Shown in pieces: positions 1 through 56,386 of a DNA stretch of 56,386 bases. This stretch comes from Acidobacteriaceae bacterium (GTDB lineage: Bacteria; Acidobacteriota; Terriglobia; Terriglobales; Acidobacteriaceae), in the NCBI GenBank assembly GCA_027452245.1, contig DAIDGW010000259.1, positions 1 through 56,386 of the forward strand. Reading direction: 5' to 3'. The notes under the pieces were generated by a model that saw only the letters and a list, made by a program, of their open reading frames with translations, was not told the origin of the DNA and did not search any database. A program made the position numbers and the translations under genes. Numbering within the stretch: the stretch's first letter is position 1; each line of letters begins with the position of its first letter.

Positions 1-658
1 CAGCGACGACAGCAGGAAAAACGGGACGAGGTATCGGGTGAGCGGACGGCTGCGCGCCCAACGGGGGAAAAGGGTGCGCTTCGGCGGACGGATGCTCTCC
101 ACAGGGTTCTCCTTTGGTGGTTTGCCGTCGAGTGGCCACTCTCGGTGCAACGTGCTGGATGTGAAGGTAGGGCGAGGGAGGGGTCGAAAGAGTGGAAAAA
201 TCTTCCACGCGGTGTCCTGCCAGGACACCGTGAAATGCGGTGGTCCCCCTACCGATCAGGGAACCAGATTCTCCGATCAATGGAGAGGCGTTCACCGGAC
301 TATTCCCAGCCGTGGCCCTTGTCCTCCTCGAAGCTGGTCTGGACGAGCGGTTTGGCATCAACTGAGACTTTCGGTCAGGGAAATCGGTAGACCCAGCCGA
401 CTTGACAGTACTGATCACTTGGCCCATTCGGGCGGCTTTCTGCCTGCCGACAAATCGCCCCGAGCAGCATTCGCTGCCTTCCTCGAATCCCGTTTCGAAT
501 GGTATCTACGTAGCTGACCACACATCCAGGACGAAGGGTAGATAAGCCACCTTTTGGTCCCAGATACAGCTCTGGCTTAAGGTCGCAAAAAGCAATAGCG
601 CGCGATTCCCGCTATTCGGCCGTAGCCGCCCGGCAGTTCAAGCGGAAGTTCTCGACGG
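1..658. other. Gene-poor left edge
   Basis: I see no convincing gene here. The open frames have no ribosome binding site and no family resemblance, and are probably chance frames in GC-rich DNA. The one clear structure is the double palindrome at 192-229, listed separately. The stretch leads into a methyltransferase gene at 659. Confidence 0.5.
192..229. repeat. Double palindrome, left copy
   Basis: Two palindromes lie side by side. GTGGAA (192-197) pairs with TTCCAC (203-208), and GGTGTCCTG (211-219) pairs with CAGGACACC (221-229) around a single base. The whole 38-bp unit recurs in inverted orientation at 5034-5071 with 32 of 38 bases identical. Possible roles are operator, recombination site or structured leader; nothing here decides between them. 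Confidence 0.7.
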
Positions 659-1474
659 ATGAAGAACTCCCCGCTAACGTGCGATAATTCTCGCGTGACT
701 GCTGCGCGTAGCGAACTTCGAGATGTGCGCGGAGAGTACGGTATCGACGGGGGCAGTGCAGCAATTGCCTATCTCCTGACTGGGGTGGCCGCTGGACTTG
801 TTCTTACAGGTTTCGGACTGATCCACGCTCGATCCGGTTACCTCGTGTTGAGGTTTTTCGAACTCTTCGGCGGATTGGCGCTGATCCTGAACGTCGTCAA
901 CTATCTGTTCTTCACACGCATTGGAAAGTTCGTAGTCTGGGCCGAGCTGCTGGACAATCTCCCATTCGAGGGCGACGAAAGAGTTCTCGATATGGGCTGT
1001 GGCCGAGGCGCCGTCCTAGGCATGGTTGCAAAGCTCTTGCCCCGTGGGCGGGCCGTGGGATTGGACCTATGGAGATCTCAAGACCAGTCTGGCAACAGCC
1101 TAGAGGCGGCATGGCAAAACCTGGACAAGGAATGCGTGCGGGACCGCTGTGACCTGCAGACAGGAGATATGAGCGCCATGCCATTCCCTGATAGTGTGTT
1201 CGACCTTGTCGTCAGCAGCCTCGCTATTCACAACATTGAGAGTCCTCAAAGTCGGCTTCAGGCCATCGACGAAGCTGTGCGCGTTCTTAGGCCAGGCGGG
1301 CGATTATTGATCGCTGATCTGATGCGGACCAAGGAATACGCCAGACGGCTCCGGGAGCTTGGCATGGAAGGAATTGTGGAGCGGCGACTCGATTGGCGAT
1401 TCTGGCTTGGAACGCTTGGGATAGCAGGGCTGGTCACCGCGGCGAAATCATCTCACCCGAAGTCTTCTTCTTGA
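659..1474 (+). CDS. Class I SAM-dependent methyltransferase with N-terminal membrane segments
   Basis: The 271-residue protein has two hydrophobic segments at about residues 34-55 and 60-85. A Rossmann methyltransferase domain follows, with the SAM-binding motif VLDMGCGRG at about residue 109 and an acidic strand end GLDLW about 25 residues later. The motif VLRPGGRLLIADL near residue 215 is typical of ubiE-like small-molecule methyltransferases. The substrate is unknown. The N-terminal segments suggest the inner membrane and perhaps a lipid or quinone-like acceptor, which is inference only. The start is the first ATG of a long frame; the ribosome binding site is weak. It stands alone on its strand. 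Confidence 0.82.
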   Translation: MKNSPLTCDNSRVTAARSELRDVRGEYGIDGGSAAIAYLLTGVAAGLVLTGFGLIHARSGYLVLRFFELFGGLALILNVVNYLFFTRIGKFVVWAELLDNLPFEGDERVLDMGCGRGAVLGMVAKLLPRGRAVGLDLWRSQDQSGNSLEAAWQNLDKECVRDRCDLQTGDMSAMPFPDSVFDLVVSSLAIHNIESPQSRLQAIDEAVRVLRPGGRLLIADLMRTKEYARRLRELGMEGIVERRLDWRFWLGTLGIAGLVTAAKSSHPKSSS

Positions 1475-1651
1475 GCAACGGGTTAGCCGGGACGTTATCG
1501 ATTCCGTCCGTCGGATTGGTATCAAGATACGCCCATGTAGCCGAGAGAGATTCTCGCTTGATGCCAAATTCCCGACTCACTCGTCGACGGCAGATCGGCA
1601 CCCCGATGACACGGCGGAAGTCCAGGTGTTCGCGCAAACTGCGTGGAGATG

Positions 1652-1785
1652 CTCATTCCCACCATGTCAGGCAAAGAATCCGCGGGCACGGCGCGGGTCA
1701 AGGCTGGGCAAATTAGGACTCAGAGGAGAGGTCGCCTTGAGGCGCGTTGGGCGCGCGGGCACACTCACCTCATGGTGGGAATGAG
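1652..1785. repeat. 15-bp perfect inverted repeat with 104-bp loop
   Basis: CTCATTCCCACCATG at 1652-1666 is exactly complementary to CATGGTGGGAATGAG at 1771-1785. The right arm is the last codons of the DNA methyltransferase that ends at 1765. The left arm therefore looks like a copied piece of that gene's 3' end, or one end of a small inserted or invertible segment. A 67-codon frame on the minus strand between the arms matches no family I know. Confidence 0.6.
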
Positions 1786-2481
1786 AAACTGAGTGGACCA
1801 CTTTCTCGCGGCGATCCTCGCGTGGACACGCTCCAACCGAGCCGACGCTTGATGGAAATACTCTGCGTCGAGTTCTACGGCGATGTACCTACGGCCTGTC
1901 AGCAACGCTGCCGCGCACGAACTGCCACTGCCGGCGAAGGGATCGAGTACCAACTCACCCGGCAACGTGAAGCTGCGAACCAGAGGAGCCAACGCCTCTA
2001 CAGGCTTCTGTGTCGGATGCAGCTTGTTGCCGCTATACGGCATATCCATCACGTCCGCCAGCGGCTGCCTCGGCAGCGGCGGTCTGCCCTTTGCCAGCAG
2101 GTATGCCTGCTCATGCTGATAGCTCAAGAACCGGCTCTTTGAACTGTATTTCTTACGGAATACGATGTGTCCGACAGGCTGAAAACCCGCCTGTTTCCAC
2201 GCCTCGAAGAAAGCATCGACCTTCGTCCAGCCGTAGAACATGACTGCTACGCGATTCTGCTTCAGCACCCGGTACGCTTCTCTCATCGCTGGCTTGAGCC
2301 AGCCGGCTTTCGAATCGTTCTGGATAGTGCGCCCATCGCGGTCCCGGTAGTTCACCAGATACGGCGGATCGGTGAGGATGAAATCGACGCTGTTTGCTGG
2401 CATCTGGCGCATGACCTGGATGCAATCGCCCTGCGTAATGGTGTTGATGAACTGATTCTGAACTGTAGTTTGTGCTTGCAT
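1765..2481 (-). CDS. DNA methyltransferase (N6-adenine/N4-cytosine, beta-type order)
   Basis: This 238-residue enzyme transfers a methyl group from SAM to an exocyclic amino group in DNA. The catalytic motif DPPY is at residues 38-41. The SAM-binding motif DPFAGSGS is at about 181-188, after HPTQKP, which is the order of beta-class enzymes. I chose the ATG at 2481 because AAAGGAGATC lies just upstream and the protein then begins at the conserved domain; the frame stays open farther upstream but that part is leader. No restriction enzyme is adjacent, so it is probably an orphan, as on many conjugative elements. A close paralogue lies at 53386-54138. Confidence 0.88.
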   Translation of the reverse strand: MQAQTTVQNQFINTITQGDCIQVMRQMPANSVDFILTDPPYLVNYRDRDGRTIQNDSKAGWLKPAMREAYRVLKQNRVAVMFYGWTKVDAFFEAWKQAGFQPVGHIVFRKKYSSKSRFLSYQHEQAYLLAKGRPPLPRQPLADVMDMPYSGNKLHPTQKPVEALAPLVRSFTLPGELVLDPFAGSGSSCAAALLTGRRYIAVELDAEYFHQASARLERVHARIAARKWSTQFLIPTMR

Positions 2482-2760
2482 GACCTTGATCTCCTTTGTG
2501 GTCCCGGAGTGATCTCTCAGGACACACTCCCGGAGGGCGCGAGAGATGGCCGCTCCCAAGGGGACGGGATGCTTTTTCGGGGGGACCTTCAGGGGGAGCC
2601 GAAACCCGCAGGGCGTCTGCCGGGGCGCTCGCTCGACTGGCTGGAAATAGATTGGCTCGGCAGACGAAGCAGAATCCTGTCCGCCGCTGGGCGCGGCCTG
2701 CCTCTCTCTCGCGGTGCCTGAGAGAGTACGCAGCACACAGGAGATCCGCCGCCTTGCAAG
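2482..2760 (-). promoter_or_regulatory. Structured leader, copy A
   Basis: This region upstream of the methyltransferase resembles copies B (42795-43000) and C (54150-54330) in the same orientation relative to their genes. It shares the run GAAACCCGCAGGGCG with copy B and the GGGA(GA)CCACA...GGAG segment before the start codon with copy C. It lacks the inner hairpin that B and C carry. It is either a promoter/operator module or a structured RNA leader; see the findings. Confidence 0.55.
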
Positions 2761-2881
2761 CATGGGGCTGTTCGGGTCAGATGCACAAAGCCGCGAGGCG
2801 CTCATCCTAGGCTAAGGAGAGCAACACTGCATAATGGTAGCATTACGAGTTGGGGAGTTCGGTGGCCGTTTATGCGGGCGC

Positions 2882-3073
2882 TTACTTGCCGGCAATGATC
2901 CGTTGCGCCCTCTCAAGGGCGGCGAGGGCGACAAAGCTGCTCAGACTGCGGCGTTCTTGCTTCGCCGCCTTCTCCAGCAACCGACGTTCTTCCTGGGTGT
3001 AGTAGGAGAACACTTTCGCTCCAAGTGGGGTCTTGCCGGTGCGCCGGGAAGGAATGTGATCCCTTTTGGCCAC
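2882..3073 (-). CDS. Small ribbon-helix-helix-like protein
   Basis: The 63-residue protein starts at a GTG, because an in-frame TAA three codons upstream excludes a longer form. After a basic N-terminus it shows a beta-strand-like AKVFSYYT, then a charged helix and a second helix SLSSFVALAALERAQRI. This is the usual layout of ribbon-helix-helix DNA-binding proteins such as antitoxins or relaxosome accessory proteins. No toxin gene follows. In a decayed island it may be a leftover of a mobilisation or antitoxin module. Confidence 0.6.
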   Translation of the reverse strand: MAKRDHIPSRRTGKTPLGAKVFSYYTQEERRLLEKAAKQERRSLSSFVALAALERAQRIIAGK

Positions 3074-3139
3074 CGGCTCTTATGGTACTACCGCACCACA
3101 CAATAGAGGTATTATGCGACACATTGTTTTGTACGGCTC

Positions 3140-3163
3140 GGCGGTTCCAGGGGTGGAACCGCC
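3140..3163. terminator. Strong 10-bp hairpin
   Basis: GGCGGTTCCA (3140-3149) and TGGAACCGCC (3154-3163) pair perfectly around a GGGG loop. There is no T-run after it on either strand, so it is a structured element between divergent genes rather than a classical terminator. Confidence 0.4.
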
Positions 3164-3232
3164 CTGTAGCGGCGTCTGATTCGCCACGGTCGGGAGTCGG
3201 GCGCCACGATTTTATGCCCCAGAGAGTCTGTC

Positions 3233-3484
3233 ATGGCAAAGAGCAAAGTTCGGGATGTGTTCCCACCGTCGGATCAACCGCAGAGAGCGCTTCTGATTGA
3301 ACTGAAGGGCGAGAAGGCCGCTGAAGATGGAAGCGCGTCAGCGGCTTCGACAGAGACATTCGCGGCGCTCAGCTTGGAAGAAGTGATCGCCTATGTGCGC
3401 AACCGCCAGCCGAGCGTCGAGATCATGGAACTGAAGGTGTTGGGTCAGGTGCAGGTGCTTTCTAGTTCAGAACACCTGGGATAG
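3233..3484 (+). CDS. Small hypothetical protein
   Basis: The 83-residue hydrophilic protein begins MAKSKVRDVF and carries an alanine/serine-rich middle. A helix-like LSLEEVIAYVRNRQ and a final strand LKVLGQVQVL follow. The end is faintly like that of the 78-residue protein at 34834-35070. No ribosome binding site is obvious and I do not recognise a family. Confidence 0.45.
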   Translation: MAKSKVRDVFPPSDQPQRALLIELKGEKAAEDGSASAASTETFAALSLEEVIAYVRNRQPSVEIMELKVLGQVQVLSSSEHLG

Positions 3485-3553
3485 TGCAGGAGCCCAGCCT
3501 GCAAACTATTTGTCCTTGTGCCTGAGGCGCAGATGCGGCACTTCTAAAAAGAC

Positions 3554-4921
3554 TTATGAAGTCTCGGAGACCAGATAGTACCTGCGGTGCGGGTCCTGTG
3601 GCCCACTTCCGATCTCCGCGATCAACCCCCGCTCCACAAGTGCCGCGAGACGTGTTCGGGACGCGCGCGGAGAAAGGTTGATTTGCTTGGCGATCTCAGA
3701 GGTTGAAAGTCCAGCCTCCAGACTTGAGGAGAGTGCGGCAAGGATAGCTTCGTCCCGAGCGTCTTTTGCGGAGGCGCGAAGGGGTATGGCCGAAAGCGTG
3801 ACTCGAAAATGCATCCCAATCTCTTCTAATTTGGGAGCATCCAATCCGCGATCTTGACAAGCGGCTGTCATGCGCTGTATACCACTCCCCCAATGTTCGA
3901 TGAGCCCCAGTTCTTGAAATGCTCGGCCAATTACGCGATTGCGGAGTTTGGAGATGCCTTTGCGGATGTCTTCGATCGTGAGTCCGAAAGGGAGCAGGCC
4001 GGGGTTTTCGATCTCCAGGCGATCATCAAACAGAGCGACGCGGATGGGAGCGCCACGCTGGGCGTAATCGGCGTGGACGATAGCATTCATGATTGCTTCA
4101 CGGACGGCAACCACCGGATACGTCCAAAGGTCCGTCCGTTTTACAGGGCCTATGACGGCCTCACGAGTCATGTGCTTCCGCAAGAACGAAATTACTTCGT
4201 CGGCAGCTACCGGAAGATACGAGCGCACCTCCACGGCGTCGAGTATCCGGCGTCGGTCATTGCCAGCGAATCTGCCGACCTGAATCCATGCGTCAGGGTA
4301 GTGATTGAGTCGTTCGGTGCCGAAGAGAAGGATACCCCCGACAGTCGGCACGGCACGGCCCTGGTAGCTCGTCATGATTTTCAGGGTTTGTAGATCAGGG
4401 CGCGTCAGCTTGCGAATGGGCTTGAAGAACTCGGAAGCAGCTCGGAAGTCGATGGCTTCCGAGTTCAATTCCGGCTGAGGTTGTTCGTCGAACGACGAAA
4501 CCTGGTTATAGCGCCGCATCTCTTCGATCAGGACCTGATCCGCCCGCCGGTTGGTCGAACCCACACGAACAAACACGCCTTCCTCGGCACCCAACCGATT
4601 CAGATAGTGGGGCCGGTTGGCACTGGGATAAATCTCCACCGCCAAAACCTGGGTCTTTCTCCACGGCATCACTTCGATGGAAGGCACCAATCTTGGAGAG
4701 ACGCTGTCCGCAATCAGATTAGCGAGGCGTTCTTCCTCGACCAATATGTTCGGGATGCCCTTGACCTTTTTTGTACCGTCTTCGACGCCCAGGACGAGAA
4801 CACCCCCGGAGGTATTGGCGAACGCAACAATGGCTTTCAGCGCGCCTTCCGGAGAGGACAGGTCGCGCTTGAACTCCAGCGTCTTGCCTTCGGTTCTGCT
4901 GAGTAGAGTAATCAGATCCAC
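3554..4921 (-). CDS. AlbA_2/Schlafen-domain putative transcriptional regulator
   Basis: The 455-residue protein starts with the AlbA_2 (divergent AAA_4) module: the E-x-K signature LEFKRDL at about residue 17 and the glycine-rich FANTSGGVLVLGVED at about 34-48. In the middle, AIMNAIVHADYAQRG and ENPGLLPFG match the degenerate HATPase_c_4 domain that usually accompanies AlbA_2. The last 70 residues form a winged helix (LSTSEIAKQINLSPRASRTR). Such proteins are nucleic-acid-binding regulators, sometimes called RecG-like without helicase motifs, and are frequent in defence and mobile islands. The start is GTG. Its 5' region contains three palindromes (4981-5071), plausible autoregulatory sites. 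Confidence 0.8.
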   Translation of the reverse strand: MDLITLLSRTEGKTLEFKRDLSSPEGALKAIVAFANTSGGVLVLGVEDGTKKVKGIPNILVEEERLANLIADSVSPRLVPSIEVMPWRKTQVLAVEIYPSANRPHYLNRLGAEEGVFVRVGSTNRRADQVLIEEMRRYNQVSSFDEQPQPELNSEAIDFRAASEFFKPIRKLTRPDLQTLKIMTSYQGRAVPTVGGILLFGTERLNHYPDAWIQVGRFAGNDRRRILDAVEVRSYLPVAADEVISFLRKHMTREAVIGPVKRTDLWTYPVVAVREAIMNAIVHADYAQRGAPIRVALFDDRLEIENPGLLPFGLTIEDIRKGISKLRNRVIGRAFQELGLIEHWGSGIQRMTAACQDRGLDAPKLEEIGMHFRVTLSAIPLRASAKDARDEAILAALSSSLEAGLSTSEIAKQINLSPRASRTRLAALVERGLIAEIGSGPQDPHRRYYLVSETS

Positions 4922-4980
4922 AACTCTGCATTCTACTCTGAAGCGGAGGTCGGGAGAAGACTTCCGAGTCGGCTTTACCC

Positions 4981-5009
4981 CAATTCGTGACGCAGTGCGT
5001 CACGAATTG
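4981..5009. promoter_or_regulatory. Perfect 29-bp palindrome
   Basis: The 14-bp arms CAATTCGTGACGCA and TGCGTCACGAATTG flank one central G. It lies in the divergent region between the AlbA_2 gene (minus) and the recombinase pair (plus), 60 bp from the AlbA_2 start. A palindrome this long is a strong candidate binding site for a homodimeric regulator, possibly the AlbA_2 protein or the recombinase. Confidence 0.65.
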
Positions 5010-5033
5010 AAAATGCTTTATACGATTTTTCAA

Positions 5034-5071
5034 GGTGTCCGCTCAGGACACCGAGTGGAAAGTTTTTCCAC
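5034..5071. repeat. Double palindrome, right copy
   Basis: GGTGTCC (5034-5040) pairs with GGACACC (5046-5052), and GTGGAAA (5055-5061) pairs with TTTCCAC (5065-5071). It is the inverted counterpart of 192-229. It stands 60 bp before the small gene that leads the serine recombinase. Confidence 0.7.
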
Positions 5072-5130
5072 GTTTTGTGACCCCGGTGCGCTCTACGCTT
5101 CTTTTCGGCAGGGACCGTTTGAGGAGTTGC

Positions 5131-5364
5131 GTGGAGACCAGGCGTACCAAAGATGGGGATGAAGCGACGTTGGAGTGGCAACCCAACTCCACGCGGTCTT
5201 CGGCTCTTGGGAAGCGACTCGATCCTGCCCTCAAGTCGTGGATGGACAACGTCATCATCCCAGCACTGGTGCGGGAATACCTGGCCGAAATAGAGAAGCG
5301 GAATCGACTTGCAACCGCCGGCATTTCAGAGGTAACGTCCGACAAGGACGGTAATGAGCCATGA
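5131..5364 (+). CDS. Small protein translationally coupled to the serine recombinase
   Basis: The 77-residue protein starts at a GTG with GAGGAG four bases upstream. It ends with TGA inside the ATGA that starts the recombinase. The first half is polar; the second half is a long amphipathic helix (MDNVIIPALVREYLAEIEKR). I know of no function. The coupling suggests a recombination directionality or accessory factor for the recombinase, which is inference. Confidence 0.7.
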   Translation: METRRTKDGDEATLEWQPNSTRSSALGKRLDPALKSWMDNVIIPALVREYLAEIEKRNRLATAGISEVTSDKDGNEP

Positions 5365-7055
5365 TTCCGCGTTGCGCCGCCTATGCCCGCTACTCCAGCG
5401 ATCTTCAGAGTCCACTCTCGATCGACGACCAGCTCCGCATTTGCCGCGAGTACGCGAAGTCTCGCGGGTTTGTTTTTCTCGAAGAGCACATCTACACGGA
5501 CGAGGCTCTGAGCGGGGTTGGCGCGGATCGTCCAGGGCTGAGTCGTCTGCTCAATGCGGCCCTGTCCGCTGCCCGTCCGTTCGATGTGATCCTGCTCGAC
5601 GACAGCAGCCGCCTTGCGAGAAATACGAAGGATGCCCTTACCTTCTTCGAACGGCTGAACTTTGCTGGCATTCGGCTGATCGCCGTCAGTCAGGGTATCG
5701 ACTCGGATAATGAGCAGGCGCATGTGCTGGTCACAGTCCATGGTATGGTGGATAGCCTCTACGTGAAGGAACTTGCCAAGAAAACGCATCGCGGTCTGGA
5801 AGGGCGGGTACTGCGGGGGCAGCACACGGGCGGTCGCTGCTACGGTTACGACTCTGTCTCCGTAGACGACACGACCGCAAAACAACTGATTATCAACGAG
5901 AAGGAGGCGGTGGTGATCCGCCGCATCTTTGAGATGTCCGCCAGTGGCCAGTCACTGAAGACCATCGCAAAGACCCTGAATCATGAGTGCGTCCCCTCCC
6001 CAAGACCGAGGTCGGGAAATAGATACGCTACGTGGAGTCCGACCTGCATTCGGGAGATGCTTCGCCGTGATCTCTATGTAGGAAAGGTGGTTTGGAACAC
6101 CTCGCGGTTCGTGAAGACCCCCGGTACAAACAAGCGGGTGCGCCGTGCGAGGCCGGAGAGCGAATGGCGTATTGTTCCCCACCCCGAACTACAGATTGTC
6201 AGCAATGAGGTCTGGCAGCGGGTCCAGGATCGTCAGAAGCGCCTGATGGCCATGTACAGCGGAGCGAAGAAGGGTCTTTTGCCTCGCTCTGTCACCAGTC
6301 CATACCTTCTCAGCGGAATTCTGAAATGCGGCTTGTGCGGCGGCAACCTGATCATTGTCACCGGATATACCTCTTATGGCCACTACCCGAGATACGGCTG
6401 CTCGCAGCATTTCAATCGTGGAGCTTGCAGCAACTCCGTCACAATCCGGCGTGACTGGCTGGAAAAGCGATTGCTGGAAGAGTTGCAGAATGAGGTTCTA
6501 AAGCGTGAAACCGTCGAGTACGCGCTGGACGAGTTCGACAGTCATTTGAAGAGCGCCCTTTCGAAGCTCACAAATCAGATGGCTCACATGCGTGAGCGCA
6601 AGCAGAAACTCGAAGGGGAGTTGCGGCGGCTGACAGCTACCGCTGCGGAGACGGGACCGTCGTCGTTTCTGGTTGCCGCCATCCATGAGCGGGAGCAGCA
6701 ATTACGCGAGATCACCGACCAGCTCTTGGCGGGCGGAGCCGATTCTGTGGACGCTCACCTGTCGGAGATTCGGGGCTTCATCACAAAGCGGCTGGGGGAC
6801 CTCCAGCAATTGATCTCCGGGGAGCCTGCCAAGGCCCGCAAGGAACTGGTGAAGCACGTTTCTGAGATCCGTATGTTCCCGCAGGACAGCGATGGGGACG
6901 GAACGGGGAAACCGCACTATGTGGCTGAGGGGACGTGGCATCTGATCGGCGGGGAGGAGGAAACGGGTAACGTAATGCCGCCGCAAATTCGGAGCGTTGC
7001 AGACCCGCGATTGGAAACAGCCACAGCAGTTAATCCTCCAGTCAAACAGCTCTAA
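5361..7055 (+). CDS. Large serine recombinase
   Basis: The 564-residue protein has three parts. A resolvase-type catalytic domain occupies residues 1-150, with the nucleophile serine in YARYSSDL (about residues 8-15) and the arginine-bearing LDDSSRLARN. A recombinase domain follows at about 170-290. A zinc ribbon at about 315-365 (CGLCGG ... CSQHFNRGAC) leads to a long coiled coil at about 390-460. This is the layout of transposon and phage integrases that recombine unlike att sites through a serine intermediate. It probably moved at least part of the left island. No pair of att sites can be named from sequence; the palindromes at 192 and 5034 are only candidates. Confidence 0.88.
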   Translation: MIPRCAAYARYSSDLQSPLSIDDQLRICREYAKSRGFVFLEEHIYTDEALSGVGADRPGLSRLLNAALSAARPFDVILLDDSSRLARNTKDALTFFERLNFAGIRLIAVSQGIDSDNEQAHVLVTVHGMVDSLYVKELAKKTHRGLEGRVLRGQHTGGRCYGYDSVSVDDTTAKQLIINEKEAVVIRRIFEMSASGQSLKTIAKTLNHECVPSPRPRSGNRYATWSPTCIREMLRRDLYVGKVVWNTSRFVKTPGTNKRVRRARPESEWRIVPHPELQIVSNEVWQRVQDRQKRLMAMYSGAKKGLLPRSVTSPYLLSGILKCGLCGGNLIIVTGYTSYGHYPRYGCSQHFNRGACSNSVTIRRDWLEKRLLEELQNEVLKRETVEYALDEFDSHLKSALSKLTNQMAHMRERKQKLEGELRRLTATAAETGPSSFLVAAIHEREQQLREITDQLLAGGADSVDAHLSEIRGFITKRLGDLQQLISGEPAKARKELVKHVSEIRMFPQDSDGDGTGKPHYVAEGTWHLIGGEEETGNVMPPQIRSVADPRLETATAVNPPVKQL

Positions 7056-7160
7056 AGCCGGCGGCTCAACGTCGGGACCTCGCCGCTTGTTAAAATTCAT
7101 CCCGTCGAGGCCTGGACTCGTCCAGAGCATGGTCAGATAATGAGGTGGAGAGGTTCGGCC

Positions 7161-7541
7161 ATGCCGCAGCAGGAAGTGTTTTTGGAGCAGATCACGGACG
7201 GCCGGCGCATCCAGGTCCTGAAAACCTACGACTCGGCTTATGCCCGTGAAGTATTCGACGAGATGGACGACTACGCGTAGGCCATTCTTTGGAACTCGCT
7301 GGACATAGAGCAGAGCTATGACGCTGCCGATCTTCCCTCTCCGGGCGACCCGGACCGCGCCGATTTTCTTTGGGATGAACTCCTGGACGCTGCCAGAGAA
7401 GATGTTCGGCTGAATCCCCGTCTGCGGTCATTCTTTGTCGTGAGCGAAATCCGAAGCGCCGCACCGCAGAGCCTCTACGTTTCGCCCGACTGGCCGAGCG
7501 CGGAGAGCTTTGCAAAGAACCTACCGGCAAAAGTCAGCTAA
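7161..7541 (+). pseudogene. Small gene interrupted by one in-frame TAG
   Basis: An ATG at 7161 behind GGAGAGG opens a frame that runs 39 codons to a TAG at 7278-7280. It then continues open for another 86 codons to TAA at 7541. The downstream half reads like ordinary acidic protein (DFLWDELLDAAREDVRLN), so this is one gene with a single nonsense codon. It is either recently broken, read through, or mis-sequenced. Family unknown. Confidence 0.6.
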
Positions 7542-7576
7542 AGGACCGAACGGCCACATTTGTGACAACGCCTGCC

Positions 7577-7741
7577 ATGGAAGAAAATGGCGAGCAGACT
7601 GCTTCATTCGGCGCCGAATGGCCGAGCAACTCCGAGGATATCGATGCCATCGCGAAAGCCCTGCTCGAAGCATCGCTCGGGGACGGCGCAGTCCACGCCG
7701 GGCGCAAGGCCGCGATTGGAAGCGATCACAGCATGTTTTAA
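7577..7741 (+). CDS. Very small hypothetical protein
   Basis: A 54-codon frame begins MEENGEQTASFGAEW and holds a helix-like DAIAKALLEASLGD. It follows the interrupted gene by 35 bp in the same direction. No clear ribosome binding site is visible and no family is recognised, so a chance frame is possible. Confidence 0.35.
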   Translation: MEENGEQTASFGAEWPSNSEDIDAIAKALLEASLGDGAVHAGRKAAIGSDHSMF

Positions 7742-7971
7742 TCCTCAGTCGTGTAACCCAGCTCCGGCGGCTCTTTCGTCGGTTTGACGCTCTTTGCGGG
7801 TTTCTTGGTTTTTCCTTCCGACTCGGGAACAGACTTGATCAACTCCGCCCAATTGTCTTTAACATTTCCTGCCGTGTCGCTCACGCGCCACGACTTCATG
7901 TTTTCTTCCGGGTAACCGCTCTTTCGGACCGTGCTCTTGAAGTGCGGTCACTTGATCTTCATTGAGCACAT
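7738..7971 (-). pseudogene. Decayed small gene remnant
   Basis: On the minus strand a protein-like frame (SGYPEENMKSWRVSDTAG, then a lysine/proline-rich tail to TAA at 7738) can start at ATG 7899. Its reading frame continues farther upstream and meets a TGA four codons after another ATG. It looks like the 3' end of a longer gene whose beginning is broken. The remaining bases to 8132 hold only the promoter region of the next gene. Confidence 0.35.
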
Positions 7972-8132
7972 CTTTAACAGAATCCGAACGCCAGTTGGTT
8001 TCCTGGAAGCAATCGCCAATTCACAAAAGTGGTCTCGGCTTCCTCGAACCTGGTAGTATCAATCAATATTGACGTTCAGCTTTATTCGTGAAGCGAGTAC
8101 GTGAAAGACTTTGATCGGCTTGAGCGGGGAAA

Positions 8133-9125
8133 ATGCAGAGTTCTACATTTGTAGATTTGTTCTGCGGTGGAGGTTTTGGAGCACGCGGTGCCGTGCGTGG
8201 AGGGGGTGTGCCCCTGTTGGGTCTTGACGCATGGCAACTGGCGACAGACACCTACAAGGCCAATTTCCCTCAAGCCGAAATCCTTACGGAAAGGATTGAG
8301 AAGGTCGATACTGCGAAGCTCGCAAAACGGCTGCACCCAGACATCCTGCTCACATCCCCAGAATGCACGGCGCATTCGATCGCACGCGGAGCTAAGCCGG
8401 GTTCCGAGAAAAGCCGCGAGACGGCTATTGGCATCGTGCCTTGGATCGAGGCGATGAAGCCACGCTGGGTGATAGTCGAAAATGTCAATCGCATGAAAAC
8501 CTGGGATAGGCATGACGAACTCGTGGACACCATCGAAGATCTCGGCTACACCGTGAGCAGTCTCTACCTCAACTCTGCCGAGTTCGGATCAGCTCAGGCC
8601 CGGAAGCGGATGTTTCTTGTCTGTGACAAGAGAGGCACTACAGTCACGAAAGAAACGCTCCTGACCTTTTCTGATGCGCCGTCACTGTCGGCGAACGACA
8701 TCATCGACTGGAAAGCGAGCTTCAAATCGGACAAACTGCGTAGGAAGGGTCGAGCCGAGGCTACGCTGGCGAGAGCTGATCGCGCGATTGCAGCTTTGGG
8801 TCGCAATATACCTTTCATCATCGTCTACTACGGTTCCGACTACGCAGGCGGCTGGCAATCGCTCGACGTGCCACTTCGTACAGTGACGACTATCGACCGT
8901 TTCGGGTTAGTGACCTGGCTAAAAGGAGTTCCTTATCTGCGGATGCTGCAGCCAAGCGAATTGCTCAAAGCTATGGGCGGGGGCGCAGAGCATCGGTTGC
9001 CGTATGGCAGCCGCCGCGAAAAAGTGAAACTCTGCGGAAACGGTGTCTGTTCCGACGTGATGACCGCAATCTTCAAATGGATTGGGGAGCAGCAGGCCCC
9101 TGCGAAGAAGCAAAATGGTCGATAA
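8133..9125 (+). CDS. C5-cytosine DNA methyltransferase
   Basis: The 330-residue Dcm-type enzyme methylates cytosine C5 through a covalent cysteine intermediate. Visible motifs are the SAM loop VDLFCGGGFGARGA at residues 7-20 and the catalytic cysteine in LLTSPECTAHS (Pro-Glu-Cys instead of the usual Pro-Cys-Gln). Motif VI VIVENVNRM and motif VIII SAQARKRMF follow. The target-recognition stretch is short. It overlaps the endonuclease gene by 11 bp and opens the defence locus. The companion Vsr nickase fits a C5 methylator, whose deamination products Vsr repairs. Confidence 0.9.
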   Translation: MQSSTFVDLFCGGGFGARGAVRGGGVPLLGLDAWQLATDTYKANFPQAEILTERIEKVDTAKLAKRLHPDILLTSPECTAHSIARGAKPGSEKSRETAIGIVPWIEAMKPRWVIVENVNRMKTWDRHDELVDTIEDLGYTVSSLYLNSAEFGSAQARKRMFLVCDKRGTTVTKETLLTFSDAPSLSANDIIDWKASFKSDKLRRKGRAEATLARADRAIAALGRNIPFIIVYYGSDYAGGWQSLDVPLRTVTTIDRFGLVTWLKGVPYLRMLQPSELLKAMGGGAEHRLPYGSRREKVKLCGNGVCSDVMTAIFKWIGEQQAPAKKQNGR

Positions 9126-10269
9126 GAATCTGGGGAGTGTCGACCTCATCGTGGATGAGGTGTATGGCGGATCGAGAAATGGAAACGCCTCCGACGATCC
9201 CCTCGCAGAACTCCTTGGGGTGGACAACGGTGCGGGATTTCGGCATCTTGGCCGTCGGCCCGGCGTCGATACTTTAAAACTACTGGTGCTGAAAACGAGC
9301 TTCTCTGATGTCAACTGGCCGGATTCTCTGGACAAGGAGAGAGGGCTTTTTCTCTATTACGGGGATAATCGCAAGCCACGCGAACTGCACGATACGCCGA
9401 GACAGGGAAACCTCATCCTTCGCAATCTCTTCGATGAAGCGCACAATACCATTTGCAGCTCTCATTTTCCGCCAATACTCCTCTTCGGAAATACCGGCAT
9501 CTTTCGGGATGCGCGGTTCCTTGGCCTTGCAGTGCCAGGAGCTGAAGGTATGGGCAGCGATGACGATCTTGTAGCAGTGTGGCGCACGAGCAAGGCTGGA
9601 ATCAGATTCCAAAACTATAAGGCGACGTTTACTGTGCTCGACGTTTCCCAGGTCTCGCGCCAGTGGATCAACGACATAAAACGAAGTGAGATCCTCACTT
9701 CTCCTCATGTGCCGGTTGCATGGTCAGATTGGGTACGGACTCGTAAATTTCGGAGTTTGAAATCCACGCCGATCTTGACGATACGCAATAGGCGAATGCA
9801 GGTCCCGGAAGGGCCACTCAAGGCATACATTGACCTAATCTATGAGGCCTACAAGAGCCGACCCTATGAGTTCGAAAAATGTGCAATGGAAATTGCCAAA
9901 CTGTTTCTTCCCGATGTCCATCGCGATGAACTGACGCGTCCGTGGAGAGATGGCGGACGAGACGCAACGGGCCTTTATCGGATCGGGAAAGAGGCCGGGG
10001 CAATCGATGTCGAGTTCGCTCTGGAAGCAAAGTGCTACGCGTTGAACAGGGCGGTAGGCGTAGAAGCGGTCTCGCGCCTGATTTCAAGGCTTAGACATCG
10101 GCAATTTGGAATCCTTGTGACGACATCGTATCTACACGAGCAGGCCTACAAGGAGATCGTCCACGACGGACATCCTGTCATCGTAATTGCAGCCGCAGAC
10201 ATCGCTGAAAAATTGAAGAACAAATTTGGCAGTGTCGCCCATGTGAACCAATGGCTCGGGCGGCTTTAG
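9115..10269 (+). CDS. AspBHI-like restriction endonuclease with Mrr-type nuclease domain
   Basis: The 384-residue protein starts at the ATG at 9115, overlapping the methyltransferase stop. The N-terminal two thirds (PLAELLGVDNGAGFRHLG ... GLFLYYGDNR) resemble the SRA-like DNA-reading domain of AspBHI. The C-terminal domain carries PD-(D/E)XK signatures GGRDATGLYRIG and FALEAKCY, followed by the Mrr-like FGILVTTSYL. AspBHI relatives cut DNA containing 5-methylcytosine, yet here the gene is coupled to a C5 methyltransferase. Either this one is a conventional type II partner, or the pair recognises foreign methylation patterns. Confidence 0.78.
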   Translation: MVDKNLGSVDLIVDEVYGGSRNGNASDDPLAELLGVDNGAGFRHLGRRPGVDTLKLLVLKTSFSDVNWPDSLDKERGLFLYYGDNRKPRELHDTPRQGNLILRNLFDEAHNTICSSHFPPILLFGNTGIFRDARFLGLAVPGAEGMGSDDDLVAVWRTSKAGIRFQNYKATFTVLDVSQVSRQWINDIKRSEILTSPHVPVAWSDWVRTRKFRSLKSTPILTIRNRRMQVPEGPLKAYIDLIYEAYKSRPYEFEKCAMEIAKLFLPDVHRDELTRPWRDGGRDATGLYRIGKEAGAIDVEFALEAKCYALNRAVGVEAVSRLISRLRHRQFGILVTTSYLHEQAYKEIVHDGHPVIVIAAADIAEKLKNKFGSVAHVNQWLGRL

Positions 10270-10285
10270 TCGTTAATGCGTTACG

Positions 10286-10699
10286 TCAGCGCTTCAGGAA
10301 CGCGTCGAGTCTACTCAGGAGTTTGCCTACGTTCTTCGTTTCGCACTCCCACACCGTAAACACGCTCCAGCCGAGCTTACGCAGTGCTCTAGTGTCCCGG
10401 TTGTCTCGTTCGCGATTACCGGTGAACTTCTTCTCCCAAAAGAGAGCGTTGGATTTCGGCTTATAGGCATATTTACATCCTCGGTGCTGATGCCAAAAGC
10501 AGCCGTGAACGAGGATCACCTTTCCGAGACGCGGAAAGACAATATCGGGGGTTCCAGGCAGGTCACGCCTATGCAGACGAAACCTGTAGCCCAGAGAGTG
10601 AGCCATACTTCGCACAAGGATTTCTGGCTTCGTATTCTTTCCCTGTATCCGGGACATCAAAGCAGAGCGTTCTGCTGGCGTGATGACATCCACAACCAT
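10286..10699 (-). CDS. vsr: Very short patch repair (Vsr) endonuclease
   Basis: The 137-residue protein matches Vsr along its length: RSALMSRIQGKNTKPE near the N-terminus, GTPDIVFP with the catalytic aspartate, the zinc-binding HGCFWHQHRGC, and RDNRDTRALRKLGWSV. Vsr nicks beside T:G mismatches left by deamination of 5-methylcytosine, protecting the host from mutation by its own C5 methyltransferase. It is convergent with the endonuclease gene and lies 12 bp downstream of the receiver-domain gene, so it ends that minus-strand operon. Confidence 0.93.
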   Translation of the reverse strand: MVVDVITPAERSALMSRIQGKNTKPEILVRSMAHSLGYRFRLHRRDLPGTPDIVFPRLGKVILVHGCFWHQHRGCKYAYKPKSNALFWEKKFTGNRERDNRDTRALRKLGWSVFTVWECETKNVGKLLSRLDAFLKR

Positions 10700-10711
10700 A
10701 TCTCCGCGTAC

Positions 10712-12055
10712 CTAGAGCTGAACTATTCCTGGCCGCGAGGAATAGTCAGATGCTGCCGCGATCAGTTGCATAAGCAATTGCTCGCGAAACCGGAAAGCGA
10801 CGGTCCAGTCCTTCGCCTGATCTGGCAACACGCTGATCGACATTCTGATGTGAACGTAAACATGAAAGGGGGAAGTGGATTCAGGAAGAACGAAAGCCGG
10901 AGATTTCCAGATCGCATCGGACATCCGCAATGGAACACCGTCACCGTCAGTCTTGAATTTGGCTGCTTGAGGTATGGCAACTGCCAGCAGATACGTTACT
11001 GGCCCGGGCCGACTCTGGGCGTAATCACATGCGGCCCCGACCCGTACCAAGAAAGGCTTGCAGTTCGGACGATCCTGCTTTTCTATCTTGAATTCGCCTC
11101 CCAATATCTGGTCGCCGGTTAGACCCAAAGAAGCGACATCAGTGCCGGACGGCCAATCATGCGGCCAGTTCACCACTGCTCCCCAATCGGTCGGCAACGC
11201 CTTCTCAATTGAAGGAAGAGCCAGATGAAGCATACGATTGATCAGACCAGCTTCGTCGGGTGATGCCTTCGCCACCGGATTATTTCCATGTTTCGTGATG
11301 GCGAGCGGCCAGAACGCCGCGGTTCCTTCTGCGCTCTGATTCAAAATGCGGTCCGCTAAAATCGGGCTCAGAGATTTCGCAATCGCCCCCCGCGGATCGG
11401 TGCCAACGTGCATTTTGCCAACAGCTTCACAAGCCAACCGGCTCAAGATCACGTCAAGCTCTCCCGCATACAATTGGTTGGTCCGCTTGTCTACTGGCAC
11501 GAGACTCAATACTGACGCCAGAGTGCTGCCCGCCGCCCCGAGTACATCTGTTTCCCAATCCAGCAGAGCCGCCAGTTGCGGAATGGACTCAACCAGCTTC
11601 CGCACTTCCTCTTCCAGTTTTCCAGGGTCAAGGGCTGAACCGTCCGCCGCGTTGATGAATGAGGCTTTGGCAAGGCCAAGTACCGCTAAGGGCCGGGCGT
11701 GTGCCTGATCCCCGACCAAATGGGTATCAAGGTAGTCCTGAAGTCCTGCACATAGCTGCGCATGTTCTGTCCAGACGATGAGAATGAATGGACCGCCTGT
11801 GGGACTGATATTGGCATCGAGAATTCCAGAGATTATTCCGTAATGGGTATTCTCGTCGGTCGAAGCTATTCCGGTAGTCAAGTGCAAATCCATAAATAGA
11901 CAACGGACGCCCAGAAAATGCTTCGCATGCAGTTCTGTAGACACGTCGTAATGAATGCCAAAGCAAGGTGTTCCGAGTCCTTGCAGCGTTTTCACAATCG
12001 CCTGGAGATGCAAGGCATTATCGTCAATCGCAACGAACCGTGGCGCAGCGAACAT
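10712..12055 (-). CDS. Receiver-domain protein of a GHKL-linked defence locus
   Basis: The 447-residue protein begins with a response-regulator-like receiver fold. The acidic pair in FVAIDDNALH (residues 7-16) and the putative phosphoacceptor aspartate in CLFMDLHL (about residue 56) are present. The remaining 300 residues show no DNA-binding or nuclease motif I recognise. Its start overlaps the stop of the ATPase gene by one base (TAATG), so the two are translationally coupled and probably form a signal-transfer pair. Family precedents are receiver-like proteins next to MORC/MutL-type ATPases in restriction islands; the role is inferred. Confidence 0.75.
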   Translation of the reverse strand: MFAAPRFVAIDDNALHLQAIVKTLQGLGTPCFGIHYDVSTELHAKHFLGVRCLFMDLHLTTGIASTDENTHYGIISGILDANISPTGGPFILIVWTEHAQLCAGLQDYLDTHLVGDQAHARPLAVLGLAKASFINAADGSALDPGKLEEEVRKLVESIPQLAALLDWETDVLGAAGSTLASVLSLVPVDKRTNQLYAGELDVILSRLACEAVGKMHVGTDPRGAIAKSLSPILADRILNQSAEGTAAFWPLAITKHGNNPVAKASPDEAGLINRMLHLALPSIEKALPTDWGAVVNWPHDWPSGTDVASLGLTGDQILGGEFKIEKQDRPNCKPFLVRVGAACDYAQSRPGPVTYLLAVAIPQAAKFKTDGDGVPLRMSDAIWKSPAFVLPESTSPFHVYVHIRMSISVLPDQAKDWTVAFRFREQLLMQLIAAASDYSSRPGIVQL

Positions 12056-14208
12056 TACCGTTCATCTCCTCTTCCAAAAGCCAAAGCGAGAACCGCGCCA
12101 TCGAAACGCGCCGGCACATCAACATCATCCGGTTCGGGAAACGCCAGTTGTCCCCCGTTCAACTCCATCACCATGTTCGTGTAGTAAAGCCCAATACCCA
12201 TGCCGTCCGGGCGTCGGCTGAAAAATGGCCGGGTCAGCCGATCTGGATCATCTTGGAAGCCAGGGCCGTTGTCGGCAACGACGATGGCTGGCCTGCCTGA
12301 GTAATCCCTCTCGAAGTTGATATAAATCTCTCGTCGTGTCGTTGAGGTCTTCTCTGGCCAGCGCACTTGTAGCCAGTAGAAGGCATTGTCCAGCAGATTA
12401 TTGAGCGCACCCAAAACCAATCCGAAAGAAAAAGTCATTTGGATGTCTGCTTCCGTCTCCTCAAGAGCGGGACATAGCAGCTTTACGTTGTGATACCGGA
12501 ATCGCACCTGATTGATATCACGCACCCGCCTGATAAGGTGCTTGAGGCTGTTGGGTTTCCGATCACCCTTACGCAATAGCTCAGTGAAACCATCGAGGAT
12601 TCGCACAAGTTCTCGGGCCTGGATCTGGATAGTCTCCGTCTTTCCTCCGGCCTCGATGGCATCATGGAGAACCCTTACACCCCTCTCCACTTCATGGAAG
12701 ACAACTGCTAAACCCATCCCCGACAGGCCGGCACGCAGCATCGTGTCGCGCATTTCGTTATAGTTTGTCTCGGCCTTGTCGATGAGCGGGTTTAATTCCT
12801 TTTCAAGACGATGTTTTTTTGCGGCTTCGCGGAGTTTTTGCAGGGGTTCGAGAATGAACTCGCTCTCTCGGTCTCTGCCCTTGCCCGTCAAGGCACGGAT
12901 GTTGTCCTTATCGATCTTGCGTTCAATTTGCAGCAGAGACAGGCCACCAAGGATAATTCGCTTGAGGTTTCGATAGGCGGCATTCTCTACAAATCCCTCG
13001 CGGTTGGTCTTCTCCATGAGGCCGATACTGAGCCCCAAGGATAGGTCGACAGCGCCGATGACGATGTTACGGCTGATGTTGCGCGTCGGAGTATTGACGC
13101 GAGCCAAATCCAGTTCGAGCCAATCGTCTCCCGGTTCGCCGTAGTTGTAGACCCGAATGTTATCGCGATAAACACGCACGCCACCGTTCTCATCGAGGAA
13201 ACTCTTGATGAGCTGTCCATCCCCGAGATGCATGAGGACTTCTCGGTCGCGATCAAATACATAGAATTCGCCCGTGATGGGTCCGATACCGTCTGTCATC
13301 GAGGCGTCTGCAACTACACTGGTTCGTTTCGCCTTCGAACCCTGATCCGTGCCATACACATCCAGATCCCGTTCCGGCGGGATCAGAAGGTGTTGTTTCT
13401 TTTTCGCCTCCGTTCGCGGGGCTAATTTAATGCCCGATACCCCTCGGAACTCATACTTCCAGTCCAGCAACCCATTCTCGAAATGAAACTTGAAGTGCCA
13501 AGGGGCGCGTTCAAGCAACGCCGGAATATCCGGCAGTCCGGTTACCCACTCCGGATGATCCGGCACGCTCAGAATGGTCTTAAAGTCGTCCGAACGCTCC
13601 GCAAATGGAGAGGATATTGATGTGATCTGACGCAACAGTCTCCGGACTTCACCTCTAGACCATCCGGCTTCCTCGCGTAAGCGGCTGATGGTCAATTTTG
13701 TGCCTGTATGTCGACCTTTGAACTCCTCTGGCGCGCGGGTACGAACCAAGACTTCCGTATCCGACAGATACGTCTTCCCAATTTGAGTGTCCCAGTCGAT
13801 AGTGACGACGCACTCGTCGCTGCCCTTTGTTTTCGTGACCAGTTCGATGCGATCTCCAAGCTTGTGCACCGCGAAGCGGCCAACACCTTTCTCGCCGAGA
13901 GGCAACCGGGCTTTCTTCGTGCGCTGGAGCGACTTTCTCTGGTTTCCCCTGTGATCGTGTGCTGGGACCAACCAAATGTCGCGAATCGTCTCCAGCGACA
14001 TTCCTTCCCCATCGTCTTCGACGATGATGGTTCGGTAGGCACTGTCGATGTCCTTTAAAGTGACTGTCACGGTGTCCGCATCCGCGTCATATGCATTCTT
14101 GACCAATTCAAAGACGGCAAGCCGCGGCGAACCGATTAGCTGATCCCCCAGGATCTGGAGCAGCCTAGCTCGTGGTCGGAATGGGAATTTGTGTGTACTG
14201 GTCGCCAT
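12055..14208 (-). CDS. Dual-GHKL ATPase, MORC/Hsp90-like plus histidine-kinase-like
   Basis: The 717-residue protein has two ATP-binding domains. The N-terminal one has N-box ELVKNAYDADA (about residue 34), G1 box DDGEGM and G2 box GEKGVGRFA, the pattern of Hsp90, MutL and MORC ATPases. The C-terminal one has N-box NNLLDNAFYW, G1 ADNGPGF and G2 GMGIGLYY, like a sensor kinase. FHEVERG in between resembles a degraded H-box with a histidine. Two GHKL domains in one chain beside a receiver protein suggest a clamp that senses DNA and passes phosphate or a conformational signal. No membrane segment is present. It is first gene of the minus operon. Confidence 0.82.
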   Translation of the reverse strand: MATSTHKFPFRPRARLLQILGDQLIGSPRLAVFELVKNAYDADADTVTVTLKDIDSAYRTIIVEDDGEGMSLETIRDIWLVPAHDHRGNQRKSLQRTKKARLPLGEKGVGRFAVHKLGDRIELVTKTKGSDECVVTIDWDTQIGKTYLSDTEVLVRTRAPEEFKGRHTGTKLTISRLREEAGWSRGEVRRLLRQITSISSPFAERSDDFKTILSVPDHPEWVTGLPDIPALLERAPWHFKFHFENGLLDWKYEFRGVSGIKLAPRTEAKKKQHLLIPPERDLDVYGTDQGSKAKRTSVVADASMTDGIGPITGEFYVFDRDREVLMHLGDGQLIKSFLDENGGVRVYRDNIRVYNYGEPGDDWLELDLARVNTPTRNISRNIVIGAVDLSLGLSIGLMEKTNREGFVENAAYRNLKRIILGGLSLLQIERKIDKDNIRALTGKGRDRESEFILEPLQKLREAAKKHRLEKELNPLIDKAETNYNEMRDTMLRAGLSGMGLAVVFHEVERGVRVLHDAIEAGGKTETIQIQARELVRILDGFTELLRKGDRKPNSLKHLIRRVRDINQVRFRYHNVKLLCPALEETEADIQMTFSFGLVLGALNNLLDNAFYWLQVRWPEKTSTTRREIYINFERDYSGRPAIVVADNGPGFQDDPDRLTRPFFSRRPDGMGIGLYYTNMVMELNGGQLAFPEPDDVDVPARFDGAVLALAFGRGDER

Positions 14209-14769
14209 GTTGTGTTTCGTCTGTGGTCATGAGGCGAACCCGACGTCCGTTTGCGTCGCTTGGAGGGTTTCAGCCGCAGACTCATTTCATCCTTCTGACA
14301 GACTATCAACTCTAGGCCAAAGGCATACAATTGGTTGGAGTTGGATGCCAAGATGCCCGAAATTGGCAGAGTCTGAGGTTCGGTCGCAATCTGCAAGTCG
14401 GCGTAGGAGTCGAAACCGCAAGGGGCCCGCGATTAGCCTCAATCTCGACCCTCCTGCTTATCGCGCAGAACTTAATAGTAACAACCTCGTGCCTCCGCAG
14501 CTAGGGCGTGAACGGGAAGCCGCCATTCGAGGAATATCGGTCCTTCTGAGCATCTGAAGCAATTACGACGTGCCTTTAGCGCCCCAGGTTGGAGAGTTAC
14601 CCACAATCGCAAGATGAAGAAGTGTGTGACGGGGTGATGGTCGCCAGGGAGCGGATCGAAATGCCGCGCGCGCTTGCTGGGTGGTTCGAGAGATAAACCC
14701 TGAGAGTCCGAGCCTTACGCCACCGACTCAATCAGAGGTGTCCTAAAGGGTATCGACAGCAAATTCGGA
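14209..14769. other. Gene-free flank of the element junction
   Basis: I find no supported gene. The region holds the start-side DNA of the GHKL ATPase operon and runs up to the tRNA 3'-half at 14770. Short frames on both strands lack ribosome binding sites. Confidence 0.45.
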
Positions 14770-14814
14770 TGGTTGCGGGGGCTGGATTTGAACCAGCGAC
14801 CTTTGGGTTATGAG
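14770..14814 (-). other. tRNA-Met 3'-half, probable attL
   Basis: Read on the minus strand, this is the anticodon (CAT) through variable region, T-arm, acceptor strand and encoded CCA of a tRNA, with no 5' half. It matches 41 of 45 bases of the intact tRNA at 56219-56263 in the same orientation. Eighteen bases around the anticodon side are identical without a break. This is the expected left junction of an element integrated into the 3' part of a tRNA gene. Confidence 0.82.
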
Positions 14815-14826
14815 TGACGTAACAAT

Positions 14827-14892
14827 CGTATTTTCAACGAGTTACACGGTGTAGTCGGTAGTCTGAAAGAGCGCTAAGTTATTGAAAATACG
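14827..14892. repeat. 11-bp inverted repeat beside attL
   Basis: CGTATTTTCAA at 14827-14837 is complementary to TTGAAAATACG at 14882-14892 across a 44-bp spacer. It starts 13 bp inside the element from the tRNA fragment, a usual place for integrase or excisionase arm sites. Confidence 0.5.
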
Positions 14893-14933
14893 TTGACGGA
14901 AATTTTTCGGTGGGTTGGATTTGGGTCGGCCAC

Positions 14934-14983
14934 CCCAAAGGTCGCTAGGTTGTCAGCTCTTTGGTGCGCCATCCCAAAGGTCG
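14934..14983 (+). repeat. Two extra copies of the tRNA core motif
   Basis: CCCAAAGGTCG occurs at 14934-14944 and 14973-14983 on the plus strand. The same 11 bases occur on the minus strand inside both tRNA copies (14797-14807 and 56246-56256). Flanking bases are also tRNA-like (GGTCGCTAGGTT versus GGTCGCTGGTTC). They may be integrase core-like sites or worn remains of earlier insertions. Confidence 0.5.
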
Positions 14984-15084
14984 TTGGGTACGGTGGGTTG
15001 AACCGTTTCGCCGGAAACGAGTTCCAGAATCAGAATTTCATTTCTCCCAGTCCAGTATCGGCTCTAAGATGGAGAGAGACTGTT

Positions 15085-15375
15085 ATGAACCTTGAGCTGC
15101 AAATCCCGGAAGAGGTCGCGCACCTGCTCACGAGTGAGTATGTGGACCTGCCGCGCGCGGCGGTCGAGGCGCTGGCTTTGGAAGGATACCGCTCGAAGCG
15201 GTTTTCCGAGGGGCAGTTGCGGCAGATGCTCGGGTTCTCGTCGCGGATGCAGGTACATGCTTTCCTGAAGGAACATGGCGTCCACCTGCACTACTCCCTG
15301 GGAGATCTGGAACAGGACCGTGAAACCTCCCGAGAACTGGAAGAAAGGGTTCCGGGAATCCAGCGTCCTGCATGA
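15085..15375 (+). CDS. UPF0175-family antitoxin
   Basis: The 96-residue protein starts at an ATG behind GGAGAGAG. It follows the UPF0175 pattern: an N-terminal strand LELQIPEEVA, then AAVEALALEGYRSKRFSEGQ and the helix-turn-helix-like LRQMLGFSSRMQVHAFLKEH. Members are antitoxins and DNA-binding autoregulators of PIN-domain toxin genes. Its stop overlaps the toxin start (ATGA). A two-gene addiction module at the very end of an integrative element would stabilise the element after integration. Confidence 0.85.
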   Translation: MNLELQIPEEVAHLLTSEYVDLPRAAVEALALEGYRSKRFSEGQLRQMLGFSSRMQVHAFLKEHGVHLHYSLGDLEQDRETSRELEERVPGIQRPA

Positions 15376-15857
15376 TTGTTGTTGCCGACACCTCGCCTCT
15401 CAACTATCTGGTACTGATCGGGCATATCGAAGTCCTTCCATATTTCTATCAGCGGGTTCTGATTCCACCCTTTGTCTGGGAAGAACTGCAGGACGTTAAC
15501 ACGCCGGATATGGTCCGGGCATGGGCAGCTCGCCCCCCGGCATGGCTCGAACGACACTCGCTGCGGAACCCTCCAGACTCGTCGCTGAATTTCCTGGATC
15601 GTGGAGAGCGGGAGGCGATTACGCTTGCGCTTGAAGTTGGAGCGGATCGCCTGATTGCGGACGAGACTCTAGCGCGCGAAGAGGCGAAGCGAAGGAACGT
15701 TTCTGTAATCGGCACGCTGGGCATATTACGCAACGCCGCCCGCGCAAACCTTTTATTGCTGCCGGAGGCTCTTTCCAGATTGCAGCAAACAAATTTCTAT
15801 GTTGCTCCTGAATTGATTCGCTCGTTGCTGGAAGAAGATGCACTACGACAAAAATGA
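15372..15857 (+). CDS. DUF3368 PIN-domain toxin
   Basis: The 161-residue protein has the PIN nuclease signature. An acidic residue is near the N-terminus in VVADTSPLNYL, a glutamate in the LDRGEREAITLALE helix, and a late acidic cluster in RLIADETLAREEAKRR. DUF3368 proteins are putative ribonuclease toxins paired with UPF0175 antitoxins. The preceding gene is exactly such a partner, with a 4-bp overlap. Confidence 0.87.
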   Translation: MIVVADTSPLNYLVLIGHIEVLPYFYQRVLIPPFVWEELQDVNTPDMVRAWAARPPAWLERHSLRNPPDSSLNFLDRGEREAITLALEVGADRLIADETLAREEAKRRNVSVIGTLGILRNAARANLLLLPEALSRLQQTNFYVAPELIRSLLEEDALRQK

Positions 15858-15869
15858 GAATCATCGGCG

Positions 15870-16793
15870 TCATCGGTTCTCCAGAGGATTAAGCCTAAGT
15901 TCTCGAATAGCAGATATTGCGACCGCAATAAAGTCCTTCACAGAAGAACGCATCTGATCTTTCCGCACAAACAGAGCCGTCTCGATGCGGATCAGGTTAT
16001 CGGTCAAAGGCTTGAAAAGCACGCCAGAGCGCTGAAAGCGAGATGCGGACTGCGGGATAAGCGCGACTCCGGCGCCGTGGGCGGCGAAGTCGAGCGCCTG
16101 CGTGATGGTGTGGGCTTCCAGAAAGCGCCTGGGATTGAATTTGAGCGTGAGCAGATAATTCACGATCTGGTCATAGAACAAGCGGTGAAGGCTTCGCGGA
16201 ATCCAGACCAGCGTTTCGTTTGACAGTTCTCGCGCCGCCAGCCGGGAATGAGTTGCCAGTGGGTGATGTTCCGCGATGCAGACGCAGAATGGCTCATGCG
16301 CTACCCGCTCGATCCAGAGCGCCTTATCGACGATCGGTAACACGCCAAAGCCTGCTTGAAGTTCTCCGCTCCGCACGCGCCATACCAGCCGCGACGTTGT
16401 CGCGCTTCTGAGAACGATGGGTTGAGCTTCGCTTCCCGGCAGGCTGAGTTGTTCGAGCAGGGGCAGAAGACTGCCGTGAATATACGGAGAGTGGCCGACA
16501 TAGAAAGGCCGCCGATGCAGGCTGGTTTCATATCGTGCAAGGTCAAAAGCCAGCTTCGCTTGTTCCAGGCTGCTACGGATTTGGGCGCCGTAAACTCGCC
16601 CAACGCTACTCGGCTTCAGACCGCGCGGTGTCTTATTGAATAGGTCGATCCCCAGCCCGTTGGTGAGTGCTTTCAGGCTCCGTGAAATCGTGGAGTGGGT
16701 CGTGTGAAGACGGTCCGCGGCCCTGACAAAACTTCCCTCTTCGAGAACAGCTTCGAGGAACAGAAGCTGTTGCAGTGACGGACTGTACCACAT
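15870..16793 (-). CDS. LysR-family transcriptional regulator
   Basis: The 307-residue protein has the LysR winged helix-turn-helix at residues 8-65 (FLEAVLEEGSFVRAADRL, TTHSTISRSLKALTNGLG) and a periplasmic-binding-type effector domain from about 90. That domain includes GHSPYIHGSLLPLLEQL and LQAGFGVLP. LysR proteins usually act on a divergent neighbour. The plus strand downstream of its start has no gene; the minus-strand DUF1254 gene lies 270 bp away. A second, only distantly similar LysR protein is at 33517. Confidence 0.88.
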   Translation of the reverse strand: MWYSPSLQQLLFLEAVLEEGSFVRAADRLHTTHSTISRSLKALTNGLGIDLFNKTPRGLKPSSVGRVYGAQIRSSLEQAKLAFDLARYETSLHRRPFYVGHSPYIHGSLLPLLEQLSLPGSEAQPIVLRSATTSRLVWRVRSGELQAGFGVLPIVDKALWIERVAHEPFCVCIAEHHPLATHSRLAARELSNETLVWIPRSLHRLFYDQIVNYLLTLKFNPRRFLEAHTITQALDFAAHGAGVALIPQSASRFQRSGVLFKPLTDNLIRIETALFVRKDQMRSSVKDFIAVAISAIRELRLNPLENR

Positions 16794-17067
16794 GGCATAG
16801 GCCCCCCGGCTGAAGCGTGCTCATGCTCCACGAAGGTACGCCTTGTGGCGAGTGCCGACTTGGAAAAGATTTCCGCGAAATTCCCAAAAATTCCACGGCC
16901 CGAACCAACAATTGACGGAGAATGAGTGCCTTTCTTCAGTTGTGCCTGAGGGATATGGCAGGCAACCGTCTTCCTTCGCAAGAACATCGAGTCCCAGTCG
17001 TGAAGCGCCCGGCGTCATCTCGGCACAACTGTGATCTTGGTAAGTAAGTATGTTATTGCCGAAAGTG

Positions 17068-17658
17068 TTACTGACTGGATTGTCGACCGGCGAACGGGAC
17101 CATCTGAATCTGTCTCGCAAGTGCATACGCTGTCGGGAGATCGCTGTCGTCGTAGACGAGGATGCGACCGAGCACGAGCACAGAGTTGTTCGGCGAGCAT
17201 ATTATCTTCATTCCTTGCGGCACATCCCCTTTCCAGTGTGGGCCGCTGATCAGGTACTCCCCAGCTAAGGTCCCTGTTGTGCGTTTGCCAACGTAGGCAA
17301 AGTTAGTGTTGGTCGACGGATCAGTGAACTGCACGCTGTAATAACGACCGGCCATGTCCGGCACATGCAATATTTGCGGTCCTTTATAGAGGTCCAACCA
17401 GCCGACCGTGGGGAGCGTGTCGCGGTTCACGCCGGTAGTCGCCAATTTTGAGGCCGAGGCCGGTGGGTGAATGGGATCCGCAAAAAGCGCCTGGGGCTCC
17501 GTGCAGAGCGTATTAACCGGGATTGGGCCGTCGCCAAACCCTTTGACGAGGATCGCCCGCTTGAACACACGGAGGATAAAGCTCGGCCACAAATAAATGA
17601 AAGCAAGCCATGTTATTACGCAGACCCCGCCGAATATGAGAAGGTGTTCAAGTGTCAT
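17068..17658 (-). CDS. DUF1254 protein, pair 1
   Basis: The 196-residue protein starts at the ATG inside the ATGA shared with the DUF1214 gene stop. It has an N-terminal membrane segment (residues 5-28) and then the DUF1254 core: VNRDTL, WLDLYKGPQILHVPDMAGR, RYYSVQFTDP, FAYVGKRTTGT and LISGPHWKGDVP. DUF1254 and DUF1214 normally form one polypeptide; here they are two coupled, membrane-anchored subunits. The enzymatic role is unknown. A close paralogue pair is at 29888-31143. Confidence 0.83.
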   Translation of the reverse strand: MTLEHLLIFGGVCVITWLAFIYLWPSFILRVFKRAILVKGFGDGPIPVNTLCTEPQALFADPIHPPASASKLATTGVNRDTLPTVGWLDLYKGPQILHVPDMAGRYYSVQFTDPSTNTNFAYVGKRTTGTLAGEYLISGPHWKGDVPQGMKIICSPNNSVLVLGRILVYDDSDLPTAYALARQIQMVPFAGRQSSQ

Positions 17659-18398
17659 GGAATTTTCGCCTTGACGACCGGCGGCACAGTATACTCGCCG
17701 TCGAGAATGGCCTCGCCGGGTTGGTACGCGCGCAGCCAGAGTATGAAGTTGCCCGAGGGCGCGGGCAGCCAGTTGGATTCGTGCCCCGTTGGAGCGGCAT
17801 TCTGGATGAAGATGTCGATTGAACCGTCGGCGCTCGGCAGGAGGCCGGAGCGATCGCTCACACTGTACCGTTTGATCGGATTCGGCACGAAACAATTCCG
17901 GGCCGTACCCATCGTGAGCGACCAGAACGCGTCGTTGGGTGGAAGCTGACCCGCCGGGAAATGCATGACGTAGTCGTGTCGGCCGGAGAGTGCCCCGCCC
18001 GCGCCGTCCGCATTCGTCCACCAGTACATTGCCTCCTCCGGCACGTTGACCGGACCGGGAAACAGTTGGGCGTGCGCGGCCCGCAAGAACATGCCATTGC
18101 CGGGTTTGCCGAGGCCCAACATGGTGATCCAGCCGTTTATCTTCACGGCCTTGATCCTCGCATACGCTTGGGCCGTGACAAACGCCAGTCCGAAGCCGAT
18201 GAGGAAACCCTGTATCACGTCGTTGCGCATCGTTCTCACATGAGTAGAGAAGAAGAGGTGGATGATGAAGTAGGCGCAGAGCGCGCCGATAAATGCCGCG
18301 AAATACGAGAGTGCCCTGCTCATAGTGCCTCTACCTGCTGGTTCAGCGGCGTGAGTTGCTTCTGCGAGAGCGCCACTTGACTTGTCTGTTATATCCAT
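17655..18398 (-). CDS. DUF1214 protein, pair 1
   Basis: From the ATG at 18398 the protein has 247 residues, two hydrophobic segments in the first 90, and a DUF1214 domain. Key runs are FPAGQLPPNDAFWSLTM, FVPNPIKRYSVSDRSGLLP, DIFIQNAAPTGHESNWLPAP and GNFILWLRAYQPG. An internal ATG giving MSRALSYFAAF is a possible alternative start. It is probable that the real start is the later one, because the 18398 ATG lies inside the palindromic operator at 18391-18407, whose -10 box points into this gene. It precedes and is coupled to DUF1254. Confidence 0.82.
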   Translation of the reverse strand: MDITDKSSGALAEATHAAEPAGRGTMSRALSYFAAFIGALCAYFIIHLFFSTHVRTMRNDVIQGFLIGFGLAFVTAQAYARIKAVKINGWITMLGLGKPGNGMFLRAAHAQLFPGPVNVPEEAMYWWTNADGAGGALSGRHDYVMHFPAGQLPPNDAFWSLTMGTARNCFVPNPIKRYSVSDRSGLLPSADGSIDIFIQNAAPTGHESNWLPAPSGNFILWLRAYQPGEAILDGEYTVPPVVKAKIP

Positions 18399-18407
18399 AG
18401 CAGATAT
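18391..18407. promoter_or_regulatory. Regulon operator, site 1
   Basis: ATATCCATAGCAGATAT matches 14 of 17 bases of the consensus shared with six other sites. TTGTCT (18383-18388) and TATAGT (18405-18410) flank it on the plus strand with a 16-bp spacer. On the minus strand TTGCAT and TATAAC give a promoter for DUF1214. Confidence 0.7.
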
Positions 18408-18433
18408 AGTGATGCAATGTCCATCGAGGCCGT

Positions 18434-18562
18434 GTGAAATTCCGCAGTGTTGTCGCTCCCTCCATTGCATTAGCGATCACGGCTTCCATCCTGGTGGGAC
18501 AAATCACCGACAGCTCAGGAACACCTCCTGTCAGTCAGTCCTCGCATATGCGAAATCCGTGA
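18434..18562 (+). pseudogene. Truncated paralogue of the secreted protein at 32804
   Basis: A 42-codon frame starts at GTG 27 bp after operator site 1. Its first residues VKFRSVV and the later GQITDSSGTPPVSQ align with VRFRRVL and GQAADSPGAPSVRQ of the complete protein at 32804-33214, which is likewise placed just after an operator. The remainder of the gene is missing. It is therefore a duplicated, truncated copy. The bases from here to 18733 carry nothing else I recognise. Confidence 0.6.
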
Positions 18563-18733
18563 CCGCCGGCGTTGGAAAACATTCCGCCGAATGTACAAAC
18601 ATTCCATTCCACATCCCGATGAAAGGCGAATAATGCGTCGATTATGCTCCCGCGTGTTTCACTCTGCGCTTGGCCGCAGCGGCATACAGGCGGAACACCT
18701 CCGCGTCTCCGGTCAGCCACTACAATGCCCTGT

Positions 18734-19525
18734 ATGAGTTTTGGCAGCCTGCTACGTCGCTGGCGCGCTGTTCGCCACCTCAGCCAGCTGGACCTGGCAA
18801 ACGATGCGGAGATCTCAACGCGTCATCTGAGTTGCATTGAGACCGGCCGCGCTTCGCCCAGCCGGGAGATGGTGCTGCGTCTTGCCGAGGCGCTGCAGGT
18901 TCCGTTACGCGAGCGCAATGCGTTGCTCCTTGCGGCCGGCTATGCTCCGCTTTACCGTCAGACCAGTCTCGACGCACCCGAACTGGAGGCCGCTCACCAC
19001 GCCGTGGAGCTTCTCTTGACGCAATTGGAGCCGTATCCAGTGCTGCTGCTGGATCGATATTGGAACACCCTGACGATGAACACCGGCGCAAAGCGTTTTC
19101 TCGCCCTCTTTCCCGGTTGTGATTCTGGAACGCCCCACAATGGCGTCCGCCTTGTCTTCGATCCCCAGGGATTGCGGCCGTTCATCGAAAATTGGGAACT
19201 CATCGCCGCACGCATCGTCCGGCGAGTAAGTCACGAAGCTGCCAGCAACCCGGCAGACGAGACGATGAAGCGGTTCCTCGATGAACTGCTCAGCTACCCG
19301 GACGTGCCGAGCCGCTGGTGCATACCCGATTTGCATGGCGCTCATTCGCCGTTCCTGACCATCAACTATCGATGGAATAACTCGATCCTTCGGTTGTTTT
19401 CTGTACTCAGCACCTTGGGCACGCCGCTGGACGTTGCTCTCCAGGAACTGCGAATAGAAACCTTTTTCCCTGCAGATGAAGCCACTCGCGCTGTGATGAG
19501 TTGCCTGGCCGAAGCAACGGTCTGA
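18734..19525 (+). CDS. XRE helix-turn-helix regulator with MmyB-like sensor domain
   Basis: The 263-residue protein has an XRE helix-turn-helix at residues 3-60 (LLRRWRAVRHLSQLDLAN, STRHLSCIETGRASPS). An MmyB/PAS-like ligand domain follows, with AGYAPLYRQTSL, VLLLDRYWNTLTMN and LTINYRWNNSILRLFSVLST. Members often bind a small lipid and control a neighbouring oxidoreductase gene. An alternative ATG lies three codons upstream. It faces away from the DUF1214 operon, so it may be read from operator site 1 or from its own promoter. Confidence 0.85.
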   Translation: MSFGSLLRRWRAVRHLSQLDLANDAEISTRHLSCIETGRASPSREMVLRLAEALQVPLRERNALLLAAGYAPLYRQTSLDAPELEAAHHAVELLLTQLEPYPVLLLDRYWNTLTMNTGAKRFLALFPGCDSGTPHNGVRLVFDPQGLRPFIENWELIAARIVRRVSHEAASNPADETMKRFLDELLSYPDVPSRWCIPDLHGAHSPFLTINYRWNNSILRLFSVLSTLGTPLDVALQELRIETFFPADEATRAVMSCLAEATV

Positions 19526-19556
19526 CATCTAAACGCTCCACTGCGGCGGGTTTCTT

Positions 19557-19575
19557 CATGACCTCCGAGGTCATG
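19557..19575. promoter_or_regulatory. 19-bp perfect palindrome
   Basis: CATGACCTC and GAGGTCATG flank one base. It lies between the XRE gene and the following NTF2-like gene, 75 bp upstream of the latter's start. Either an operator for that gene or a terminator without a strict T-tract (GTTTTTG follows 8 bp later). Confidence 0.5.
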
Positions 19576-19649
19576 GACAATGTTTTTGCTCCGTTGAATA
19601 GTAATTCTTGGATCTCCTGATCCGCTAAATCGAGTTGGAGAGACAGCAG

Positions 19650-20111
19650 ATGAAAAAGTTAGTGACGATACTGTTCGCCTGTGTATGCGTTGGACTGGTT
19701 TCGGCTCAATCAGCCAAGGCGCCTTCAAATGATTCAAGTGCCGCCGATATGTTTAAACAAATGACCCAGGATTGGGAAGACGCAACTCAGGCCCGCGATG
19801 TCGATAAGGTAAGTCAGATCGAGGCAGATGATTTGAGGATCGTTGGGTCCGATGGCAAGGTTTGGACCAAAGAGAACGATTTGGACGGCATCAGATCCGG
19901 TAAGGTCAAACATGTGCAAGCCGATTTGGGACCTATCGACGTGAAAATGTTAGGCGACGATGTTGCCGTGGTCCAGGGCACACTGACCGACAAGTCTGTC
20001 GCGGACGCACGCAATGTCACTGCTAAATCGGTGTATGCCTACATAGACGTTTGGGTGAAGCGCGGAGACAAATGGATGGTCGTCCGCTCCCAATACTTCC
20101 GCGTAAAGTGA
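19650..20111 (+). CDS. Secreted NTF2-like (SnoaL/DUF4440) protein
   Basis: The 153-residue protein starts at an ATG behind GGAGAGA. It has a signal peptide (residues 1-20, ending VSAQS). The mature part has the cone-shaped NTF2 fold pattern: an N-terminal helix MTQDWEDATQARDVDKV, IVGSDGKVWTKEND, and the final strands SVYAYIDVWVKRGDKWMVV. DUF4440 proteins bind or turn over small hydrophobic ligands; no specific activity can be assigned. Confidence 0.8.
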   Translation: MKKLVTILFACVCVGLVSAQSAKAPSNDSSAADMFKQMTQDWEDATQARDVDKVSQIEADDLRIVGSDGKVWTKENDLDGIRSGKVKHVQADLGPIDVKMLGDDVAVVQGTLTDKSVADARNVTAKSVYAYIDVWVKRGDKWMVVRSQYFRVK

Positions 20112-20305
20112 GCGTGCTTCGCAACTGTATCTCGCCGCGACCCATCATCGCTGACATTTGCAATCTTCTATATGCTTCGGCGACCAGATGTCGACTAACT
20201 TCTACCTGCTACGGATTTACAAGCTGCATGCAGGCAACGAGCAGCACTTGCCGGGGTCTTGGGGCAAAGCGTCATGAACAAATACCGGAAAGAGGAACGG
20301 CTAAA

Positions 20306-21160
20306 GTGACTCAACATCTGAAGGACTTCTCACCAGTGCGGCTCGTGAATCTCGCGCTTGGCGCCGGAAGGTTCGTGTTCTCCGTCGCGATTGTTGCGTT
20401 GGGCAGCGAAACCCTGCTGTGTGCACGGTATGCTGATAACCCGCACGGCCGTAGTTGTAGTTATAGAGTGATCCCAGTCATTCCCTGGCTTCCCGCTATT
20501 CCCTGGCTCGCTTGTTTCTTCGGAGCAATTGTTGTGGCGTGCGGAGCAGGTCTCCTGCTCAAGCGCACCGCGCGATCTTCGTCGTTGGTCTTGGGGAGCC
20601 TTTTCTTCTTGTGCGCGCTGATTCTTGACTTGCCGAATTATGCTCACGATCTCGGCAACATGGGATTGCGCACCGAAGTTTTTGAGCCTCTGTCACTCGC
20701 TGCCCTGGCCTGGCTTTCAGTCGGTGACCTTGCGATTCCGGGTTGGCTCACACGCGGAGCCCGTTATGTGCTGGGGGTTTCTCTCGTCGTCTTCGGAGTT
20801 GATCACTTTATAGGGGTCGTCTTTATCGCCACGCTGGTTCCCACATGGATACCCTGGCGGGAATTCTGGGTCGGGATCTCCGGCGTGGTCTTCATTGTTG
20901 CGGGAATCGCGATCGGCTTGAAGACTCTGCAAACATGGGGCGCATTTGTGCTGGGCTTGATGTTTGCCGTCTGGGTATTCACTCTTCATCTGCCGAGGGT
21001 TCTGGGTCTCTACGGCATTCCAGGAGCCCCCCACAACCCCAACGAGTGGTCGAGTCTATTTATTGCCGTGGCGCTTTGGGGAGGTCCATGGGTCATTGCC
21101 CGGCCCGCCAAAGCACCTAAAGCATCGTCCTTGGATTCAAACGCTGTTCAGGTGCCATAA
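20306..21160 (+). CDS. DoxX-like multi-pass membrane protein
   Basis: The start is the GTG at 20306 behind AGAGGAAC; the longer open frame overlaps the previous gene and is not protein-like. The 284-residue product has about eight hydrophobic segments with short loops. Examples are FVFSVAIVALGSE, WLACFFGAIVVACGAGLLL, VLGVSLVVFGVDHFI and FWVGISGVVFIVAGIAIGL. Repeated G-x-x-R/D positions and paired four-helix units resemble DoxX/DUF4149-like proteins. Function unknown. Confidence 0.72.
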   Translation: MTQHLKDFSPVRLVNLALGAGRFVFSVAIVALGSETLLCARYADNPHGRSCSYRVIPVIPWLPAIPWLACFFGAIVVACGAGLLLKRTARSSSLVLGSLFFLCALILDLPNYAHDLGNMGLRTEVFEPLSLAALAWLSVGDLAIPGWLTRGARYVLGVSLVVFGVDHFIGVVFIATLVPTWIPWREFWVGISGVVFIVAGIAIGLKTLQTWGAFVLGLMFAVWVFTLHLPRVLGLYGIPGAPHNPNEWSSLFIAVALWGGPWVIARPAKAPKASSLDSNAVQVP

Positions 21161-21254
21161 AGTCTGAGACAGCCTGTCGCCGTTCGCGTGGCGAACCGCA
21201 TGCTACAGGTTGCTCACCAATCGATGATGAGGAAATGGCTTCAGAATTCCTTTG

Positions 21255-21411
21255 TCAGGTATAACGAGCAACGGGTACCTTTGGCGCGGTTCTCTCCACG
21301 GCTTGTATCTGGCTCTTTTCACATACGCATAAAACCAGCGTGAGTTCCTGCGAGGCCAGATACAGACCCACGATATCGCGCACCTTCTGGCGATCACGCG
21401 GACCGTAGCCG
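21255..21411 (-). pseudogene. IS630-family transposase fragment
   Basis: The minus-strand frame reads GPRDRQKVRDIVGLYL, then LVLCVCEKSQIQAVERTAP, before a stop at 21255. This matches the part of IS630 transposases that carries the DEKSQIQAL motif, with the catalytic aspartate replaced by cysteine. Neither end of an IS remains. It abuts the 3' end of the hydrolase gene. Confidence 0.7.
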
Positions 21412-22215
21412 TCAAAGACCCCTTACAAAAGCGTCTGCAAGTTGATGCACGTAAGGCGCGGTGTAAATGTTGGCGTGTCCGGCGCCGGAAATGACGACCG
21501 GCTCAACACCCAGGACACGACGCGCCGCCGACTGTTCCCACTCGGGCCGAATCTGATCGTCAGCCGAACCCGAAACATCTACGTTATCGACGCTCGGGAG
21601 CGCCTTCAAGGGGCAGACTTCGTAAAAACCAACTATGGCATGGGCAGATGGCGAGGCGTCGATGCGCTCCTGCATCGCTTTGAACTGTGCCTTCGTTGTA
21701 TTGGGATCGTTGACGAGTCTGAGAAAATCGTCCGTGATGCTTTGAGAAGCCTTGAGCAGCCGGTCGAGAAAGCTTCCCGGAACAGCGACCTGCTCGGTTT
21801 GGCAGATTTCGATGAATGCCTTGCCAGGAAGCGGGATGGCGGCATTGACATAGACGAGCCGTCTGACGGGACGCGCCGCCGCGACCAGAGGCAGGAAATT
21901 ACCCTCGTTCGATGTTCCGACAATCACAACTCTATCAGTGACGCCTTGAAGCGCTTTAACAACTGAAGAAGCGCGATCTTCATTGGGCGTGTTGGAACCC
22001 CGTACAGAGCTGTGTACGAGCATCGACGGGAAGCCTCGATTCTCCAATTCGGCAAGGATTGGGCGGTAAGCCCGGTCTATCACACCGCCGACGGAACCGG
22101 AAACGTGAAAGACAAACCTGGTCGCAGCGTTGACCTCCGCTGTCAGGCCATGTACTGCCGTCCATGCAAGCCCTGATAATCCAGTTGCCAAGAAGGTCCT
22201 TCGCTGAAGTTTCAT
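21412..22215 (-). CDS. Tat-exported alpha/beta hydrolase
   Basis: The 267-residue protein opens with a twin-arginine-type signal (KLQRRTFLATGLSGLAW). The hydrolase core has the nucleophile serine in IVGTSNEGNFLP (about residue 100), an aspartate candidate in SGSADDQIRPEWE and the late histidine in VISGAGHANIY. Length and motif order fit small esterase/lipase-like alpha/beta hydrolases. It is read leftward from operator site 2. Its 3' end meets an IS630 remnant, so the last residues may not be original. Confidence 0.82.
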   Translation of the reverse strand: MKLQRRTFLATGLSGLAWTAVHGLTAEVNAATRFVFHVSGSVGGVIDRAYRPILAELENRGFPSMLVHSSVRGSNTPNEDRASSVVKALQGVTDRVVIVGTSNEGNFLPLVAAARPVRRLVYVNAAIPLPGKAFIEICQTEQVAVPGSFLDRLLKASQSITDDFLRLVNDPNTTKAQFKAMQERIDASPSAHAIVGFYEVCPLKALPSVDNVDVSGSADDQIRPEWEQSAARRVLGVEPVVISGAGHANIYTAPYVHQLADAFVRGL

Positions 22216-22300
22216 TGACTCCCCTCAATTACCCACGAAGCTTTGTTTAGAGCAAGGAAGCGATTTGGTGTCGCTCTCGTGTGGCCGCTGTTTGCATTAT

Positions 22301-22317
22301 ATAACCGTAGCGGATAT
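22301..22317. promoter_or_regulatory. Regulon operator, site 2 (divergent)
   Basis: ATAACCGTAGCGGATAT fits the consensus except at two positions. On the plus strand TTGCAT (22292-22297) and TATAGT (22315-22320) are 17 bp apart, aimed at the sigma-like gene. On the minus strand TATAAT follows the palindrome and is aimed at the hydrolase. Confidence 0.75.
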
Positions 22318-22402
22318 AGTAAACAATAATACGCCAGAGCCTCGCGGCGTTGGAAAGTGTGACGTTCGCCAGGGCATACCATTCCTGTCACACAAGCATT
22401 GG

Positions 22403-22480
22403 CCCTGTGCACAGGGGAGCAGGAATCTGTGAATCGTGACGACTGAGGTGCGCTGGCCTCCTCTTTCAGCGAGTCGCTGA
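22403..22480. promoter_or_regulatory. Two palindromes in the leader of the sigma-like gene
   Basis: CCCTGTGCACAGGG at 22403-22416 is a perfect 14-bp palindrome. TCAGCGA and TCGCTGA at 22466-22480 pair around one base. Both lie in the 220-bp leader between operator site 2 and the GTG start at 22542, so the transcript leader may be folded or bound by a second regulator. Confidence 0.45.
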
Positions 22481-22541
22481 GCGGATATTGAGACCGCAGT
22501 TTACCGTCGTGTCCCACGAGGGGGAACGAAAGGACCACGAA

Positions 22542-23117
22542 GTGAAACAGTCGGTTGCCAACAGTTCGTTAAGTCAATACGCAACGTCAGAGGACTTCCA
22601 CCGGGTATTCGATCAGGACAGGCGCAGTTTGCATCGTTTGTCTCTGCTCTTAACGGTGGTTGAAGACATGGCTGAACGGTGTGTTCGGTCAGCTCTCGAA
22701 GAGTGCATCACAGTCAATGGCGTCTTCAGGAAGTTTGCTACGTCGTGGGCTCGGCGCAGTGTTATTACAAACGCGATTCGCTTCACGGACATGAGAGAGA
22801 ACCTTCCTTCATCGCCTATCCAGAGAGTTTTCATGGCTGATGCTTCTCTCGCCGAATCTCAGGCGATTTGCGTTAGTGCTCTTCAGAATCTACAGCGTTT
22901 TGTGTTCGTTATGTCCGCCCTCGAACAATATACCGATCACGAATGTTCCATCCTATTGCGCTGTTCATATCACGATGTGTGTGAGGCACGAACACTGGCA
23001 TTTCGGCATATCGAAGGAGCTTGCGGGCTATCTGTGAGGGAATACGTTCCGAGTCTTCGAGCATGGCTAGCTTGCTCCAGGGAGTCAGGGAGTGACCAGA
23101 TGCACGCTACAGTCTGA
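22542..23117 (+). CDS. Divergent sigma-factor-like protein
   Basis: The start is taken as GTG 22542 behind GAAAGGA, giving 191 residues. It has the pattern of a group of acidobacterial sigma-70-like proteins: DFHRVFDQDRRSLHRLSLL, AERCVRSALEEC, FATSWARRSVITNAIR, and a region-4-like part FVMSALEQYTDHECSILL followed by SYHDVCEARTLAFRHI. The last part is the helix-turn-helix expected to read a -35 box. No anti-sigma gene is adjacent. It shares operator site 2 with the divergent hydrolase. Confidence 0.72.
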   Translation: MKQSVANSSLSQYATSEDFHRVFDQDRRSLHRLSLLLTVVEDMAERCVRSALEECITVNGVFRKFATSWARRSVITNAIRFTDMRENLPSSPIQRVFMADASLAESQAICVSALQNLQRFVFVMSALEQYTDHECSILLRCSYHDVCEARTLAFRHIEGACGLSVREYVPSLRAWLACSRESGSDQMHATV

Positions 23118-23294
23118 TGGATTTGGCCTGCCCGGTATTTGTACCAGTAGACGAGTTAGTGTAGCGCAACTGTGAAGATGTTATTGGCCAGTCGCAGCTA
23201 CCGGGGGTTTGGGAAGGCGGGCAACATAGCGCGACACCCTTTGTTGTGGTGCCGTCAGAGTATGTGCAGGTCGGAGATCTGCCCGGAGGTTTCG

Positions 23295-24065
23295 ATGAAG
23301 GTTCGTTCAAATATGGTCTTGGCGTGCTCTCTTTTAAGCGCATTTGCAGGCATCAGCATCACCTCGTCCGCTCATGCCGAGGGGCGTGTATATCAGGCGG
23401 CAACACAAGCAGGCGCGCAGAGTACGGCTTCAACACAATCTAATGTTGCTTCGGATTCGTCGTCCTCACCCACGGCACTACAGCGGACGGCTGTTGTTCT
23501 CCGCTTCGCAGTTCAATCGCAGCCGTCGTCGGATACGGCAGCGCTCTCTGCACAGGCTTGCCCACGGGTTCCCGCTGCAGCGCCGTTTTCTGATGCGGGC
23601 AGTGCTGACGCCTCGCAGAAGCCTATCAAAGTAGACCCAGCCATTCTTGACAAAATCACCGTTGAGATGCAAGACAAATTGTCGAAGAAGATGACCGTAC
23701 TGGTTAATCCAGATCCACAATCGATTCCCCTGGGCGCGACTGTGATCAGCGGATGCATTACAAGGGCGAATGCCGGCAACTCTGCAGAAAGACTCCTGGG
23801 CATGGGCCTGGGGTCAAGTCATCTCAACGTCCATGTCGTTGCTCTTTCACGAGTGAAGGATGGCTGGAATTCTGTCGACAGCTTCGACATTCGGATCAAA
23901 GGTGGAATCCTTTTACCGCCGCTCGGTCCGGTTGGTCTTGCAGTCCACGTGGCCCGGGACACACAACAAACACTCTCAGCAGATGCAAAGAAGCTTGCAG
24001 ACAAGATTGTGAAGCGGCTGGCGACAGACATGAAAGCAAAGAAACAGGTCGCAAAGAATGGTTGA
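23295..24065 (+). CDS. Secreted DUF4410-like protein
   Basis: The ATG at 23295 follows CGGAGG. The 256-residue protein has a signal peptide (SNMVLACSLLSAFAGISI ... AHAEG), then a serine/threonine-rich linker. From about residue 115 there is a domain with VDPAILDKITVEMQDKLSKK, IPLGATVISGCITRANAGN and VVALSRVKDGWNSVDS. This is the pattern of DUF4410 outer-membrane-associated proteins. Function unknown. It follows the sigma-like gene by 177 bp in the same direction. Confidence 0.72.
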   Translation: MKVRSNMVLACSLLSAFAGISITSSAHAEGRVYQAATQAGAQSTASTQSNVASDSSSSPTALQRTAVVLRFAVQSQPSSDTAALSAQACPRVPAAAPFSDAGSADASQKPIKVDPAILDKITVEMQDKLSKKMTVLVNPDPQSIPLGATVISGCITRANAGNSAERLLGMGLGSSHLNVHVVALSRVKDGWNSVDSFDIRIKGGILLPPLGPVGLAVHVARDTQQTLSADAKKLADKIVKRLATDMKAKKQVAKNG

Positions 24066-24244
24066 GGCCCGTTCGCCTAAACGCTGTTTGTCCGGTCCTA
24101 GAATCCATTGCATCGGCAGCAAGGACCAACAGTTGCAAGCGACACTTGGCGTTCAAAAGTATGGCAACGCCGGGATCTCCGAAGTGAGGGATCCGCCATG
24201 CTATTTACCAGAGTGTGTACGTAAACCATCAATAGGAGGAAATA

Positions 24245-24493
24245 GTGAAACGAATCTCACCAACCCCATTCCTGTTTGCCGCGCTGTTTGTGGCTGCAGC
24301 AAGTACAGGCAGTTCATTGACTGTAGATGTGGCACCGTCCGCAATGGCAGCGATCGCAGGAGTTGCCGGTCAGGACAGCAGCGCATCTTCGGCTGCCAGA
24401 AGCTGGAATATGTTTCAACTTTCAGGTATGGGTCGCTTTCTTCCTTTCTTCACGGAGTCAGGGAGTCAGTTAGAACGCACTGCGTCCCGGTAG
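24245..24493 (+). CDS. Small secreted protein
   Basis: The GTG start follows a textbook AGGAGG with six bases between. The 82 residues begin with a signal peptide (KRISPTPFLFAALFVAAAS) and continue alanine/serine-rich with no known motif. The excellent ribosome binding site is the main support. It runs toward the convergent hydrolase gene. Confidence 0.6.
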   Translation: MKRISPTPFLFAALFVAAASTGSSLTVDVAPSAMAAIAGVAGQDSSASSAARSWNMFQLSGMGRFLPFFTESGSQLERTASR

Positions 24494-24543
24494 TTTCGTA
24501 ATTCGGAGCTTTGATCTTTGTCAAACGGATGGTTCCTTTATAC

Positions 24544-26454
24544 CTAATGACTCTTCACCGGCAATTCCAAAAAAGACGACCATCCGGCCTCACGATAGAC
24601 GGTCCAAACAGGCGTGCCCGTGGCTGGATAGCGCTGGAACAGCCCTGCATCAGCTCCAGCCATCGCAATTCGGATTGAATGTCCCTTTTTCAACAACAAT
24701 GAAGTTGGCAGTAGTGCTAGCCGGATTGTTGCAATCTCCCCCGGGTTCATGGGTTCTGCATCCTTTCGAAGAAAACTGTGAGCTGGGCCGAGCGGCACGT
24801 AAGGTAAGCTCCTCGGATCCACTTCTTTTCGATCGATCAAGCGAAGGATCCCTTCGTCGAGGTACGTCACCCGACCCGTCGGCGCCACATCTTCCAGGTA
24901 TGCATGGACCGCGCCGTCGCTTCTGGTGGAACTCATTACGAGCGTCAGCACTGGCGTCCCGGTGATCTCCAGATCGCTTCGGAGAGGATCGCTCGTGTAT
25001 GAAAGAAGTTTGTTGTCTTCCGTTCGGAGGTCAGGATATACCACATCCCCACCGCCAAGTTGTGTTTGCCAACGCGTTTGCGTTCCACTTGATGCGGAGT
25101 AATCGACAATATAGGCATCGCTACCCACGCGCGTCGCCGGTGAAATTGGCTTCAATGCGTGACCTTCGGTGAAATACAGTGCTTCATTCTGTAATCCGCG
25201 CGGGGGCCACACCGAGGTTGTGTGCCACTTTCCTTCACCCATGGTGTAGTAATGAATTGAGGATTCGATCTTCGGCGCCACTTGATCTCGCAGTGTTTGA
25301 TCGAAGAAATCTGCTTCCATTTTGAACTGCTCTTCACGAGTGGGGACGGGAGGTAGATGTTTCGCAGCAAAGGGATCGACATTGAAGCTGCCTCCATGAG
25401 AGAGCGGCCCGATCACTACCACTTGTGGATTGGAGAAGGTGCGGTACCGGATGAGCGCTCCTTGACAGGAATTCGCATCCAGCCAGCCACACCAGACCAT
25501 CATCGGTACATGCGACGTTTCGATCCGTTCGCGCAGCCCATACGGGCTTATGTCAGCGAAGCGGACTGGGCCCGTCTGTGTGGCCAGTTCATCATCCCGG
25601 AATTCAACTTTGCCTAATGCCTCGGCAATATTGAGGTTGTGGTGCGCGGCCACCGCCGTGGCGAGAAATTTACCGTTACGGTCCGCATCGACGCGCTGCA
25701 CTCCAGGGATCGTCTGCCGGTCCTTCCAGCAGGCCCACCCTCTCACGTCGTCGACGCCGCATATATCGTCACTGTCTAGCGCTGCAACCAATTTGCTCCA
25801 TTGATCAATGAATCCGCGAAGGGTAACTCCCCCTGGCTCGATAAGCTCTTGAGGATCGAAATCATCGTATTGTGGCATTACTGCACGGATTGTCGGCTGA
25901 CCAGTTGCAGCCGCTAATTCTGCATCGTTGCCGTCGTACGAGACACCGAAGGTTCCCACGCGTCCATTGGACCAAGGTTCTTTGGCTGCCCACGCAGCCA
26001 CTTCGCCCATATCTGCGACCTCTTCAGGCGAAAATTCCACTCGACGGTAGCCACTTGAGGCCCCGCTCCCACGAGCATCCGCAACGATTACAGCGAATCG
26101 CCTCTTATTAAAGTACGCGACCTCTTCGTCCACAAGAGTTGATGGACTGACGAAATGCAGCGCCACCATCACCCTGAGTCCCCACCCTACTTCTTCGCTC
26201 CGCCAATATCGTGTTGTTCGCATCAGGACGGGGACTCGCTCCCCAGCCCGCAAATCGCGCGGCAGGAAAACAGTCACCGCAATCCTTACCCCGTCGCGCA
26301 TTCTGATGTACACGGAACTGCTCTCTCGAAAACCAGCGGGCGTCATTGCCGAGCCGGGGAACTCGGTGGAAGTGGTCGTGATTGTACTATAGGCGATGCC
26401 AGCCAAAGCGATTCCAACCATTCCCATTGCAACCCATTTCATCCTGCGCAGCAT
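24544..26454 (-). CDS. CocE/NonD-type X-prolyl dipeptidyl-peptidase family hydrolase
   Basis: The 636-residue protein has an N-terminal membrane anchor or signal (residues 1-24). An S15-type hydrolase domain follows: YIRMRDGVRIAVTVFLPRD, VADARGSGASSGYR and the nucleophile serine in VGTFGVSYDGND at about residue 172. The catalytic histidine is in VVIGPLSHGGSF near 357. The C-terminal beta-sandwich (LRSDLEITGTPVLTLVMSS) is the usual X-Pro/cocaine-esterase cap. It would hydrolyse esters or amides outside the cytoplasm. It is transcribed 9 bp behind the TetR gene, so it is the likely target of that repressor. Confidence 0.88.
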   Translation of the reverse strand: MLRRMKWVAMGMVGIALAGIAYSTITTTSTEFPGSAMTPAGFRESSSVYIRMRDGVRIAVTVFLPRDLRAGERVPVLMRTTRYWRSEEVGWGLRVMVALHFVSPSTLVDEEVAYFNKRRFAVIVADARGSGASSGYRRVEFSPEEVADMGEVAAWAAKEPWSNGRVGTFGVSYDGNDAELAAATGQPTIRAVMPQYDDFDPQELIEPGGVTLRGFIDQWSKLVAALDSDDICGVDDVRGWACWKDRQTIPGVQRVDADRNGKFLATAVAAHHNLNIAEALGKVEFRDDELATQTGPVRFADISPYGLRERIETSHVPMMVWCGWLDANSCQGALIRYRTFSNPQVVVIGPLSHGGSFNVDPFAAKHLPPVPTREEQFKMEADFFDQTLRDQVAPKIESSIHYYTMGEGKWHTTSVWPPRGLQNEALYFTEGHALKPISPATRVGSDAYIVDYSASSGTQTRWQTQLGGGDVVYPDLRTEDNKLLSYTSDPLRSDLEITGTPVLTLVMSSTRSDGAVHAYLEDVAPTGRVTYLDEGILRLIDRKEVDPRSLPYVPLGPAHSFLRKDAEPMNPGEIATIRLALLPTSLLLKKGHSIRIAMAGADAGLFQRYPATGTPVWTVYREAGWSSFLELPVKSH

Positions 26455-26463
26455 GATTCTGAA

Positions 26464-27090
26464 TCACCCTCCTTCTCCCTTCAGAACTGGCTTGGCCGCC
26501 CTTCTCCTCCCGGTTGGCGAACCTCTTCTCTGTCTTCGAGATTCGCCTGCATGTCCGTCAACGGACTCAAGTAGCAAGCGTGCGATAATGGGAAATCTCT
26601 TCCGCGACTCGGGCACACGTTGCCCACGCGCCACGAAGCCAATCCATACGAGGTAGAAGAGCTCCATACGATTACGGCCGCCGACAAGGTGCTGTAGCTG
26701 CCGGATTCGCGTTTGTTCAGCCTTATCGACGCGGCGAGCGACCTCGGGATCCACGGATGCCCACGCAAAAATCGCCGCATCCGATGGTGTCTTCCCACCT
26801 TCGCTCAGCCTCACACGCTCCTCCAGTAGCCGAAGGAAGACGTCCAACTTGTCGCCTCTTGATCGCTTTTCCAGTTGAGTGAGGAGGCCGTGCAACTCGT
26901 CTTCCCATTCCTGGAGAAGTAATTCGAGCAATTCTTCGCGGTCCTTGAAATGCCAATAGAAGCTTCCTTTTGTGACTTTAAGCGCGCGAGCGAGCTTCTC
27001 TACCCGCACTTGCTCAACGCCGCCGCGTAACAGGGCTAGTCGGGCAGCGTGCAACCAGTCTTCGCGTCCAAGGTTGGTGTCCATACGCAT
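26464..27090 (-). CDS. TetR-family repressor
   Basis: The 208-residue protein has the TetR helix-turn-helix at about residues 27-60 (VRVEKLARALKVTKGSFYWH, FKDREELLELLLQEW) and an alpha-helical ligand domain. The ATG is at 27090, or two codons later at 27084. The nearer operator copy overlaps this start. Gene order TetR then hydrolase, with operators in front, implies autoregulated induction of the hydrolase by its substrate or product. Confidence 0.88.
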   Translation of the reverse strand: MRMDTNLGREDWLHAARLALLRGGVEQVRVEKLARALKVTKGSFYWHFKDREELLELLLQEWEDELHGLLTQLEKRSRGDKLDVFLRLLEERVRLSEGGKTPSDAAIFAWASVDPEVARRVDKAEQTRIRQLQHLVGGRNRMELFYLVWIGFVARGQRVPESRKRFPIIARLLLESVDGHAGESRRQRRGSPTGRRRAAKPVLKGEGG

Positions 27091-27137
27091 CCGTATGGTA
27101 TGCCACGGTGCAATCGAAGGTCAATACGCATCCGTAT
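27082..27137. promoter_or_regulatory. Paired TetR operators
   Basis: ATACGCATCCGTAT occurs at 27083-27096 and again at 27124-27137. Each is a palindrome of ATACG and CGTAT around CATC, and the centres are 41 bp apart, close to four helical turns. The first covers the TetR start codon. Two such sites would let one repressor block both initiation of transcription and its own translation start. Confidence 0.78.
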
Positions 27138-27455
27138 GGTTGAGAACCCTTTGGGAGAAGGGCGCCATACTTTTCGGAAGTATGCTCTCGGCCTGGATCG
27201 ATTGGGTGACATAGACATCGCCACCGAGTTCAAGCCAAAGATTGCCAGTAATGCCGAGTTTCAACAGATGTTGTCGCCCGACAGTGCGTGGCCGCAGAAC
27301 AAGGCAGACACTTCGGTTCCACCTTCATTGGGCTATATGGCCGCGCACGGAGGTTTTGCTTTTCCTCCAGCCGCGCTCCCTCACTCTCAATAGATCGAGC
27401 AAACTCTCGAATATTCCACTCCAGTAGTGCACAGTCTCCTTGTCACGCATTGACT

Positions 27456-27472
27456 ATATCTGTAACGGATAT
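27456..27472. promoter_or_regulatory. Regulon operator, site 3
   Basis: ATATCTGTAACGGATAT matches the consensus fully. It fills the 16-bp gap between TTGACT (27450-27455) and TATACT (27472-27477), a near-consensus sigma-70-type promoter reading rightward to the secreted protein at 27626. Confidence 0.8.
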
Positions 27473-27506
27473 ATACTGTAACCATGAACAGCTTGAGGGG
27501 AGCCAT

Positions 27507-27569
27507 ATGCTCGAACATCACAAGAATCGAGGCTCTGAGGTACGAATAGCGTTCCGGCTGCGACTATGA
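27507..27569 (+). CDS. Possible 20-residue leader peptide
   Basis: An ATG eight bases after GAGGGGAG opens a 20-codon frame (MLEHHKNRGSEVRIAFRLRL) that lies 30 bp behind the promoter at site 3 and 57 bp before the next gene. The ribosome binding site is strong, but the frame is short and could be chance. Confidence 0.3.
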   Translation: MLEHHKNRGSEVRIAFRLRL

Positions 27570-27625
27570 CCAAATGCCCACCAGGGAAAACTGTACACGC
27601 ATGACGAACCGCAAAAGGAGGTTAC

Positions 27626-28735
27626 TTGCAGCAGCTTTTCACATGTCTCCTGCTTTTCGGACTATCGGTCACGACCGTTTCGCTGCAAGCGCAGAATTCA
27701 GGCAACGGAACATTCGCCTCGGCAGCATCGTCTTTGATGGAATCGCAGACGACACAAAGCGCACCGTTACCCAGTGCGCCATCAACCTCAGAAGGGAGAT
27801 CGGCCAGTGTGTCAGGAGCCGTGCTGGACGTAAGCGGAGCCGCGATGTCAGGGGCGGAGGTCACTTTGACGGAGATCGGCAATTCGCAACAACGCTCAAC
27901 CTCAACTGGGCCAGACGGCAACTTTACCTTCAGCGGTCTCCCTTCCGGTTCCTACAGAATCGTTGCCACGGCCAGCAATTTTCAGAAGGTCACATCTGCA
28001 CAGTTCACACTCACGCAGAATCAGAGATATCAGGCTTCCAATATTGTGCTTTCGGTCGTGACGACATCCACAGAGGTTGTCGTTCGGCCCACGGAAGTGA
28101 TTGCGGCTCAGCAGATGAAAGCGGAGGAAAAGCAGCGTCTGCTTGGCGTCATTCCCGATTTTTATACCAGTTACATCTGGGATGCGGCCCCGCTCGATAC
28201 CAAGCAAAAATTTTCTCTTGCCTTTCGTGACACCTTCGATCCCGCTACCTTCGTTGGCGTCAGCATTGGGGCAGGATTCCAGCAGGCGACTGACGCCTTT
28301 TCCGGATATGGGCAAGGCGCGCAAGGGTACGGCAAAAGGTGGGGCGCGCTGTTTGCCAATGGACGCACCAGCGACATTCTGAGCAGGGCGGTATTCCCCT
28401 CGCTCTTCCATCAAGACCCGCGTTACTTTTACCAGGGAACCGGCTCCACCTGGTCTCGCACAAAACATGCGGTCGGCTATGCGTTTGTTGCCCGCAGCGA
28501 TAGTGGACATCTCATGCCGAACTACTCCTACTTTCTCGGCGATCTATGTTCGGGCGCGATTTCCAATGCTTATTATCCTTCGTCGAATCGAGGGGCAAGC
28601 CTGGTTTTCACCAACGCCGCCATCGGTCTTGCAGGACGCGCTGGACAGGATCTCGTACGCGAATTCGTCTCCAAACGTTTGACAACACATGTGCCTGGCA
28701 ATGGAAAACCCGCAGTCAGTAGCGGAAATCCGTGA
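27626..28735 (+). CDS. Secreted protein with carboxypeptidase-regulatory-like domain
   Basis: The start is TTG, chosen because AAAGGAGG lies five bases upstream and an N-terminal signal sequence follows (LFTCLLLFGLSVTTVSLQAQ). Residues 60-150 form a CarboxypepD_reg-like beta-sandwich: VSGAVLDVSGAAMSGAEVTL, GPDGNFTFSGLPSGSYRI. The rest, to residue 369, has glycine-rich segments with no TonB-receptor barrel. Acidobacteria have many such proteins at the cell surface. It is transcribed from site 3. Confidence 0.8.
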   Translation: MQQLFTCLLLFGLSVTTVSLQAQNSGNGTFASAASSLMESQTTQSAPLPSAPSTSEGRSASVSGAVLDVSGAAMSGAEVTLTEIGNSQQRSTSTGPDGNFTFSGLPSGSYRIVATASNFQKVTSAQFTLTQNQRYQASNIVLSVVTTSTEVVVRPTEVIAAQQMKAEEKQRLLGVIPDFYTSYIWDAAPLDTKQKFSLAFRDTFDPATFVGVSIGAGFQQATDAFSGYGQGAQGYGKRWGALFANGRTSDILSRAVFPSLFHQDPRYFYQGTGSTWSRTKHAVGYAFVARSDSGHLMPNYSYFLGDLCSGAISNAYYPSSNRGASLVFTNAAIGLAGRAGQDLVREFVSKRLTTHVPGNGKPAVSSGNP

Positions 28736-28990
28736 CAGCGCGGGACGCACAACCCACAGAGGGCAATGCTCTAGCGAGCAGATACGCGCTGTAGAGGTAT
28801 TCACGATGAAGTGGCCGCGCTACATCCACATCGATTCGATAGCCGATTTGTTCAGTTCCCGCAGAGCGCGTTAAACTCTGAATTCCAGTATTCGCAGCAG
28901 GTAAGCAAAGGTACCGCTGACTTTGCTCCAGATGTTCCCGCCGATGAAGAGTATGGCGGAGCATTCTGACGCAACCGTGCGTCTCCATTA
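28736..28990. other. Non-coding gap with degraded transposon DNA
   Basis: No gene is supported. The right part (from about 28915) still reads faintly like the N-terminal region of an IS5-type transposase with a stop, continuous with the clearer fragment that follows. Confidence 0.4.
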
Positions 28991-29160
28991 TGTCTGCCAG
29001 TTTCAACGCACTGCTGTATGTGGCCGAGCACGGATGCAAGTGGCGCGGACTGCCGAAGCGGTGCAGCAACTGACACACCATCTACACGCGGATGAACCTG
29101 GAGGGGCACAGATTCAGAAACTCATCGCGCCACTCGATCGGGGACGTGTGCATTCCTTTG
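28991..29160 (+). pseudogene. IS5-family transposase fragment
   Basis: The plus frame reads FNALLYVAEHGCKWRGLPKR, hits a stop, and continues HTIYTRMN. This matches the conserved N-terminal block of IS5-group transposases (GCKWRGLP, then WHTIYTRMNRW) with one nonsense codon and missing ends. It records a past insertion between the secreted protein and the next operator-controlled unit. Confidence 0.72.
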
Positions 29161-29181
29161 CAGACCTCTTGCTGCATTGAG

Positions 29182-29655
29182 TCACACCATCTTCCCGTTG
29201 CAACGGTGATTCCGTTCGTGCTCCAGCAAGGACCATTCATCCTTCGCGGAAGCAACCATTTCTTCGCACTTCAGACATAGCGAACCGATGTCGCCATGCT
29301 CATTTAGCGAATGCTTAAACTGCCGGGCAACCTGTTCATTTCCGCAAGACCGCTTGCCACATGGCTGGGCGTCCGAGATTCCATTTCCGGCTTGCTGTTT
29401 GTTCGTTCTCTGCATTGGCGACCCCGCCGCTATTTTGATTGTTGGTGCGGCTCGACTTTGGCGAAGGCGACCGCAATGAAATGCTACGAGGCAGCCGAAG
29501 GCCCAGGCTATAAGAATCCACTCATACGGAGTATAGCGACAAAACGCTCCCAGCACTGCGATGCCGCCAACATCCACGACAACAAACGTGGCTGTTGCAA
29601 CCCATCCGGCGGCCGAATGGAGGCCGATACCCCATCGCTGATCCGGTTGCTCCAT
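29182..29655 (-). CDS. Two-helix membrane protein with C-terminal Cys/His motif
   Basis: The 157-residue frame has two membrane segments (GWVATATFVVVDVGGIAVLG and EWILIAWAFGCLVAFHCG), a basic linker, and an end with two cysteines and two histidines (SLCLKCEEMVASAKDEWSLL, then EHERNH), resembling a zinc-binding hairpin. It is in the same reading frame as the 41-codon frame upstream, separated by TGA at 29674-29676, and has no good ribosome binding site of its own. It may be the second part of one broken gene. Confidence 0.5.
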   Translation of the reverse strand: MEQPDQRWGIGLHSAAGWVATATFVVVDVGGIAVLGAFCRYTPYEWILIAWAFGCLVAFHCGRLRQSRAAPTIKIAAGSPMQRTNKQQAGNGISDAQPCGKRSCGNEQVARQFKHSLNEHGDIGSLCLKCEEMVASAKDEWSLLEHERNHRCNGKMV

Positions 29656-29673
29656 CCAAACCGATAATGCTGG

Positions 29674-29799
29674 TCAGCCACCGGTGGGCCTCCTTACGTA
29701 CGTGTTGTTCGAGCCGGTTTCACCTTGGGCAGGCGCTTTGACGAAAGATTTGTACAGCGCTGCCGGGATGAGCGGAACGATTGGATCGGATTTCGTCAT
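29674..29799 (-). CDS. 41-codon frame directly behind operator site 4
   Basis: The ATG at 29799 lies just after a TATAAT box that adjoins operator site 4. The peptide begins MTKSDPIVPLIPAALYKSF and ends at a TGA that is in frame with the membrane protein downstream. It is either a leader peptide or the 5' part of a gene cut by a nonsense mutation. Confidence 0.45.
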   Translation of the reverse strand: MTKSDPIVPLIPAALYKSFVKAPAQGETGSNNTYVRRPTGG

Positions 29800-29810
29800 G
29801 CTTGCATTAT

Positions 29811-29827
29811 ATATCCGTAATGGATAT
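29811..29827. promoter_or_regulatory. Regulon operator, site 4 (divergent)
   Basis: ATATCCGTAATGGATAT differs from the consensus by one base. Plus strand: TTGCAT (29802-29807), 17 bp, TATACT (29825-29830), toward DUF1214 pair 2. Minus strand: TTCAGT, 16 bp, TATAAT, toward the 41-codon frame. Confidence 0.78.
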
Positions 29828-29887
29828 ACTGAATATGGGGAGTTCAGGCCCCTCACAGAATGAGTATGGTGATTCGGTAATTGACGC

Positions 29888-30544
29888 ATGATGGAACAGA
29901 ACACAGTACAACCCCACCGTTCGCAAGAACCTACCCGAAGCTCTGGATTGCTCGCCTTCCTATGGCGGCGGAACATCGTCTCAGACGTTGTGCAGGGCAT
30001 CATCGTTGGCGGTGTGCTGGCGTTCATCACATTCCAGATCATCGCGCAGACCTACGTCACAAAAGTCAACGGCTGGACCACCATGCTCGGATGCGGCCAG
30101 CCGGGAGCTGGCATTCTCATGCGCGGCGTTTGTGGCGACATATTCCCGGGCCCAATAAACGTGCCACAAGAGGCGATGTACTGGCACACGAACAAAGATG
30201 ATGCGGGCCAAACACTCTCCGGCCACCACGACTACATCATGCACTTTCCGGCAGGACAGCTCCCACCGAACGATGCGTTCTGGTCACTCACGATGGGCGA
30301 CACGAAAAATCGCTTTGTGCCGAATCCGATCAACCGGTACAGCGTGAGCGACCGCTCCGGCCTCCTGCCGAATGCCGACGGTGCCGTCGACATTTACATA
30401 CAAAATGCCGCTCCGGCAGGCCATGAGTTCAATTGGCTGCCCGCACCCTCAGGCAACTTCATACTCAGGTTGCGGGTTTATCTGCCCGGATCAGCCATTC
30501 TGGACGGCAAATACAAGGTGCCGCCTGTTGTCGAGACACGGTGA
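29888..30544 (+). CDS. DUF1214 protein, pair 2
   Basis: The 218-residue protein has a short cytoplasmic N-terminus, one membrane segment (IVSDVVQGIIVGGVLAFITF) and the DUF1214 domain: FPAGQLPPNDAFWSLTMGD, FVPNPINRYSVSDRSGLLP, IYIQNAAPAGHEFNWLPAP. It is plainly a paralogue of 17655-18398 and shares its gene order. It is read from operator site 4 and is followed by DUF1254 after 8 bp. Function unknown. Confidence 0.85.
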   Translation: MMEQNTVQPHRSQEPTRSSGLLAFLWRRNIVSDVVQGIIVGGVLAFITFQIIAQTYVTKVNGWTTMLGCGQPGAGILMRGVCGDIFPGPINVPQEAMYWHTNKDDAGQTLSGHHDYIMHFPAGQLPPNDAFWSLTMGDTKNRFVPNPINRYSVSDRSGLLPNADGAVDIYIQNAAPAGHEFNWLPAPSGNFILRLRVYLPGSAILDGKYKVPPVVETR

Positions 30545-30552
30545 TATCGCCA

Positions 30553-31143
30553 ATGAAACACAAGCATCTCATCATATTCGGTTCGGTCATGGTTGTGGCA
30601 TGGGTGGCCGGCACTTTCCTGTTCATCTTCTTCTGGCCGCACCTCGTGAGCAACCACTTCAAGAGGGCGATCCTCGTCAAAGGGTTCGGCGACGGCCCTG
30701 TTCCGATCAATACCCTCTATACCGAGTCCCAAAAACTCTTTGCCGAACCCCTCCACACATCGCTGCCGCACGGAAGTTCGAATTTGGCGACTGTTGGCGT
30801 GAACCACGACACGCTCCTTACGGGTGGCTGGTTGGACCTCAGTAAAGGTCCGCTGGTTTTGCATGTGCCAGATTTCTTCGGGCGCTATTACAGCGTGCAG
30901 TTCACCGACCCGTTTGACGACGACTTCGCCTATGTCGGTACGCGCACCACGGGGACCCAGGCTGGCGACTACTTCATTACTGGCCCGGATTGGAAAGGGC
31001 AGGTACCGAGCGGCATGAAGCAGATATCCTCGCCGGACAACTCGGTGCTTGTGCTCGGTCGCATCCTTGTCTACAGCGACAGCGATCTCCCGACTGCCTA
31101 TAATCTTGCGAAACAAATCCGGCTCACGCCTCGGGGCAATTGA
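30553..31143 (+). CDS. DUF1254 protein, pair 2
   Basis: The 196-residue protein has an N-terminal membrane segment (LIIFGSVMVVAWVAGTFLFI) and the DUF1254 core: VNHDTLLTGGWLDLSKGP, LVLHVPDFFGRYYSVQFTD, FAYVGTRTTGT, FITGPDWKGQVPSGM. It has the same length as its paralogue at 17068-17658. The two anchored subunits most likely form one complex on the outside of the inner membrane, as the two domains do in fused family members. Confidence 0.85.
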   Translation: MKHKHLIIFGSVMVVAWVAGTFLFIFFWPHLVSNHFKRAILVKGFGDGPVPINTLYTESQKLFAEPLHTSLPHGSSNLATVGVNHDTLLTGGWLDLSKGPLVLHVPDFFGRYYSVQFTDPFDDDFAYVGTRTTGTQAGDYFITGPDWKGQVPSGMKQISSPDNSVLVLGRILVYSDSDLPTAYNLAKQIRLTPRGN

Positions 31144-31276
31144 CGGGTCGTTCTCGGTCCGGCCAGGGGGGTACCTCTTGAGGCCGCGAACCTCCGCAGC
31201 TTTCGTCCAGACAGGCGGCATACGCGACAGCCACACGAAGCCGATATTTCCCGGATGCGGGCACGGAGACTTGACT

Positions 31277-31293
31277 ACATCCGCAACAGATAT
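31277..31293. promoter_or_regulatory. Regulon operator, site 5, in the PadR promoter
   Basis: ACATCCGCAACAGATAT fills the 16-bp space between TTGACT (31271-31276) and TATAAT (31293-31298); the PadR ATG is 7 bp after the -10 box. It is the most degenerate plus-strand site (three changes), which would suit weak autoregulation. Confidence 0.75.
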
Positions 31294-31304
31294 ATAATGA
31301 TCCC

Positions 31305-31628
31305 ATGAGTAAGGCGAAATCTGCCGGGCCGCTAACGCCGGCTGTATTCCACATCCTTTTGGCCCTTTATCGCCGGGAGCGCCACGGCTATGACATCATG
31401 CTCCAGGTCAAGGAGGACTCACGCGGTCAGGTGAAGATGGGCCCCGGAACGCTGTACGGCTCGCTCGATCGAATGATCGGGGCCGGTCTCGTCGTCGAGA
31501 GCAATAAGCAGGATCCACGCAGGATTTACTATAAGCTTACGGCGCTCGGACAGGCTGCCTTGCGTGCGGAGAGCGAACGGCTCTCGTCGGTCGCGGCTAT
31601 GGCTCGCCGTCATCTGGGAGCGACGTAA
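31305..31628 (+). CDS. PadR-family repressor, likely regulator of the operator set
   Basis: The 107-residue protein is a winged-helix PadR: LTPAVFHILLALYRRERHGY (recognition region HGYDIM), VKMGPGTLYGSLDRMIGAGL, RRIYYKLTALGQAALRAE. Acidobacteria carry many PadR proteins, usually next to membrane-protein genes, as here. A palindromic operator sits in its own promoter, and six matching sites lie in other promoters nearby. Assignment of those sites to this protein is inference; two LysR, two XRE and one TetR gene in the window are alternatives. The start codon is only 7 bp after the -10 box, so the mRNA is nearly leaderless. Confidence 0.88.
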   Translation: MSKAKSAGPLTPAVFHILLALYRRERHGYDIMLQVKEDSRGQVKMGPGTLYGSLDRMIGAGLVVESNKQDPRRIYYKLTALGQAALRAESERLSSVAAMARRHLGAT

Positions 31629-31632
31629 CCTC

Positions 31633-32202
31633 ATGCCGCAACAGAGACAGTGCGGAAGGTCCCGCTCGCTCGCCATCTACGGGCTGCTGCTGGAGCTTTA
31701 TCCGCGTACATATCTGCGGCGGCATCGCGAGGAATTGCTGCAGAACTTCCAGGATCTCGAACGGGACTCGCCCTCCACCGCTGCGCTCTGGTGCTTCATC
31801 CTCAAGGACATGGCCGTCAGCCTGCGGTCCGAGTTCATCCGGACATTCTGGGGGCAGACCATGGTTGTCTTCATGATATTGAGCCTGCTGCTGGGAATCG
31901 CGCACAGGCATCCCGGGAAGCCTGAACCGTACATCTGGAGCTGCTTTTTCGGATATGCGCTCGGATGGTTTGCCGGGTGGTTCGGCCGGGATTGGCGGAT
32001 GAGTTCGAGTAGTCGATTTCCCAACTTTGTCAGGTCATTCCGCGGACAAGCGACAATGCTCCTCTGCGTGATCACCATTGTGCTCACCACATCGGCGCTC
32101 TTCCCAGACCTCCAAGAGCGCCTCGTGCTCGCCTCCTGCTACGGGGCCGCGCTCGCCTGGTTCAGCGGATGGTGGAAAAACTATCGGCGCATGCGCCTAT
32201 GA
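31633..32202 (+). CDS. PadR-associated membrane protein
   Basis: The ATG at 31633 follows the PadR stop by 4 bp. The 189-residue protein has a cytoplasmic N-terminal domain (LAIYGLLLELYPRTYLRRHR, EELLQNFQDLERDS) and then four hydrophobic segments (MVVFMILSLLLGIA, SCFFGYALGWFAGWF, ATMLLCVITIVLTTSALF, CYGAALAWFSGWW). The N-terminal pattern is the one found in front of many acidobacterial FtsX-type permeases, here without the permease. It probably modulates PadR or senses the membrane; that is inference. Confidence 0.78.
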   Translation: MPQQRQCGRSRSLAIYGLLLELYPRTYLRRHREELLQNFQDLERDSPSTAALWCFILKDMAVSLRSEFIRTFWGQTMVVFMILSLLLGIAHRHPGKPEPYIWSCFFGYALGWFAGWFGRDWRMSSSSRFPNFVRSFRGQATMLLCVITIVLTTSALFPDLQERLVLASCYGAALAWFSGWWKNYRRMRL

Positions 32203-32361
32203 GGCCGCTCCGGGTCCGCTCGTTCCATTGTTGATGCCTGTCTGAATCGCTGTTCGTGACACGAGCTAATCCGTCGCCTTACTTGAGCGCGAGGCATTCC
32301 CCGCTCTACATCGAGACGTCCGTCTCTGCCGAAACGTCGCTGATTTGCGGGCTCATCACTT
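32203..32361. other. Gap after the PadR operon
   Basis: Nothing recognised. The region from 32203 to 32803 as a whole contains only the pseudogene and two operators listed separately. Confidence 0.4.
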
Positions 32362-32529
32362 CTATCGGAACAGATGCATGGCTATGTACATTGCGAGCAT
32401 TCCGAGAAGAAATCCGAGCGAAGTGCATTCCATCCTCCCGAGCTTCGCAGTACCACCAATCAGAAAGGAAATCCAATTCGCCAGCGGGAGAACGCCGAGA
32501 ACTTACAGCTAGAGGTGACGACCTTTCAT
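32362..32529 (-). pseudogene. Broken small membrane-protein gene
   Basis: From the ATG at 32529 the minus frame reads six codons, meets TAG and, two codons later, TAA, and then stays open in the same frame through clear membrane segments (ANWISFLIGGTAKLG, LGFLLGMLAMYIAMHLF) to a final TAG. It is 93 bp behind operator site 6, whose minus-strand -10 (TATGAT) points at it. It is a decayed former member of the regulon. Confidence 0.55.
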
Positions 32530-32621
32530 ATGTGATGTCCGCGATGAGTCGCGTGAGCTGTGAAGAGGTCGAAAATGCCTTCGGAATCGGAGGCCTCCGA
32601 ATATTTTGCAGCCGAAATCAT

Positions 32622-32638
32622 ATATCTGTCACGGACAT
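32622..32638. promoter_or_regulatory. Regulon operator, site 6
   Basis: ATATCTGTCACGGACAT matches the consensus except for two positions. No intact gene is now next to it; the leftward neighbour is the broken membrane-protein gene. Confidence 0.68.
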
Positions 32639-32760
32639 ACAGTCAGGCAGTCGCGTACCCGTAAATCTCTGATCCTTCGCCAGCCAGCAGCCTGGCTCGT
32701 CAGAGTGCGGGCGAATCGATCCACGCGTTTGTATTCGTAGCATCCTTGACTTGCGTCTGC

Positions 32761-32777
32761 ATATCCGTAACGGATAT
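32761..32777. promoter_or_regulatory. Regulon operator, site 7
   Basis: ATATCCGTAACGGATAT is the exact consensus palindrome. TATAGT (32775-32780) follows it and TTGCGT (32751-32756) precedes it by 18 bp, giving a plus-strand promoter 24 bp before the secreted-protein gene. Confidence 0.8.
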
Positions 32778-32803
32778 AGTGTATCTGTAGTTATGGAGGT
32801 CAT

Positions 32804-33214
32804 GTGAGATTTCGCAGGGTTCTTTGTCTCTTCGGTGTTTTGGCGGTAGCCGCATCCACTCTGCTAGGACAAGCCGCCGACAGTCCGGGTGCGCCTTCGG
32901 TCAGGCAGGCAGTACAAGACAGTAAGGCCACCCCCATTGTCTCCGGCACATGGCAGATGTCCTGGACCGGTCTGAATGGCGATCAACACCACGCCACGAT
33001 GGAAATCAAACAAGAGGGGACAAAGCTAAGCGGAAAATTTCATGGCGAGCGTAGAACAGTCCCGCTGAAGGGTGCTCTCGACGGTAATCAGGTGTCCATC
33101 ACCTTTAAGGTGCGAAGAAGGCATGTCACCTTCGTCGGGATCGTGGATGGCGACAAGATGAGCGGCACAACCGCGAAGGGGATTTCGTGGTTCGGTACTC
33201 GCCAACAGCAGTGA
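32804..33214 (+). CDS. Small secreted beta-rich protein
   Basis: The GTG start follows TGGAGG by four bases. The 136-residue protein has a signal peptide (VRFRRVLCLFGVLAVAAS, cleavage probably after LLGQA). It then has a lipocalin-like strand pattern: GTWQMSWTGLNGDQHHATME, IKQEGTKLSGKFHGE, GALDGNQVSITFKV, FVGIVDGDKMSGT. Such repeats are common in secreted acidobacterial proteins without a known activity. Its N-terminus has a truncated copy at 18434. It is read from operator site 7. Confidence 0.78.
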   Translation: MRFRRVLCLFGVLAVAASTLLGQAADSPGAPSVRQAVQDSKATPIVSGTWQMSWTGLNGDQHHATMEIKQEGTKLSGKFHGERRTVPLKGALDGNQVSITFKVRRRHVTFVGIVDGDKMSGTTAKGISWFGTRQQQ

Positions 33215-33516
33215 AACTGACTGCTGTTGCGCCCTTCATGCGCCGCCGAACGCTTCGATCTGACCAAGCTGGCGATTACAAGTAGTTCGCGGTCTCCATC
33301 AGTTCTGTTCTTCATGTGTGACGGTTCGGCAAGTAGAGAGGAACGGTCTTGGAAGGATCGCCTCTAACGGGAGGTGAATTCGACAGGCGCGAGATGAGGA
33401 TAGAAGCAACATGTCCTTACTGCCAATGTTTGCGTGCTGTCCCGGCCAAATGGAGATGACGTTACACGCGAAGGCGGACTCGCCTCTGTAGACCGCCAGA
33501 ATATCAGGAGAGTCGA
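33215..33516. other. Gene-free spacer before LysR 2
   Basis: About 300 bp with no open frame of interest and no operator of the repeated set. It should contain the LysR promoter, which I cannot place. Confidence 0.4.
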
Positions 33517-34494
33517 ATGCGCAGGCCAAAAGTAAAACTCGACAATCTGATGGCGCTGATGACCGTTGCCGCAAAGCACAACGTGGACGATGCGGCGGAT
33601 GAGCTTGGACTTTCGGCCTCCGGCGTGCGCAAGCAACTCGATGTCATCGAAAATACCTTTGGGATCCGGCTGTTTGAAAAGATTGGCGGCCGTATGATGC
33701 TGACCAGGGACGGAGAGCAGTTTTACGAAGACGCCATGAGAGGCGTCGAGCAGATCGTCCTCGCCGAAGAGCAGGTCTATGCGCGTCAGGCGATGCGGGA
33801 CCATCATCTGGTGGTTGGGCACTCGACCAATCTTCCGCCGAAGCTGATCGCGGTCATTACAGGAATTCAAATCGAGGACACCCACCCGGTGCGTATCGAG
33901 CACCGAAGCGGGCTGACATCGACCACCGTGCGAGGGGTGATTGAGGGGTCGCTTCATGCCGGTTTCGGTATCCTGCCGATCCGCGCGCCGGAACTGCTCA
34001 TTCGCACGGTCTACCAGGAGCCACTGGTCGCCTGCATTCCAACCGGACACAGACTGGTGTTGAAGTCGATGATCTCGCCGCAGGACTTCGACGGTGAGCC
34101 GTTTATCGCAGTTTCGAGGGAACCCTGGCCAGAGCGCCACCGGGAAATCGAGGATCATTGCGCAGGTTTTGGAGTTACGCTCAATGTGGTGGCGGATGCG
34201 TATTCGGCGCCGGAGGCTTTGGCATATGTGGAGCAGAAGACAGGCATCTGCATGTTGCCCGTTTCGTCGGTCGCAGGCCACCCAGGGATCACAGTGAAAT
34301 CACTCTCCACGCACGTCCTCATACGACGGTGCGGGGTATTTGTTCGTGAGGATAATCGTTCCCCCTTATTGCAGAAGCTGGTAGAAGTGTCGCTTCGACT
34401 CGCTGAAAATACACGCTGGAAGCGAGGGCCAGTCTCAATCACGCTGTCAGCCACAGACAGGGAAGATTCCCGGAAAACGAAGGGGGTATCTTAG
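33517..34494 (+). CDS. LysR-family transcriptional regulator
   Basis: The 325-residue protein has a LysR helix-turn-helix at about residues 8-66 (VDDAADELGLSASGVRKQLD, IRLFEKIGGRMMLTRDG) and an effector domain (LVVGHSTNLPPKLIAVITG, LHAGFGILPIRAPELL). It resembles the LysR at 15870 in domain phrases such as AGFG-ILP but is not a recent copy. It is convergent with the XRE gene, overlapping it by 4 bp. The target is unknown. Confidence 0.87.
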   Translation: MRRPKVKLDNLMALMTVAAKHNVDDAADELGLSASGVRKQLDVIENTFGIRLFEKIGGRMMLTRDGEQFYEDAMRGVEQIVLAEEQVYARQAMRDHHLVVGHSTNLPPKLIAVITGIQIEDTHPVRIEHRSGLTSTTVRGVIEGSLHAGFGILPIRAPELLIRTVYQEPLVACIPTGHRLVLKSMISPQDFDGEPFIAVSREPWPERHREIEDHCAGFGVTLNVVADAYSAPEALAYVEQKTGICMLPVSSVAGHPGITVKSLSTHVLIRRCGVFVREDNRSPLLQKLVEVSLRLAENTRWKRGPVSITLSATDREDSRKTKGVS

Positions 34495-34724
34495 TCGTCG
34501 CCGAGAAAATAGCCAATCGACTTGCCGTAAATCTTTGCGATCCGCTGCAATTCAATAATGTCCAGTCGGCGTTCGCCAAGTTCACACTTCGAGATAAAGG
34601 AATGCGGTTTGCCAAGACGCTTCGCTACCTCCCCCTGGAGATAACCGGCGTCGCGCCGTGCTTTTATCAGGCGCCTCAAGAATGCCTGATAGGCTCGTTG
34701 GTAGGCAGCGTCCCCTTTATTCAC
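34491..34724 (-). CDS. Small XRE-family regulator
   Basis: The 77-residue protein is a bare helix-turn-helix: FLRRLIKARRDAGYLQGEVA, KRLGKPHSFISKCELGERRL, YGKSIGYFLGDD. Proteins of this form are phage- or ICE-type regulators. A palindrome 28 bp in front of its start is a natural autoregulatory site, and a divergent small gene lies beyond it, so it may be the switch of the neighbouring small genes or of the element. Confidence 0.85.
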   Translation of the reverse strand: MNKGDAAYQRAYQAFLRRLIKARRDAGYLQGEVAKRLGKPHSFISKCELGERRLDIIELQRIAKIYGKSIGYFLGDD

Positions 34725-34751
34725 AAGTTGAGAGTGCGGGAGCGGCCTTTA

Positions 34752-34770
34752 ATTCCCCAAAATCGGGAAT
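34752..34770. promoter_or_regulatory. Probable XRE operator
   Basis: ATTCCC and GGGAAT flank seven bases (CCAAAATC region) in the divergent gap between the XRE gene and the plus-strand gene at 34834. Position and symmetry fit a dimeric XRE repressor. Confidence 0.5.
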
Positions 34771-34833
34771 GCCTCCGGGGGTCAACACATCCGGCTTCGC
34801 CGAACGGCGAATCTAATGAGGATAGAGGAGCCT

Positions 34834-35070
34834 ATGAATCATTGCTGTTTGGAATTCCCAGAGACTACGGGCAGGACCATCGAGCACATCCGCTATATTT
34901 ACGATCCCTCGGGCGCGCCGGAGGTGGACATCCGGTTTACGGATGGTGTCTCGCTCTCAATCAAGCTCCAGGTGGACATGAAGGCAGAAGGAGAGCTGTA
35001 TCGGACATGCGAGGGCGACGTGCAGGTGCTTCATCGTTACCCCGTGGTCCAGAGGATCGCCGATTCGTAA
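34834..35070 (+). CDS. Small hypothetical protein divergent from XRE
   Basis: The 78-residue protein starts at the second ATG (34834), just behind GAGGAG; an ATG 18 bp upstream lacks a ribosome binding site. It reads as an all-beta domain: IEHIRYIYDPSGAPEVDIRF, TDGVSLSIKLQVDMKAEGEL, GDVQVLHRYPVV. I know no family. The C-terminal strand resembles the end of the protein at 3233-3484. Confidence 0.6.
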   Translation: MNHCCLEFPETTGRTIEHIRYIYDPSGAPEVDIRFTDGVSLSIKLQVDMKAEGELYRTCEGDVQVLHRYPVVQRIADS

Positions 35071-35189
35071 CTGAGTCAGTTTGACTCCGGGTGCATTCAG
35101 AGCCAAGCTGTTTACAACAAAACTTGAGATCGGATGCCGCGCGGCAAGAGAGCAAGGACAGCCAGTGGTTTCCGGGAGGAGCGGCTCGG

Positions 35190-35813
35190 ATGCGTCGATG
35201 GAAAATGCTCATCGCTTCCAGTCTGATTGTGTTCTCCGGCTGCAACAGCGCGAAGAAGCCGAATGAGGCGAACCTGAAAAACGCCATCGATCAATATCTT
35301 TCCACGCAGGATCGGGCGTGCGTGACTATGGACGGGCAGTTTCCGCATGATGTGCCTGTGGGCGACAAATCAGGCACGGCGGCTGAGTTGGCCGCTCTCG
35401 AGCAGGCCGCGCTGGTGCAGTCCGTGAATACGACCGCTGTGGTGCGGAGTCTGGCTGATTCGCTGTCGCTGACTCCGCAGAAGCCCAGACCTGTAAAACG
35501 CTATACGGTCAGCGCGGAGGGGCAGAAATACTTTCATAAGGTTCTGGACCTGTCAGGCCGGTTGGACGGATTCTGTTACGGCCATGAAAAGGTGGCTTCG
35601 ATTGTGAACTGGACCGAACCCCAGACGCAGGGCAGCTATACCGAGACGACGGTAACCTACACCGGCAATGTTCCTGATCCTGCTGCGTGGGTGAAGCTGC
35701 CTGAGATCCAGCAGGCCTTCCCGTCGATTCAGACAACCCTGAACGATATGGGAAAGAGCCAGACGGTCGCGCTTCACCTCACGGATCAAGGGTGGGTCGT
35801 CAATAATTTTTGA
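35190..35813 (+). CDS. Lipoprotein
   Basis: The ATG at 35190 follows GGGAGGA. The 207-residue protein has a lipoprotein signal (MLIASSLIVFSGC), with cysteine 16 as the lipid site. After an N-terminal helix (NEANLKNAIDQYLSTQ) it carries polar mixed structure: KRYTVSAEGQKYFHKVLD, and FCYGHEKVASIVNWTEPQTQ. It ends with [15 protein letters not shown]. The last 28 bp overlap the end of virB11 on the other strand. Location at the edge of the transfer genes suggests a surface or exclusion role, unproven. Confidence 0.72.
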   Translation: MRRWKMLIASSLIVFSGCNSAKKPNEANLKNAIDQYLSTQDRACVTMDGQFPHDVPVGDKSGTAAELAALEQAALVQSVNTTAVVRSLADSLSLTPQKPRPVKRYTVSAEGQKYFHKVLDLSGRLDGFCYGHEKVASIVNWTEPQTQGSYTETTVTYTGNVPDPAAWVKLPEIQQAFPSIQTTLNDMGKSQTVALHLTDQGWVVNNF

Positions 35814-36739
35814 GCTTCACGCAAAGCAGGGTCGCCCTCGCGCACGACTTCGAGGATTTCCCGGATGAACCGCTTTCCATCAATACGGGCGATATAGACG
35901 ACCAGGTCGAGGCAGCGTTCGACCTCTTCTTTGATCCGGTGAGTATCCGCATGGACATCGCCGCGCAGCGCCAGTGTTCCCATGCGATAGAGTGCTTCCA
36001 TTGCGCTGCTGGCGTGAATCGTCGCCAATGTTCCACGATGCCCGGTGTTCATGGCGTCGAGCAGGGTGCGCGCCTCCGGGCCGCGTACTTCTCCGACGAT
36101 GATGCGGTCGGGGCGATGCCGGAGGACCGCTCGGAGCAAGGCATCGAAGGTGATCTGGCTGTGATGCGTATCGGTCTGCGATTCCGCGGAGACGACATGC
36201 GGTTTGCGGATGTGCAGCTCCGCCGTGTCCTCGATGAGCAGGATGCGCTCGTGTTCCGGGATGGCGTGGGCCAGTACCCCGAGCAGTGTCGATTTGCCCG
36301 AGCCGGTAGAACCGGCGATGAGGATGTTCTGCCCGTCGCGGACTGCGTCTGCCAGCGTTGCGGCCTGTTGTTCGGTCAGCATCCCGACGCGGATCAGGTC
36401 GGCCAGCGTGAAATTTTGGGTCGTGAACCGGCGGATCGTAACCAAAGGAAACGGATTGACGACAGGTGGAATCATGGCGGCCAAACGACTGCCGTCCGGC
36501 AGGCGGAGGTTGAGGATGGGTGAGTCCGCGTCCAGCTTCTTGCCGAAGCGATTTGCGATCACTTCAAGGCCGGTCTGCAATGCTCCGTCGTCAAAGCGTA
36601 TCTCTCGTAGCTGTCGCATATCGCTGCCTTCTTCGATCCAGACACTGCCGTCCGGATTCACCATGATCTCGGAGATGGTTGCCGATTCGAGCAGAGGCTG
36701 AATCGGGCGCAGGAACGGGATAATGACCTCGAAGCTCAC
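35786..36739 (-). CDS. virB11: VirB11/TrbB conjugation ATPase
   Basis: The 317-residue hexameric ATPase powers type IV secretion at the inner membrane. Walker A is [11 protein letters not shown] at about residue 144, the Asp box [11 protein letters not shown] follows, the Walker-B-like [18 protein letters not shown] is at about 215, and the His-box [13 protein letters not shown] is at about 240. The N-terminal domain ([17 protein letters not shown]) is also typical. Its start overlaps the stop of the coupling-protein gene (ATGA), so the two ATPases are made together, away from the main virB operon. Confidence 0.94.
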
Positions 36740-38772
36740 TCACGTATCCTTTCCGGCTCGAAGTCGATCTTTTCCTGATCGAACCAGCTCATTGAGACGG
36801 GCAGGAAATCGGGCTTGAGGTAACAGTAGGTTGGGGGCAACGGGCGGATGCCGTTGAAGGCGACGATGATGGCCTGGGCATTGCTGAGACGGTAGAAAGC
36901 GTTCTCGTCGAACAGCGGCTCCCGGCGCTTCTGATATTGCTTCGATGCGGAGACAGTGCCGCGGCTCGATGATGTGCGGCCACTGAGCCAGCCGACATTG
37001 GCATTGGTGGAAGATTCGGAGACGGTATAGCTGATGTGGGTGCGGTCGGTTGTGCCGCACAGCTCGGAGGCATAGCGTGCCGTGTCCGGGTCCGAGGTGG
37101 TGAGAAAAATCTTCGTGCGGAACGCCTGCAACAGAGTTTTCACGCCTTCATTGGGCAGTGCCTCTTTGAGCGACGAAATGCTCTGTGTAGCGACCAGTGG
37201 GATACACTTCGGCTGCCGGGAGAGCGACCAGAATCGCTCGTCGCCGGTCGGATTGTCGCCGCCGACGGTGGCGAAGCTCTGGTACTCATCGCAGAGAAAC
37301 ACCGTGGGCCGGAAGTGCCGTTCCGGGTGCGCGTCCATTTGCGGGATGCGCAGCATTACGGCCCGCTGGTAATCGACCTTCATCAGCGTGCCGATGACTT
37401 TCGCCAGCGCGGGGTTCAGTGCTTCGGGAAAGTTCAGGCCCACGACCTTGCCGGATTCAATTAAATCCTCGAACGGCGGCAACACCTTCGCTCCCGGATC
37501 GGAGGCCAAGGCTTTGCCGTCGTAGATTTCCTTCGGAGGGCAGAAGATGCGGCGCACGGTGCGGTTGGTATCGAACAGCGAGAGAAAGATGGTGACGCCC
37601 TGGATGATGGCTGTCTTGGTTTCGTCGCGGAAGAACTTCCAGTGCTCCCAGTACCAGTAGAAGACACTCTCCCAACTGGCGCCGGCGTCTTCATTGCCCT
37701 GCTTCCGTATATATAAGGATGCGGTGGCGGCTGTCTGCCGGACGATAACCGATTCCAGCTCGTCTGATCGGCAGGCGATGTATTGATTCACTGTATCGTT
37801 CCAGGCGAAGCCGAACGGGGCCAACATGGATTCATATTTGAGGTAGTCGGCCTTGCGGACGCCGATAAATGAAACCTGAGTAAAGCGCCGCCCCGTCTGT
37901 GTCAACATGGATTCGAGCGCCCCGGCGCTGATCACGGTGCGAAAGATGTCGACCATCGTGACATATTCGTCGCGGACACGGTGGAGCATGATGACGTACC
38001 GGACCAGGTCCGTATAGCTCTGCACCCAGAAAGGCTCCTTGCCTTTGCCCCAGATGGCGATAATGACCGAGGCGATGTTGAACGCCTGCGCGTAGGGATC
38101 GGCGTCGTTGTTGAGCGGGTTGTAGCGGAGATTGCCGGTAAGCGAGATTTCGACGTAATCCTCTCCCCGCCCGCAATCCATGAGAAGCTGCCGCACATGC
38201 CCGCAGAGATCGCCTTTGACTTCGAGCACCACGCCGGAGAGCCTACGTGCCGGATCATTGGCGCTATATGCGAAGAGCTGCCGCATCGCCGGAAGCAGAA
38301 TGGCTCGGGTTTTTCCGCTGCCCGTGGCTCCGACGATGCAGATGCCGGTGTAGAGGCCGCGTGCGGGGATCGAGAGCCATTGGGGAACCGGAGAGGGCTT
38401 CGGTTTCGTCTGGTGGTGAAGTTCGCCGACGACCAGAAACAGGTCCTCGCGGACGAGCGGATCGGGGTACAGCGGCAGCGGCCCGGAGACTTCTTTCTGC
38501 TTTGGCGCATAGAAGTGGACGTAAGCCAGCGAAAACAGAATGGAGAAAATCAGGAACGGTGTGCTGTATAGAAACAGGTTGTAGCTCCAAACCAGACCGC
38601 GAAAGATCGCGGGGCGCTCCATCTCGATCAGCCGCAGCATTGGATCAGCGGCATGGACTGGATACAAACTCTGCAGCACGATGCCGCAAGCTGTGCTCAG
38701 GCCGAGTGAAAGCAAAATGCGGTACTCGATCAGCGGCTGCACGGCATTTTGTATGGAGACATTCAAACGCAT
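36736..38772 (-). CDS. virD4: VirD4/TraG coupling protein
   Basis: The 678-residue protein has two N-terminal membrane segments (residues 18-38 and 62-88). Walker A is CIVGATGSGKTRAILLPAM at about 147-165, the Walker-B-type FLCDEYQSFA is at about 477, and TQSISSLKEALPNE completes the TraG/VirD4 signature. Coupling proteins hand the nicked DNA and its relaxase to the secretion channel. It is followed directly by virB11 and preceded by a small DNA-binding-type protein and a long inverted repeat, the usual surroundings of an oriT region. Confidence 0.93.
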   Translation of the reverse strand: MRLNVSIQNAVQPLIEYRILLSLGLSTACGIVLQSLYPVHAADPMLRLIEMERPAIFRGLVWSYNLFLYSTPFLIFSILFSLAYVHFYAPKQKEVSGPLPLYPDPLVREDLFLVVGELHHQTKPKPSPVPQWLSIPARGLYTGICIVGATGSGKTRAILLPAMRQLFAYSANDPARRLSGVVLEVKGDLCGHVRQLLMDCGRGEDYVEISLTGNLRYNPLNNDADPYAQAFNIASVIIAIWGKGKEPFWVQSYTDLVRYVIMLHRVRDEYVTMVDIFRTVISAGALESMLTQTGRRFTQVSFIGVRKADYLKYESMLAPFGFAWNDTVNQYIACRSDELESVIVRQTAATASLYIRKQGNEDAGASWESVFYWYWEHWKFFRDETKTAIIQGVTIFLSLFDTNRTVRRIFCPPKEIYDGKALASDPGAKVLPPFEDLIESGKVVGLNFPEALNPALAKVIGTLMKVDYQRAVMLRIPQMDAHPERHFRPTVFLCDEYQSFATVGGDNPTGDERFWSLSRQPKCIPLVATQSISSLKEALPNEGVKTLLQAFRTKIFLTTSDPDTARYASELCGTTDRTHISYTVSESSTNANVGWLSGRTSSSRGTVSASKQYQKRREPLFDENAFYRLSNAQAIIVAFNGIRPLPPTYCYLKPDFLPVSMSWFDQEKIDFEPERIRE

Positions 38773-38788
38773 ATTTCTCGCCTCCTTC

Positions 38789-39097
38789 CTATGCGGGCGG
38801 CGCGGCAGCCGGATCGGATTTAAGATTCGTTTCCGGTGCTGTTTTGGCCGGTGTCGATCCTGATTTCACGACGCCAGGAATCTTCGCCGGGCTTGCGGCA
38901 AGACTGGCCTTGTATCTTTGGAAGTCCTCTTCCTGCGCCAGCGCGAAGCGCAGCAGTTGGTTGATGACAAACTGCGGTTCATTGTTCGACCAGTCAGCCA
39001 GGGCCTGAATGTCATCTGCAATGGATTGGTCGATGGATGCCTGAAGTTTCGCCCGGCGTACCCTGCTGACCCCGTGTTCGATTTTCAGCTTGTTCAT
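38789..39097 (-). CDS. Putative ribbon-helix-helix relaxosome accessory protein
   Basis: The ATG at 39097 follows GAAGGGAG. The 102-residue protein has a basic strand-helix-helix core (RVRRAKLQASIDQSIADDIQ, then FVINQLLRFALAQEEDF) and a flexible alanine/proline tail. A ribbon-helix-helix accessory protein next to an inverted repeat and in front of the VirD4 gene would fit a relaxosome component of the TraY/MobC type. This is inference from position and predicted fold; I see no exact family. Confidence 0.6.
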   Translation of the reverse strand: MNKLKIEHGVSRVRRAKLQASIDQSIADDIQALADWSNNEPQFVINQLLRFALAQEEDFQRYKASLAASPAKIPGVVKSGSTPAKTAPETNLKSDPAAAPPA

Positions 39098-39222
39098 GGC
39101 GTCTCCCTTCGGTGATGTGAAATGAATCTTCGATGGATCGTTCGCAGATGCTCCACGCATCCGCCGATGATCCGTAACTGATCTCCTCTGCGTCCGGCCC
39201 GCATCGGACTCTGACCGGTGAA

Positions 39223-39239
39223 ATATCTGCGCCGGATAT
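39223..39239. promoter_or_regulatory. Altered regulon operator, site 8
   Basis: ATATCTG and CGGATAT match both arms of the cargo operators exactly, but the central triplet is CGC instead of TAA-type. It lies between the oriT-like inverted repeat and the gene at 38789. If bound by the same repressor it would tie transfer to cargo control. Confidence 0.45.
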
Positions 39240-39246
39240 ATTCGAG

Positions 39247-39323
39247 GCACATGGGCGGGAGCGATCAGCGCGGCGTGAGCCAGCGCGGCAGGCCGGAGGT
39301 CGGGATCGCTCCCGCCCATGTGC
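39247..39323. repeat. 20-bp perfect inverted repeat, oriT candidate
   Basis: The arms 39247-39266 and 39304-39323 are perfectly complementary, with a 37-bp loop. The core reads CACATGGGCGGGAGCGATC in the left arm. It lies between the relaxosome-type genes and the VirD4 gene, the normal place of oriT. It could instead be a terminator-like hairpin for the upstream operon, but no T-run follows on the minus strand. Confidence 0.6.
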
Positions 39324-39391
39324 TACCCGGAATACTTATTGATATGTCGTCATGTACTTGGAATCGCATCGGTTATCACCTCCTTTGCTTT

Positions 39392-40234
39392 TCAAATGCG
39401 AACCCTCGCGGAACCCCTGACCTCACTTCGCTGAAGAATGGGGTAGCTATAGCCGAGCAACAGTGTCGTGAAACGCGGCTGGAGAGGAATGCGAGGTTGT
39501 ACTGCAACCGAGCGCGAATCCTCATCGAAGAGCCTGGGACTGCGGCGCGGGTCGCCGACAAATCTCTTCCAGAAGGCTGCTTTGGCGTCCTCGAAGTGAG
39601 AGTCTGCAGCCGAGATATAGACCAGTTCAAAGTTGCCGACTGCGCGCAGCAGCGGGTCGGCAACAGCGAGAAACCGGAGAAACTTTTCTACGGTGACAAG
39701 CCCTTCGTCGATGAAAGCGAAGCGCACCAGCGAGTGCGCGGGGCGCGTGCGGTCCGCCAGCGAGATAGGAAACGAAGCCAGCAGGGGGTACAACCCGCCA
39801 TTGTCGCCAGTGAAAATCTCCAGTGAAATATGGCGAACGTCCGCGAAGAAGCGAAGCCGTTCTTCCTCGGACGTAAGATAACGGTCGCCCTCGTTTTCAA
39901 GAACGCAATCGAGCGCCATGAGCCGGGCGCGCACCTGGGCGTCGCCTTTCCTGCGCCGCAGTTGGGACTCAGGATCGCCGAGCAGACGATAAATAGTCCG
40001 CGAGGCAATGTGATACACATGCCAGCCCTGCTTATAATCCAGGGATTCGATATGACCGGCGAGGCGGGCCTTTTCGAGAAACCGCATGACGATGGAGCCT
40101 TTGTTGCGGTCGCTGAAGTAGTCGAATTGGCGGCGCAGGAAATAGCCGGAGTGGGCGGCGGCCAGATACAGGAACGCGGCCTCGCGGTCCGTGTAGCCGA
40201 GCGATTCGAGCGCGGGGACGGGGTCGGCGGCCAC
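39392..40234 (-). CDS. Winged-helix protein of the mobilisation cluster
   Basis: The 280-residue protein begins with a winged-helix-type unit (YTDREAAFLYLAAAHSGYFL, SDRNKGSIVMRFLEKARLAG). An alpha/beta domain follows, with EIFTGDNGGLYPLLASFP, LVRFAFIDEGLV and LLRAVGNFELVYIS. It starts 2 bp after the putative relaxase gene. The arrangement of helix-turn-helix plus a nuclease-like half resembles replication-relaxation-type proteins, but the catalytic acidic residues are not clear. A partner of the relaxase is my best guess. Confidence 0.55.
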   Translation of the reverse strand: MAADPVPALESLGYTDREAAFLYLAAAHSGYFLRRQFDYFSDRNKGSIVMRFLEKARLAGHIESLDYKQGWHVYHIASRTIYRLLGDPESQLRRRKGDAQVRARLMALDCVLENEGDRYLTSEEERLRFFADVRHISLEIFTGDNGGLYPLLASFPISLADRTRPAHSLVRFAFIDEGLVTVEKFLRFLAVADPLLRAVGNFELVYISAADSHFEDAKAAFWKRFVGDPRRSPRLFDEDSRSVAVQPRIPLQPRFTTLLLGYSYPILQRSEVRGSARVRI

Positions 40235-40236
40235 GG

Positions 40237-41274
40237 CTACAACTCCAAAATCCGTTGCATGAGGTGATGATCGCCCTCGATCTTCGCGGTGAGTGTAGCG
40301 CGGTCGGAGGCCGATGCATAGACGTGGAAGCCGGCCTGCGCTTTGCTGCGGAGATGGCCGGGGCGGTAAGCGGCGGTCAGAACCTCGATGTCTTCATGGC
40401 CGGTGCGCGGTCCCTGATCGACATCACGGTCAGGATCATGGGGCCGCTCATATTCAATGCGGGCATCGGGAATCTGGATGCCGCCATCGACGAACGGCAG
40501 ATCGAACTGCTGCGCGACCTGCTCTTTGATGTCATGGATGTCACGTTCAGGATTCGCCTTGCGCTCGGCGTGAATGGCTTTCTGAATCTGCGACTTCAAT
40601 TCAAAATCGAGCTGGACGCGGAGGTTCGTGCCGCCTTTGTGCCCGATGCGCTCTGCCTCTTTCAGATAGGCACGGTAAATCTGAGAGTCGTGTTCCACCT
40701 CGCGCGGCTTGACCAGACCGGCGTAGAGTTTCTGGTCGCGCGGCAAATCGCTGGTCACACGGGCCAGCGACTGGCCCCCTTTGGTGAGCGTCACCACCTC
40801 AATGCGCTCGACCCTGCCGCCGCGACCGTCACGGCGGGCGTTCACGGTATCGACATGGATAAGTCCTCTTTCGCGCAGGAAGGCCAGGTCGCGCTCCATC
40901 CTGGGGTGCCGGTTGTCATAGATGGTCTGGGCCAGATCGCGGGTGGCGACGACGCGGAAGCGGCCCACCTCGGCGAGCAGCTTGCGTTCTTCCCCACGCA
41001 AGGAAAGACCGATGGTCTGCGGCGCGATCGTCTGCCGGCGAGGGCGCTGGTCCACCGGGCGATCCATAGGGATCGTGCGCTTTTCTGAATTGGATTCACG
41101 CTCAGGATGCCGGGAACGATTCTGCGGTGCCTGAGGCATCGGTCGACGGTCGGCGGCGCGCGCGGCCAGCGCCTCCCGCCTCAGCTCGACGGGCGATGGC
41201 TCCAGCGGAGCATCGGTGCGCTGCTCCTCCGGCGCGCGGCGGAGAGGAAGATCGCGGGGGAGATCGAGCCTCAT
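40237..41274 (-). CDS. Putative Replic_Relax/MOBC-type relaxase
   Basis: The 345-residue protein has a disordered, arginine-rich first 85 residues. A winged helix follows (ERKLLAEVGRFRVVATRDLA, RMERDLAFLRERGLIHVD). The C-terminal domain, with IPDARIEYE and EDIEVLTAAYRPGHL-x4-KAQAGF, follows the PD-(D/E)XK-like pattern of the replication-relaxation family, to which MOBC relaxases are related. No HUH relaxase is visible anywhere in the window, so this is the best candidate for the enzyme that nicks oriT. The assignment depends on the family pattern, not on a proven nicking residue. Confidence 0.55.
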   Translation of the reverse strand: MRLDLPRDLPLRRAPEEQRTDAPLEPSPVELRREALAARAADRRPMPQAPQNRSRHPERESNSEKRTIPMDRPVDQRPRRQTIAPQTIGLSLRGEERKLLAEVGRFRVVATRDLAQTIYDNRHPRMERDLAFLRERGLIHVDTVNARRDGRGGRVERIEVVTLTKGGQSLARVTSDLPRDQKLYAGLVKPREVEHDSQIYRAYLKEAERIGHKGGTNLRVQLDFELKSQIQKAIHAERKANPERDIHDIKEQVAQQFDLPFVDGGIQIPDARIEYERPHDPDRDVDQGPRTGHEDIEVLTAAYRPGHLRSKAQAGFHVYASASDRATLTAKIEGDHHLMQRILEL

Positions 41275-41582
41275 CAGTCTTTCTCCCCTGGCTTGCTTTC
41301 AAAGTCGAGAGGGGGCTGCGACGGGGTGACGGGTTCCTCTTTCAGTTGGCCCTGGAGGATGACCACGTCGTATTCAGAGGGATCGCCGAAGGATTCCATC
41401 TCCCGCTGCGCCGCTTCTTTGGCGGCGCGGACACGAGCCACATGATCGCCGGAGAAATCCATGAATTGTTTCTCCTCGGCCTCCGTAAGTGGCCGATGAG
41501 GCGTCCCCGATGTGCTGCTTGAGTCCTGCTTACTCTTCGCCGAACTGCGCGGCGATCTCCTCTGAGAGTTCCGAATGTCCAC
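41274..41582 (-). CDS. Small acidic hypothetical protein
   Basis: The GTG at 41582 lies seven bases behind CAGGAGA and within the end of the upstream gene. The 102 residues are polar, with a low-complexity Ser/Lys start and a helix (VARVRAAKEAAQREMESF). Its stop overlaps the relaxase-candidate start by one base. No family is recognised; translational coupling supports that it is real. Confidence 0.55.
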   Translation of the reverse strand: MDIRNSQRRSPRSSAKSKQDSSSTSGTPHRPLTEAEEKQFMDFSGDHVARVRAAKEAAQREMESFGDPSEYDVVILQGQLKEEPVTPSQPPLDFESKPGEKD

Positions 41583-41826
41583 TGTGTATCTCCTGGTCAA
41601 GATGTTTGAGTTTGCGGCCTGTGTCGCGCAGGAAGAACTTGCGTTCGATCCAGATGGCGAGGCCGAGAAGATTGGCGAAGAGCAGAGCGCAATAGAGCGC
41701 GATGCTCTGGAGGTAGTGGTGCAGGATGAGGCTGCGCCATGGCGTGAGAAACTGCATCTCGCGCGTGAGCCAGAAACCGAGCGCGAGAAAGATCAGCGTG
41801 GCGACGAAGACGGCATTGGCGAGCAT
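41530..41826 (-). CDS. Small two-helix membrane protein
   Basis: The 98-residue protein has two membrane segments (NAVFVATLIFLALGFWL and YLQSIALYCALLFANLLGLA) and a charged C-terminal helix (KLKHLDQEIHSGHSELSEEI). It overlaps the following small gene by about 50 bp. Role unknown. Position in the mobilisation cluster suggests an accessory of transfer or entry exclusion. Confidence 0.6.
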   Translation of the reverse strand: MLANAVFVATLIFLALGFWLTREMQFLTPWRSLILHHYLQSIALYCALLFANLLGLAIWIERKFFLRDTGRKLKHLDQEIHSGHSELSEEIAAQFGEE

Positions 41827-41916
41827 CGGACTTCTTTCCGCCGCAACAGCAGCGCGGCATTTTCAAAACTATGCGGAGAGGGGAAATCCTCTCCGCGAAA
41901 TGAGGGCGGAACGGTG

Positions 41917-42315
41917 TCAGCCGTCCTCGCCCGTATTCACGGCCACCAGGGGCCGTTCCAGTTTGCGGATGCGGATTGCGTGGACCGCATAGATGTCACG
42001 GCTCACCGAGAATCGTTCTCCGGCAACGACCACGCCACGCTCCTGTTCCAGAGCGCGCAGCTCGCCTTCGATTTCGAGGTACTCGCCGCGCCGCATGCCG
42101 CGCGTGAAGCCGCAGAACCAGGGGCCGGGACAGATGACCCGGTGCCAGTCGGTGCGCGGCGTCCACTCGTTGGTGGACAGATCCCATATGCCGGAAACCG
42201 TAGCCAGCAGCAGGACTGCGAAGGAATCGTTCTGGATGTGGTCGGACGAAGGAGCCTCGACATCTTTAGCGAGAAAGCCTCTGAGCGTTACGGCATTTGC
42301 AAAGAGAGTAGTCAT
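41917..42315 (-). CDS. SSB-like OB-fold protein 2
   Basis: The ATG at 42315 follows GGGAGGT. The 132-residue protein reads as a single-stranded-DNA-binding OB fold: NAVTLRGFLAKDVEAPS, FAVLLLATVSG, TDWHRVICPGPW, GEYLEIEGELRALEQERGVV. It is more divergent than the neighbouring SSB and lacks the acidic C-terminal tip. The two genes are 32 bp apart. Two unlike SSBs may coat DNA in transfer and replication separately, or act as a mixed oligomer. Confidence 0.78.
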   Translation of the reverse strand: MTTLFANAVTLRGFLAKDVEAPSSDHIQNDSFAVLLLATVSGIWDLSTNEWTPRTDWHRVICPGPWFCGFTRGMRRGEYLEIEGELRALEQERGVVVAGERFSVSRDIYAVHAIRIRKLERPLVAVNTGEDG

Positions 42316-42347
42316 GATGCACCTCCCATAGGGAGGAGGAGCGCCGC

Positions 42348-42755
42348 TTACGCGGCGTCCTCCTCGGTGATGGGATCGGCGTCGAGGTTGTCGCCTGCCG
42401 GGGGCGGCGTCAGCTTCTTCACGATGCTGGCGCGTATCTCCCAGCCGCGGCGCTTCACGGTCGTCTTCTTCTTGCCTTCGCCAAGTTCCAGGTCGAACTC
42501 GGTGCTGCGCAGCTCGCCTTCCACCTGCACGTAGTCGCCCTTCTTGAGCGTCTTCGCGTAATCGGCGGGCTTGCCGAAGGCGACGATGCGGTGCCATTCG
42601 GTGTGGTTCACCCACTGGTTGGTCTGCTTGTCCTTGTAGCCGGACTTGGTGGCGAGCGACAGAACCACGAACGAGTTCTGCTGCCGGGTTGCGAACGACT
42701 GGGCGTTCTTGCCTACATAGCCTTTCAGCGTGACGTTGTTTTCATAAAGTGCCAT
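42348..42755 (-). CDS. ssb: Single-stranded DNA-binding protein
   Basis: The ATG at 42755 follows AGGAGA. The 135-residue protein has the SSB OB fold: NNVTLKGYVGKNAQSFA, NSFVVLSLATKSGY, QWVNHTEWHRIVAFGKPADY, KGDYVQVEGELRSTEF. A basic stretch and an acidic tail (ADPITEEDAA) follow, the tail standing in for the usual protein-docking tip. Conjugative elements often carry their own SSB to protect entering single strands. It has the structured leader B in front. Confidence 0.88.
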   Translation of the reverse strand: MALYENNVTLKGYVGKNAQSFATRQQNSFVVLSLATKSGYKDKQTNQWVNHTEWHRIVAFGKPADYAKTLKKGDYVQVEGELRSTEFDLELGEGKKKTTVKRRGWEIRASIVKKLTPPPAGDNLDADPITEEDAA

Positions 42756-42794
42756 TGGAATTTCTCCTGTTTGAATTTGCCCGGATTGCCCTCG

Positions 42795-43000
42795 GGACAC
42801 TCCTGCGCGAAGCGACGCGAGTGTGCCCCGCTCCCAAGCGCCGTGGGCGTGTCTTTTTCGGAAGGTTCGGAAAATGTTTTTTGCGTTCTCTGCACAAAAG
42901 ATTTTCTGAAAGCCGAAACCCGCAGGGCGCGAAATCCGGGTCCCCGGCAGGTCCGCACTTGACCTGCTGGGGTGGTGAAGCGAAGCAGAACGCCGAGTGC
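42795..43000 (-). promoter_or_regulatory. Structured leader, copy B
   Basis: Upstream of ssb. It shares with copy C the stretch GCGCGAAGCGACGCGAG (42805-42821), 50 bp before the start codon, and a hairpin with arms at 42870-42880 and 42896-42906. The hairpin loop carries GCGTTCT, as in copy C. With copy A it shares AGCCGAAACCCGCAGGGCG. The hairpin lies 115 bp before the start codon, against 114 bp in C. The rest of 42756-43374 holds nothing else recognised. Confidence 0.65.
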
Positions 43001-43374
43001 CGACGGGCGCGGGACCAGCACCGAGCGAGTGACCGAGGGTGAGCAGGGAAAATACGGGAGAATTGGCGCTCTATGAAAACTCTCTGTTGAAGGGCATCTC
43101 CAAAAGGGGCGCCGCTGCGACCTGGCTGCGATAGAACCGTTCGCTGTTGCCTGCCGTGCTTGCGGCTGCAAAAGCAGAGAGTGGGGGAGCCATGCTTTCA
43201 GATGGTCCGCATCGTCCTCCGCGCCATGCAATGCGAAGGATTTGCGCTTGGGCGACGGAGTCGAAGGCGAGCTGCACGACTCCAGCGTCGGAGTGATGAG
43301 GGCAAAATGAAGACTCACTTCCTTCAGTGGTTGGAAGGTGTGAGCCAGTGTCGTTTGCGTGTGCGGCCGCCCGC

Positions 43375-44994
43375 TCATCCGGCCCTCTCGTTGCCGCGCC
43401 GGTCACGGAGGATGGCATCGACGGCGTCGATCCGCTCCCCGATCCAGCGCATGACCGGAACCGCCATCGAGTTGCCAAGCGCCTTGTAGCGGGATCCATC
43501 GGCCGCCAGCTTGCCGCGGTACTCGACCAGGGTGTAGTCGTCGGGGAATCCCTGCAACCGCTCACACTCACGCGGTGTCAGCCGACGCACGGCCATCTGC
43601 GGCGTCATCACGCCATCGGCCCTTCCGCCCTCGCCGCCGCGCTGAAGGGTTCCCGCGACATCGCTGGATGCAGTGAGTTCACCGGACCAAGCGACAGCTA
43701 CCTGTCCACCGCCGTTGGAATGGCTCGCGTCATGGCCCATGCCGCGCAGGGTGGGCGCGATGTCATCCACGTCGGCGCAATAGTCTTTTGCGGAGAAGGC
43801 GACGTAGCTGTTGCTGCTGCCTCCCGTAGCAGCGCGGATGCTGGCTGCATCGGACACTTCCGGCAATGCGCCGCCCTCTCTGCCACGCAGATTGAAGGCG
43901 ACGGCTTGGGTGCCACCACCACTCTCCAGCGTGTGTGCGATGCCATCAGACAAGCCGCAGCCGTTGCTCTGCGTGTGCGCGGTACAGATGGCGACAGGCA
44001 CCATCGGCACGCCGCGCCCGGTGCCGTCTTCGCTCGCATCGAAGCCATCGGCGGAGAGTGAATGAACCACCATCTGGTGTTCGGGAATGCGACCGGCGCG
44101 CATCGAGCCTGCGGTCGCGTACTCCTTTACTCCAAACTCCGAGTCCTGAAAGACGCTCAATAGCGTTTCGGTGTCGAAGTCCTGCCTGCCCATGCCGCCT
44201 GCATTGAGACAGTATGAGGTATCGCCTGTGCTTGGAATCAAACCTCCGTCGAGATCAAAGTGCGATCCAGGTCCGCCACCGCCATGAGCGCGTGCGCTAA
44301 GGGTCGGGGCAACGTCTTTCCGCGCTTCTCGGCGCGGCGGAGGATACCCCGACAGGCAGTGGAACTCAGCCAATACCGCCTCGGCGGGTCGCCAGTCTCC
44401 AGAATGTCCGACAATGAAGACGCGTCGCCGTCGCTGGGGTACTCCGAAAAACTGAGCATCCAGGATTCGCCACGCGAGGCCATACCCGAGTTGGACCAGG
44501 ATGCCGAGGAAGGCTCCAAACGTCCGTCCGTCGTCAATCGACAAGATACCGGGGACGTTCTCCCACACCAGCCAAGTGGGCCGGAGCCGATCAGCAAGTC
44601 GAGCAAACTCGATGGTGAGGTTGCCACGCGGGTCATCCAGTCCCGCTCGCTTACCGGCGATGGAGAAAGACTGGCAAGGTGTTCCTCCGGCCAGAAGGTC
44701 GATTGTTCCCACATCGTTTTTACCTATCTTTGTGAAATCGCCCGCATTGATGATGTCGCCACCGGCAGGCAGAGCAACGACGTTGCGAATGGCTGCCGCG
44801 CGACGCCTCGCTTCCTTGCGATCAGGCGCACCCTGCGGGCTGGGCATGAACACAGGCCGCGAGGCGCGATAGCGCGAGCGCAGTAGCCAGCAGCAGAAAG
44901 GATCGATCTCGGCGAACATGGCTGGCTGCCAGCCGAGAGGTTCCCATGCGACCGAAACAGCCTCGATACCGGAGCAGACAGACAGATATCTCAT
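43375..44994 (-). CDS. Phage/ICE-type C5-cytosine DNA methyltransferase
   Basis: The 539-residue enzyme has C5 motifs in order. SAM loop LSVCSGIEAVSVAWEPLG is at residues 4-21, catalytic cysteine GGTPCQSFSIAGKRAG is at about 105, WENVPGIL is at about 147, and QRRRRVFIVGH is at about 187. The C-terminal RRLTPRECERLQGFPDDYT and ALGNSMAVPV complete it. About 200 residues of glycine-rich, variable sequence lie between, a long target-recognition region as in multi-specific phage enzymes. The start at 44994 overlaps the receiver-like gene (ATGA). With no adjacent nuclease it probably shields element DNA from host restriction. Confidence 0.9.
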   Translation of the reverse strand: MRYLSVCSGIEAVSVAWEPLGWQPAMFAEIDPFCCWLLRSRYRASRPVFMPSPQGAPDRKEARRRAAAIRNVVALPAGGDIINAGDFTKIGKNDVGTIDLLAGGTPCQSFSIAGKRAGLDDPRGNLTIEFARLADRLRPTWLVWENVPGILSIDDGRTFGAFLGILVQLGYGLAWRILDAQFFGVPQRRRRVFIVGHSGDWRPAEAVLAEFHCLSGYPPPRREARKDVAPTLSARAHGGGGPGSHFDLDGGLIPSTGDTSYCLNAGGMGRQDFDTETLLSVFQDSEFGVKEYATAGSMRAGRIPEHQMVVHSLSADGFDASEDGTGRGVPMVPVAICTAHTQSNGCGLSDGIAHTLESGGGTQAVAFNLRGREGGALPEVSDAASIRAATGGSSNSYVAFSAKDYCADVDDIAPTLRGMGHDASHSNGGGQVAVAWSGELTASSDVAGTLQRGGEGGRADGVMTPQMAVRRLTPRECERLQGFPDDYTLVEYRGKLAADGSRYKALGNSMAVPVMRWIGERIDAVDAILRDRRGNERAG

Positions 44995-45383
44995 GCTGCG
45001 CTCCGAGGCTTCGGCCCTGTTTCGCGACGGCAGAGTATCTGTAGCGCGGCGAGGATGTGTGCCATCGAAGTGTTTCGTCCATACAGCACCATGTCCGCAT
45101 AGCGGACGGGTGCAAGATCGCCGGCGCGGTCCACGAGCAACAGAGGGATGTGCAGATCCGATTCCAACAGACGGTGAACCAGCCTGCCAGCCGGGTCGCC
45201 TTGTTGCGCGTGAATGAGGACTCCACATACCAGATCATCGCTGCCTGCCATCATGAGCGCCGCGGCATTCTGGATATCGATGACTGCAGTGACATCAAAG
45301 GGGTGCAATCGCAACGCGAATGCGGTAACCGAGAGCAGTTCCCGGTCGGCGGAGTAAAGCAGAATGGGCTTCTTCGGTCGCAT
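44991..45383 (-). CDS. Degenerate receiver-like protein
   Basis: The 130-residue protein has the alpha/beta rhythm of a response-regulator receiver (PILLYSADRELLSVTAFALR ... VCGVLIHAQQ ... IPLLLVDRAG ... MVLYGRN). The acidic pocket is reduced to one aspartate, and the phosphoacceptor position is replaced in LVCGVLIH. It therefore probably binds a partner rather than receives phosphate. It sits between virB8 and the C5 methyltransferase, coupled to the latter by a 4-bp overlap. Confidence 0.65.
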   Translation of the reverse strand: MRPKKPILLYSADRELLSVTAFALRLHPFDVTAVIDIQNAAALMMAGSDDLVCGVLIHAQQGDPAGRLVHRLLESDLHIPLLLVDRAGDLAPVRYADMVLYGRNTSMAHILAALQILCRRETGPKPRSAA

Positions 45384-45388
45384 GGTGT

Positions 45389-46066
45389 TCAGCTCCCGAA
45401 TGCTTGGTCTTCGTGGACGTAGCTGATGACGAGGCCCAACGGATTGGTGAGCAACATCTGGTTCGGCACTTCGTCCCGGAAGCTGTAGAGGACGTTCGCG
45501 GTCCAGCGTTCGCGGCGCTGTTCCTGTCCGTCGCCCGGTGAGCGGAAGACCTTCTGAAATTCAATCCGAGCGCGGTAAGGAGCCTGCCGGGTGTCCTCCA
45601 GCACGACCGCATCGATCTCGATGTCGACATCCGGCGCGCCCGGATCGAGCACGAACGTCTGCAGGGCCTTTTGCTGATTCACGCGCTGGAGCGTGGCGGC
45701 CTGCAACTGATTCGAGAAGAAATCGAGGGACTGCGAGAAATCCCGCTGCAGCGTCGCGTGATTGCGTCCGTAGTAGAGCTGCGCCCAGTGGGCCAGATAA
45801 TACTTGCTCACGCGATCGACGGGGATTTTCGAGAAGTCGTCATAGTTCATGACCTGTCCGCGTCCGATGTCGGAGATGGAGATAACCAGCGGCTTGAGCC
45901 GCGAAGCGGCAGTCTCTGCTCGATAGAGGAGCGCCAGCAACGCGAGTGCGACGACCGAGAGCACCAACAGCGCAATCTTCAGGTAGGTGTTGGTGACAAC
46001 CGGCTCGGCATACAGCTCCAGGAACCTGTGCCCGGCTTCGGTCGTGGAGAAGGATGTTTTTGCCAT
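45389..46066 (-). CDS. virB8: VirB8/TrbF channel protein
   Basis: The 225-residue bitopic protein has one membrane segment at about residues 29-48 (YLKIALLVLSVVALALLALL) and a periplasmic NTF2-like domain. That domain includes YYLAHWAQLYYGRNHATLQR, FVLDPGAPDVDIEIDAVVLE and ERWTANVLYSFRDEVP. VirB8 links the inner-membrane platform to the core complex. The start is 4 bp after the virB6 stop, in the middle of the transfer operon. Confidence 0.88.
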   Translation of the reverse strand: MAKTSFSTTEAGHRFLELYAEPVVTNTYLKIALLVLSVVALALLALLYRAETAASRLKPLVISISDIGRGQVMNYDDFSKIPVDRVSKYYLAHWAQLYYGRNHATLQRDFSQSLDFFSNQLQAATLQRVNQQKALQTFVLDPGAPDVDIEIDAVVLEDTRQAPYRARIEFQKVFRSPGDGQEQRRERWTANVLYSFRDEVPNQMLLTNPLGLVISYVHEDQAFGS

Positions 46067-46070
46067 AGCG

Positions 46071-46895
46071 TTATTTCCCCGTGGGGTTGACCCAGGTTCC
46101 GGCGCGACCGCCGAGGATCGAGGCGGTCAGCTCCGGTATTTTGTGCAAGCCGTAAATGCATACGAAGACCAGCGTGAGCAGCGCGGGCAGCAGGGTCACG
46201 ATGTTCGAGAGGCTGAGGGTGCCAAGCACCTTGAAGATGCCGACGACGACCTGCGAGAAGACGAACAGGAACGCACTGGCCACGACCTGATAAAAGCTGA
46301 ATCCGATGAATGCCTTGAGCCATCCCCAGAACAGCCAATCGAGTTTCGGCACGATGAACCACGGAATGAAGACCGGCCCGATCAGGACACACACGGCAGA
46401 GGCTACATAGCCGTAGGCGATGACGGCGAAGACGAACGCCTGCATGATCGCCAGCGCCAGCCGGGCGATCAGCCAGGTCAGGTCCTCATCCGGGCTGAAG
46501 AGTCCGGGTGAAACACCAAGCTGCTTTTCCGCGGTAGTGATGGAATCGACAATCTGCTGCGCATTGCTGGACTGAATCTCGGCGGAAAGCTGGATCGCCT
46601 CTTTGGTGATGAGGTCCGAGAAGCTGTAACCGACACCGGGCAGCGGAGTCGAGTAATAGGTGAGCATCCCGAAGCCGAAAGAGATGAGCAGGATCAGGTC
46701 GGCAAATTTGGCGAAGTGGAATCCGCCGCCATGTCCCTGCGCGGCGGACAAGGCGGACTTGATTCCGAACCAGGCAATCAGGATCACGGCCAGGCCACGG
46801 AAGATGTCGAGGCCGGTAGCCTGAATTGACGCGCTCTTTGTGGTTAGCAATTGATTGATGGCCTGCGAGAGAAAATTGAGATAGTTCTCGGACAT
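46071..46895 (-). CDS. virB6: VirB6/TrbL polytopic channel protein
   Basis: The 274-residue protein has about six membrane segments, among them FRGLAVILIAWFGIKSAL, FADLILLISFGFGMLTYY, ARLALAIMQAFVFAVIAYG, LIGPVFIPWFIVPKLDW and LSNIVTLLPALLTLVFVCIY. A large periplasmic loop lies after the second. The central GPVFIPWF and the tryptophan-rich loop are usual for TrbL/VirB6. It forms the inner-membrane part of the DNA path. It lies 3 bp behind virB5. Confidence 0.87.
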   Translation of the reverse strand: MSENYLNFLSQAINQLLTTKSASIQATGLDIFRGLAVILIAWFGIKSALSAAQGHGGGFHFAKFADLILLISFGFGMLTYYSTPLPGVGYSFSDLITKEAIQLSAEIQSSNAQQIVDSITTAEKQLGVSPGLFSPDEDLTWLIARLALAIMQAFVFAVIAYGYVASAVCVLIGPVFIPWFIVPKLDWLFWGWLKAFIGFSFYQVVASAFLFVFSQVVVGIFKVLGTLSLSNIVTLLPALLTLVFVCIYGLHKIPELTASILGGRAGTWVNPTGK

Positions 46896-46898
46896 GGC

Positions 46899-47768
46899 CT
46901 ACCTTCCACCGGGGCTGAGAGAGATGGACTGGATGGCATCGGTGATGCCTCCGGTTACCTGCTGCATGACGTTGGGGAAGTTCTGCTGGAAATAAATCGA
47001 CTCATTGATGAGCCGGTTGCGCTCGTCCAGTCGCTCTTTTTCGTCGAGCGCCTGCTGCGCGGCAACGGTCGAAAGAATCTGATTGGCGTCCTGCTGCGAG
47101 TGAATTTGCAGCAGGGTGGCGGAGTTGATCTTGCCGAGCAGGGCGTTCGAGGTCTGCTGGCTCGGGTCGGTTGAATAGGTATCGGATTCGAGGTTCGCCA
47201 ATCTCTGCTGAAAGGTCTGCGAGTCGGAACGGATGGTGCCAAGCGTGGACAGCGAATTGGTCAGCGTGGCCTGTCCGATCTCTGAGCTGGCGTACTGGTT
47301 CTGGATGGCCGTCCGGGTATCGGCGTCCTGCTGTGACAGATTGCCACCTGGATAGCTCTGCAACGGAATGACGGCGCTGTTGTATGCGGAGACAGCGCGT
47401 GTGGGGCTGCCGAGATCGAGCGCGTTGATCCACGCCGAGGTATTGCCATAGGTGTCGGGTGCGGACGCGGACGAAAAGTTCGTCCACATGGAGAAATCGG
47501 ACTGATAGCGCGTGGCCAGATTCTGCGGCATCCGCGACATCTGGTAAGCGAGGTTGTAGGCCGCGATGACCTGGTTCATGGTCGTGTACGCCGTGGTGTA
47601 AATCTGCTCGGCGGTCTGAAGAGATTGCACCCCTTGCTCGATCTGCTCGATTGCGTGGGCACTCTGCGTGGGATCGAAGACAATGCCCGATCCGAACTGT
47701 GCGTGCGCCACTGGCGCGAGCGCGAGGAGGAGGGCGAAGCCCGGAAAAAATAATTTGCGATACGTCAT
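46899..47768 (-). CDS. trbJ: VirB5/TrbJ pilus-associated protein
   Basis: The 289-residue secreted protein has a signal peptide (KLFFPGFALLLALAPVAHAQ) and a long helical, coiled-coil body rich in Gln (EQIEQGVQSLQTAEQIYTTA, and AAQQALDEKERLDERNRLIN). This is the TrbJ pattern. VirB5-type proteins sit at the pilus tip. The start ATG overlaps the stop of the small lipoprotein gene. Confidence 0.85.
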   Translation of the reverse strand: MTYRKLFFPGFALLLALAPVAHAQFGSGIVFDPTQSAHAIEQIEQGVQSLQTAEQIYTTAYTTMNQVIAAYNLAYQMSRMPQNLATRYQSDFSMWTNFSSASAPDTYGNTSAWINALDLGSPTRAVSAYNSAVIPLQSYPGGNLSQQDADTRTAIQNQYASSEIGQATLTNSLSTLGTIRSDSQTFQQRLANLESDTYSTDPSQQTSNALLGKINSATLLQIHSQQDANQILSTVAAQQALDEKERLDERNRLINESIYFQQNFPNVMQQVTGGITDAIQSISLSPGGR

Positions 47769-47905
47769 CGTTGATCCTTTCCGTGTGCGCCGAGCGCGAG
47801 CAACGGCGCATTGGTTGTGTAGCGATAAGGTGATGGCTTCTTCGGTGGAGAGGGGGAGGCGCAGCCGACCACGAGCACGAGAAGCGCGAGCGAAGCAAGG
47901 CGCAT
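47765..47905 (-). CDS. virB7: Small VirB7-like lipoprotein
   Basis: This 46-residue frame was found by reading the gap between virB10 and virB5. It begins MRLASLALLVLVVGCASPSP, a perfect lipobox with the lipidated cysteine at residue 15, and ends with a short proline/lysine-rich tail. Its start overlaps the virB10 stop by one base and its stop overlaps the virB5 start. Size, lipobox and position match VirB7, which anchors VirB9 in the outer membrane. Confidence 0.8.
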   Translation of the reverse strand: MRLASLALLVLVVGCASPSPPKKPSPYRYTTNAPLLALGAHGKDQR

Positions 47906-49152
47906 CACATCACCCCCGGCGTGTCGTGGTTCTCATAGGCGGGCAGCAGCATGTCCTCGGTGAGATAAATCTTGACGCGGTGGCCCTCGCGGATGGTGAT
48001 GGTCGGCGGGATGTTGATGAAGCGGTCGAGCACGTCCGCGCCCGATTGCGACAGGCTGGAAGCCACGCCCTGTTCGTACATGGAGGGGCCGCTCAGGGTG
48101 TAGCCGTTGCCATAGGTCGTCGCCTCGGCTGCGCCCGCGATCACGCCGAGAGCAATGGACGCGCCGAAAATTTGCAAATAATGGCTGTTGACCCTGTCCT
48201 TGAGTCCGGTGTCGCCGATCTGGTCGAGGCCGTGGAATTGGTCAAGATCGACCGAGTAGCCGTCTGGCATGATCATGCGGTGGAAGGTCACGGCCAGCCG
48301 CTTCTGGGCAAAGCCCGAAACCTTTTTCACATCTCCCAAAAGGAAAGTGCCGGATGGAATCAGGACATGCTGACGGTCCCGGCTGTAAACGGGGTTGGTC
48401 ACCATGACCTTGACCGGCCCGGAAAACTCGCCGTCCAGACGATTGGTCAGCACGGTATCGATGGTGGTGCCCTCGAAGATCACATAGGGGCGGCCATGAG
48501 CCGCGTCGATGTTAACTTCGGGAGCGCGTTTGCTGGCGTTAGCGGCGGGCTGCGAAGCAGAAGTCTGTTGCTGCAAATTCGTAGTACGATTCGCCTGCGA
48601 AACATTGGGCTGGCCCGCCTGGACAGCCGAATCGACAACTGTCGAAGTTGTGGCCCCGGCAGGAGAGACGAGATTCGACGCAAAGCGGGCCTTGAAGGCC
48701 AGCGCCTTTTCCGCATCCGCAATCGGATCGCGCGGGGGCTGCGCGGGTTGCTGCGATTCCGCAGCGGAAGCGCCACTACCCGTTTGTATGGAAGGAGCAC
48801 TGCCGGAGCCGGGGCCAGCGGGATTTTCCTTCTGCGCCTGTGCCTGCTGCTGTTGGCTCTGCCGCTGGTCGGCGCTGAGGTCCTGCTCCAGCTCCCGAAT
48901 CTTCTGCTGGTTCATGTCGTTGGAGACGGCGGTTGGAGAGGAGACGGGCTCCTTCGGCACCGTCCGCGCATGGTTCTTCGAGAACAGCACGGCCATGAGA
49001 ATCAGCACGGCAAGACCGGCGACGACGTAACCCTGCGCCTGCTTCGGTACGACGCCTTCTGGCAGCACACGCTTGTCTTTCACCTGCGCGCCAGGCATGA
49101 CTTCCGTTGTGTCCTGTTGTTGCGTTTGCTTTTCCTCCGTGTTCGGCATCAC
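47905..49152 (-). CDS. virB10: VirB10/TrbI core-complex protein
   Basis: The 415-residue protein has a cytoplasmic N-terminus, one membrane segment (GYVVAGLAVLILMAVLFS, about residues 41-58), a proline/glutamine-rich periplasmic linker, and the VirB10 C-terminal barrel. That barrel includes YVIFEGTTIDTVLTNRLDGE, VMVTNPVYSRDRQHVLIPSG, TFLLGDVKKV and HRVKIYLTEDMLLPAY. It spans both membranes and passes energy state to the outer-membrane pore. Coupled to virB9 by ATGA. Confidence 0.93.
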   Translation of the reverse strand: MMPNTEEKQTQQQDTTEVMPGAQVKDKRVLPEGVVPKQAQGYVVAGLAVLILMAVLFSKNHARTVPKEPVSSPTAVSNDMNQQKIRELEQDLSADQRQSQQQQAQAQKENPAGPGSGSAPSIQTGSGASAAESQQPAQPPRDPIADAEKALAFKARFASNLVSPAGATTSTVVDSAVQAGQPNVSQANRTTNLQQQTSASQPAANASKRAPEVNIDAAHGRPYVIFEGTTIDTVLTNRLDGEFSGPVKVMVTNPVYSRDRQHVLIPSGTFLLGDVKKVSGFAQKRLAVTFHRMIMPDGYSVDLDQFHGLDQIGDTGLKDRVNSHYLQIFGASIALGVIAGAAEATTYGNGYTLSGPSMYEQGVASSLSQSGADVLDRFINIPPTITIREGHRVKIYLTEDMLLPAYENHDTPGVM

Positions 49153-49913
49153 TGATTTCCTTTCCGCACGAAGGTGAGTTTGTGCTTGCCGATTTGGAGA
49201 TATCCCTTGTCCACCACCTGCGGGAGCACGTAGGTGTTATCGGCGAGCTGGAAATTGATGAGGTCGGGCTTGCCGTCCCTCACTTCATAAACGGCGAACT
49301 TTTCACGCGCGTTGGACTTGATATACGTGAACTTGTCGTCGTGATAGATGGCGGCGACATCGAACGGCGGTTTGTTCTTGTAGGTGTAATCGAACTTCAA
49401 AGCCGAGGTGGGGTAGCTGGCGCGGAACGCTTCGACTGCGTCAGCGTCATGCTGCCGCACTGCTTTGGCCTGCGTCTCTAGCGTGGAGACTTCCGACGCC
49501 GGGACCCATTGGGTTACGCCATGCGCCGCGGCGATGGAAGACGGATCGCTCGGCTCGATGACTACCTTCAGGTCCGGCTCGGTGGTCTCGTCATCCTTGA
49601 GGACGAAGGAATAGACATTCCCCTTGCTGGTAATCAGATCGAGATCGGACTGGATGCCCGCCTGCGCCGGATGCAGAAAGCAGTAGTTGCCGACGGCGTC
49701 GATGATCCAGAAATCCTTATCGCCGGTGGCGACCTCCATGATCTTTTCGGTCGATGGCAATTCGATCAGAGTGGTATAGCGCATCTTTGCGCGAATGCTC
49801 ACGATGTCGTTGGAGTGGTAGTGGACGATGCGGGCCGATTGCTGGCCGTGGGCGACGGACGCAGCGAGACCCAGCACCAAGGGGAAGATAGGAGCACGCT
49901 TCCTTGAGATCAT
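49149..49913 (-). CDS. virB9: VirB9/TrbG core-complex protein
   Basis: The 254-residue protein has a signal peptide (residues 1-23) and a VirB9 fold: RYTTLIELPSTEKIMEVATG, FWIIDAVGNYCFLHPAQAG. The C-terminal outer-membrane part is KFTYIKSNAREKFAVYEVRD, DNTYVLPQVVDKGYLQIG. With VirB7 and VirB10 it forms the outer-membrane core. The start overlaps the virB4 stop. Confidence 0.92.
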   Translation of the reverse strand: MISRKRAPIFPLVLGLAASVAHGQQSARIVHYHSNDIVSIRAKMRYTTLIELPSTEKIMEVATGDKDFWIIDAVGNYCFLHPAQAGIQSDLDLITSKGNVYSFVLKDDETTEPDLKVVIEPSDPSSIAAAHGVTQWVPASEVSTLETQAKAVRQHDADAVEAFRASYPTSALKFDYTYKNKPPFDVAAIYHDDKFTYIKSNAREKFAVYEVRDGKPDLINFQLADNTYVLPQVVDKGYLQIGKHKLTFVRKGNQ

Positions 49914-52402
49914 TTCGGGTTCACCTCGGAGGTTGTGGGATTGGGGTAGTCGTGGGCCAGGCGCAGGAGTCCCTGCTCCGGCCCGAAGCGAGCGAAATAC
50001 TCCTGCCTGCGCAGGCTGTCGCGAGAGTTGTTGGTGGCGATCCAGTAGGTCAGAGCGTCCACGTCAAGCACCAGCTTTTTCGTACCGCGCGGCTGGATCA
50101 GCAGCAGCTCGCGTTTCGGCACGAGCGATTCGAGCAGCTCAAGCTGCGTATCGTTCAACTGGAAAATCTCGCTGTACAGCTTGCGGTCGATGTTGGGGTT
50201 GGCGAGAAAGATTTTGGTCGAGCAGGACTCATTGACGATGTGCAGCAGGTCGGAGGCCGCAAGCTCCACTACCGACTGCGTGGCCAGAATCATGGCAGCG
50301 TTTTTCTTGCGCCAGGTCTTCTCGGCCTTGACGATCCAATCGCGGATCGTTTTGTTCTTGAGAAATATCCACGCCTCGTCGATGACGAATATCTTGAACA
50401 TCGCGGTGTTGGCTAGCTTTTCGATCTCAGAAGACGCCCGCTGGAGCACATAAAAGAGCAACGGCTCCAGCACGTCGGGGTATTCCGACCAGCCATCGAA
50501 GTTGAAGGTCTGGAAGCGCGAGAACGAGAGCGTGTCTTCCACGTTGTCGAAGAGGTGTCCGAACTGACCGGCTCCCTGAGAGGCGAATCGGGTCCAGCGG
50601 TGCAGCCGCTCGCCGAGAGGTCCGAGGATGGACGCGACGTTGGTCAGCGTCCGTATGGCGGCAGGCAGCTTATAGGCCCGCTCGATCGCGGCGAAGAGCG
50701 CCTTTTCATCCTCCGGCGTCAGCTCGTAGCGCCCGCCCGACTCGATCAGCACGCGCAGAAAGAGAAACAGGAAGTTCCGGTTCTCGTCGGTGGCTGGGAG
50801 CGAAAACGGGTTGATGGCAAACCCCGGATTCTTGAGGCCGACATTGAGATAGGTGCCGCCGAAGACCCGCGTCAGCGTTTCGTAGCTGCCGCCGAGGTCG
50901 AAGATGACGGTCAGCGGTTCGTATTTCTGTGCGGCCTGAAGCGTGGCGACCAGGCAGAAGCTTTTCCCACTCCCGGTTGCACCGAGCAGCAGCGTGTGGG
51001 CCACGTCGCCCGCGTGCAGGTTCAGGTAATACGGCGTGCCGTGCGTCGATTCGAGAGCAAGCAGGTACTCGCGCTCCAGATGCGGGTTCCACTGGCTGCC
51101 ACTATCGACCGTAAACAGAAAACTCAGGTCGGCGTAATTGGAATTCAGCGCCCACTGCTTGCGCAGATTGAACTGCTTATTCCCCGGCACCGTCGCAAAG
51201 AACGCATTGAGCAGGTTGTAGCGTTCCTCATACAAGAGGCCGTCATGTTGCGTGAAGATTTTCTGAAACTCCGCGACCGAATGCTCCACCTTCACACAGT
51301 CCTCGTCATAGATGACAACCGATAGCGTGGATTCACCGAAGTTTTTGCCTTCCATGCCGAGCGCGGTCAGGGCCGCGCCCAGCTCGGAGACGGCAGCCTC
51401 CTTCGAGTCGTCGACCAGCTCATCGCGTGGTCCGCTGTTCTGCCGGTCCTGCAAGTTCGAGATGAAGCTGGTCTTTGAGTTATGGTGGTGCCGACGGCGG
51501 CTGGTGATCTCTTTGCGCGCCTTGGCGTTGTCGATCGGATGCCATTCGGTGATGACATGGAAGTTCGCGGGAATATCGAACAATCCCAGCAGGAGCAGGG
51601 GTCGCGTCTCGGATGGAAGCTCTTTCAGGGTAAGCACGCGGACGTAATCGTCATCTAAACGCAGGTAGCCGCGATGAGCCTCCAGCTCCGAATCGCACAA
51701 CTGGGAATCGATCTGCTGTGCGCTGTACAACCGCGCATTCTGAATCTTCGAGGGGCGGAAGTTTACGAGACGGCGCAGTATGCGGAACGTCTCTTCCGCC
51801 CCTGGCAGTGCGACCGTCATCAGGTCGTTCAACTGCCCACTCAAGCTCTGAACTTTCTGCTGCAGGCGCAGCCGGTCGCGCTCAATCTGTTCATAGATGA
51901 ACGTGCGTTCCTTATTGCCGGAAAGGAGGGCATGAATGTTTCGCAGGGACGAACGCGGCTGTTTCGGAAACTGTTCGAGCGCGTGCAGCAGGCCGGTTTT
52001 GGCGTAGCTGCCGTCAATCATCACGACCCAGAAGATTTCTATGCTGTAGAGCCGGTCTGCTTTCGATTGCAGAAATGCTGCGCGTTGTTCCACAGCCGCG
52101 CGGACCAATGGGTTCTCATACTCTGCATGGGGAATGATGGGCCGGTTGTGCTTGAACAAAATCTGATAGAGACGGCATCCGTCGTCGAGCGAGCGCAGCG
52201 CCGCTTCGAGGCGCTTCACTGCATAGTCGCGGCCAGCACGGTCGAGGCTCTCGTAGTCGATCCCGCAGATCTTCAGAACGCTGCCGAGATCGCCGGATTT
52301 GGTCAGGAACGAGTGCTCGTTCCAGAACCCGTACAGATTGATCTGCGCGGGGAATGAGCCTGCTTCCTTCCAGTCCTTCGTGATACCGTCAATTCTGACC
52401 AT
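49910..52402 (-). CDS. virB4: VirB4/TrbE conjugation ATPase
   Basis: The 830-residue ATPase has the CagE/TrbE N-terminal half (YGFWNEHSFLTKSGDLGSVL) and an AAA+ C-terminal half. Walker A is LLGATGSGKSFCLVATLQ at about residue 468, Walker-B-like is FKIFVIDEAWIFLKNKTIR at about 672, and AAMILATQSVVELA follows. The C-terminal AAA+ half ends with LVLDVDALTYWIATNN. VirB4 drives pilus assembly and substrate transfer. The ATG lies behind GGAGGCACG and overlaps virB3. Confidence 0.94.
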   Translation of the reverse strand: MVRIDGITKDWKEAGSFPAQINLYGFWNEHSFLTKSGDLGSVLKICGIDYESLDRAGRDYAVKRLEAALRSLDDGCRLYQILFKHNRPIIPHAEYENPLVRAAVEQRAAFLQSKADRLYSIEIFWVVMIDGSYAKTGLLHALEQFPKQPRSSLRNIHALLSGNKERTFIYEQIERDRLRLQQKVQSLSGQLNDLMTVALPGAEETFRILRRLVNFRPSKIQNARLYSAQQIDSQLCDSELEAHRGYLRLDDDYVRVLTLKELPSETRPLLLLGLFDIPANFHVITEWHPIDNAKARKEITSRRRHHHNSKTSFISNLQDRQNSGPRDELVDDSKEAAVSELGAALTALGMEGKNFGESTLSVVIYDEDCVKVEHSVAEFQKIFTQHDGLLYEERYNLLNAFFATVPGNKQFNLRKQWALNSNYADLSFLFTVDSGSQWNPHLEREYLLALESTHGTPYYLNLHAGDVAHTLLLGATGSGKSFCLVATLQAAQKYEPLTVIFDLGGSYETLTRVFGGTYLNVGLKNPGFAINPFSLPATDENRNFLFLFLRVLIESGGRYELTPEDEKALFAAIERAYKLPAAIRTLTNVASILGPLGERLHRWTRFASQGAGQFGHLFDNVEDTLSFSRFQTFNFDGWSEYPDVLEPLLFYVLQRASSEIEKLANTAMFKIFVIDEAWIFLKNKTIRDWIVKAEKTWRKKNAAMILATQSVVELAASDLLHIVNESCSTKIFLANPNIDRKLYSEIFQLNDTQLELLESLVPKRELLLIQPRGTKKLVLDVDALTYWIATNNSRDSLRRQEYFARFGPEQGLLRLAHDYPNPTTSEVNPK

Positions 52403-52700
52403 CGTGCCTCCTGACGGCGATCTTGATGTGGTCCTGCTTCATCGGGTCGTAGCGTCTGCGGAACTTGCCGGAGTTGAAGAGCACGCGCAGAATCTCCACA
52501 TCATGCTTCGTGGCGACACGGGCGATAATGACCCCGACGACGAAGAGCACGATGCCGCCGACAAGCGAGTGCATCAGAGAGAAGACGGCGCCTCCAGCGA
52601 TCAGCGCGACGAAAAACAAACGCCTCTCCGCGCCGAGCACGGTCAGCGGGCGGTTCATCGCTTTGTAAACTCTGTTCTGTCGAAAACCGTCCGCTGCCAT
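52389..52700 (-). CDS. virB3: VirB3/TrbD inner-membrane protein
   Basis: The ATG at 52700 follows GGAGGAACG. The 103-residue protein has the VirB3 pattern: basic N-terminus with VYKAMNRPLTVLGAERR, two closely spaced membrane segments (LFFVALIAGGAVFSLMHSLV, GGIVLFVVGVIIARV), then HDVEILRVLFNSGKFRRRYD. It works with VirB4, whose gene it overlaps by 14 bp. Confidence 0.9.
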   Translation of the reverse strand: MAADGFRQNRVYKAMNRPLTVLGAERRLFFVALIAGGAVFSLMHSLVGGIVLFVVGVIIARVATKHDVEILRVLFNSGKFRRRYDPMKQDHIKIAVRRHDGQN

Positions 52701-52738
52701 CGTTCCTCCTTTCCGCCTATCGTGTGTTTGGGTTGTGT

Positions 52739-53074
52739 TTATCCCGGAAAAAGCCAGGCCATGAAGTTCACCGCGCCGACCGCCATGCCGATACCGAAGA
52801 CGATCCCGGCCAGCATGCGCTTCGATTGGCCTTCGCCATAAGCGAACATCAGTCCGCCCACGACAATAGCGACCAGCGACAAGCCGGTGGCGATGGGGCC
52901 AGTGAATGCCTGTTCCAGCACCTGGACGGCGTTCTCCCACGGGCTGCCCCCGCCGCCCGCTTGTGCGTATACCGGCAGTGCCGCGAGGAGCATCAGGGAT
53001 GGAACGGCCAGTCTCCGGGCGTGTGTGCGCCATCGCCGGAGGCCGGGTGGTTGGGTTGGAAGTGTGTTCTGCAT
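52739..53074 (-). CDS. virB2: VirB2/TrbC pilin
   Basis: The ATG at 53074 follows GGAGGG. The 111-residue prepilin has a long basic signal (LAVPSLMLLAALPVYAQA) and two membrane helices of the mature pilin (FTGPIATGLSLVAIVVGGLM and RMLAGIVFGIGMAVGAVNFM), the TrbC/VirB2 layout. It is first gene of the secretion operon; the shared promoter-region element at 53161-53205 is upstream. Confidence 0.9.
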   Translation of the reverse strand: MQNTLPTQPPGLRRWRTHARRLAVPSLMLLAALPVYAQAGGGGSPWENAVQVLEQAFTGPIATGLSLVAIVVGGLMFAYGEGQSKRMLAGIVFGIGMAVGAVNFMAWLFPG

Positions 53075-53160
53075 CGTTTCCCTCCGTGTACTTTTCCGGC
53101 GAGCGGGGTGCTCCCGGCTGTAACGTCTGGAGCGAAAGTAAGACAGAAAGGGACAGATGC

Positions 53161-53205
53161 CCATTGCAGAATTCGTCAGGGGTGTGCAGTTTCCGCACAT
53201 GCCCC
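53161..53205 (-). promoter_or_regulatory. Shared element upstream of virB2
   Basis: Read on the minus strand this region contains TGTGCGGAAACTGCACA, then CCCCTGACGAATTCTGCAAT. Nearly the same sequence stands on the plus strand at 54443-54485 in front of the excisionase gene. In both, the TGTGC/GCACA pair forms an imperfect palindrome. It probably is the operator-promoter of the transfer operon. The rest of 53075-53385 has no gene. Confidence 0.68.
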
Positions 53206-53385
53206 TCGATGAGAGGAAAACGGCGATGGATATGCGAGCGGTGTGTGGCCAAAGGCGAGAATCGACGGAACAGCGGAGATTCCAAGAAAGGGAGATAAGA
53301 GATGCGGTGCGGATGCACAGACATCATCATTCCCGCGATGAACAGCAAACAACGTGCGCGACTGCGTGAGTCAAGGCTACAAGAA

Positions 53386-54138
53386 TCACAGTGCAGAGCA
53401 ATGGATCGCCTTGACGCGCGCGGGCACGCACGCATCATGAACCGGACGCGGGAAAGGAGAGGACCGTCTTGCGATCCTCTCTTTGACTCGGAGCAACCGA
53501 TCGCTCGCTGCGCGATGGTATTCAACGTCGAGTTCAATACCGATATACTTGCGGCCCGTCAGCAGTGCTGCCGCACAGGTCGATCCACTGCCGCAGAACG
53601 CGTCCAGCACCACGTCGCCGGGAAGCGAATAGGCGCGGATGACGGGCGCCAGCGACATCACGGCTTTCTGTGTGGGATGGAGCTTGTTGCCGGTGAAGTG
53701 TAGCCGCTGCACGTCTGCCAGTGGAGCGCCTGTCATCGCCGGACGGCCCTTTGCCAGCAGGTAGGCTTGCTCATGCTGATACTTGAGGAACTCGGTGGCC
53801 TTCGTCGTGTAGCTCTTGCGAAAGATTAGATGGCCGACAGGGCGAAACCCCGCTTCTCTCCATGCTTCCAGAAACTTCTCCGCGCGCGGCCATCCGTAAA
53901 AACACAACATCAGGCGATTCTGCTTGAGCACCCGAAATGCTTCTCGCATCGCGGGCCTCAGCCAATCGGCATTGGTGTCGTTCTGCAGCGTGCGTCCCTG
54001 CCGGTCGCGGAAGTTCACCAGATATGGCGGATCGGTGAGGATGAAGTCTGCGCTGTTCGCTGGCAACTCACGCATGACCTGGATGCAGTCGCCGTGAAGG
54101 ATCGTGTTGACTGGAAGCTGTTGCTGGATCGTGTTCAT
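53386..54138 (-). CDS. DNA methyltransferase (N6-adenine/N4-cytosine), paralogue
   Basis: The ATG at 54138 follows GGAGTG. The 250-residue enzyme has DPPYLVNFRDRQGR at about residue 39, FTGNKLHPTQKAV at about 152 and DAFCGSGSTCAAALL at about 182. It is closely related to 1765-2481 through its whole length (shared QGDCIQVM/HGDCIQVM and TGRKYIGIELD/TGRRYIAVELD). The C-terminal tail differs. The two genes share their leader, so leader and gene were duplicated as a unit. With no adjacent nuclease it is an anti-restriction or regulatory methylase of the element. Confidence 0.9.
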   Translation of the reverse strand: MNTIQQQLPVNTILHGDCIQVMRELPANSADFILTDPPYLVNFRDRQGRTLQNDTNADWLRPAMREAFRVLKQNRLMLCFYGWPRAEKFLEAWREAGFRPVGHLIFRKSYTTKATEFLKYQHEQAYLLAKGRPAMTGAPLADVQRLHFTGNKLHPTQKAVMSLAPVIRAYSLPGDVVLDAFCGSGSTCAAALLTGRKYIGIELDVEYHRAASDRLLRVKERIARRSSPFPRPVHDACVPARVKAIHCSAL

Positions 54139-54149
54139 GATGTCACTCC

Positions 54150-54330
54150 GTTTTGTGTGGTCTCCCGATGAGTCGGGGCACACCTGCGCGAAGCGACGCG
54201 AGTGGGTCAGGCTTCCAAGGCCAAGGGACGCTTTTTGGGAGGGACCCGAAGAAAGTTTTCGCGTTCTTTCAAGAAAACTTTGTTGGGCGAGGAACCGGAA
54301 AAGCAGAGGCCCGCTGTGCCGCAGGACGCC
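54150..54330 (-). promoter_or_regulatory. Structured leader, copy C
   Basis: Upstream of the methyltransferase at 53386. GCGCGAAGCGACGCGAG is at 54187-54203, 49 bp before the start codon. A 9-bp perfect hairpin has arms at 54252-54260 and 54273-54281 and its loop begins GCGTTCT. Stem sequences differ from copy B while pairing and loop are kept. Confidence 0.65.
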
Positions 54331-54437
54331 GGTAAAACCCCGAGCGCGTGCCCGATTCAACGAAGACCACGGTCTGCGAGTGACACAAATGCGAATTTTT
54401 CCAACAGCACCCATTTGATACGAATCGGCTGCCCAAA

Positions 54438-54485
54438 AAGAGGTATGTGCAGAACCTGCACACCCCTGACCAATTCTGCAATGGC
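54438..54485 (+). promoter_or_regulatory. Shared element upstream of excisionase/integrase
   Basis: TGTGCAGAACCTGCACA at 54446-54462 is a perfect 7-bp-arm palindrome. CCCCTGACCAATTCTGCAAT follows. It is the counterpart of the virB2 element, in the orientation that would drive the excisionase and integrase genes. The rest of 54139-54553 is leader C and unassigned DNA. Confidence 0.68.
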
Positions 54486-54553
54486 CTCGCCGCTTCACCT
54501 CGCCTACTTTGAGGAAGTCAGAAGAGCGACAGGTAGTTGGCGAGGTTCCGAAT

Positions 54554-54814
54554 ATGCAGCCTGTTCAAAAAACCAATGAAGCATCCGTCACCCCATCCTT
54601 TGAACGGTTGCTCGATCTGCGCGAGGCAGCGGTCATCCTGGGGATGCACTGGAAGACGCTGGAAGGCAAAGCCCGCGACCGAAAAATTCCCGCCGTGAAG
54701 GTCGGCAAGCGGTGGAGATTTCGATTGAGTTCGTTGAATGCGTGGTTGGAAAGCGAGTTAAACTCAAGCACAACCGACTATGCCGTGCTAACTGGAAAGG
54801 AACAACTTCCTTGA
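54554..54814 (+). CDS. xis: Excisionase-like helix-turn-helix protein
   Basis: The 86-residue protein (start ATG 54554) has the MerR/excisionase DNA-binding pattern: LLDLREAAVILGMHWKTLEG, KARDRKIPAVKVGKRWRFRL, SSLNAWLESEL. The wing KVGKRWRFR is typical of binding-domain excisionases. Its stop is inside the TTGA that starts the integrase, so both are made from one mRNA. It should direct the integrase toward excision and may also regulate the transfer genes. Confidence 0.83.
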   Translation: MQPVQKTNEASVTPSFERLLDLREAAVILGMHWKTLEGKARDRKIPAVKVGKRWRFRLSSLNAWLESELNSSTTDYAVLTGKEQLP

Positions 54815-56124
54815 AGCACACACGGCAACGTTTTCAACGAGGCAGCCTGCGTAAGGTCGCGCGGGCCAACGATCAATGGGCGTGGGAGTACCGCTACACA
54901 GACCCCGCGTCCGGCAAGGACAAGTCAATGTATTTGAGCGCAGAAAAGTTTCCGACCGAGATTGCCGTCTCGCGGCATCTGGAGGCTTTCGTGCTCAAAC
55001 TCAATTCGGAGAACCCGACTCTTGCCATCCATGAGCCGACCTTCAATGCCATTCTGGAGCGTTTTATCGAGGAGGAGAAGCTGCTCGAAATCAAGCAGCG
55101 CCGCCCCGGTGAACCGTCGAGCGGCGAAGGCGAACTGAGCTATTCGACAGTCGTCTCGTACCTGAGCGTCATCAAGCAGGTTCGCGTGAAGTGGGGAGCG
55201 ACCCGCATCACGCAGATGAAGCCGCTCAAGGTGCAGAACTGGCTGAAGGAGATGGACGCCGCGCCCAAGACCAAAGGCCACGTCAAGGCCATCATGCACA
55301 GGCTGTATGAGAAGGCCATGCTGTGGGAGTTGGTCGAGTGGCAGCGGAATCCTATGGAACTGGTCGAGGTCAAGGGCATCAGCAAGCGGCAGAAGAAGCC
55401 GATCGTGCTGACAGTCGAGCAGTATTACCAGATCCTCGAACTGCTGCCGCAACCCTACCGGACGATGGTGATTGTGGCGCAGTGTACCGGCCTCCGGGCC
55501 GAAGAGGTGCTGGCGCTCGAATGGCAGGACATCGACTTCGAGAACCTGAGCATGAAGGTGGTAAGGGCGGTCATCCACGGGCGGGTCGAGAGCGTCAAGA
55601 CCGAGTATTCGGAGGACGAGCTTCCGCTCGATCCCGACTTCGCTTCCGTTCTTCTGGACTGGAAGAGGGAATGCGAAAGGAAGGCCGAAACTGAGGAATC
55701 AACCCAGCTCAGTGGGTTGGAACTGCTCTTTACCAGCCCGGTCACAGGGCGACACTACCACACGGCTCCGGTCCAGCAGGACTACATTCGTCCTGCCGGA
55801 TGCTGTCTGGTGGCGTGTCCGCAATGCGGTGCCGGGGAGGGCGTCTGGTGTCTGACCGACGGTCCGACTCCAAACGGCAAGCGGCTCCCGCTTCACAAAG
55901 AGCGGTGGGCGGCAGCCGGGAAGTACAGCAGCGTGGGGTGGCATACCTTCCGCCACACCTATCGTTCGTGGCTGGACGATACCGGCGCGCCAGTGGGGGT
56001 GCAGCAGAAACTGATGCGGCACGCCCAGGTCTCGACCACGATGAATGTCTATGGGAACGCTTTGATGGACGCCAAGCGAGAGGCGAACAGCAAGGTGGTC
56101 AGAAGAGCACTGCGGAGCGCATAG
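54811..56124 (+). CDS. int: Tyrosine integrase with inserted zinc-binding motif
   Basis: The start is the TTG at 54811, with GGAAAGGA seven bases upstream, giving 437 residues. After an arm-binding N-terminus and a SAM-like core domain (residues 80-185), the catalytic domain has Arg 229 in CTGLRAEEVLALEW, Lys near 263, HTFRH with His 378 and Arg 381, His 404 in RHAQVSTT and nucleophile Tyr 414 in MNVYGNA. Between the lysine and HTFRH an insertion at about 336-366 carries CPQCGAGEGVWC followed by LPLHKERW. This is a zinc-binding pattern otherwise seen in separate phage DNA-binding domains. It ends 95 bp from the target tRNA. Confidence 0.93.
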   Translation: MKHTRQRFQRGSLRKVARANDQWAWEYRYTDPASGKDKSMYLSAEKFPTEIAVSRHLEAFVLKLNSENPTLAIHEPTFNAILERFIEEEKLLEIKQRRPGEPSSGEGELSYSTVVSYLSVIKQVRVKWGATRITQMKPLKVQNWLKEMDAAPKTKGHVKAIMHRLYEKAMLWELVEWQRNPMELVEVKGISKRQKKPIVLTVEQYYQILELLPQPYRTMVIVAQCTGLRAEEVLALEWQDIDFENLSMKVVRAVIHGRVESVKTEYSEDELPLDPDFASVLLDWKRECERKAETEESTQLSGLELLFTSPVTGRHYHTAPVQQDYIRPAGCCLVACPQCGAGEGVWCLTDGPTPNGKRLPLHKERWAAAGKYSSVGWHTFRHTYRSWLDDTGAPVGVQQKLMRHAQVSTTMNVYGNALMDAKREANSKVVRRALRSA

Positions 56125-56218
56125 CCATGCAAAGGACACTGCAAAGACAGCCCAACCCACCGAGCATTTTTCCCGGTTCTGACTGGGTGGGTTATTCTGG
56201 GTTGGCCTTTGGCCTAAG
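56125..56218. other. attR-side spacer with inverted repeat
   Basis: CCAACCCACC (56151-56160) and GGTGGGTT (56187-56194) can pair, and GGCCTTTGGCC lies just before the tRNA. They may end integrase transcription or be integrase arm sites. No gene. Confidence 0.4.
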
Positions 56219-56295
<77 letters not shown>

Positions 56296-56386
56296 GATTC
56301 AGTCTATCAACCATATCGGAAGGGGTCAATGACTTGCCGCTCGCGCTCTTGTGCGCACCTCGCGCTAATGGGATGAGTCAGGTTCA
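56296..56386. other. Right flank, probably chromosomal
   Basis: The bases outside the element hold the tRNA promoter side. Nothing else is recognised before the window ends. Confidence 0.4.

Follow-up and report, generated by a model that had tools for sequence, protein, structure and literature searches.

Among described PadR systems, two are the closest points of comparison for the locus analysed here. The PadR consensus has been given as ATGT-N8-ACAT, with 10 bases between the tips in lmrCD (PMC4517056, PMC3506622, PMC5428041), and LmrR of Lactococcus lactis is described as a winged-helix PadR protein that regulates its own gene through a palindrome whose half-site tips span approximately 16–18 bp. 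The operator of cdPadR1, a PadR protein of Clostridioides difficile, likewise lies over its own promoter, covering the predicted -35/-10 region (PMC5050560). The stretch of DNA studied here (the window; 56,386 nucleotides from the genome of a soil bacterium of the Acidobacteriaceae) shares with both a PadR winged-helix protein and a predicted operator at the promoter of the regulator's own gene.

ATGT/ACAT tips, whether separated by N8 or by the 10 bases of lmrCD, are not those of the window consensus, an odd 17-bp palindrome with tips ATAT-N9-ATAT and inner CCG/CGG, and occur only as a variant half, for example, in the window's site at 31277 and in the relative L069. Unlike what is described for LmrR, the window's operator fills the spacer between the -35 and -10 boxes at its best sites, and its predicted targets are not a multidrug pump. 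The cdPadR1 operator, as reported, is TACT-N11/12-AGTA, loosely spaced and AT-rich in its core, unlike that of the window, and has 200 predicted genome-wide motif matches as against one local cluster here (PMC5050560). The acidobacterial family TIGR03433 (padR_acidobact, NCBIfam) belongs to the same superfamily, but the window's PadR is not a member (50.6 bits against a cut-off of 101.8), and no such operator was found on the contig (C223) of the TIGR03433 member encoded by the same genome, where the best score was 9.8 with the first matrix described below. In the literature searched, neither the window's operator sequences (in exact and degenerate forms) nor a paper naming both PadR and DUF1254 was found, and among the titles listed for PadR and Acidobacteria, none concerned PadR regulation in that phylum.

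Seven palindromes and their promoters

An earlier note on this DNA had named seven palindromes, and all were found, as 17-bp near-palindromes at 18391, 22301, 27456, 29811, 31277, 32622 and 32761 with 0 to 3 mismatches to ATATCYGTAACGGATAT on the better strand (0, 0, 1, 2, 2, 3 and 3 in ascending order), compared to 0.06 matches expected by chance (100 shuffles; largest 2). The palindrome takes the form 5'-(ACT)ATATCCGTNACGGATAT(AGT). An eighth match with three mismatches, at 39223, lies inside an ORF (38789-39319), is probably due to chance and was set aside. A position weight matrix (PWM) built from the sites of 33 relatives, with the window excluded and sites chosen by likeness to the earlier consensus, scored the seven at 20.9–30.4, the next in the window at 19.1 (39223) and the top background site in 367,162 bases of the same genome at 19.8 (C53:8396, inside two mechanical ORFs and set aside). 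Because these training sites had been picked by consensus likeness, the ranking was redone with palindromes chosen by symmetry alone (17 bp, at least 7 of 8 pairs, at most 120 bp upstream of padR, from 32 relatives). The resulting consensus-free matrix, with consensus ATATCCGTAACGGATAT, gave the seven sites 19.6–26.9, compared to 17.4 for the next in the window and 17.5 in 367 kb of same-genome background. The site of padR itself, at 31277, was the weakest of the seven by the first matrix and the second weakest by the consensus-free matrix. Below, scores by the two matrices are given in that order.

The earlier note had also held that the palindrome fills the 16–17-bp promoter spacer at the best sites. 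The promoter scan found an exact fit at some sites only, so this is true of the best sites and not of all seven: it stands for 27456, 31277 and 22301 (minus strand), all with 16 bp, and by eye only for 29811, with 17 bp. At operator 3 (27456..27472, plus strand; 27.9, 24.9), the palindrome exactly fills TTGACT-16-TATACT towards a gene for a CarboxypepD_reg-domain protein, a predicted envelope protein (27626..28735, plus strand; PF13620, 5.9e-18). Operator 5 (31277..31293, plus strand; 20.9, 20.0), predicted to be autoregulatory, exactly fills TTGACT-16-TATAAT; the ATG of padR lies 11 bp past the palindrome and the mRNA is predicted to be leaderless. That this is the promoter of padR, as the earlier note proposed, agrees with the sequence, and the layout recurs in relatives. 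Operator 2 (22301..22317; 21.5, 19.6) sits on the minus strand in TTTACT-16-TATAAT, with an exact 16-bp spacer, towards an alpha/beta hydrolase gene (21412..22215, minus strand; PF12697, 2.5e-06; possible signal peptide by eye), and on the plus strand in TTTGCA-18-TATAGT. Operator 4 (29811..29827; 27.9, 25.9) precedes the first DUF1214/DUF1254 pair on the plus side (29888..30544, plus strand, PF06742, 5e-34; 30553..31143, plus strand, PF06863, 1.6e-40) and ORFs of 41 aa and 157 aa on the minus side; TTGCAT-17-TATACT is readable there by eye, and the scan at 4+4 matches listed no promoter.

Operator 7 (32761..32777, plus strand; 30.4, 26.9), a perfect half-site pair, ends 26 bp before the GTG of a gene for a small putative secreted protein (32804..33214, plus strand; signal-peptide-like start by eye), with no plus-strand promoter listed at the site. 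This gene is also downstream of operator 6 (32622..32638; 21.7, 20.2), 139 bp before operator 7, where promoter pairs were listed on the minus strand only (e.g., CTGACT-18-TATGAT), towards no obvious gene. Operator 1 (18391..18407, ATATCCATAGCAGATAT; 23.1, 21.5) faces a second DUF1214/DUF1254 pair on its minus side, 67 bp upstream of the DUF1214 start (17655..18323, minus strand; PF06742, 4.8e-32; ATG at 18323 rather than 18470). The partner lies in a minus-strand ORF at 17068..18021, matched by tblastn to the DUF1254 region of relatives L065 and L066; as the 5' portion of this ORF runs over the DUF1214 gene in a different frame, translation probably begins further inside it. On the plus side, TTGTCT-17-TATAGT faces a decayed copy of the 32804 gene, with 67% DNA identity over 165 bp to the 32761 site and gene.

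Confidence in an operator role is lower for 18391 and 32622 than for the other five sites. It is quite possible, although not the reading we would choose, that only 27456, 29811, 31277, 32761 and 22301 work and that these two are relics, given the decayed plus-side gene at 18391 and the lack of a promoter towards a gene at 32622, and such a reading is compatible with the best explanation. Nonetheless, both outscore all genome background with either matrix, as well as 31277 and 22301 in the consensus-free matrix, and the start of an intact DUF1214 gene is 67 bp downstream of 18391.

The PadR protein and its proposed action

The padR gene (31305..31628, plus strand) encodes a 107-aa winged-helix regulator, the predicted binder of the palindromes, with a PF03551 match (E 9.4e-16) of 58 bits against a gathering score of 27. 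Its AF2 monomer model (mean pLDDT 90.5) has a helix at residues 47-59 and, at residues 80-104, the long C-terminal helix associated with dimerisation; the best fold matches were LmrR entries (query TM 0.74 to 9h9y, an LmrR variant), and cdPadR1 was also listed. We consider it very probable that this PadR binds the palindromes, represses its own and neighbouring promoters from within the spacer and is released by a ligand or signal. Each palindrome would be bound by a dimer whose helix 3 (residues 47-59) recognises the inner half-site bases. Since the best sites occupy the spacer separating the -35 and -10 boxes, bound PadR would shut RNA polymerase out. Repression would cover padR itself and the nearby genes for the DUF1214/DUF1254 proteins, the hydrolase and the envelope or secreted proteins. 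Release may be relayed by the small protein encoded downstream of padR (31633..32202, plus strand), which appears membrane-like by eye, has no Pfam or NCBIfam match and is a recurrent partner, detected by tblastn in 13 of 22 named padR loci (L065-L078 except L077; divergent in L065).

Activation, or the bending of promoters with odd spacers, instead of repression is unlikely but has points in its favour. The usual promoter spacer is 17 bp, and the 16-bp spacers here are one short. For PrhP of Ralstonia, a PadR-like protein, positive regulation has been reported (PMC6804342). However, the best operators abut both boxes, whose -35 and -10 matches are good (TTGACT, TATAAT), and LmrR, the nearest solved fold, has been described as a repressor acting on promoter/operator regions (PMC5428041), so repression is what we infer.

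Confinement of the operator and its link to padR

Within the 6.23-Mb genome, all five palindromes with 0–2 mismatches to ATATCCGTNACGGATAT lie inside the window, indicating a local regulon rather than a genome-wide repeat and ruling out a genome-wide regulon; sites with three mismatches (n = 15) are mostly background, 12 of them being outside the window, with 5 in a reversed-pattern control. The padR gene and its predicted targets lie on a 56-kb contig that also carries genes for conjugation and a recombinase function, suggesting that the cluster probably sits on a mobile element and that the regulon is probably transferred as a whole. A direct plasmid carrier of this PadR was not found, as the 78 plasmid records with a match were all below 60% identity.

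Homologues of padR were matched in 169 of 396 genomes of a phylum search, and the operator accompanies them in several phyla. A palindrome scoring at least 13 of 16 occurs within 200 bp upstream in 33 of 51 relatives, and a 17-bp palindrome with at least 7 of 8 pairs within 120 bp upstream in 32/51, compared to 3/51 equal in-gene stretches. Of 112 padR loci, window included (30 phylum-search loci, 60 further stretches and 22 named loci, from the best matches listed), 59 have 9 or all 10 of the ATATC/GATAT bases upstream, compared to 0/112 equal in-gene stretches, which, like the preceding controls, are not matched for base composition. Across 20 named padR genomes searched in full, 18 of the 20 sites with 0–1 mismatch fell within padR loci; of the remainder, one (in G415) precedes a second padR homologue and one (G403:C5:191486) was set aside as lying inside mechanical ORFs. 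A two-mismatch site outside padR loci (G401:C767) is also inside an ORF. Among the 33 relatives with a site, 19 carry TTGAC no more than 10 bp to its 5' side (0.17 expected) and 25 show a -10 likeness, the latter an uncontrolled count to which the palindrome's own TAT contributes. The outcome that the earlier note had regarded as contrary to its claim, a motif spread genome-wide without relation to PadR genes, is thus not what is seen.

The pairing has exceptions. No site scoring at least 13 was present in 18 of the 51 relatives, 16 of which were less than 50% identical by tblastn, and in the near relative L066 (78%), padR lacks its own site and follows DUF1254 in an apparent operon with the operator at its head. 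Exact scaffold matches elsewhere in the phylum are mostly away from padR, with 9 of 34 non-window sites adjoining it; 22 of 23 checked padR-distant sites (25 in total) are in open frames of at least 150 codons and so chance-like, but as 3 of 6 padR-adjacent sites also are, this test is weak.

It is improbable that another regulator in the window (XRE/MLTR at 18644, TetR at 26467, or LysR at 15873 or 33517) binds the sites, with padR merely one target. XRE, TetR and LysR genes share the cluster, and two padR loci (L071 and L073) contain a relative of the XRE gene. Nonetheless, in the DNA searched at the 22 named padR loci, none was a consistent companion (XRE in 2, TetR in 1 with 29% identity, LysR in 0), whereas padR and the operator stay paired across phyla and operator classes track helix 3 of PadR. 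An origin of the palindromes by copying of a small repeat element, or as by-products of gene duplication, is barely credible: 18391 and 32761 do sit in duplicated DNA, but apart from this pair and one weak 47-bp similarity lying clear of the operator, shared flanks stop within 27–39 bp, arguing against repeat copies, and the palindrome is placed at padR in genomes with a single copy.

Two predicted target sets also recur with the operator. It precedes the DUF1214-DUF1254 pair in two relatives (L065, L066) and the alpha/beta hydrolase gene in one (L069; hydrolase 76% identity); these are the only target sets confirmed elsewhere, the CarboxypepD_reg and 32804 genes not being among them. Homologues of the 32804 gene (E up to 0.001) were detected in 101 of 396 genomes, own genome counted, and were too distant to serve as a footprint (up to 42% identity among the matches listed). 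The operator is not tied to DUF1214 itself, since, outside the window, 22 loci with DUF1214 homologues (including the own-genome copy on C23) all lacked a site scoring at least 13, nor was a PadR-like match found in the DNA examined there. Regulon membership as listed by the earlier note therefore holds in part: in unrelated genomes, too, the DUF1214/DUF1254 and hydrolase genes are found with the operator beside PadR, but the identity of its 'sigma-like factor' (22488-23117) is doubtful, with no Pfam match and 17.7 bits to a SigE model (cut-off 141.55). The note's core claim, that a PadR operator embedded in promoters would define a regulon, is supported by these sequence comparisons, providing a predicted regulon, a candidate for the regulator of DUF1214/DUF1254 proteins and an example of mobile cargo that may carry private regulation.

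Helix 3 and operator classes

Recognition codes have been published for LacI, GntR and IclR regulators (PMC2978694, PMC4494728, PMC8222616); among the matches listed in a literature search on recognition codes, none was for PadR. We tentatively propose, at somewhat less than even chances, that many soil-bacterial PadRs share an ATATC-N7-GATAT scaffold in promoter spacers, with inner bases set by helix-3 residues (52, 53, 55 and 56) as a readable recognition code, and that a compact unit of promoter, operator and leaderless padR moves between phyla with varied cargo, the regulon of each copy being private within one genome. The three residues most associated with operator position 7 (55, 56 and 52) are all in helix 3. 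An A at position 7 in at least one half accompanied R52 in 10/10 cases, from three places in the tree, compared to 7/63 without R52, counts that are not fully corrected for relatedness and from which 14 of 24 R52 rows were dropped as having no usable scaffold site. These findings suggest that PadR operators may be predictable from helix 3, and they supply a clean predicted operator for a well-populated PadR group, as 6,235 proteins matched the window's PadR at E up to 0.001.

The predicted operator on the contig and beside padR in relatives

Seven palindromes fitting ATATCYGTAACGGATAT with 0–3 mismatches were located in the window at 18391, 22301, 27456, 29811, 31277, 32622, and 32761, as the earlier note had proposed from reading alone; 0.06 matches were expected by chance, and the largest shuffle count was 2. 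Across the 6.23-Mb genome (274 contigs), all five sites within two mismatches of ATATCCGTNACGGATAT were on this contig, while sites with three mismatches numbered 15, and the 12 of these that lie elsewhere constitute background; a reversed-pattern control searched genome-wide gave five sites. A weight matrix built from 33 padR-proximal sites of relatives (window sites excluded) scored the seven at 20.9–30.4, with a runner-up of 19.1 in the window (at 39223, within an ORF) and a best of 19.8 across 367,162 bases from that genome. Because these training sites had been picked by their likeness to the proposed motif, the matrix was rebuilt without it, by taking, from the 120 bp ahead of each padR gene, the best 17-bp palindrome (at least 7 of 8 pairs required). 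Such palindromes were found in 32 of 51 relatives versus 3 of 51 equal within-gene stretches. The resulting matrix (consensus ATATCCGTAACGGATAT) also ranked the seven first (19.6–26.9; next 17.4 in the window and 17.5 in same-genome background), confirming both positions and motif.

The motif also tracks padR across relatives. Among the 51 (29 loci from a phylum search and 22 named loci), 33 had a site scoring at least 13 of 16 within 200 bp upstream of padR. Of 20 sites with 0–1 mismatch in 20 named padR genomes searched whole, 18 were at the fetched padR loci, one was upstream of another padR homologue, and one was within ORFs. Named hosts with a site include Methylocapsa, Bradyrhizobium, a Bryobacterales, Chloroflexota, a Gammaproteobacterium, a Limisphaerales, and candidate-phylum MAGs, with the caveat that contigs may be misassigned in MAGs. 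A PadR listed under Terracidiphilus is 92% identical to that of the window, which points to Acidobacteriota as the window's probable phylum. The exact looser scaffold ATATCNGTNNCNGATAT had 34 non-window sites in a 396-genome phylum sample, nine adjoining padR; of the 25 others, 23 were checked and 22 were in open frames of at least 150 codons, but so were three of six padR-adjacent sites, so this test separates chance from function weakly.

Promoter placement and predicted operator recognition

The claim that the palindrome fills the promoter spacer held for three sites. At 27456 and 31277, palindrome bases 1–16 are the exact spacer from TTGACT to TATACT and TATAAT, respectively, and the last T doubles as the first −10 base; 22301 has the same arrangement on the minus strand, with TTTACT as −35. 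At 29811, TTGCAT-17-TATACT is readable by eye but was not listed by the promoter scan, and at 18391, 32622, and 32761 the boxes are poorer, or absent on the expected strand. In relatives, TTGAC begins no more than 10 bp on the 5′ side of the palindrome at 19 of 33 sites versus 0.17 expected from local sequence, and a hexamer agreeing with TATAAT at five or more bases occurs at palindrome position 15–18 in 25 of 33, an uncontrolled count to which the palindrome's own TAT adds. Since the 31277 palindrome ends 11 bp before the ATG of padR (31305–31628, plus strand), its message is probably leaderless. Among 59 sites with at least nine scaffold bases (112 padR loci), 12 are exactly 28 bp and 16 are 27–29 bp before the first aligned codon. 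Paired tandem operators, 15 bp apart and overlapping, precede padR in six relatives (L013, L016, L023, L030, L060, and L082), perhaps for cooperative binding.

The simplest account is that a PadR dimer would sit between the two promoter boxes and repress sterically, including at its own promoter, until released by some signal. The membrane-like protein encoded downstream of padR has counterparts at 13 of the 22 named loci; it might contribute to sensing or be no more than a target. The PadR structure model (pLDDT 90.5) matches LmrR and cdPadR1 in fold comparison, and helix 47–59 is the predicted recognition helix, as assigned by position. The outer frame ATATC/GATAT retains at least 9 of 10 bases in 59 of 112 padR loci versus 0 of 112 gene controls, and it often stays while inner bases vary. 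Among the positions tested at 57 sites, residues 55, 56, and 52 associated most strongly with operator position 7, and residues 57 and 53 were those linked to position 6. Counting against a reading by the helix, residues 38 and 25, which lie outside it, ranked first and second when positions 6–7 were treated as a two-base feature. Among 73 sites with at least eight frame bases, all 10 that go with R52 had A at position 7 in at least one half, compared with 7 of the 63 lacking R52 (Fisher p = 3e-8, uncorrected for kinship). This test is weakened by use of the frame itself to choose the best site and by the lack of a usable site for 14 of the 24 R52 rows. R52 rows occupy three separate places in the tree.

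The predicted mode of action resembles that of LmrR/PadR repressors, while the operator is a variant relative to the canonical ATGT-N8-ACAT (PMC4517056, PMC3506622, PMC5428041) and the TACT-N11/12-AGTA of cdPadR1 (PMC5050560). The window's PadR falls below the cut-off of TIGR03433. Among the matches listed from openly accessible literature, neither this operator nor a PadR regulon of DUF1214/DUF1254 genes was described.

Predicted target genes

Two of the proposed target sets also have the operator in relatives. A Chloroflexota MAG (L065) has a perfect operator upstream of DUF1214-DUF1254 and a second upstream of padR, and Acidicapsa dinghuensis (L066) has a single operator at the head of DUF1214-DUF1254-padR-partner. 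In an alphaproteobacterial MAG (L069), two operators, one good and the other weaker, lie upstream of a hydrolase gene whose product shares 76% identity with that of the window (21412–22215, minus strand), and a further operator precedes padR. By contrast, none of 22 DUF1214 homologue loci outside the window had a site scoring at least 13, and none had a PadR-like match in the DNA examined; the operator thus goes with the regulator, with conservation of at least two target sets. The CarboxypepD_reg gene (27626–28735, plus strand) and the secreted-protein gene (32804–33214, plus strand) are predicted targets from the window alone. The 'sigma-like' member at 22488 is weakly supported, having no Pfam family and a very weak SigE model match. 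The start of the 32804 gene is present a second time, in decayed form and accompanied by an operator, at 18434–18562 beside the second DUF1214/DUF1254 pair; this arrangement is an old duplication of the regulon segment. A third DUF1214 homologue of the same genome (L150, on contig C23, 65% identical), counted among the 22 loci, has no operator. A Peptidase S15/PepX_C-type hydrolase gene adjoins a TetR regulator gene (24544–27090) within the operator-bearing region but lacks this operator type.

A probable mobile setting

Because it carries genes for a coupling protein, for VirB4-like, VirB8-like, and VirB11-like proteins (the last read from a T2SSE match), for a serine recombinase, and for a tyrosine recombinase, the contig is likely a conjugative plasmid or integrative element. 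No plasmid record searched had a PadR of at least 60% identity. A C5 cytosine methylase gene adjoins an AspBHI/Mrr-type endonuclease gene (8133–10269), and another C5 methylase is at 43375–45228. A two-gene unit (10712–14208) encodes proteins of 717 and 447 aa, the first matching GHKL-type ATPase domains at each end and the second having no Pfam match, and a UPF0175-DUF3368 pair, which we take to resemble a toxin-antitoxin-type pair, lies at 14893–15857.
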